This document shows, piece by piece, positions 1-25,674 of a stretch of DNA of 25,674 nucleotides. Position numbers and translations under genes: made by a program. How positions within the stretch are numbered: the stretch's first letter is position 1; the number at the start of each line of letters is the position of its first letter. The notes under the pieces were generated by a model. That model was given only the letters and a program-made list of their open reading frames with translations. It was not told the DNA's origin and made no database searches. The stretch is from positions 1-25,674 of IMG/VR virus record IMGVR_UViG_3300043452_000020; one strand, written 5' to 3'. Origin of the DNA: a virus.

Positions 1-174
1 TCCGTTTATTCGGCATACAACGCTCCCGAACTCAACGCAATTATTGCCGCTCTCGACGCCGCCCAAGGGATCTCCACTGGATACACCGTTGGGATAATTG
101 ATTTCTCGACATCACTCACATTTCAAAATAACCAGCTCACTTTGAACGGGAACATTTTAACTTTCACCAACTGA
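1..174 (+). CDS. C-terminal end of a fibre-type protein (partial)
   Basis: Frame 1 is open from the window edge to a TGA at 172-174 and gives 57 residues. The start lies outside the window. The segment is small-residue and Asn/Thr rich, with an Ala/Leu helix followed by a beta-like tail ending in a Leu-Thr-Leu-Asn-Gly repeat pattern. The DNA is GC-rich like the fibre genes next to it, and the next gene starts only 10 bases downstream. By composition and position it is probably the end of another tail-fibre or receptor-binding gene of the same cassette type. No domain can be recognised in so short a piece. Confidence 0.6.
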   Translation, partial: SVYSAYNAPELNAIIAALDAAQGISTGYTVGIIDFSTSLTFQNNQLTLNGNILTFTN

Positions 175-184
175 TACCAATACC

Positions 185-1132
185 ATGCCAAACCTCGCAA
201 TTGAAGACCTCACCCCACAGCAAGAAGCTGACTTTCGCAACGCTATCGGCATCACTGCCGCCACCGTCCCGAACACGCCCGCTGGCAACATCGCAGCAAC
301 GACCGTCCAAGCGGCCATCAATGAGCTGGATGCCGAGAAAGCCCCCGCCGCTGCTTATGCCCGCACGGACATCGGCCAGACGTTCGCGGGCGCGCAGAAC
401 TTTACGACCCGCCCCAGATCCAGCGCGGCAATCACTCCCGCGAATGCTACGGAGCTAATCACACAGGCCGACATACTCCCTGAATTTCTTCAGTTCATCC
501 CGACTACGCTACCATTCGCAACCACGACCGGAACAGCGAACACGAACGGCTCAAACACGGGAAATTCCGCAGTAATAACTGTATTAAATACAGCGGTTGC
601 TGGTAATTATAGGGAAGCTGTATGTAGCAGTATCCCGATTCACCGCAGTGGATCAGGTGCAAACATCCGCTTTTTTGATAGTAAGTTCACCATTCTTTTC
701 GACTTACAAACGAATGGTATGTGGGACAATCAATATAGGTTCCTGTTTGGTGTAGGTAGCATCCAGACCCTCTCCGCTGCTGGTATTGGCGTGGAGTGGA
801 CAGGTCCGACATCTGGGTTTATTCAAATTCACGATGGCACCGCCCTATACACGCAAGCGTTTACGGTTTCGGGGTTTGACTCTTCCAAGCTGCACAAATT
901 CGCGCTGATTTGGGATCAAGGCACGCTCAAATTATTCTGGAAAGGGTGGAATGATTCCACCGCCGAGCCTCGGTTTGCTCTGATTGCCACGCTAACGCGC
1001 ACGGGACTACCTACCGTTACTTCTGGTGTAAACTGCAAATTTGTAAATCAAGCAACTGGCACGCCCGGCTCCGCTATGTCGCTGAATATCCGCGAGGCTA
1101 AATTCTTGTCAATGGCACCAACGCTAGTCTAA
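185..1132 (+). CDS. tail fibre protein with conserved N-terminal module and lectin-like C-terminus
   Basis: The product has 315 residues. Residues about 18-62 form a module (NAIGITAATVPNTPAG, then an AAINELDAEKAP stretch) that recurs almost unchanged in the gene at 3218, so it is probably a shared attachment or trimerisation part of tail fibres. The C-terminal ~200 residues are beta-rich. The pattern around 'HKFALIWDQGTLKLFWKGW' resembles concanavalin/LamG-type jelly rolls that bind surface glycans in phage fibres. The start is the only good ATG after the upstream stop; no late box or Shine-Dalgarno is visible, so it may be read through from upstream. Codon use is GC-rich, unlike the portal gene that follows. 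The fibre role is inferred from the module, context and fold pattern. Confidence 0.6.
   Translation: MPNLAIEDLTPQQEADFRNAIGITAATVPNTPAGNIAATTVQAAINELDAEKAPAAAYARTDIGQTFAGAQNFTTRPRSSAAITPANATELITQADILPEFLQFIPTTLPFATTTGTANTNGSNTGNSAVITVLNTAVAGNYREAVCSSIPIHRSGSGANIRFFDSKFTILFDLQTNGMWDNQYRFLFGVGSIQTLSAAGIGVEWTGPTSGFIQIHDGTALYTQAFTVSGFDSSKLHKFALIWDQGTLKLFWKGWNDSTAEPRFALIATLTRTGLPTVTSGVNCKFVNQATGTPGSAMSLNIREAKFLSMAPTLV
236..374 (+). repeat. direct repeat, fibre N-terminal module, copy 1
   Basis: This 139-bp stretch matches 3284-3422 at nearly every base with no length change, and both copies are in frame in their genes. Most differences are silent or conservative. The identity at DNA level suggests recent duplication or gene conversion between fibre cassettes. 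Confidence 0.9.
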
Positions 1133-1139
1133 CACCACC

Positions 1140-1223
1140 ATGACCACCCTCCTCCGCACCATACGCAAAATCCGGCGCAATATCTGGATCTGCTTCGTCC
1201 TCTCTCGCCATCGCTACCTATGA
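1140..1223 (+). CDS. 27-residue basic peptide, conserved 3' element of fibre cassette
   Basis: An ATG 8 bases after the fibre stop opens a 27-codon frame: an N-terminal TTLLRTIRKIRRNIW followed by a hydrophobic ICFVL and a basic tail. It has seven Arg/Lys residues before the hydrophobic run. The same reading frame, without an ATG, recurs at 5362-5433 after the second fibre gene. The duplication shows the DNA element is shared; whether the peptide is made is unknown. It could be a small membrane-active or assembly peptide, or simply the end of a mobile cassette. Confidence 0.3.
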   Translation: MTTLLRTIRKIRRNIWICFVLSRHRYL

Positions 1224-1311
1224 ACATCGTTCCCAACACAACGCCTCCACCTGACTGGTTGTCGATCTTTTGATCATATATTGGGAAATCCTTGATTACA
1301 TCATCCTCCAA

Positions 1312-1324
1312 TATAAATACTATC
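1312..1324 (+). promoter_or_regulatory. T4-type late promoter of the portal gene
   Basis: A perfect TATAAATA lies at 1312-1319, followed by CTATC and then the ATG at 1325. The extension CTATC resembles the extended T4 late consensus. With T4 geometry (box at -13 to -6) the +1 base is the A of the start codon. Confidence 0.8.
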
Positions 1325-3127
1325 ATGGCAGGCATGATGAATAATCCTAATAATAGAACAAATATCTCAAGAGATGGTAAATCATCTTCTTATGATCGTT
1401 CTATGACATCATATTTAAAGAATCGTCTACCGTATAATTATAACGTTTTAGATTCCGACGACTCCAAAAATCCGAAATATAAATATTTCCAAAATGTGGG
1501 AATGCGTCGGCCTGAAGCGATTGCTAAAAATTCTGTTACTCTTAGTAATGATTATAATAATACGGCATTTTCCGCCATTGAGCAGGATAAAAGCTTCTCG
1601 AATATCATGTATGCTACGGCATCAGAAGATAAACCGGGAAGAATGCGGGATTATAGATCTATGGCAGCATTTTCCGAAATTGCTGATGCTCTGGATGAGA
1701 TTTGCGATGAGACTATAAATCCTGACGAAGATGATAATATCATCAAATTGAAGTTTAAAAATGCTGAATTGGATTCGGATAAAAAAGATGATGTCGTAAA
1801 GGAATGGGAAAAATATATCGAGCATTACGATTTACATAATAATGGCTGGCAATATTTTAGACAATTTCTCACTGAAGGGGAATTATATTTCGAGCAAATC
1901 ATTCATGAAGATTATACGCATGAAGGAGTTTTAGGCGTTATTAATATACCATCTGATCTTATCGATCCTGTTTATGGCAACATTCAAAATATGTTGGTTA
2001 AAGGATTCCTATATCAAAAACCAATTTTCGACAAGAATGATCCTAGAAAAGTTGAAAAATATGAACCGATTCCTTACGAGGAAAATCAGGTAGTATATAT
2101 TAACAATTCGTCATATAACGATACCAAGGAATTTATTATACCATTTATTGAAAATGCGAGACGTGCGTATCGTCAGCTCTCGATGATGGAAGATGCTATT
2201 GTTATCCATAGAATGGTTCATGCGCCTCTTAGATTTGTCTTTAATGTTGATGTTGGTCGTTTAAATGTCCCCCAAGCCGAATCATACCTACGAAAACTAC
2301 AAGCCCAATACTGGTCCACGAAAACTTTCGATGCTGATCAGGGGGATATTGTTAAAAAATATAGCCCACAATCAACTTTAGATTCTTATTGGTTTGCAAA
2401 AAGACAAGGCACGGAAGCCACGACAGTACAAGAAATCGGCGGACAATCTGGGGGTGATCAGATGGAAGGTCTTTATTTTTTCATTAAAAAACTTTATCGT
2501 TCTTTAAAGACCCCAACGTCTAGGTTAGACCCAGATGATTCATTTAGAGATGGGACAGATATTCTTAGAGAAGAATTGAAATTTGCCCGCATGATTATGC
2601 GCCAGCAACAAAAATTTGCTTCTGGTCTGAAGAGAGGATTTATCACTCATCTTAAACTTCGCGGTATGTTTAATGAATATGATCTAACCGAACAGAATTT
2701 AAATGTTATATTCAATCCTCCATCTAATTTCTATGAACTTAGAAATAATCAGAAGATGGAATTGAAGATAAATTCATTTAGCAATATGATTTCTAGCGGG
2801 AAAGTATCAGTATCTATGGCTATGAAGAAAGCATTAGGTTGGCAAGACCGCGATATCATTGCTAATCGGGGCTTTCTCTCAAACGAGGCCGAATTCGAAT
2901 GGACCCTTCAACAAGCATTACAATTTGGTCCAAATTGGCAACAGCAAGCTATACAACAAGCCCAAGCGGGAGTTCCAGCGGAAGGTTCTGATATGGGAGG
3001 TGGTGGATCACTGGGGGGCGGAATGCCTAGTATGGATACACCTATAGATATAGGATCAGAAGAACTTCCACCAAACGCTGGGCAAGAACCCACCCCAGAG
3101 ATAGTTCCTGAGAACCCGATAGCATAA
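1325..3127 (+). CDS. portal vertex protein (T4 gp20-like)
   Basis: The 600-residue product forms the dodecameric portal at one capsid vertex, through which DNA is packaged and the neck attaches. The 'YRSMAAFSEIADALDEICDE' region, the following acidic strand segment, and the helical core with 'AIVIHRMVHAPLRFVFNVDVGRLN' are typical of gp20-family portals, and the length is normal for the family. The C-terminus is a low-complexity Gly/Pro/Gln-rich tail. A TTG at 1292 would give a longer frame, but the ATG at 1325 sits exactly 5 nt after a perfect late promoter, which places any transcript start at this ATG. The gene is AT-rich, unlike the fibre genes on both sides. Confidence 0.9.
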   Translation: MAGMMNNPNNRTNISRDGKSSSYDRSMTSYLKNRLPYNYNVLDSDDSKNPKYKYFQNVGMRRPEAIAKNSVTLSNDYNNTAFSAIEQDKSFSNIMYATASEDKPGRMRDYRSMAAFSEIADALDEICDETINPDEDDNIIKLKFKNAELDSDKKDDVVKEWEKYIEHYDLHNNGWQYFRQFLTEGELYFEQIIHEDYTHEGVLGVINIPSDLIDPVYGNIQNMLVKGFLYQKPIFDKNDPRKVEKYEPIPYEENQVVYINNSSYNDTKEFIIPFIENARRAYRQLSMMEDAIVIHRMVHAPLRFVFNVDVGRLNVPQAESYLRKLQAQYWSTKTFDADQGDIVKKYSPQSTLDSYWFAKRQGTEATTVQEIGGQSGGDQMEGLYFFIKKLYRSLKTPTSRLDPDDSFRDGTDILREELKFARMIMRQQQKFASGLKRGFITHLKLRGMFNEYDLTEQNLNVIFNPPSNFYELRNNQKMELKINSFSNMISSGKVSVSMAMKKALGWQDRDIIANRGFLSNEAEFEWTLQQALQFGPNWQQQAIQQAQAGVPAEGSDMGGGGSLGGGMPSMDTPIDIGSEELPPNAGQEPTPEIVPENPIA

Positions 3128-3130
3128 TTT

Positions 3131-3193
3131 AACTTAGTGAACTACCACGGGGCTAAAGACCTAGGGGTTTTGGTCTCACCGTTTAGATAAGTT
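3131..3193 (+). other. nested stem-loop in the portal-fibre intergenic region
   Basis: Three nested complementary pairs are visible: AACTTA (3131) with TAAGTT (3188), ACGG (3147) with CCGT (3179), and AGACC (3157) with GGTCT (3172). There is no T-tract after it. It contains CCTAGGGGT (3160-3168), shared with the element at 13379. It could end portal transcription or be an RNA processing signal. Confidence 0.4.
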
Positions 3194-3204
3194 ATAATCT
3201 AATT

Positions 3205-3217
3205 ACTAAATATAATT
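3205..3217 (+). promoter_or_regulatory. late promoter, second fibre cassette
   Basis: ACTAAATA at 3205-3212 lies 5 nt before the ATG at 3218, matching seven bases of the CTAAATA/TATAAATA late pattern used by other genes here. Confidence 0.7.
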
Positions 3218-3640
3218 ATGGTAATAGATTTGGGAGATATACCAGTGGGGACTCCGCCGACTGAAGATCAAAAATTACAGATTCGCAACGCTATCGGCAT
3301 CACTGCCGCCACCGTTCCGAACACGCCCGCTGGCGGCATCGAAGCAACGACCGTCCAAGCGGCGATCAATGAGCTGGATGCGGAGAAAGCCCCGGCTGCG
3401 GCTTATGCCCGAACTGACATCGACACGACTTTCACAGAAAAAGCCATCGTCACAGGCGGCAAACTCATCCTCGGCGGCGTAGCAGATGGTCCCACTGGTA
3501 GGGCACTTCTTCAATCCTCAACGCAGGTTGCGGCGCAGACTGCCATCGGTATCGTGACGCTCACCCCGGCAGCGTATGCAGCACTTGTTCTAGCAGGCAC
3601 CACCTCCCCAACCACCATTTACATAACCACTGAATCATGA
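3218..3640 (+). CDS. fibre N-terminal module protein
   Basis: The product has 140 residues. Its first ~20 codons are AT-rich and use the local late promoter. It then switches abruptly to the GC-rich NAIGITAATVPNTPAG...AINELDAEKAP module shared with the fibre at 185. The C-terminal part is Ala/Thr rich with a short beta-like repeat. The stop overlaps the ATG of the next gene (ATGA at 3637-3640), so the two are translationally coupled and probably assemble together: this one as the particle-proximal connector and the next as the distal receptor-binding part. The composition switch near 3280 looks like a recombination junction between phage backbone and exchanged cassette. Confidence 0.6.
   Translation: MVIDLGDIPVGTPPTEDQKLQIRNAIGITAATVPNTPAGGIEATTVQAAINELDAEKAPAAAYARTDIDTTFTEKAIVTGGKLILGGVADGPTGRALLQSSTQVAAQTAIGIVTLTPAAYAALVLAGTTSPTTIYITTES
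3284..3422 (+). repeat. direct repeat, fibre N-terminal module, copy 2
   Basis: This is the second copy of the 139-bp element at 236-374, in the same reading phase and without gaps. The pair brackets the portal gene. Confidence 0.9.
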
Positions 3641-5289
3641 GCTACGCCGCTACATACCTAGGAACCAAGCCGATCATTAGCATTTCTGCTGGCGCTGACG
3701 GCATACCAGCTCCTACACCATGGGTCCGCCCTACTGATTGGCCTGCGCTTCCCGTGCTTGGCGCAGGTGAGCATAAATTTGTCGGCGTGTATGGCGTCGA
3801 GAACATTGATGCAAACTACGTGTCGCTGCTTTGCGCTACGTCCGAGGGGACTTACACCGTGGACTGGGGGGACGGAGTGGTCGAGACGGGGCTGGCGTCC
3901 AACGTCAAGCGGGATCACCTTTACGATTACGCCACCGTGGCAGGCACGCCGACAGCCGTGGGTGGGTGGAAGCCTGTTGTCGTAACCGTGACGACCAGCG
4001 GCGGGAACATGACCACCTTTAGCCTCCAACAGAAGCACTCACAAGCAGGATTGCCGAATGGAGTGAGATCGAATTGGTTGGATATCGCCATCAACGGTCC
4101 AAACCTAACGTCACTCACTATCGGCGGAACCTCTACCGTCGCACTGAGGGGCTTACAGCAGGCGACAATCGGGGTTCACGCTTTCACCTCTTGCCAAGAT
4201 CTGTTCAACGGCTGCTATGCGCTTCAGTCGGTGCCCCTGTTCAACACCGCAGCGGTGACGAACACGCAGTATATGTTCAGCAGTTGCTACGAGCTTCAGT
4301 CAGTGCCCCTGTTCAGCACCGCAGCGGTGACAAACATGCAGAACATGTTCTTCAGTTGCGTCTCGATTCAGTCAGTCCCCCTGTTCAACACGGCGAATGT
4401 GACGAACATGCAGAACATGTTCAGCGGTTGCTACGAGCTTCAGTCAGTCCCCCTGTTCAACACGGCGAAGGTCACGAACATGAGCAGCATGTTCTTCAAC
4501 TGTTACTCACTTCAGTCGGTGCCGCTGTTCAACACGGTTCTGGTTACGAACATGCAGACGATGCTGTCAAACTGCTATGCACTTCAGTCGGTGCCGCTGT
4601 TCAACACGGTTCTGGTTACGAACATGAACAACATGTTTCAGGGCAGCGCCTCGCTTCAGTCCGTGCCATTATTCAACACGGCGGCGGCGACGGGGATGAA
4701 TAGCATGTTTCAAGGCTGCTATGCGCTTCAGTTCGTCCCGCTGTTCAACACGGTGAATGTGAATAACATGCAAAACATGCTCAACAACTGCTATTCGATT
4801 AAGTCATTACCGCTATTTGACACAGCGAAGGTGACGACTATGCAGCAGATGTGCATCAACTGTTACTCGCTAAAGGAAGTCCCTCTATTTAATACGATTT
4901 TGGTGAATAACATGAACAACATGTTTCTGAGCTGCTTCTCGCTTCAGTCCGCGCCATTGCTCAACACCGTTGCGGTTACAAACATGCAGGGGATGTTTCA
5001 AGGATGCTCGTCGCTCGCAACCATCTCCGCACTAAATACCGCCGCCGTCACCACGGGGAATGCGTTGAACGTGTTTTCGGGATGCACGTCCCTCGCAAAA
5101 GCGCGAACTAATGGCCTCAGATTTGCCGTCAGCTACTCAGGATGCAGACTATCCGCCGCCCAGATTAACGATATTTTCACTGGCCTTGGAACGGCATCTG
5201 GGGCACAAACCATCACCGTCTCGAACAATTTCGGCTACGCTACTTGCACCCCATCCATCGCCACGGCAAAGGGATGGACAGTCGCCTAA
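3637..5289 (+). CDS. BspA-type (DUF285-like) repeat protein, likely receptor-binding fibre
   Basis: The 550-residue product has an N-terminal ~190-residue region with a 'YTVDWGDG' motif typical of the beta-sandwich that precedes DUF285/BspA repeats in bacterial surface proteins. Then come 11 clear 24-residue units plus one degenerate unit, of the form LQSVPLFNTAxVTNMxxMFxxCYx, and a C-terminal cap. BspA repeats are leucine-rich-like solenoids used for adhesion. Placement after a fibre N-module by an ATGA overlap supports a distal adhesin role. There is no signal peptide, as expected for a virion protein. Conserved Met and Cys lines run through the solenoid. Codon use is GC-rich. The function is inferred; a host-derived adhesin gene captured by the phage is likely. 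Confidence 0.65.
   Translation: MSYAATYLGTKPIISISAGADGIPAPTPWVRPTDWPALPVLGAGEHKFVGVYGVENIDANYVSLLCATSEGTYTVDWGDGVVETGLASNVKRDHLYDYATVAGTPTAVGGWKPVVVTVTTSGGNMTTFSLQQKHSQAGLPNGVRSNWLDIAINGPNLTSLTIGGTSTVALRGLQQATIGVHAFTSCQDLFNGCYALQSVPLFNTAAVTNTQYMFSSCYELQSVPLFSTAAVTNMQNMFFSCVSIQSVPLFNTANVTNMQNMFSGCYELQSVPLFNTAKVTNMSSMFFNCYSLQSVPLFNTVLVTNMQTMLSNCYALQSVPLFNTVLVTNMNNMFQGSASLQSVPLFNTAAATGMNSMFQGCYALQFVPLFNTVNVNNMQNMLNNCYSIKSLPLFDTAKVTTMQQMCINCYSLKEVPLFNTILVNNMNNMFLSCFSLQSAPLLNTVAVTNMQGMFQGCSSLATISALNTAAVTTGNALNVFSGCTSLAKARTNGLRFAVSYSGCRLSAAQINDIFTGLGTASGAQTITVSNNFGYATCTPSIATAKGWTVA
4222..5013 (+). repeat. tandem 72-bp coding repeats, 11 units
   Basis: Eleven in-frame 72-bp units encode the 24-residue BspA-like repeats; a twelfth, divergent unit begins at 5014. 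Some neighbours share long identical blocks (for example units 5 and 6), so unit gain or loss by slippage or recombination is likely. Confidence 0.9.
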
Positions 5290-5361
5290 CCTGTTGTATT
5301 TTTTAATAATATGTCCGCGTAAATAACACATTCATGCAACTCGAAAAACTTTCGTAAGCCC

Positions 5362-5433
5362 ATAACCACCCTCCTCTGCACCCTCCTCTGCACCCTCCTC
5401 TGCACCATACGCAAGATCCGGCGCAATATCTGG
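5362..5433 (+). pseudogene. decayed copy of the 27-residue ORF with a 12-bp tandem expansion
   Basis: The frame reads ATA (for the ATG at 1140), then ACCCTCCTCTGC three times (5368-5403), then a 30-bp block at 5404-5433 differing from 1158-1187 at one base. The start codon is lost and a CTLL-encoding unit is triplicated. It follows the second fibre gene as the intact copy follows the first. No start codon or late box serves it. From 5290 to 5361 and from 5434 to 5545 I see nothing else I can support. Confidence 0.6.
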
Positions 5434-5545
5434 CTTTCCCACTATCCACCGCGTTTAATAACTATATTAGCAATCAGTTCGGTCAATAGAACGTTTAAAA
5501 CTACTCATATTAAACATTATCCCTAAAAATTGGATCGATAGTCAA

Positions 5546-5914
5546 TTAATTATTATAAGTAATCCCATTACCATTGTAATATAATACTTCACCATTAAAC
5601 CATAATGACGCAGATCCTGATTGATCACAAAAACTTACACAATTGAATTCTGGTTTATAATAATATTTGGTACCATTATTTGTCGATAACTCTAGGCCAA
5701 CATCACTAGCGACACCACACTTCAAAAAATATTTTTCGGAACCATTATTTGAAGTTACTGCTGGATATAACGTGGATTGCCCCCATAAAATAAATTCATT
5801 TGCAGAATTCCTATAATATCCAGTTGAATTATTGGAACTTAGGTTTGTAGTAGTCGATGAGACACCACAAGGTATCGCGTAATACTGTGTCCCATTATTA
5901 TCAGTGAGCGGCAT
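5546..5914 (-). CDS. small late protein with Asn/Tyr-rich repeats, unknown function
   Basis: The 122-residue product is not recognised. It contains about four degenerate units with a Asn-Asn-Gly-Thr...Tyr-Tyr core and recurring Cys-Gly ends, and is rich in Asn, Ser, Gly and Tyr, as in beta-structured decoration or fibre-tip proteins. It lies alone on the minus strand among plus-strand virion genes, yet its start is 5 nt after a GTTAAATA late box, so it is very likely an expressed late gene. A virion surface or fibre accessory protein is the best guess. Confidence 0.6.
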   Translation of the reverse strand: MPLTDNNGTQYYAIPCGVSSTTTNLSSNNSTGYYRNSANEFILWGQSTLYPAVTSNNGSEKYFLKCGVASDVGLELSTNNGTKYYYKPEFNCVSFCDQSGSASLWFNGEVLYYNGNGITYNN

Positions 5915-5927
5915 ATATATATTTAAC
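5915..5927 (-). promoter_or_regulatory. late promoter, minus-strand unknown gene
   Basis: Read on the minus strand, GTTAAATA (5927-5920) is followed by TATAT and the ATG at 5914. The same 5-nt spacing on the opposite strand supports a real signal. Confidence 0.7.
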
Positions 5928-5988
5928 TTGACATATCAAATGCTGATCTTGAATTGAGATATAATATATCAACCTATATGACTCCTCG

Positions 5989-6015
5989 GAGTTTATAAGA
6001 ACTTATCGTGAACTC
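5989..6015 (+). other. nested hairpin before the neck gene promoter
   Basis: GAGTT (5989) pairs with AACTC (6011), and inside it ATAAG (5995) pairs with CTTAT (6002) around a 2-nt loop. It lies just before the late box at 6017. No T-tract follows. Confidence 0.3.
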
Positions 6016-6016
6016 T

Positions 6017-6029
6017 CTTAAATAAGATT
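6017..6029 (+). promoter_or_regulatory. late promoter of the neck gene
   Basis: CTTAAATA at 6017-6024 is followed by AAGATT-type sequence with exactly 5 nt (6025-6029) before the ATG at 6030. Confidence 0.7.
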
Positions 6030-7178
6030 ATGTCTGATTCTAATCTCTGCCAAATCCAGCCGATTTCGGCATTCATGAGCACTAATCTATCATCTAAGAT
6101 AGAATGTTTTCAGGCATTAGGGGCTAGAATTCTTAGAATGTTGGGGCATCCAATGATTAATGTAGAGCTGCATCCAGATCAGTTATATGATGCTATATCG
6201 ATGGCCGTAGAATTCGCCACTAAGTATAGTTTATATACTAAAGAATATATAATTTTCGATAGTCGTTTATATGAACACGATAAAGGAATTCGATTAGATC
6301 ACTTATTCACAGTCGCCAATACTGGATATACTTTAAATGAGAAGTTGGCAGAATCCAATAAACCGAATCCAGATTTCAATATCCAAAATAGAAGCAATCT
6401 TTATATTCTAACGTCAGCCATTCCCAGTTCTTATTTTGCGTCAAGTTCCACCCTGAGTTCGGTCATACCAACAGACGGTATACCAGCAATGCAGGTGATG
6501 GAAGACTCGACGTATAATCAGTTGACAGAGTTCGACTCGTCACTGGCTAGTCTTTTTATATTATCCCCAGCAAAACCATTCACTATCCAATGTGAATCAC
6601 AAGAAAACGTAATTAAATATAATAATATGTTTGATTACGATACGATGGATTATCGAAAAGTTATAAGTGTTGTTGATTTTATAGAAGGTAGTTCAAGTGG
6701 GATAAATAGTTTATTCTCAATGGAGTCCACTATGGCTGCACAGTCATTCTATAGTTACAGCATGGGCAACTTTGGATTCGATTTGACCAGTTGGCATACG
6801 GTAAAAGACTGGCAAGATACTAGAGAGAAAGTTTTAGCTATTAAACGGGATATCCATTTCGATAATAGAACTCAATATTTGAGAATGTATCCCCAACCTA
6901 GAACCACATCAAATTTTGTGGGGATTTTAGAATGTTACGTTGAGCGTCCAATGAAGGATTGTATTTCGGATGCTTGGGTACTTCGCTATGCTACAGCATT
7001 GGCTAAAGTGATGTGGGGGAGAATACTTACTAAGGTTACTGGGGTTCAACTTTTAGGATCAGGGTCATTAAACGGGGATTTAATCCTAAACGAAGGTCTC
7101 TCCGAAGTCAAAGAACTTGAGCAGCTAATGATCGAAGGAAGCTATGACACTGAGCCTATTATGATGTTTTGTGGTTGA
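6030..7178 (+). CDS. neck protein (T4 gp13-like)
   Basis: The 382-residue product resembles gp13-family neck proteins that close the filled head and form the tail docking site. Supporting patterns are the N-terminal 'LGHPMINVELHPDQLYDAISMAVEFATKYS' and the C-terminal 'YVERPMKDCISDAWVLRYATALAKVMWG...VTGVQLLGSGSLNGD', followed by a glutamate-rich helix. It is somewhat longer than T4 gp13; the extra Ser-rich segment near residues 120-160 may be an insertion. It begins the block of head genes after the fibre cassette. The family match is by remembered motifs, so a related neck or head-completion protein is possible. Confidence 0.65.
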   Translation: MSDSNLCQIQPISAFMSTNLSSKIECFQALGARILRMLGHPMINVELHPDQLYDAISMAVEFATKYSLYTKEYIIFDSRLYEHDKGIRLDHLFTVANTGYTLNEKLAESNKPNPDFNIQNRSNLYILTSAIPSSYFASSSTLSSVIPTDGIPAMQVMEDSTYNQLTEFDSSLASLFILSPAKPFTIQCESQENVIKYNNMFDYDTMDYRKVISVVDFIEGSSSGINSLFSMESTMAAQSFYSYSMGNFGFDLTSWHTVKDWQDTREKVLAIKRDIHFDNRTQYLRMYPQPRTTSNFVGILECYVERPMKDCISDAWVLRYATALAKVMWGRILTKVTGVQLLGSGSLNGDLILNEGLSEVKELEQLMIEGSYDTEPIMMFCG

Positions 7179-7230
7179 GTGATTCCCAAAAGGTGTTGCA
7201 TAATGACCACCATATTATATATAATATTAT

Positions 7231-7722
7231 ATGCCCCTTCCAATACAACGAAATTCCAAATTTAAGCAAGGGTATTTTCATCCACGAAATATTCATAAGC
7301 TCATAGGTCATGATGTGCCAGCTTATAGATCCGGGATAGAGTTGGAGTTCATGAAATGGTGTGATAATAACGAAAAGGTTATAAAATGGGGTAGTGAGTG
7401 CGTGCAAGTCCCTTACCGAGATACCGCTCAACGTAAAAATCGTTTATATTTCGTCGATAACTACGTAGAGATTTTGGAGGGGGATACTATCAAAAAATAT
7501 CTTATAGAATTAAAAGATATTAAGGAGACTCGAAAACCCGATCCTAGGTCTAAAAAGAAAAAAACAGCATTATTGACCGAACAATTTAAATGGCAAAACA
7601 ACACCGATAAGTGGAAATTTGCTATTAAGTATGCGAAGGATAGGAATATGGAGTTTTTATTACTCGGACATAGCAAAAAAGATGGGTTTTTACCTATAAG
7701 TTTAGATTTTATGGATAGATGA
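7231..7722 (+). CDS. head completion nuclease-like protein (T4 gp4-like)
   Basis: The product has 163 residues. The pattern 'YRSGIELEFMKWCDNN...VIKWGSE...VPYRD' followed by 'YFVDNYVE' and 'YLIELK' matches the gp4 head-completion family, which has a PD-(D/E)xK, TnsA-like nuclease fold. Candidate catalytic residues are E37 or E39, D76 and E93-x-K95. In T4, gp4 acts on packaged heads or DNA ends before tail joining. The stop is immediately before the late box of the protease gene. The region before its own start has only a degenerate TATATAAT at 7218-7225, so it is a weak case of the late-box pattern. Confidence 0.75.
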   Translation: MPLPIQRNSKFKQGYFHPRNIHKLIGHDVPAYRSGIELEFMKWCDNNEKVIKWGSECVQVPYRDTAQRKNRLYFVDNYVEILEGDTIKKYLIELKDIKETRKPDPRSKKKKTALLTEQFKWQNNTDKWKFAIKYAKDRNMEFLLLGHSKKDGFLPISLDFMDR

Positions 7723-7735
7723 TCTAAATATATAT
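7723..7735 (+). promoter_or_regulatory. late promoter of the prohead protease gene
   Basis: TCTAAATA at 7723-7730 is followed by TATAT and the ATG at 7736. It overlaps the end of the upstream gene's stop region. Confidence 0.75.
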
Positions 7736-8404
7736 ATGGCACTAAAACTTAGACTCATTGCTGAGACACCATATGATCTATCAGACTTCGAAATTATCGA
7801 AGAACAAAGCAATTTAAAAGGGCAGTCTAATTTATATGTAGCTGGCCCAATGATTGGGTGTGGTTCTAAAAATAAAAATGGGAGACTATATGAAAAAAAT
7901 AGCACCAGAACCGAAGTTGCTAGGTATATTGAAGAAATGGTAAAAACTGGTAGAGCAATGGGCGAATTGAATCATCCTTCTTCCGCTGACGTGAATTTGG
8001 AAAGAGCCTGTCATTTAGTGACCGAATTGAAAGAAACAGATGACGGTTTTTTCGGAAAGGCTAAAGTTTTATCGACTCCGTGTGGTCAAATATTACGAGC
8101 ACTTATAAATGATGGCGTTCGAATTGGTATGTCAACTAGAGCTTTAGGATCACTAAAAGACCAGTCTGACTATAATCTAGTGGAGAATATGCATTTAGTA
8201 GCTATTGATACAGTCGCCGATCCGAGTCATACCTCAGCATTTGTTGATGGTATATTAGAATCGCGTGAATGGATTATTTCTGATAATGGAAAATTTGAAG
8301 AATCTTATTCCAATTTTGATAAAGCCATTTCCCAAATTCCAAGGAAAGATGCTGATGCATATCTACGCGACCAAATTGTTCGGTTTATCAATCAACTCGG
8401 ATAA
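7736..8404 (+). CDS. prohead core protease (T4 gp21-like)
   Basis: The 222-residue serine protease cleaves scaffold and capsid proteins during head maturation. Family marks are 'MGELNHPSS' with the catalytic His at 80 and 'RIGMSTRALG' with the catalytic Ser at 133; a 'DTVADPSHT' stretch follows, as is usual in the S77 family. The length is close to T4 gp21. It stands directly before core, scaffold and capsid genes, the conserved 21-22-23 order. A predicted substrate site (I/L-x-E) is visible in the capsid protein at I55-E56-E57. Confidence 0.9.
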   Translation: MALKLRLIAETPYDLSDFEIIEEQSNLKGQSNLYVAGPMIGCGSKNKNGRLYEKNSTRTEVARYIEEMVKTGRAMGELNHPSSADVNLERACHLVTELKETDDGFFGKAKVLSTPCGQILRALINDGVRIGMSTRALGSLKDQSDYNLVENMHLVAIDTVADPSHTSAFVDGILESREWIISDNGKFEESYSNFDKAISQIPRKDADAYLRDQIVRFINQLG

Positions 8405-8412
8405 ATATCATT
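8400..8412 (+). promoter_or_regulatory. late promoter of the core protein gene
   Basis: GATAAATA at 8400-8407 overlaps the protease stop; 5 nt later is the ATG at 8413. Confidence 0.75.
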
Positions 8413-8691
8413 ATGAAAAATACTAAAGAACTTAAAACTAAAGGTAAAATTACTATCAAAGCCCCCAAGGTTAAAGATCGTAAAAAATTTGCCCCCGCAA
8501 CTAAGGTAGATAAATCCAAGAAGGATTACGATAGAAAAAAGGAAACATTCGACGAGTCCGCCAACATTGCGGAATTGGTAGATGCGATAATCACCAAGAA
8601 TTACGCTAAAGCTAATCAACACTTGAAGCAAGTAGTTGAAGCTAAAATATCAGAAAAAATCCAACAAGAGTTAAATACTCCGTTATTTTAA
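8413..8691 (+). CDS. small prohead core protein (gp67/gp68-like)
   Basis: The 92-residue protein has a very Lys-rich N-terminal half and a helical C-terminal half ('ELVDAIITKNYAKANQHLKQVVEAKI'), a pattern found in small core proteins encoded between protease and scaffold in T4-like phages. It probably shapes the internal core of the prohead. The assignment rests on position and this C-terminal pattern. No catalytic motif is seen. Confidence 0.65.
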   Translation: MKNTKELKTKGKITIKAPKVKDRKKFAPATKVDKSKKDYDRKKETFDESANIAELVDAIITKNYAKANQHLKQVVEAKISEKIQQELNTPLF

Positions 8692-8699
8692 TACAAAAA

Positions 8700-8712
8700 G
8701 CTAAATATACAT
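8700..8712 (+). promoter_or_regulatory. late promoter of the scaffold gene
   Basis: GCTAAATA at 8700-8707 is followed by TACAT and the ATG at 8713. Confidence 0.75.
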
Positions 8713-9591
8713 ATGAGCCTAAAAAATCTGTTTTCCGAAGATGTTCAGAAGATTCTTACTGAAGAATCCATCACTGCAATTCAAGAAGCCTTTGACGCCA
8801 AAGTAGAACTTACAGTTGAATCTGCTTTGGAACTACAAGATGAAGAATACGCTACCAAGTTAAAAACTCTCATTGGAAGTCTTGATAAAGACCGGACCAA
8901 AAAGATGGCCAGACTTGTAGAGGCGGTCGATAAAAACAATGCTTCCAAATTAGTCAAAGTCGTTAAGCTTTATGAGCGCGAATCTAAAAAAGATGCTAAG
9001 AAGTTTAAAAAGCAAATCATCGAAACCGTTGGCCAATTTATCGAAACATATATCTCAGAAGCTGTTGATCAAAATGATATCGCACAGGCGGTTAAAAATA
9101 AATCGGCATTTAATGTTCTAGAAAATCTTCGTTCTGTTTTAGGCGTTGATGTTGCTATGATGAATAACTCTATCAAGGGTGCTGTTTTAGATGGTGCAGA
9201 TAAAATCAAAAATCTTCAAACTGAGAATACTGATCTCAAAAAGAAATTGAGCAATATCACAGAGTCTTACACCAAAATTGAAGTCAAATCTCTCCTAGAA
9301 GAAAAAACTGCAAAACTCCCAGAGTCTAAGAAGAACTTTATTCGTAAAGCTCTTCAAGATAAATCTGTTAAGTTTATTAATGAAAATTTTGATTACACCC
9401 TTCGTCTATTTGACAAACAAGAAAAAGAAACCCTTGTTACTCTCAAAGAAGAAGCAATCAATAACCGGTCTGTCAAGCCCGATGTGGTTCCAAAACAAAA
9501 AATTGTAGAAGAATCACTAAATAATAATGATGTTACACATGGCGACATGTATATATCAGAGCTTTCCAAAACTTGGGGGACCAAACGGTAG
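8713..9591 (+). CDS. prohead scaffold protein (T4 gp22-like)
   Basis: The 292-residue, highly charged, almost wholly helical protein is rich in Lys, Glu and Asp with few aromatic residues. It starts 'MSLKNLFSEDVQKILTEES', typical of gp22 scaffolds, and has a heptad-like region near residues 165-185. It builds the inner core on which the capsid assembles and is then degraded by gp21; several L-x-E sites are present. Size and order (21-core-22-23) fit the family. Confidence 0.85.
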   Translation: MSLKNLFSEDVQKILTEESITAIQEAFDAKVELTVESALELQDEEYATKLKTLIGSLDKDRTKKMARLVEAVDKNNASKLVKVVKLYERESKKDAKKFKKQIIETVGQFIETYISEAVDQNDIAQAVKNKSAFNVLENLRSVLGVDVAMMNNSIKGAVLDGADKIKNLQTENTDLKKKLSNITESYTKIEVKSLLEEKTAKLPESKKNFIRKALQDKSVKFINENFDYTLRLFDKQEKETLVTLKEEAINNRSVKPDVVPKQKIVEESLNNNDVTHGDMYISELSKTWGTKR

Positions 9592-9667
9592 TCCTAAGTC
9601 TAAAAAATCTCACAGACACCATGAGGCTTAGGTAGCCTGAATAAAATATAGAAAGAAATAAAATTAT
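9592..9667 (+). other. structured leader before the major capsid gene
   Basis: CCTAAG (9593) pairs with CTTAGG (9627), and inside it CTCA (9609) pairs with TGAG (9622). No late box at the 5-nt position precedes the capsid ATG, so this gene seems to be made from upstream transcripts with this hairpin as leader. The hairpin lacks a T-tract. It may affect stability, processing or translation. Confidence 0.4.
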
Positions 9668-11119
9668 ATGAAAGAAATTCCACAAACTGGTAATGAAAGT
9701 AAAATTCAAGGGCTTGTTAAGAAATGGGCCAAAGTTCTAGATTACGAAAGTAATTCTATCCCCGCCATTCAAAACGAGCACGTCTATAAGACGACCGCGA
9801 TGCTATTGGAAAACCAAGAGAAATGGTGTATTGAAGAAGCTGGAAACAACTCCGCTGGAGTATTTGGTGCAACTACCGCCAACAGTGGTCCGAACGTAAG
9901 TCCGAATCCTGATGGTTATGCTACCGGAGATTCCCGTCTTCCTAAAATTCTCATTCCTATGATTCGTCGTACTTTCCCTGAGCTTATCTCTAACGAGATT
10001 TGCGGTGTTCAACCTATGGGTGGTCCTGTTGGACTAGCTTTCGCTCTGCGTTATGCTTATTCCTCGACCCTCCTAAGTGAAGCTGATGAAGTCGGTAAAA
10101 CTGGTGGTGTCCGTGGAACTAATCCCGGACTAGGTTATGGTGGTCAAGATAGTTTACCTGCTGGTGAACTTGGTCATCAACTCCTAGACACTCGGTTTAC
10201 TGGTGTTAGTTCTGCCGCCTTAAGTGGTCACGCAGAATGGGCATTCAGTCTTCAGGATACAGGTGTTGCACAACTACTCGCAAACTACGAGAACACTGGT
10301 CGGATTCCACAGATCGAAATGAAGTTTGAAAAAACCTCAGTCGAAGCCGGAACTCGCAGACTAGCTACTCGTTGGTCAATCGAGCTTGAACAAGATATCA
10401 AAAATATGCAAGGCATCGACATCGATGGTGAGCTTACTAATGCGATGTCTTACGAAATTCAAGCAGAAATCGACCGTGAAGTTGTTATGCGGATGATCCA
10501 AGCAGCGTTTAACGCTGGTTATGGTGCTGGTATCTCCATCTGGAGTCCAGTAAGTGCAGACGGTCGTTGGACTGCGGAGCGTAATCTTACATTCTATCAA
10601 CGTTTGATCATTGAGTCTGGTCGTATGGCTGCTCGTAACCGTCGTGGTGCTGCTAACTTTGTTATCTGCACTCCTCGCGTTTGCAGTATTCTAGAAATGC
10701 TTCCCGACTTTAAGGTGTTTGAAATCAACGGATCAGTATCTACTACTGGTGTTGGTATCGCAAAGGTTGGAACTGTAGGTTCTCGTTTCACTGTCTATCG
10801 TGATACTCGTACAGAAGTTCAAAACTCTACACTCTATGGAAGCAATGGTTATAGCCCAGTTCGCACTGAAGCTGTTGAATATTGCCTAATGGGTTATAAG
10901 GGTTCTGAATACTATGATACTGGTATTATCTATTGCCCATATATTCCGATTATGGTTCAACGTGCTATCGATCCTATTAACTTCACTCCCCGTGTCGGTC
11001 TAATGACTAGATACGGTATTGTGAATAATATTTTCGGGGCCGCCCTCTATTACCACATCATTGTAGTCAAGGGACTTGGTGTTGCGTTTACACCGGGCAG
11101 TGTGAGTACATATCTGTGA
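9668..11119 (+). CDS. major capsid protein (T4 gp23-like)
   Basis: The 483-residue HK97-fold protein forms the capsid hexamers. The 'ISNEICGVQPMGGPVGLAFALRY' region and 'AARNRRGAANFVICTPRVCSILE' are gp23 hallmarks. The N-terminal ~57 residues form the delta domain expected to be removed by the gp21 protease; the site I55-E56-E57 followed by Ala-Gly-Asn fits its I/L-x-E preference. The start ATG follows a purine-rich stretch without a clear Shine-Dalgarno. Codons are strongly biased and more uniform than in neighbours, as expected for the most abundant product. The gene ends at a strong GC-rich terminator. Confidence 0.95.
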   Translation: MKEIPQTGNESKIQGLVKKWAKVLDYESNSIPAIQNEHVYKTTAMLLENQEKWCIEEAGNNSAGVFGATTANSGPNVSPNPDGYATGDSRLPKILIPMIRRTFPELISNEICGVQPMGGPVGLAFALRYAYSSTLLSEADEVGKTGGVRGTNPGLGYGGQDSLPAGELGHQLLDTRFTGVSSAALSGHAEWAFSLQDTGVAQLLANYENTGRIPQIEMKFEKTSVEAGTRRLATRWSIELEQDIKNMQGIDIDGELTNAMSYEIQAEIDREVVMRMIQAAFNAGYGAGISIWSPVSADGRWTAERNLTFYQRLIIESGRMAARNRRGAANFVICTPRVCSILEMLPDFKVFEINGSVSTTGVGIAKVGTVGSRFTVYRDTRTEVQNSTLYGSNGYSPVRTEAVEYCLMGYKGSEYYDTGIIYCPYIPIMVQRAIDPINFTPRVGLMTRYGIVNNIFGAALYYHIIVVKGLGVAFTPGSVSTYL

Positions 11120-11152
11120 TGACATAACTCGTTGTAAATCAACGACTTAGCG

Positions 11153-11211
11153 AAAATCTGAAACCCCGGCCACCGAAGAGGCCGGGGTTTCCTCGTTTAA
11201 AAACAGATTTT
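11153..11211 (+). terminator. strong terminator after the capsid gene
   Basis: An 11-bp perfect stem, AAACCCCGGCC (11161-11171) with GGCCGGGGTTT (11180-11190), has an 8-nt loop. An outer pair AAAATCTG (11153) with CAGATTTT (11204) extends it and is followed by Ts. A smaller hairpin (CGTTG/CAACG) lies just upstream near 11130-11144. Confidence 0.85.
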
Positions 11212-11245
11212 TAAGGAATGGTCATTGACATTTTGGGATCACATG

Positions 11246-11258
11246 GTTGAATACTCCT
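11246..11258 (+). promoter_or_regulatory. late-type promoter of the homing endonuclease
   Basis: GTTGAATA at 11246-11253 followed by CTCCT and the ATG at 11259 keeps the 5-nt spacing with one change in the core (TTGAATA for TTAAATA). A TTGACA lies about 17 nt upstream (11225), so a hybrid promoter is possible. Confidence 0.5.
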
Positions 11259-12833
11259 ATGACCGAGACGAGTATTAAGCACGAACTTTCCAAATACATC
11301 GAGGAAAAACATAAGGGAACTTGTCGAAAGATAACCCCGAAGGAAATTATTAATATTGTCTGTAAGGATTCTATAATAAAGATTAAACAGATTCTTCCAA
11401 TAGAACTACAGATGTCATTTCCTATAATGATTCATTGTTTTATTAATGACATTCGAGATATTCCAAAATGTTTTTGTGGTGAAATCTTACCTTTTAATAA
11501 TAGCGATTTCCGATTTGCAAAATACTGTTGTAATAAATGTCGATTCGAGAATGCGGAGGAAACAGTAAAAATCAGACAGGAGACTAACCTAGAGAAATAT
11601 GGTAAAACTAATTATCTTGCTACTAGCGAGGGTAAAAAGAAAATCGAGGAAACATCTATGTTAAAATATGGAGTAAAAAATCACACCCAATCTCAACAAT
11701 ACAAGGATAAAGTTTCGGGTAGAATTGTTCCTAAAATATCGGTAGAACGAACTCGATTAATACTACTAAAACAATCATATGAAACTTTCAAAATAAAATA
11801 TACCAATTGTGTGCCACTCTTCACAATGGAAGAGTATGAGGGGGTTCGAGGTTATAGAAAATATTCTTGGCACTGTAATACATGTGATAAGGATTTTATA
11901 TCATCCATTCATAATGGGTGTTCTCCGATCTGTTCGCATTGTAAGCCAATTGGATCATTACATGAACTTGTATGTAAGAAGTTTCTCGATGATTTAAATA
12001 TTTCATATAATTTCAATGATCGAAAGGTTTTGGACTCTGGGAAGGAAATAGATTTATTCATTCCACATAAAAATTTTGGAATCGAACTGTGTGGATTATA
12101 TTGGCATTCTACGGCTGGCCCATATTATGCTAAAATGAATCATGTTACAAAATTGGAAGAATGTGAGGAATTGGGAATCAAGTTATTCACCGTTTATGAT
12201 GACGAAATGTATGATTTAAATAAGCGTCGAATTGTCTTCAATAAGATTAAAAATGTATTAGGGTTGACAAAAAGAAAGATATATGCAAGAAAATGCCAAA
12301 TAATTGAACTAGCCCCAAACACATGCACTAAATTTTTGGAGAAATATCACATTCAGGGCACTATTGGCGCATCTTACAGGTATGGATTAACATATAAAAA
12401 TAAATTAGTTGCAGTAATGACTTTCAATAAGGGAAGAACTGCAACGGGACACACCGCAAAGGATAATGAATGGGAATTGGGACGATACTGTTCGATTTTC
12501 AACTTTTCTATAGTTGGAGGGGCCAGTAAACTAGTTACGCACTTTATAAGAACCATAAATCCTGAAGTGGTATATTCATATGCTGATAGACGATGGAGCA
12601 ATGGAGGAGTGTATGAAAAACTTGGGTTCTCTTTTATTAAAAACAGTGCTCCAAATTACTGGTATACCCGAGGATTTAAAACCCGAGAGCATCGAGTAAA
12701 ATATAGAAAGCATAGTCTTAGAGATTTCCCATCTTATGACGAGAATCTTTCCGAACATGAAATAATGCTAAAGGAGGGGTTTTATAGAACATGGGACTGT
12801 GGAAGCAAACTGTACACTTGGAAAAAACAATAA
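11259..12833 (+). CDS. free-standing homing endonuclease, Vsr-like (EDxHD type)
   Basis: The 524-residue product has three parts: an N-terminal zinc-finger-like segment with paired Cys (CFCGE...CCNKC, about 70-100); two DUF723-type DNA-binding repeats of the form LEKYGxxN (about 112-145); and a C-terminal nuclease with 'GSLHE', 'GKEIDLFIP' and 'GIELCGLYWHS', fitting the EDxHD (Vsr-like) homing endonucleases such as I-Bth0305I. A further C-terminal domain with many Arg/Tyr follows. Such enzymes cut alleles lacking them and spread by repair. It sits just past the capsid gene terminator, where T4 relatives also carry such genes. A TTG at 11247 is rejected as start because of the late box before 11259. 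Confidence 0.8.
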   Translation: MTETSIKHELSKYIEEKHKGTCRKITPKEIINIVCKDSIIKIKQILPIELQMSFPIMIHCFINDIRDIPKCFCGEILPFNNSDFRFAKYCCNKCRFENAEETVKIRQETNLEKYGKTNYLATSEGKKKIEETSMLKYGVKNHTQSQQYKDKVSGRIVPKISVERTRLILLKQSYETFKIKYTNCVPLFTMEEYEGVRGYRKYSWHCNTCDKDFISSIHNGCSPICSHCKPIGSLHELVCKKFLDDLNISYNFNDRKVLDSGKEIDLFIPHKNFGIELCGLYWHSTAGPYYAKMNHVTKLEECEELGIKLFTVYDDEMYDLNKRRIVFNKIKNVLGLTKRKIYARKCQIIELAPNTCTKFLEKYHIQGTIGASYRYGLTYKNKLVAVMTFNKGRTATGHTAKDNEWELGRYCSIFNFSIVGGASKLVTHFIRTINPEVVYSYADRRWSNGGVYEKLGFSFIKNSAPNYWYTRGFKTREHRVKYRKHSLRDFPSYDENLSEHEIMLKEGFYRTWDCGSKLYTWKKQ

Positions 12834-12834
12834 T

Positions 12835-13311
12835 ATGAAAGAAAAAATAAAAGAAAAAATCGTAAACTATACTAATGAAAAATATGAAGGTAGTTTAAAA
12901 CGTCTAAGAGATAGTAATCTACACAAATTTCTATCTCCAGAAGATCTTCACTATATTAGGGATACGGTTGATATGGAATTGCAAAGCCCTGCCTCTATAA
13001 TGATATGGTGTTTCCTAAATGATGTCCACGAACAACCCACATGTCCATGTGGAAATGATACAAAATTTGACCAAGTTCGTAAAAGATTTAGACCATTCTG
13101 TAGTGAGAAATGTCAGAGAACTTTATTCAAACAAACCGTAGATAAAAGAAGCGCGACATGCCTAGAGAGATATGGTAATCGTAGTTATATCGGAAGTGCG
13201 GAAGGCATTAGAAAAACTAAAGAAGCATGTGTCGAAAAATACGGAATCGATAACTATTCAAAAACTGATGAATTTAAAGAGAAGAGAAAGACTTGGAAAC
13301 GATTAATATGA
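12835..13311 (+). CDS. truncated paralogue of the homing endonuclease (DNA-binding part only)
   Basis: The 158-residue product starts one base after the upstream stop. It repeats the N-terminal half of its neighbour: a helical start ending 'MELQSPASIMIWCFLND', the Cys cluster (CPCGN...CSEKC) and two LExYGxxN repeats. It ends there with no nuclease domain. A frame at 12799 would extend it into the upstream gene, but the ATG at 12835 aligns with the paralogue start. It is either a decayed endonuclease or a stand-alone DNA-binding protein, perhaps a repressor or competitor of the full enzyme. Confidence 0.7.
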   Translation: MKEKIKEKIVNYTNEKYEGSLKRLRDSNLHKFLSPEDLHYIRDTVDMELQSPASIMIWCFLNDVHEQPTCPCGNDTKFDQVRKRFRPFCSEKCQRTLFKQTVDKRSATCLERYGNRSYIGSAEGIRKTKEACVEKYGIDNYSKTDEFKEKRKTWKRLI

Positions 13312-13379
13312 AAAAGAAGCATCTTAAAACTAAAATAAAACTACTTAAACGCTACATCCATAATGTGAACAATTACTAG
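13308..13379 (+). CDS. 23-residue basic peptide overlapping the truncated paralogue
   Basis: An ATGA overlap (13308-13311) opens a 23-codon Lys/Arg-rich frame ending at TAG 13377-13379. No family can be named. It may be the remaining piece of a broken endonuclease reading frame or not be real. Confidence 0.25.
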   Translation: MKKKHLKTKIKLLKRYIHNVNNY

Positions 13380-13450
13380 TCGTCATCTGCCGGATATTGT
13401 GTGGGAAAGCCGCTAAGTCTTTAGCCTAGGGGTATCCACAATCCAACGAC
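13379..13450 (+). other. multi-stem structured intergenic RNA element
   Basis: GTCGT (13379) pairs with ACGAC (13446). Inside, GGAT/TGTG (13392-13401) pairs with CACA/ATCC (13437-13444) with a 2-nt bulge, and a perfect GCTAA/TTAGC hairpin (13412-13425) with a GTCT loop sits at the tip. It carries the CCTAGGGGT (13425-13433) also found in the element at 3131. It precedes a late promoter and lacks a T-tract. Confidence 0.45.
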
Positions 13451-13467
13451 AAAATCCAATCAAATTA

Positions 13468-13480
13468 ACTAAATAATAAC
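13468..13480 (+). promoter_or_regulatory. late promoter of a small unknown gene
   Basis: ACTAAATA at 13468-13475 is followed by ATAAC and the ATG at 13481. Confidence 0.75.
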
Positions 13481-13846
13481 ATGGCTATCTATTCTTTTAA
13501 TACCGTCTTACTCTCCGCCCAAAAAACAGGAATCCCGAATCTAATCGGAACCTCACTATCAGCATCGGGAGTCGGCACAGTATCTCTATCTACCAATGAT
13601 GTTGGTATATCGTTCGCCTCTATCACGCCTTTACTTTCATCAAGTGTCGCCATTAATGTGAAGGGTTCTGTATTCAATATTGATACAGCATATAATAACT
13701 CCACGATGGCCCTAATACACCCACTAGGCGGGTATACCACATTCACTGTTCAATCAGCAAACCCCACCACCCCGTTATCAGCATTCACATCAGGGCATTA
13801 TATTTCAACTCCTGATACTCGACGCAAACGTAATTTAGGATACTGA
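13481..13846 (+). CDS. small late protein, probably structural, unknown
   Basis: The 121-residue protein is not recognised. It is rich in Ser, Thr, Ala, Val and Gly with alternating hydrophobic patterns, suggesting beta structure, and has a basic C-terminus (RRKRNLGY). It has its own late promoter and a perfect terminator immediately downstream, making it a single-gene late unit. Such isolated, strongly bounded genes are often abundant virion proteins such as capsid decoration or tail proteins, but this is inference only. Confidence 0.6.
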   Translation: MAIYSFNTVLLSAQKTGIPNLIGTSLSASGVGTVSLSTNDVGISFASITPLLSSSVAINVKGSVFNIDTAYNNSTMALIHPLGGYTTFTVQSANPTTPLSAFTSGHYISTPDTRRKRNLGY

Positions 13847-13867
13847 TCCAACTCCACAGTTTAAAAC

Positions 13868-13902
13868 AAAAAACCTTTCATATTAACTATGAAAGGTTTT
13901 TT
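13868..13902 (+). terminator. intrinsic terminator
   Basis: A 14-bp perfect inverted repeat, AAAAAACCTTTCAT (13868-13881) and ATGAAAGGTTTTTT (13889-13902), has a 7-nt loop and a T-run. An ATG inside its right arm (13889) is in frame with the next gene but is part of the terminator. Confidence 0.95.
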
Positions 13903-13905
13903 GCT

Positions 13906-13918
13906 GTTAAATATTAAC
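13906..13918 (+). promoter_or_regulatory. late promoter of the spike gene
   Basis: GTTAAATA at 13906-13913 is followed by TTAAC and the ATG at 13919, starting 3 bases after the terminator ends. Confidence 0.8.
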
Positions 13919-14659
13919 ATGTTTGCGCGTGGAAGTGGCAGTGGTCTAGAATATAAAAGAGTAGATAATGCCTTTTATAAAGGTGTTGTCGTGGATAATA
14001 ACGATCCTAGTAAACTCAATCGAGTTAAAGTATATATACCAGAACTAACCAACCAGCCATTCGATTCTTGGATTGATGAATATGATAGTATCAATATCAA
14101 TTCGATAGGAGAAAACATTAAATCCAAATGGAACGAGAAAGAGACCAATGGGGATTGGTCTGATGTTTCGATATTTGATGATATATGCGAAAACATTCCT
14201 TGGGCAGAGCAATGTTTTCCCTTATTTGGAGAATCTGGAAATTTTAGATATTATAAAGATGGGGAGATAGCAACCATCTCTGATTGTAATTATATTGAAG
14301 GGTTCCAGACGAATGATTCAGATCCTATCACACTGAAAAACGGTTCGTTTTCCCCCTCATTTATATATGAAAATGTCGGAACTCGATTGGGGGATGCTTT
14401 CAACAAGCCCTTGGACAATTTCACAGTAAATGCTAATCCATACTCATTTCAATATGCGCCATCAAATAATGTCAATAAATCCAAAGGAGTGTTTGGGATT
14501 CCCGAAGTGGGCGCTAAAGTGTGGGTGTTCCACTACGAAGGGGATTTGAATTTTCCTATTTATTTTGGAGTTGTTGGAAAATCTTATAGAGAATTGTCAT
14601 TAATAAACAATACAGATAATGATAAATCTATAGGTATAAAATATCCCAATGGATTCTAA
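13919..14659 (+). CDS. baseplate central spike/hub, gp5-like OB-fold part
   Basis: The 246-residue product begins with the gp5/VgrG-type OB-fold: 'YKGVVVDNNDPSKLNRVKVYIPEL', an inserted acidic loop, 'WAEQCFPLFG', and 'GIPEVGAKVWVFHYEGDLNFPIYFGVVG'. In T4, gp5 carries this fold, then a lysozyme, then a triple-stranded beta-helix. Here the frame stops at 'KYPNGF' before the spike shaft, which continues in another frame just downstream. No lysozyme domain is present. The start at 13919 rather than 13889 is chosen because 13889 lies in the terminator and 13919 follows a late box at the standard spacing. Confidence 0.75.
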   Translation: MFARGSGSGLEYKRVDNAFYKGVVVDNNDPSKLNRVKVYIPELTNQPFDSWIDEYDSININSIGENIKSKWNEKETNGDWSDVSIFDDICENIPWAEQCFPLFGESGNFRYYKDGEIATISDCNYIEGFQTNDSDPITLKNGSFSPSFIYENVGTRLGDAFNKPLDNFTVNANPYSFQYAPSNNVNKSKGVFGIPEVGAKVWVFHYEGDLNFPIYFGVVGKSYRELSLINNTDNDKSIGIKYPNGF

Positions 14660-14681
14660 TATTGATTAACAGTCTTGGCGA

Positions 14682-14689
14682 CATAAATA
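14682..14689 (+). promoter_or_regulatory. possible late box before the spike shaft ORF
   Basis: CATAAATA at 14682-14689 lies 8 nt before the ATG at 14698, which would give a 3-nt leader by T4 geometry. It could let the shaft be made as a separate protein. Confidence 0.4.
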
Positions 14690-14697
14690 TATCATAT

Positions 14698-16290
14698 ATG
14701 TCATTGATTTATCGAAATAAAGTCATTATAAATCAGCGTGGGGGTGCATTGGAGATCGACAATACGACCGAAAATGAAAAAATAAAACTTTCACATAGAT
14801 CTGGGTCTAATATAAATTTCACCAATGTTGTAACATCAGAACTAGCAACTAACAATAAACAGATCGCTGTTGTCAATGATTCATATGAAACTGTCGGGGG
14901 GGATAAAAACATATTTCACGGTAAAGATAAAACAGTCAGAACCGGGGAAAATACTTACGAATTAGACGGTTTCATCGATCAATCACAATTAGATTCTTTG
15001 GCGAAATGGAAGGTTGTATATAAATCCATCGCTAAATTGAATTCACAATTCAAAATTAAACGTGGGGGTAATAGTTTTCCTAACGGGGAATCTACCGAAT
15101 TATCTGGTAGTAGATCAGAGAACCCTGTATTAAAAAACACCCCCATCACAGTTGAAAACAAATTCAATGGATATACCGGTGTCCCTACTCGCAATAATTC
15201 GAAAGACGAGGTAGTCACTTATGAAAAAGTTATTGATAGGAATAACACGAAACCTGCATCACAGAAAAAAATAACAGTAGATGATATCACTAAATCCGCT
15301 GGTGGTTCTGGTTCTAAAGCTCCGGGGGTCATGGAGTTTGGTGCAAGTCTTCACGCCGCCACCGAGAATGGTGAATGGGAATCAAATTCGGAAACCACTA
15401 AAATATCCGATAAGATATTGGAGTTACAAGACCACTTGACATCGATAGAATCCAATATTGGAAACGGGGGGGATAAAATAGCTTGTATAAAACGACATAA
15501 ATTCGAACAGGTTGGAGGGGTGTTTAATGATTTCCCTAGTATTAGGATAGATCCAAAGGGTAGGAGTCAACCATTTGAGATGTTAGTATCAGATACTGGT
15601 ATCTATAAAAATCATGATTATGTCCCACACGTAGAAGAGGTTGATAATTCTTCGAATTTTCCATGTGGAAATGATGACAAAATTGTTGGGAATAGTTATA
15701 CTCGAAGTGTGGGATCTGGTGGTATTAATTTTAAAACGACTGGCTCGTTTGAAATGTCTGGGACGAGTTTGAAAACCGGATTCAAACGTGTAAATTTAAA
15801 CGCCTCTCATGGTATTCAGATAGGGTCCGAAGAATTTATCGAAATTCAATCGTTGAAAACCATCACTTTGCGGACGAATAGACAGGTGTATATGGATTCG
15901 TCCCTAGGTGTTCGTGGTAATGTTATTATTGGTGGTGGTGTGAGTATGGAGGGTGAATTATATATTCAGCATGTGACTGCTCCATTAGAGGTTCATCAAA
16001 CTGAAGATACTGTTTTATTTGGTAAATTTGCGTCGGATACTAATAGATCATTATTAATAGCTGAAACACTAGTAAATGGAGTGTGGTGGCCCACATATGC
16101 CAAGGCTAGTCATAATCTAATCGTTAATTATCCGCATAGCCATCACCATCATGGTATTCCCATGAGACTAACGGAATCGAATAAAGATGTTCGAGCATTA
16201 GCTCAAAATGAGAATATAAATAATCATAGTAATGTATCCCAAGCTATGGCTCAGATACACGAGAGAAAACGAGCAGTTGCTGTGGGTTAA
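14698..16290 (+). CDS. baseplate spike shaft, gp5 C-terminal-like
   Basis: From ATG 14698 the product has 530 residues; a TTG at 14662 would add 12. It starts with 'SLIYRNKVIINQRGGALEI', the domain that follows the OB-fold in spike proteins, and continues through repetitive Gly/Asn/Ile-rich strands (such as 'VRGNVIIGGGVSMEGELYI') as in a trimeric beta-helix. Near the end, 'YPHSHHHHGIP' could bind a metal at the spike tip, as HxH motifs do in P2 gpV and phi92 gp138, although about 55 residues follow it. The frame differs by one base from the upstream OB part, so this is either a separate gene, a programmed shift, or an error-split gene. Confidence 0.7.
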   Translation: MSLIYRNKVIINQRGGALEIDNTTENEKIKLSHRSGSNINFTNVVTSELATNNKQIAVVNDSYETVGGDKNIFHGKDKTVRTGENTYELDGFIDQSQLDSLAKWKVVYKSIAKLNSQFKIKRGGNSFPNGESTELSGSRSENPVLKNTPITVENKFNGYTGVPTRNNSKDEVVTYEKVIDRNNTKPASQKKITVDDITKSAGGSGSKAPGVMEFGASLHAATENGEWESNSETTKISDKILELQDHLTSIESNIGNGGDKIACIKRHKFEQVGGVFNDFPSIRIDPKGRSQPFEMLVSDTGIYKNHDYVPHVEEVDNSSNFPCGNDDKIVGNSYTRSVGSGGINFKTTGSFEMSGTSLKTGFKRVNLNASHGIQIGSEEFIEIQSLKTITLRTNRQVYMDSSLGVRGNVIIGGGVSMEGELYIQHVTAPLEVHQTEDTVLFGKFASDTNRSLLIAETLVNGVWWPTYAKASHNLIVNYPHSHHHHGIPMRLTESNKDVRALAQNENINNHSNVSQAMAQIHERKRAVAVG

Positions 16291-16346
16291 TAGTTTGTCA
16301 ACTCTCGTTCTCGATTAGATAACGAGTCACCAACTTTCCCTTTGAT

Positions 16347-16381
16347 GACAGGACACCAAAATTGTTATTTGGTGTCCTGTC
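16347..16381 (+). terminator. bidirectional hairpin between convergent units
   Basis: GACAGGACACCAAA (16347-16360) and TTTGGTGTCCTGTC (16368-16381) form a perfect 14-bp stem with a 7-nt loop. It lies between the end of the spike gene and the end of the minus-strand ClpP unit. CCAATA/TATTGG (16385-16399) gives a second small hairpin. The rest of 16291-16512 shows nothing I can name. Confidence 0.75.
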
Positions 16382-16512
16382 GCTCCAATATCATATTGGA
16401 TAATTTGTCATTACAAATGGAATCGTGAGTGGATATGACTGTGCCCATTACTATTGGGTTTCACCCCCACACCCAACCATCATAACACCCATCAATAATG
16501 CTATTATTTGTT

Positions 16513-17184
16513 TCATTTTATTTCATCCACTATACCATAATTTAAACATTCATCTGCCGTTAGATAGATATCTTTAGTCATCAATTCGTCCAACCTTTTC
16601 ATTGGAACCTTGGTATTCTTCTTATAGAACTCTTTGAGTAGTTTCATAAGCATTGTTGCAGAATCCATTCCAGCTTGAAGATCGGCAAATGTTCCGTATA
16701 TGGCACTAGACAATTGATGTATAAGCATATGAGCGTGCTTGCCACAATATCTTTTATCTCCCACTGCGCTTATGAGGGTTCCAGCAGATGCCACTAAACC
16801 GTCGGCGTATGTATATACATCTGATTTTAAATTTAGGATAGTATCCACAGTGGAAAATGCAGCATAAATCTCCCCGCCCGGCGTATTGATATGTAGGTGG
16901 ATTACTGGTTTATAGTCGTCTCCTAAAATATTTCTCAGGTTTTGGAGCTTAAGGTCTAGCTCTATTAATACCCTATTAAGCTCTAAGCATGACTGCTCAT
17001 CTATTTCACCGTAGAAAAATAACTTATTCTCCACTACTCTAATACCGCAGGATGGTAGGGGGGATTCTTGAGCGTTGATGAACATGGGGAATCCTGTCAT
17101 CGCGGACTGTTCAGTATCATCATCGTCTTCAGACGCTAAACGATGTTTTTTAAGTTTCCAATTCATTTTTGTCGATTTTGTCAT
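16513..17184 (-). CDS. ClpP-like serine protease
   Basis: The 223-residue product carries the full ClpP triad: Ser133 in 'GLVASAGTLIS', His156 in 'HMLIHQLSS' and Asp205 in 'MTKDIYLTADE', plus the 'INTPGGEIYAAF' oxyanion-region motif and the 'GIVDEI' ending. An acidic, low-complexity extension of about 40 residues precedes the fold; it may be a propeptide. No ATPase partner is in the window, so it may use a host ClpX/ClpA-type unfoldase or act alone. It starts 1 base after the small ferredoxin-like gene and belongs to the reductase operon. It is distinct from the gp21 prohead protease. Confidence 0.9.
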   Translation of the reverse strand: MTKSTKMNWKLKKHRLASEDDDDTEQSAMTGFPMFINAQESPLPSCGIRVVENKLFFYGEIDEQSCLELNRVLIELDLKLQNLRNILGDDYKPVIHLHINTPGGEIYAAFSTVDTILNLKSDVYTYADGLVASAGTLISAVGDKRYCGKHAHMLIHQLSSAIYGTFADLQAGMDSATMLMKLLKEFYKKNTKVPMKRLDELMTKDIYLTADECLNYGIVDEIK

Positions 17185-17185
17185 A

Positions 17186-17344
17186 TTATTTAAAGTAAGT
17201 TATAGGGAATTCCGTGATTCCGGTTTTTATTGATTCTTTCACATAAGGATTGCATAGTCTACACTTATCACATATTCCATCTAAAGATGGTAATTTTATA
17301 ATATCTTTAAATGTTATATTATAGCATATGCATTTCGTGATCAT
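17186..17344 (-). CDS. BFD-like [2Fe-2S] protein, 52 residues
   Basis: The start overlaps the reductase stop as ATGA (17344-17341), and the stop TAA lies 1 base before the ClpP ATG. The product has Cys5-x-Cys7 near the N-terminus and a Cys25-x2-Cys28-x2-Cys31 cluster, then 'PYVKESIKTGITEF'. This matches the small BFD-like [2Fe-2S] family, where CxC and CxxC bind the cluster and a 'CGLCxPYI...TGET.F' ending is usual. Being translated directly after the reductase suggests a redox role, such as electron supply or sensing, but that is inference. Cys25 is an extra cysteine relative to the four expected ligands. Confidence 0.7.
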   Translation of the reverse strand: MITKCICYNITFKDIIKLPSLDGICDKCRLCNPYVKESIKTGITEFPITYFK

Positions 17345-20300
17345 ATTTTCACTTCACATTGTCCCCCATTGCAACTTATTGCCGCCAATGTGTCAGCATC
17401 TACATATTCTTGACTTCCTTCTTTGATGGTCTCCCATTCAATATCTACCCAATCACGATTGATATCCAACCAATCTTTCCATATGGAAACATGTTTCAAA
17501 CAATAGGTCATTTTCTGGATATCATTGTCGAAATATCTACTAGCGAATTGTTTTGCTCGTCTTATCCATTCAAATTTTTCAAATTTACCCATTTTATTGT
17601 AAAACTTAGTTAGCCCCAATGCATATTCGGATAATGCATCATTGTAATCATTATTATTGGTATATTTTTTCCTGATTGGCTTCTTAGGTTCTATAGGTTC
17701 TTGATTAGATTCATCCGTCGAATTGAATATAGATGCACACGCAGTCCACAAATTATCAAAGCAATGCAAACCATCCACAATCAATCCAGATGCCAATGGG
17801 ACACCATCACCATATCTTTCGACTAATTCTGTCGGATTTAAAACTTCTACGAAGGGTGCTTGATCATAATCCAAATCTCCAGATCCCGCCAATAGCGAAA
17901 TTCCAGAAAATTGGTTTCTATTTTCGAAAATATATTCTCGAACATCGCCCCACTCGTCATCATCGCTTATGTTGACGGTGCATGATATATTATGTGTTAC
18001 TGATGGATTTAATCCGGTCGGCGTATCGCTTCCCCCCGGAAGCACCCAATGTTCGAATGCAAATTTAATTTTTTCTAAAAACTTCACCCCCGTCAAGTCT
18101 CTTTTAAAGATAGCTCCTTCTGGGATTGTGCATGGGAACGAAATAACATTATCTGTTTTGTTTGTTGACCATACAGATTCAGTTACTGAAATAGGATTTT
18201 TCTTTTTCATTACTTTACCAGCGAATTCCTTCTTATTCACTTGTGCTCGTCTAAGATACTTTCCCGAATGGTTTCCGTGGATACCTGACCCGGTCATCAA
18301 TACGCAACTAGCAGAACCACTGGGTTTTGTGCAAGTAGTTCTAGCTGCTGGATTGATTCCTAAAAATTTTGCAATTTTTATATTTTCATCCTTTACAGCA
18401 TTAACACCATCTTTTAAAATTGTCTCATCGAAAAGTAATACTGGATTGTCCATCCACCCGGTAATAGATACACCGAGGAGTGCTTCTCTTTTGAAGATTT
18501 CTTCTGTTGTTTTTCCTAGATATGGGAAATCAGTATAAGCCGCTTGAAGCGTTCCTATGAATGATGCAGCTTTACACACTTCGATGAATTCTTCGTATGT
18601 TTTACACATAGACCCATTAATTTCAGTAAGATTACATCCACCAAATCCAGAATCACCGTTTTCTAGAATAGGCCAGAATCCAATTTCACAGTTATGCACT
18701 AACATATTATTCGCGAAAAAATTGTGTGCATTTTCGACTTCGATGTCATAAACATCGTGGTTATATACCGAATCGCGAATGTTAGTTATTATAATATCCT
18801 TTAATGATGAATCACATAACACATCACCAATCTTCAGATTACATGCCTCGACATATTCGCCACAATTATAAAACTTGTGGTCTGATGTGCATTCGATGTG
18901 TGATGATACATCATCGCCCCCAACCACTTCGATATATAATGTTTTAGAATCTTTCTTGGTCTTAATACCGTTAAGAATTGTATTAAAAACTAATCTATTA
19001 TGCCCATAATCATAAGATAATGCTTTATACGGAATTCCCTGATTCAATTTCTCGATCAGAATATCCATTCTGATTAGGCCACCGTCAGTATGTATCATAC
19101 TATCCCCCACTAGACAACACGGATTTGTAGTCTGATGAATCATGCCATCATCGACAAAATAAAATCCGGGTTCCCCGAAACTCTTAATATTCTTAAAGAT
19201 TTCGTCGAATTCTTGTTTCGTAATTTTTCCTCTTTCTAATACCACTGAATTATTCGCCCTGCCACGTTGGGGGTTATCGAAGAACCAGTTACCAGTTTTA
19301 CATTCAGCCATTTCCTTATCTTCTTTGCTGAATAAGACAATTAGAGCCGATCTCCTCACCCCGCCAGAAATAACGCTGTCTGCAATGTGGCAGATTATAT
19401 CATGTGCCTGTAGTGGTGTTAATTTAAATGATCCCGATTCTATACTGTTATCTATCAATCCTTGGATTTTGATCAAGGATTTTTCCAATGGAATCGGGCC
19501 GGGTGCTTTAAACTGACCCGCGATTAATTCGCCCTCTGGTCTAATCCCTGATAAATCGAATTCGATCTCATATCCCTCATATTCTGGATATATTCCATTT
19601 TCAAAAAATGAATTAATTAAAATCCCCCAACATTCCGCCCAACCTTCGATAGAATCTTCCGGCTTATAAACTTTAACTCCCTTGGTCCTATGCTTTATAT
19701 TGGGTAATTTGGTCGTGTGGTGGTGCTGTACACTATAGCCAGCCCCGCAACCACATAGGAGAAGATAACCGATCTCTTGGAAGACTCTAGGTCTATCGAT
19801 AATAGATGATGTGCAATTTCCAGTAACCGCGCCATTTTTCAGAATGAAATTTCTAGTATTTTCTACTTCTAAACACCAGACAATTTCCGTTTTTACATTT
19901 CTTTCTATACTTTTAACCGTGAAGTGTTTAGGGCCGCATGTAATAGCGAACCTGATGGCATGCCCCCTTGTCGAAAAATTTGTCACTTCATTACTAAAAT
20001 CTCTCTCATATGTAATATATACCCCTGCTATTGGAAAACATTCCCGGATAAAGTTTATATGGTCTTCATCAGATGACTGAATCGACACGTATGGCTTTTC
20101 GTGTGTGTTTTTATTTCTGTTTTTTTCCCCATCCGCCGCTAAGTAGCCATGAACAAATGCGCGAATCAATTCTGGATTATCTATGTTGGGGTTCGGGGCT
20201 GTCTTAAGATATGTCCCAGTGTATGCTATCGAATCACCACCACATGATAACGGTGTCGAAATTTTAAATCCCATTTCCGCAAATCTATCATTATATTTTT

Positions 20301-21003
20301 TATCTTTACCACAGAGTCGCACCATCGAATATTGATATTCGCCATCATTATTTTTCACGTTGGTCCCATCTCCGAAAACATAACCATAACACCAGTATAA
20401 TCGTTCAAAAGGTGTGGCATTATAGTAATCGAATTCTATAAATGAATTGCTCGCACCAATTACTCTATCTCCCTCCTTTAACTTGGTTGTTTCTTCACCA
20501 TTATCCAAAATCCATCTGTGGTTTTCTGTCGCAAAAATTTCACTAATTTCCCCTGAATGACATAACGCTAATTCTATCTTATTTAAATTTTGTTTACCGT
20601 AAGATTTAACTTTCGCATTTTGCCAACTCCCATCACCAGTTTGTACAACAATTTTGTCACCATCAAGATAATCGTGAAATGATTTAACTCCATTTGATGT
20701 AATAAATTCAGTATCTTGAGATAAACAATTGTAAATCTTTGCATTTTTCTTTAAAATGCCGTCACCGCCAAACTGTAATGCCCTCTGTGATCCTAAAACT
20801 TTTTTATCTTTAACTAGTTGTTTGACATGTTCAAACTCTGAACGAAATTCGGTATTACTCTCCAATTCTTTTTGGAATTTTGTCTCGTGCATTCCAAAAA
20901 CTCGATCTATAATTTCCGACCAAGTTTCTCGCCTTTTCTTTTCGGGAATGTAGTGTGCGTATCGTGAATATACTGTGTAATCGCTTAATGCTTGTAGGCT
21001 CAT
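17341..21003 (-). CDS. nrdJ: class II (B12-dependent) ribonucleoside-triphosphate reductase with two inteins
   Basis: The 1220-residue precursor contains 774 residues of reductase. It makes dNTPs from NTPs with adenosylcobalamin. 'ALSDYTVYSRYAHYIPEKKRRETW' is the family start, 'YLLLCGCGAGYSVQ' and 'TKPSGSASCVLMTGSGIHG' are barrel motifs, and the split NPC...CE motif gives the radical Cys (629). The end has Cys1211-x4-Cys1216, the pair that re-reduces the active site. Inteins occupy residues 93-396 and 630-771. An ATG at 21039 exists, but it overlaps the -10 box of a sigma70-type promoter, so the ATG at 21003 is the start. The [2Fe-2S] protein and ClpP genes follow, coupled. Confidence 0.9.
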   Translation of the reverse strand: MSLQALSDYTVYSRYAHYIPEKKRRETWSEIIDRVFGMHETKFQKELESNTEFRSEFEHVKQLVKDKKVLGSQRALQFGGDGILKKNAKIYNCLSQDTEFITSNGVKSFHDYLDGDKIVVQTGDGSWQNAKVKSYGKQNLNKIELALCHSGEISEIFATENHRWILDNGEETTKLKEGDRVIGASNSFIEFDYYNATPFERLYWCYGYVFGDGTNVKNNDGEYQYSMVRLCGKDKKYNDRFAEMGFKISTPLSCGGDSIAYTGTYLKTAPNPNIDNPELIRAFVHGYLAADGEKNRNKNTHEKPYVSIQSSDEDHINFIRECFPIAGVYITYERDFSNEVTNFSTRGHAIRFAITCGPKHFTVKSIERNVKTEIVWCLEVENTRNFILKNGAVTGNCTSSIIDRPRVFQEIGYLLLCGCGAGYSVQHHHTTKLPNIKHRTKGVKVYKPEDSIEGWAECWGILINSFFENGIYPEYEGYEIEFDLSGIRPEGELIAGQFKAPGPIPLEKSLIKIQGLIDNSIESGSFKLTPLQAHDIICHIADSVISGGVRRSALIVLFSKEDKEMAECKTGNWFFDNPQRGRANNSVVLERGKITKQEFDEIFKNIKSFGEPGFYFVDDGMIHQTTNPCCLVGDSMIHTDGGLIRMDILIEKLNQGIPYKALSYDYGHNRLVFNTILNGIKTKKDSKTLYIEVVGGDDVSSHIECTSDHKFYNCGEYVEACNLKIGDVLCDSSLKDIIITNIRDSVYNHDVYDIEVENAHNFFANNMLVHNCEIGFWPILENGDSGFGGCNLTEINGSMCKTYEEFIEVCKAASFIGTLQAAYTDFPYLGKTTEEIFKREALLGVSITGWMDNPVLLFDETILKDGVNAVKDENIKIAKFLGINPAARTTCTKPSGSASCVLMTGSGIHGNHSGKYLRRAQVNKKEFAGKVMKKKNPISVTESVWSTNKTDNVISFPCTIPEGAIFKRDLTGVKFLEKIKFAFEHWVLPGGSDTPTGLNPSVTHNISCTVNISDDDEWGDVREYIFENRNQFSGISLLAGSGDLDYDQAPFVEVLNPTELVERYGDGVPLASGLIVDGLHCFDNLWTACASIFNSTDESNQEPIEPKKPIRKKYTNNNDYNDALSEYALGLTKFYNKMGKFEKFEWIRRAKQFASRYFDNDIQKMTYCLKHVSIWKDWLDINRDWVDIEWETIKEGSQEYVDADTLAAISCNGGQCEVKI
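18691..19116 (-). other. mini-intein (142 residues) in the catalytic NPC-CE motif
   Basis: The intein starts Cys-Leu-Val-Gly-Asp (block A), has 'CTSDH' (block B, Thr-x-x-His), and ends 'VYDIEVENAHNFF...VHN' followed by Cys. All splicing residues are canonical. There is no endonuclease domain. It lies between the putative thiyl-radical cysteine and the next extein Cys, so the enzyme cannot work until it is removed. Confidence 0.9.
19816..20727 (-). other. intein (304 residues) with LAGLIDADG-like endonuclease
   Basis: It starts 'CLSQDTEF' (block A), has 'ATENH' (block B), two LAGLIDADG-like motifs ('GYVFGDGTN' at 115 and 'HGYLAADGE' at 193), block F 'WCLEVENTRNFIL' and ends 'AVTGN' followed by Cys. 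The penultimate residue is Gly instead of His, which some active inteins tolerate. It sits directly before the first redox-active Cys of the reductase ('KIYN' then 'CTSS'). Confidence 0.9.
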
Positions 21004-21037
21004 AATTGTTATAATTGTTCGGCGTAGACTTTTCCCC

Positions 21038-21066
21038 ATTGTAATCTGAATCTAGCTTAAAGTCAA
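21038..21066 (-). promoter_or_regulatory. sigma70-type promoter of the reductase operon
   Basis: On the minus strand TTGACT (21066-21061) and TACAAT (21043-21038) are separated by 17 nt. The -10 box overlaps the ATG at 21039, so transcription starts downstream of it and the ATG at 21003 is used, leaving a leader of about 25-30 nt. This promoter class differs from the late boxes, suggesting earlier expression by host polymerase. Confidence 0.75.
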
Positions 21067-21147
21067 CCTTCGTTCGCTCGAATATTTAATCACGGCAAAT
21101 TTGAAATCCGCCATTTAAAAAACATTCCCGATTAGATAAATAACCAC

Positions 21148-21160
21148 ATTAAATAAGAAC
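21148..21160 (+). promoter_or_regulatory. late promoter, unknown gene at 21161
   Basis: ATTAAATA at 21148-21155 is followed by AGAAC and the ATG at 21161. It is divergent from the reductase promoter. Confidence 0.75.
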
Positions 21161-21502
21161 ATGGACATTGGATTATCTGACGCATATAACGAAATTCTGG
21201 AAGAATCTGGGGGCGGTTCGGCAATGGGCCGACTCCCAATCAAAGGGGGGCTGCAAGCACCGCAGGACGCCAAGAACACCTTATCCAGTAACAGCTCAAA
21301 GATTGGCGTTACCCAAGGCAGTCTCTACAATCAAAGTCAGGCTAGTGGGCAAAATCCTTACGAACAAGAAGAATCAAAAGCTATTGACAAACAAAAAATC
21401 TGTGGTATTATAGATCTCCTCTCAGGTGATTTAGATATATCTAAGATAACAGATAGATCTGCTATAATGGTTTTAGGAAAATTAAAAAAGATGATTAATT
21501 AA
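21161..21502 (+). CDS. 113-residue late protein, unknown
   Basis: No family recognised. The N-terminal part is a short helix (DIGLSDAYNEILEE) followed by a Gly/Ser/Gln/Asn-rich flexible middle. The C-terminal ~40 residues are helical and charged (KICGIIDLLSGDLDISKI...LGKLKKMIN). It has its own late promoter, suggesting a virion or assembly protein. A shadow frame overlaps it but lacks the promoter. Confidence 0.6.
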   Translation: MDIGLSDAYNEILEESGGGSAMGRLPIKGGLQAPQDAKNTLSSNSSKIGVTQGSLYNQSQASGQNPYEQEESKAIDKQKICGIIDLLSGDLDISKITDRSAIMVLGKLKKMIN

Positions 21503-21539
21503 AAAAAAATCAGGAAAATAATCTCGATTGAGTTAAATG

Positions 21540-21567
21540 TTGACTCTATTAAACACTAGGTTATAAT
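21540..21567 (+). promoter_or_regulatory. sigma70-type promoter for the tRNA/dUTPase region
   Basis: TTGACT (21540-21545), a 16-nt spacer and a perfect TATAAT (21562-21567). Downstream are structured RNAs, tRNA-Gly, small ORFs and dUTPase on the same strand. Confidence 0.75.
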
Positions 21568-21636
21568 CGCTACCATAACAAACACTGAATCCGAAGTTTT
21601 AATATATGAATTTGACAAATAGTGAAAATTATATCA

Positions 21637-21664
21637 TTGACTTTCGAATTCCACATGTTAATAT
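21637..21664 (+). promoter_or_regulatory. possible second promoter
   Basis: TTGACT (21637-21642) and TAATAT (21659-21664) are 16 nt apart. The region is very AT-rich, so this could be chance. A 28-codon frame at 21606-21692 spans it but shows no support as a gene. Confidence 0.35.
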
Positions 21665-21707
21665 ATATTATATTAAATTTAAATCATACTAATAAACAAT
21701 TTCACTT

Positions 21708-21780
21708 CCTACTGGTCGGATGGTAGGCGTAGTAGTTATCAACTACTCATTGTTGTGCCAATTTGAAAGGGCAATCCGAC
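21708..21780 (+). ncRNA. structured RNA with pseudoknot-like pairing, unknown
   Basis: GTCGGAT (21715-21721) is complementary to ATCCGAC (21774-21780), like a tRNA acceptor stem, but only 66 nt are enclosed and no D-arm fits. GTCGGAT also lies in the loop of a CCTAC/GTAGG hairpin (21708-21727), giving a possible pseudoknot. Between them is a perfect 7-bp hairpin AGTAGTT/AACTACT (21731-21747) with an ATC loop, and a TGCC/GGCA stem. It may be a degenerate tRNA or a separate phage RNA. Confidence 0.4.
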
Positions 21781-21788
21781 ACGGCTCA

Positions 21789-21826
21789 CTCTCTAGCTAA
21801 AAGGTTCTGATCAAACCGATTGAGAG
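21789..21826 (+). other. hairpin just upstream of the tRNA
   Basis: CTCTC (21789) pairs with GAGAG (21822), and GGTT (21803) with AACC (21814) around a 7-nt loop. It may be part of the tRNA precursor or a processing signal. Confidence 0.35.
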
Positions 21827-21831
21827 ACAAT

Positions 21832-21905
21832 GCATTGTAAGTGTCAACGGTTTCGCACTCTAGGATTCCACCCTAGCAGACAGGATTCAATTTCCTGACA
21901 ATGCT
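21832..21905 (+). tRNA. tRNA-Gly (anticodon UCC)
   Basis: A full cloverleaf can be drawn. The acceptor GCATTGT pairs with ACAATGC. The D-stem GTGT/GCAC has a GG-containing loop. The anticodon stem CTAGG/CCTAG has loop ATTCCAC (anticodon TCC at 21867-21869 after U33). The variable loop is 4 nt, and T-stem CAGGA/TCCTG has loop TTCAATT. The discriminator is U73, as in bacterial tRNA-Gly. The 3' CCA is not encoded. Position 32 is A, which is unusual. It would read GGA codons. Confidence 0.9.
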
Positions 21906-21910
21906 CTCAC

Positions 21911-22012
21911 ATGAAATGTAGAAGATGCCACATAATATTTGACGATTCGAATAAGAGATGTGCTGGTATAATTACCCATTATAAGCCCATCTCCCTAGGA
22001 GCCTATGAATAA
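21911..22012 (+). CDS. 33-residue Cys-containing small protein, unknown
   Basis: The frame starts 5 bases after the tRNA and overlaps the next ORF by 8 bases. It has CxxC at residues 3-6 followed by His (MKCRRCH) and a further Cys at 17, so a metal-binding knuckle is possible. It has no late box and lies in the early-type unit. It could be a small early host-takeover peptide; function unknown. Confidence 0.45.
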   Translation: MKCRRCHIIFDDSNKRCAGIITHYKPISLGAYE

Positions 22013-22184
22013 ATTAAAAACAATTAAACAATTAAAAGAAGAGTTGAGCAAATTCCCAGAAGATGCTACATTTGAAGCATATGAGGGCGAATGCAATGGA
22101 ATAAATATTTTTCACCATATATGTGATGGTTTTATCTATTCGGAGTCTGATAGAAAAACTGAAATCCCCGACATCAAATACTGA
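22005..22184 (+). CDS. 59-residue small protein, unknown
   Basis: The start is supported by AGGAG at 21997-22001, although the 3-nt spacing is short. The product begins with a Lys/Leu/Glu helix (KTIKQLKEELSKFPEDA), then 'FEAYEGECNGINIF', a layout seen in many short phage and bacterial hypothetical proteins. It lies between the tRNA and dUTPase in the same direction with 5 bases to the dUTPase start. No enzymatic motif is seen. Confidence 0.65.
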   Translation: MNKLKTIKQLKEELSKFPEDATFEAYEGECNGINIFHHICDGFIYSESDRKTEIPDIKY

Positions 22185-22189
22185 TTGTT

Positions 22190-22618
22190 ATGACACAAGT
22201 GAAAATTAAACTACTGCATCCAGACGCACAATTACCTATTCGTTTCAATGAAACTGATGCGTGTTATGACGTATATGCCGTTACTAAAAATTATATCGAA
22301 CATAATAGATATGAATATGGTCTAGGATTTTCCCTAGAATTACCCCCCAATACTCAATTGGATCTTAGATCACGTTCATCGATATATAAAACCGGATTAA
22401 TACTTAGTAATTCGATAGGAACTGGCGATGAAGATTATCGAGGAGAATACAAAGCAATTTTTTATCATGTGAATTCGGACCTACCCGAATATAATATCGG
22501 TGATAGAATTCTACAGATTCAATTGAGGAGTAGAGAAGATGTAAATTTTGTCATTTCCGATGAACTGAATATTACCGATCGAGCAGATGGTGGACATGGC
22601 AGCACTGGACTTAGGTGA
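22190..22618 (+). CDS. dut: dUTPase (deoxyuridine 5'-triphosphate nucleotidohydrolase)
   Basis: The 142-residue trimeric dUTPase hydrolyses dUTP to dUMP, limiting uracil in DNA and feeding dTMP synthesis. All five motifs are visible: DACYDVYA (23-30), RSRSSIYKTG (60-69), SNSIGTGDEDYRGEY (73-87), GDRILQIQL (104-112) and RADGGHGSTG (131-140). In motif 5 the usual Phe that stacks on uracil is His136, and motif 3 lacks the usual Val-Ile-Asp run. Length is normal. It converges with the lysis genes with only 4 bases between stops. Together with the class II reductase it indicates phage control of the dNTP pool. Confidence 0.9.
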   Translation: MTQVKIKLLHPDAQLPIRFNETDACYDVYAVTKNYIEHNRYEYGLGFSLELPPNTQLDLRSRSSIYKTGLILSNSIGTGDEDYRGEYKAIFYHVNSDLPEYNIGDRILQIQLRSREDVNFVISDELNITDRADGGHGSTGLR

Positions 22619-22622
22619 AATA

Positions 22623-23339
22623 TTATTTAGATTCGACACCGAGTTTAAATAATTCCGATTCCGAGTCTCGCCTCAGCCACAACCCTTTCAAACTCGGACC
22701 CCACAATCTTTTCATCGATTTGATATCTGATGGGACTCTATCTTCTCTACTGATAGAGATGTTATACTTTATCCATCTCATTTCTTTTCTAGAATCTGAA
22801 CTGGATAATGATGGACCTCTATTATAAACTAATGATACTAGCGATCCATTTGAATGTGGGTGAAGCCTATCAGAAGTAATACCAAATGCGTCTGCGGTCT
22901 GTTTAGTGAAAGACGGTAGTGTATATTTATTAAAAATTGCCTGTGCTTGAGACCAAGTGAGCTTTATTTTATACTTCACTTTAGGGAGACCATTGTAATA
23001 CGCGCTTCGCCCTTTCATCCCAGAAACCGTCTGAAGAAGTTTTATATCTTCTTCGGGTAGAATCCCGGTAAAAGCTTTAACCATTTGCTCATGGGTTAAA
23101 TACCCACAATCCGCTCCTATCCCTATGGTCACTCCGCTCATAGTAGTTTGCCATGCAGGTACGATTGGTTTCGAATAATATTTATCAAACTCTCTCTCAC
23201 CACCACCTATCTCATAGTAGCATATCAAATCGATAGATTTCTGTGAAATAGGTAGGCTCAATCCATCTGAGATAACATCATTTGGATCACCTCTAGTTAA
23301 AGGGGATGATAGTAGTAGTAATATACTAATCCATTTCAT
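22623..23339 (-). CDS. endolysin, lysozyme/pesticin-like muramidase with N-terminal signal
   Basis: The 238-residue product starts at 23339, where TAATG joins it to the holin-candidate stop. A longer frame from 23402 would put 21 charged residues before the hydrophobic 'MKWISILLLLSS' and is rejected. The mature part has 'DLICYYEIGGG' (candidate catalytic Glu43), 'MSGVTIGIGADCGY' (Thr71, Asp77) and 'LVSLVYNRG', as in GH24/pesticin-type lysozymes. The hydrophobic start is short, so it may be a cleaved signal peptide or a signal-arrest-release anchor, with export by Sec rather than through the holin. Confidence 0.85.
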   Translation of the reverse strand: MKWISILLLLSSPLTRGDPNDVISDGLSLPISQKSIDLICYYEIGGGEREFDKYYSKPIVPAWQTTMSGVTIGIGADCGYLTHEQMVKAFTGILPEEDIKLLQTVSGMKGRSAYYNGLPKVKYKIKLTWSQAQAIFNKYTLPSFTKQTADAFGITSDRLHPHSNGSLVSLVYNRGPSLSSSDSRKEMRWIKYNISISREDRVPSDIKSMKRLWGPSLKGLWLRRDSESELFKLGVESK

Positions 23340-23701
23340 TATTTTGATGTCCAAGATAACATAATAACCCCGAACAGAAACATGAACGTTCCGAGTATCC
23401 ATCTAGTTTTTTCGGTCGGCGACATTGAAGACCATCCAATATTAAAATTGTCTCCAAAATCCTTACCTAATGTTGATGGAAATACCACACGGAATATTGT
23501 CCATACCAATGCTGATCCAAATGAAACCCGAGAAATTAAAGCGGCGAAGTCTACAATGTTATAAATTGCTGTGAAATTAAACATCGTATCAATCCACCCC
23601 GATGATTTCAAACATGTGAAAAATATACCAACACCCACTAGGGCATATACCCAATCTATTTTAATGCCGTTACACTTAATTTTATTTTTATCCTTTGTCA
23701 T
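23339..23701 (-). CDS. holin candidate, three membrane segments
   Basis: The 120-residue product has hydrophobic segments at about 17-31, 45-70 and 101-117 and a Lys-rich N-terminus. It lies directly before the endolysin with overlapping stop and start. Position, size and membrane topology fit a holin or pinholin, but no sequence family is recognised. It is driven by its own late box, so it can be made apart from the upstream spanin gene whose stop overlaps that box. Confidence 0.65.
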   Translation of the reverse strand: MTKDKNKIKCNGIKIDWVYALVGVGIFFTCLKSSGWIDTMFNFTAIYNIVDFAALISRVSFGSALVWTIFRVVFPSTLGKDFGDNFNIGWSSMSPTEKTRWILGTFMFLFGVIMLSWTSK

Positions 23702-23714
23702 ATTACTATTTAAT
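23702..23714 (-). promoter_or_regulatory. late promoter of the holin-endolysin pair
   Basis: Minus-strand ATTAAATA (23714-23707) is followed by GTAAT and the ATG at 23701; its first base is shared with the upstream stop codon. Confidence 0.75.
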
Positions 23715-24433
23715 TAAATTTTAAATGTTGGAATATATGTTCGGATCATAACATATCCGACAAATAAAATAGTTAAAACTATTACAATACCAATACACCA
23801 ATTTTTATATACCGTAGCTGATGCAGATTTTTGTTCTTCATTACGTAATTGTTTTTTTAAATTTTCAGATTCCTTATTTTTGGCTAAAAGATTTTGTGAT
23901 AGATAAGTGATCTGTTCTCTTAATTGTCGAACCTCATCATCCTTTAAAATAATTTGGTGTTCTGTTTTATCTAAAGTGTTTTTAATCACCTTTAAAATTT
24001 TTTCTTGATCGCCACGTAATTGGATCATTTCAATATTTTGCTGTTCTAAAAATAAATTTCGACGTTCGACCTTCTTTATTTCATCTATCAACGAAATGGC
24101 ATCCAATTCCGATACCGCTGTTTTAGCCAATGCTTGTTCTCTGATTTTTTCAGCTTTGACCAATGCTTCAATAATATTAATTTTTTGTTCGAATAATGTT
24201 TGTTTAGTCTGTTCGATTTTATCACCCAATTTACCATTGTGATCAATGGTTGTATCTACATTGATTTTTGTATTCTTAATATTGGTGATAGGACTTTCAA
24301 CATGTTTCGGAGTGGGTGGTATAATAGCTATAGGTATTCCTGCTGGTCGGCATCCCAAAATACTCAAAACCGCGACAAGTATCACGAATATTACAGATTT
24401 TCCCCTATTAGTGGTATATTTCTCGTAGATCAT
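23714..24433 (-). CDS. spanin-like lipoprotein with coiled coil and C-terminal membrane anchor
   Basis: The 239-residue product has an N-terminal signal with a lipobox ending at Cys28 ('VLSILGC'), a Pro-rich linker (29-50), a long charged heptad-like helix (about 70-205) and a C-terminal transmembrane segment (about 212-232). A lipid anchor in the outer membrane plus an inner-membrane segment is the topology of single-protein u-spanins such as T1 gp11, which join the two membranes in the last step of lysis. Here the middle is a coiled coil, as in two-component i-spanins. It neighbours holin and endolysin genes. Family name is inferred from topology only. Confidence 0.6.
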   Translation of the reverse strand: MIYEKYTTNRGKSVIFVILVAVLSILGCRPAGIPIAIIPPTPKHVESPITNIKNTKINVDTTIDHNGKLGDKIEQTKQTLFEQKINIIEALVKAEKIREQALAKTAVSELDAISLIDEIKKVERRNLFLEQQNIEMIQLRGDQEKILKVIKNTLDKTEHQIILKDDEVRQLREQITYLSQNLLAKNKESENLKKQLRNEEQKSASATVYKNWCIGIVIVLTILFVGYVMIRTYIPTFKI

Positions 24434-24434
24434 A

Positions 24435-24764
24435 TTATCGCGATTCTTTTAGAATTTGCTTTATTTCTAATAAAGCGTCTTTAATTACTATACTATTTTC
24501 CTCAAGGCGAACAATTCTCCGGTCGATAGAATTTCGTTCATTGTCTAGAATTGTCTTAGCATTGGCCCAGTCAGTATTCGTGAATTTATTACCAACTGAC
24601 GTTGCATTATTTAATTCTAATGACTTCACCGCAACTTCAATATTACTGATGCGGGTCATAGCTTGATTTAAAAACCATGACGACAACATGATAGTGATTG
24701 ACATGATGAACCCACCAATTTTCAATATCCAAGACATAGTTTCATTTTTTATTGGTGATGGCAT
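24435..24764 (-). CDS. small membrane protein with coiled coil, lysis cassette
   Basis: The 109-residue product has one membrane segment at about 12-32 and a helical, charged remainder with heptads near 85-108. It precedes the spanin-like gene, whose ATG comes 1 base after its stop. It could be an i-spanin-like or holin-accessory protein. No family recognised. A late box lies 8 nt upstream of the start. Confidence 0.55.
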   Translation of the reverse strand: MPSPIKNETMSWILKIGGFIMSITIMLSSWFLNQAMTRISNIEVAVKSLELNNATSVGNKFTNTDWANAKTILDNERNSIDRRIVRLEENSIVIKDALLEIKQILKESR

Positions 24765-24772
24765 TACATTAT

Positions 24773-24780
24773 TATTTAGT
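24773..24780 (-). promoter_or_regulatory. late-type box before the minus-strand lysis cassette
   Basis: Minus-strand ACTAAATA (24780-24773) is 8 nt from the ATG at 24764, predicting a 3-nt leader by T4 geometry. It is divergent from the box at 24811. Confidence 0.5.
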
Positions 24781-24810
24781 ATAAATGGCTTGATTAAACA
24801 CTACCTCACG

Positions 24811-24818
24811 TTTAAATA
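24811..24818 (+). promoter_or_regulatory. late-type box before the RlpA-like gene
   Basis: TTTAAATA at 24811-24818 lies 10 nt before the ATG at 24829, predicting a leader of about 5 nt. Confidence 0.5.
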
Positions 24819-24828
24819 AACGCCAGTT

Positions 24829-25191
24829 ATGAGAAACTATATATTGTTAAGCATATTGAGTATGGCCATTCCGATTTTGGCCAACACCGAAACGGGTAAA
24901 GCGTCTTATTATTCGATTAAATGTAATGGTGGGACGAGAACTGCAAGTGGGGAGAAACTGGTTGATAGTTCAAACACCATAGCGCATAAAACTCTCCCGT
25001 TTGGAACTTTAGTTAAAGTGACTAATTTGAAAAATGGTAAGAGTGAAATAGTGAGAGTGAATAACCGAGGACCGTACATCAAAGGGCGAATCGTTGATGT
25101 TACTATAGGAGTTGCTAAAAAATTAGATTTTGTGGAGATAGGAGTGATCCCAGTAAAAATTGAGTTGGTGGGTGAAGCGAAGAATAAATAA
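24829..25191 (+). CDS. secreted RlpA-like double-psi beta-barrel protein
   Basis: The 120-residue product has a signal peptide (about 1-19, 'LLSILSMAIPILAN') and one RlpA domain: 'GKASYYS', 'TASGE', 'AHKTLPFGTLVKVTNLKNGKS', 'VRVNNRGPYIKGRIVDVT'. RlpA proteins are lytic transglycosylases acting on denuded peptidoglycan. His53 matches the conserved His, but the family 'NDRGP' Asp is Asn79, which should weaken or abolish catalysis. It has no SPOR domain. Next to the lysis cassette it may bind peptidoglycan during lysis or late infection. Confidence 0.8.
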   Translation: MRNYILLSILSMAIPILANTETGKASYYSIKCNGGTRTASGEKLVDSSNTIAHKTLPFGTLVKVTNLKNGKSEIVRVNNRGPYIKGRIVDVTIGVAKKLDFVEIGVIPVKIELVGEAKNK

Positions 25192-25201
25192 TTAAACGAT
25201 T

Positions 25202-25405
25202 ATGGACACATTTTCAAAATTTTTTAAAAAAGTCAACCCAGATATTGACTACGACCCAAGACAAGTTAAGATGGAAGTGGAAGTGGAAAAGGAACATACC
25301 AACGACCCATCAATTGCTGAAAAAATTGCTAAACAACATTTGGCAGAAGACCCTAAATATTACACTAAATTAAAGAAAATAAATCAATTTTATGAATACA
25401 AATAA
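25202..25405 (+). CDS. DUF5661-like small protein
   Basis: The 67-residue product has the family pattern 'VKMEVEVEKEHTNDPSIAEKIAKQHLAEDPKYYTKLKK'. The family is common in phages and mobile elements and has no known function. It follows the RlpA-like gene by 10 bases. An AATAAATA overlaps the upstream stop 11 nt before the start, which may be incidental. Confidence 0.7.
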   Translation: MDTFSKFFKKVNPDIDYDPRQVKMEVEVEKEHTNDPSIAEKIAKQHLAEDPKYYTKLKKINQFYEYK

Positions 25406-25469
25406 AAATAACAGTGCGGCTGGTGACGGTTGCTGTGTCTCGCCTTGTTCGGGTTCTTCATTCGTTGCT

Positions 25470-25674
25470 TCAGTCGAGAAGACCTCGGCGCTCCTTGGCC
25501 AGCTGGAAGGATGCAAACATCGGGACCGACTCGCGAGTCTTGGGTTGGCCGCTGGATATGACCCAAGCTTCCCATTCGGCTGCGTCCACTTTGACTCGGT
25601 GGGCATTGAGCCTTTTGACCTTCGCGGCGTCCATGAACTCGTCGAGGTTCTTGGCAGCCTCGGCATAGGCGGTT
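25470..25674 (-). CDS. GC-rich partial gene at the right edge, unknown
   Basis: On the minus strand a frame enters from the window edge and stops at TGA 25472-25470, giving 67 residues (from AYAEAAKNLDEFMDAA to AKERRGLLD). Third codon positions are mostly G or C, which supports this frame over the two others open there. The piece is helical and charged. No family can be named. The composition is unlike the AT-rich phage backbone and like the fibre cassettes, so this is either another exchanged module or foreign DNA. Confidence 0.5.
   Translation of the reverse strand, partial: TAYAEAAKNLDEFMDAAKVKRLNAHRVKVDAAEWEAWVISSGQPKTRESVPMFASFQLAKERRGLLD

Follow-up and report, generated by a model that had tools for sequence, protein, structure and literature searches.

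Bacteriophage T4 is the textbook example of late transcription, and its late mRNAs have leaders that carry Shine-Dalgarno sites. Its late promoters (TATAAATA) are served by gp55, gp33, and gp45 (PMC2988020). Positions of the T4 late consensus start at T(-13) (PMC2988020), which puts the end of an 8-bp box at -6 and leaves 5 nt before +1. Of 26 TATAAATA boxes in T4 itself, 21 have a purine 6 nt downstream, which calibrates +1. Late promoters of the cyanophages S-PM2 and Syn9 (NATAAATA; PMC2984593) have the same octamer core as those described below. In T4, Syn19, and S-PM2, the box is found 21-29 nt before ATG, and there is no lock at 5 nt. For leaderless bacterial genes, the accepted mark is a TA-like signal approximately 12 bp ahead of the start (PMC3160421), and earlier work did not find late promoters in pelagimyophages (PMC7029224).

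We analyzed a stretch of viral DNA of 25,674 nt (IMG/VR record IMGVR_UViG_3300043452_000020; hereafter, the window), which is 61% AT. The window encodes T4-superfamily homologs, including portal gp20, protease gp21, capsid gp23, and head closure (PHROG matches with E values from 1e-22 to 1e-83), while the capsid shares at most about 34% identity with those of cultured phages; judged by these homologies, it represents part of the genome of a T4-like phage that is uncultured. A search for a host through bacterial genome contigs with a related capsid gene found none. We consider it highly probable that, in this phage and its relatives (hereafter, the clade), T4-type late promoters dependent on gp55 are positioned to place +1 on the A of ATG, that late mRNAs are hence leaderless, and that a second promoter class is arranged alike.

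An earlier note on this DNA had listed 12 gene starts with a late box ending 5 nt before ATG; 11 of these carry exact TAAATA, and the remaining one (11259) carries TGAATA, with one mismatch (Table 1). Of four more genes for which the note had placed a box at 8-11 nt, three were found (at 8, 10, and 11 nt) and the fourth was not. The window contains 11 copies of TAAATA-N5-ATG, as compared to 0.93 on average and never more than 4 in 100 dinucleotide shuffles, and a reversed-pattern control gave 0 matches. Among all 41 TAAATA copies in the window, 11 have an ATG at distance 5 and every other distance accounts for 0-4; same-letter control hexamers do not, in their own right, produce a similar peak locked to ATG. 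A box at 17184(-) is located just 2 nt from its ATG. The box is not present at every late gene; those for the major capsid protein (9668) and for head closure (7231) lack it.

Table 1. Late boxes and related features in the window (coordinates include the start codon).
Feature	Gene	Coordinates	Strand	Match or predicted leader
Late box TATAAATA + N5 + ATG	portal gene gp20 (1325-3127)	1312..1327	+	portal phrog_213, E=1.7e-83
Late box ACTAAATA + N5 + ATG	ORF 3218-3640	3205..3220	+	
Late box GTTAAATA + N5 + ATG	ORF 5546-5914(-)	5912..5927	-	
Late box CTTAAATA + N5 + ATG	head-tail adaptor gene (Ad2/gp13-like, 6030-7178)	6017..6032	+	phrog_211
Late box TCTAAATA + N5 + ATG	head maturation protease gp21 (7736-8404)	7723..7738	+	phrog_207
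Late box GATAAATA + N5 + ATG	ORF 8413-8691	8400..8415	+	
Late box GCTAAATA + N5 + ATG	ORF 8713-9591 (position of scaffold gp22)	8700..8715	+	
Exception, no late box: leader	major capsid gene gp23 (9668-11119)	9620..9670	+	
Weak variant TGAATA + N5 + ATG	HNH homing endonuclease ORF 11259-12833	11248..11261	+	
Late box ACTAAATA + N5 + ATG	ORF 13481-13846	13468..13483	+	
Late box GTTAAATA + N5 + ATG	gp5-like baseplate hub gene (13919-14659)	13906..13921	+	
Late box ATTAAATA + N5 + ATG	ORF 21161-21502	21148..21163	+	
Late box ATTAAATA + N5 + ATG	ORF 23339-23701(-)	23699..23714	-	
Late box ACTAAATA, 8 nt before ATG	ORF 24435-24764(-)	24762..24780	-	predicted leader 3 nt
Late box TTTAAATA, 10 nt before ATG	ORF 24829-25191 (DPBB_1)	24811..24831	+	predicted leader 5 nt
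Box-like AATAAATA, 11 nt before ATG	ORF 25202-25405	25183..25204	+	predicted leader 6 nt

The AT-rich composition, as well as the overlap of some boxes with an upstream stop codon (e.g., the TAA at 8402-8404, which is at once part of the late box of ORF 8413-8691 and the gp21 stop codon), would fit an origin of this arrangement in chance or in upstream TAA stop codons meeting downstream starts. That explanation is already refuted by the shuffles, which never reach 11, and by comparison with relatives, as T4, Syn19, and S-PM2 lack the lock; neither does it account for the control hexamers or for the boxes also present at strand switches. The lock between box and ATG is thus real and beyond chance.

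In four relatives of approximately 200 kb, 53, 46, 45, and 42 copies of TAAATA are located 5 nt before ATG, with a per-distance background of about 6; this sharp peak contradicts placement of the motif at random distances, which the earlier note had named as contrary to its reading. For one genome (G007), coding repeats dominated a positional scan over all ATGs, and TAAATA at 5 nt ranked first in a scan limited to gene starts. Orthologous starts hold the 5-nt distance while spacer letters vary, for example at gp21, where the distance is retained in nearly all ATG-started ortholog upstreams. For ORF 13481-13846, the box is at 5 nt in 23/34 distinct ortholog upstreams (23/34 start with ATG); it is mostly at 5-7 nt among orthologs of the gp5-like baseplate hub gene and at 5-7 nt in 5/6 distinct orthologous upstreams of ORF 5546-5914(-). 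ORF 21161-21502 has an additional box 13 nt farther upstream (21135), and the box pair is conserved. Among cultured T4-like phages, the lock was not seen in Cr30, PhiW-14, Aeh1, BUCT-ZZ01, and Astolliot; counts in Mel-JY01 (10 vs 11 in the control) and CP220 (6 vs 2) were not clearly above control, and RHph_I1_18 (6 vs 0) represents a weak lead.

With regard to the identity of the box, its core is TAAATA, preceded by two relaxed positions, of which -13 is usually A or G and -12 usually T or C, and base counts show no further conserved block down to -27, i.e., a TATAAATA-like octamer and no -35 element. A box at 5-9 nt was found for 30/48 structural genes and 6/60 replication/metabolism genes (Fisher p=8e-9, which is indicative only because orthologs are not independent), and a box at exactly 5 nt for 18/48 and 0/60, respectively. 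The late sigma factor gp55 (phrog_234), which the earlier note had proposed to look for along with gp33, is encoded in 8/9 relatives (E about 1e-25) and aligned with T4 and Syn19 gp55; gp33 (phrog_254) was found in T4 and Syn19 and had no match in 8 relatives, where divergence could hide it. The sliding clamp gp45 (phrog_223) had a match in one relative only (G009), and homologs of the clamp loader gp44/gp62 were found. Given the results for gp33 and gp45, our claim is limited to a T4-type promoter and sigma factor and does not extend to the complete late activation system.

The note's register argument, which placed the late box at about -13 to -6 and +1 at the A of ATG, holds against the T4 consensus (PMC2988020). 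Distances between box and ATG are one-sided, with totals of 24, 19, and 10 for 2, 3, and 4 nt vs 77, 39, and 44 for 6, 7, and 8 nt (p=1e-13), which supports the leaderless reading because a start codon is possible at or after +1, but not before it. Late promoters with an imprecise start, or one a few nt off, could alternatively yield short leaders or starts inside the codon, with translation mainly from read-through polycistronic mRNA; boxes at 6-9 nt, the lack of purine enrichment at the expected +1 of boxes at 6 nt, and the many operon-internal late genes agree with this. We regard it as unlikely, since it leaves unexplained the sharp peak at exactly 5 nt, the scarcity of boxes at 4 nt, the persistence of 5 nt across orthologs, and the matching register of the second promoter class. 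A pyrimidine at -1 is likewise favored at box-less genes, although not as strongly, and is hence not specific to the late class.

Anti-Shine-Dalgarno matches are no more than background in the clade (2-7%, vs 2-5% after shuffling), while controls gave 55% vs 8% (T4) and 46% vs 11% (HTVC008M); no gene class of the clade, late or not, shows a Shine-Dalgarno signal. Some substitute signal would be expected in such a clade, and A/T-rich signals are known from Bacteroidetes (PMC3160421); TAAATA at -11 to -6 might thus act in the RNA, as an A/U-rich ribosome or S1 site, with transcription starting farther upstream. This explanation appears very improbable, as the box is absent from nearly all replication genes, which also need translation, equals the T4 late promoter, which in T4 and cyanophages is found at the larger distance given above, and shows distances with a hard lower limit at 5 instead of a symmetric spread, and as another gene class has a different promoter-like element in its own register.

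This other element, TTAAACACTA-N3-TATAAT-N6-ATG or a lineage variant, places a -10 hexamer exactly at -12 to -7 of ATG, with the motif AAACACTA or AAACCGA directly before it and a pyrimidine at -1 in 79/79 cases (G001 and G003). This putative promoter class is sigma70-like and unrelated to the late box. Its spacing is one longer than that of the late box, matching both canonical registers, and the two classes, each in its own register, would converge on +1 = A of AUG. A gene-start scan of G007 found no second promoter class. AACACTA/AAACCGA were rejected as replication-gene promoters, as the motifs mark other genes, and Bacteroidota-type promoters (TAnnTTTG) upstream of genes were rejected as not enriched.

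Under the leaderless reading, host RNA polymerase with gp55 would recognize the TAAATA boxes, and, given their placement, the A of ATG would be the first base transcribed (boxes at 6-10 nt would give leaders of 1-5 nt); the 5'-terminal AUG would be recognized directly, without a Shine-Dalgarno site. Promoter and start codon would form one element at many transcription-unit heads, in both promoter classes, and genes without a box, many of them tightly following their upstream neighbor, would be read from polycistronic mRNA. Several points weigh on the other side, among them the gp33 and gp45 results and the missing purine enrichment for boxes at 6 nt. The gp23 leader has a conserved hairpin (about 9625-9637) and an A/G-rich tract, and had no match in Rfam; that the major capsid gene, the presumed most expressed late gene, is box-less with a structured leader counts against the leaderless reading, as could read-through from upstream promoters, if it supplies leaders. 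The note's proposal of leaderless late mRNAs is therefore supported by the lock, the one-sided distances, and the missing Shine-Dalgarno signal, but as a feature that is neither late-specific nor total; its genome-wide fusion of signals is wider than proposed, given the second class, and is interrupted by the leadered capsid gene and many operon-internal genes without a promoter of their own. On balance, we favor, with some reserve, the broader proposal that the whole T4-like clade gave up Shine-Dalgarno initiation, with two or more independent promoter classes (one late and gp55-dependent, another sigma70-like with an unfamiliar upstream motif) putting +1 at the A of AUG, most transcription-unit heads leaderless, structured leaders confined to special cases like that of the major capsid gene, and the virus depending on or remodeling host 5'-AUG initiation.

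Compared with T4, the clade shares the octamer core, the association with structural genes, and use on both strands, but T4 genes have Shine-Dalgarno sites and distant boxes, whereas the clade has boxes at 5 nt, no Shine-Dalgarno signal, and no detected gp33. The same promoter fused to the start codon in a related clade would illustrate how transcription and translation signals can merge, and would provide a sequence rule by which late operons and start codons of uncultured phages could be located. Our literature search found no report of leaderless mRNA for T4 relatives; if the predicted starts are true, the clade is a rare example of genes being expressed without leaders on a large scale. 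To our knowledge, Thermus phage phiYS40 does not have a T4-type gp55 promoter system. Its middle and late transcripts have been shown experimentally to be mostly leaderless (PMC3594737), whereas those of the clade are predicted to be so. In TA-led leaderless genes of Actinobacteria and Deinococcus-Thermus, a -10 element precedes the start codon by about 12 bp (PMC3160421), as it does in the second class of the clade; these are cellular genes, however, and the clade adds the motif directly before -10. Far-T4 phages resemble the clade as uncultured relatives of T4 that belong to neither the T4 nor the cyanophage group, and their report detected no transcription-regulation core genes (PMC4360716), whereas the clade has gp55. 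The cultured pelagimyophage HTVC008M (a Pelagibacter phage) has 14 TAAATA-N5-ATG, 12 of them at deposited gene starts, several structural, with the genes at 18943, 19456, and 49760 among the 12; the pattern is weaker than in the clade, as many other genes retain Shine-Dalgarno sites (46%). HTVC008M also has a bS21 gene, whereas no bS21 was detected in the clade, for which it was rejected as a phage translation factor. Leaderless translation thus becomes testable in a large, widespread phage group, and HTVC008M offers a cultured phage in which the prediction is directly testable.

The window comprises an IMG/VR record of 25,674 bp. The phage it represents carries T4-type structural genes, i.e., those for portal gp20, an Ad2/gp13-like adaptor, head closure, the gp21 protease, the gp23 capsid protein, and a gp5-like hub; its capsid protein shares at most about 34% identity with those of cultured phages. 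In IMG/VR, 80 relatives with capsid identities of 60-89% were identified, including four genomes of about 200 kb (G001, G003, G005, and G007); a search of bacterial genome contigs for relatives found none. The Far-T4 phages (PMC4360716) and this clade may be one and the same group. Given its GC content relative to its surroundings, the ORF with DUF285 repeats looks like a recent acquisition, and the tRNA listed for G003 makes amber suppression or recoding possible in that phage.

Coordinates of features in the window and, in the last line, in a relative
Feature	Coordinates	Strand	Observation
ORF	185-1132		52% GC, resembling ORF 3637-5289 in this
ORF	3637-5289	+	DUF285 repeats; 51-55% GC, surroundings about 35-40%
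gp21 stop codon	8402-8404		TAA forms first half of next gene's late box TAAATA
Capsid gene leader	9620-9670		Conserved; late box absent
Homing endonuclease start	11259		TGAATA instead of TAAATA
Ribonucleotide reductase, 1232 aa	17341-21039	-	Intein splicing domain inside (Pfam PF14890)
Paired late boxes upstream of gene 21161	21135-21163		13 nt apart; pair conserved among relatives
tRNA with CTA anticodon (amber reader), G003	13136-13210 of sequence L108		Within tRNA cluster (ARAGORN)

An earlier note had described a TATAAATA-like late promoter box ending 5 nt before the ATG of 12 genes on both strands; 11 of these were exact, the exception being the homing endonuclease. Of four further genes said to have the box at 8-11 nt, three were recovered. 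The window contains 11 copies of TAAATA-N5-ATG (9 forward, 2 reverse) against a mean of 0.93 and a maximum of 4 in dinucleotide shuffles of the window, and the reversed-pattern control gave 0 matches. The genome-wide spacing proposed in the note was borne out among the relatives, as TAAATA-to-ATG distances peak at 5 nt in G001, G003, G005, and G007 (53, 46, 45, and 42 copies, respectively; per-distance background near 6). In T4, Syn19, and S-PM2, the maximum is at 21-29 nt, the classical leader, and nothing comparable exists at 5 nt. When every hexamer was scanned at every distance from ATG, TAAATA at 5 nt was one of the leading elements in G001, G003, and G005; in T4, the same motif-free scan picked up the Shine-Dalgarno site as AGGAGA at 5 nt. 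In orthologs of window genes, most clearly those of gp21 and gene 13481, the box stays 5 nt from ATG and the sequence of the 5-nt spacer varies; upstream of gp5 orthologs, the distance mostly ranges from 5 to 7 nt. The fixed spacing spans both genome and clade.

T4 late boxes begin at -13 (PMC2988020), which places +1 at the sixth base past the box, a position occupied here by the A of ATG; at 21 of 26 T4 sites, a purine stands sixth after TATAAATA. Counts at 6, 7, and 8 nt (77, 39, and 44) exceed the background, and those at 2, 3, and 4 nt (24, 19, and 10) equal or fall below it (p=1e-13 for this asymmetry). A start codon can lie at or downstream of the transcription start, never upstream of it. 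If the box were instead a spacing signal at the RNA level, a two-sided spread would be predicted, but the distances are one-sided. Furthermore, all gene classes of the clade lack a Shine-Dalgarno signal (2-7% vs 2-5% shuffled), with concordant duplex energies; the identical gene caller yielded 55% for T4 and 46% for the cultured Pelagibacter phage HTVC008M. Leaderless late mRNA, as the note had predicted, is the best interpretation and is well supported by sequence, i.e., by register, one-sided distances, and the missing Shine-Dalgarno signal.

Syn19 core genes were assigned to clade ortholog groups by profile HMMs. Of 48 structural genes, 30 had the box at 5-9 nt, vs 6 of 60 replication/metabolism genes, these six representing phoH and nrdB (Fisher p=8e-9, indicative only as group members are orthologs); at exactly 5 nt, the counts were 18/48 vs 0/60. 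The search for late sigma factors suggested in the note yielded gp55, alignable with T4 and Syn19 gp55, in 8 of 9 relatives; gp33 was not detected in any of eight relatives, and gp45 was detected once only.

Among genes without a late box, TTAAACACTA lies at a constant distance of 15 nt before ATG in G001 and G003, and TTAATTAAAACCGA at a constant 14 nt in G005; no such second promoter class was found in G007. The alignments, TTAAACACTA-N3-TAtAAT-A-N4-Y-ATG and TTAATTAAAACCGAAc-TAtAAT-A-N4-Y-ATG, place the -10 hexamer exactly at -12 to -7 relative to ATG, with a pyrimidine at base -1 at 79/79 sites (G001 and G003). The sigma70 register has 6 nt from hexamer to +1, and the spacing of each class matches its own register (sigma70-like, 6 nt; late, 5 nt); the distance distribution of the second class has a sharp lower limit as well. 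These observations support a reading in which both classes would converge on one point, the A of ATG, extending predicted leaderless initiation to the second class. The upstream block (TTAAACACTA or TTAATTAAAACCGAA), which directly precedes the hexamer, is unfamiliar and differs by lineage (G001/G003/G005), suggesting recognition by a changing phage-encoded or phage-modified factor. Genes of this class are not the replication genes and, we infer, may be early or delayed-early.

Genes with neither promoter mostly follow another gene by 10 nt or less and are presumably expressed from polycistronic mRNA lacking Shine-Dalgarno sites. The capsid leader contains a conserved hairpin (ATGAGG-stem-loop-stem-CCTGA) followed by an A/G-rich tract, and about 40 distinct relatives share its location. 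By eye, stem letters covary between lineages (GGC/GCC, GGTC/GACC, GGGA/TCCC, GGAA/TTCC, AGC/GCT), and an Rfam search with this leader gave no match; it is possibly a new structured RNA element that would take the place of leaderless initiation at the gene for the most abundant protein. The gp32 gene has an A-rich leader.

With regard to known systems, the clade promoter is of the same type as T4 late promoters, and the accepted way to recognise leaderless genes in bacteria is by a TA-like signal about 12 bp before the start (PMC3160421). Middle and late mRNAs of Thermus phage phiYS40 are known to be leaderless (PMC3594737), whereas those of the clade are predicted from sequence; searches of the open-access full-text literature turned up no description of leaderless late transcripts among T4 relatives. 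HTVC008M (NC_020484) shows a weaker version of the fixed spacing, with 12 of 14 TAAATA-N5-ATG sites at deposited gene starts, including those of DNA end protector, head closure, tail tube cap, baseplate, and tail completion genes. Late promoters had previously not been found in pelagimyophages (PMC7029224), and these sites in a cultured phage are candidate late promoters in that group.
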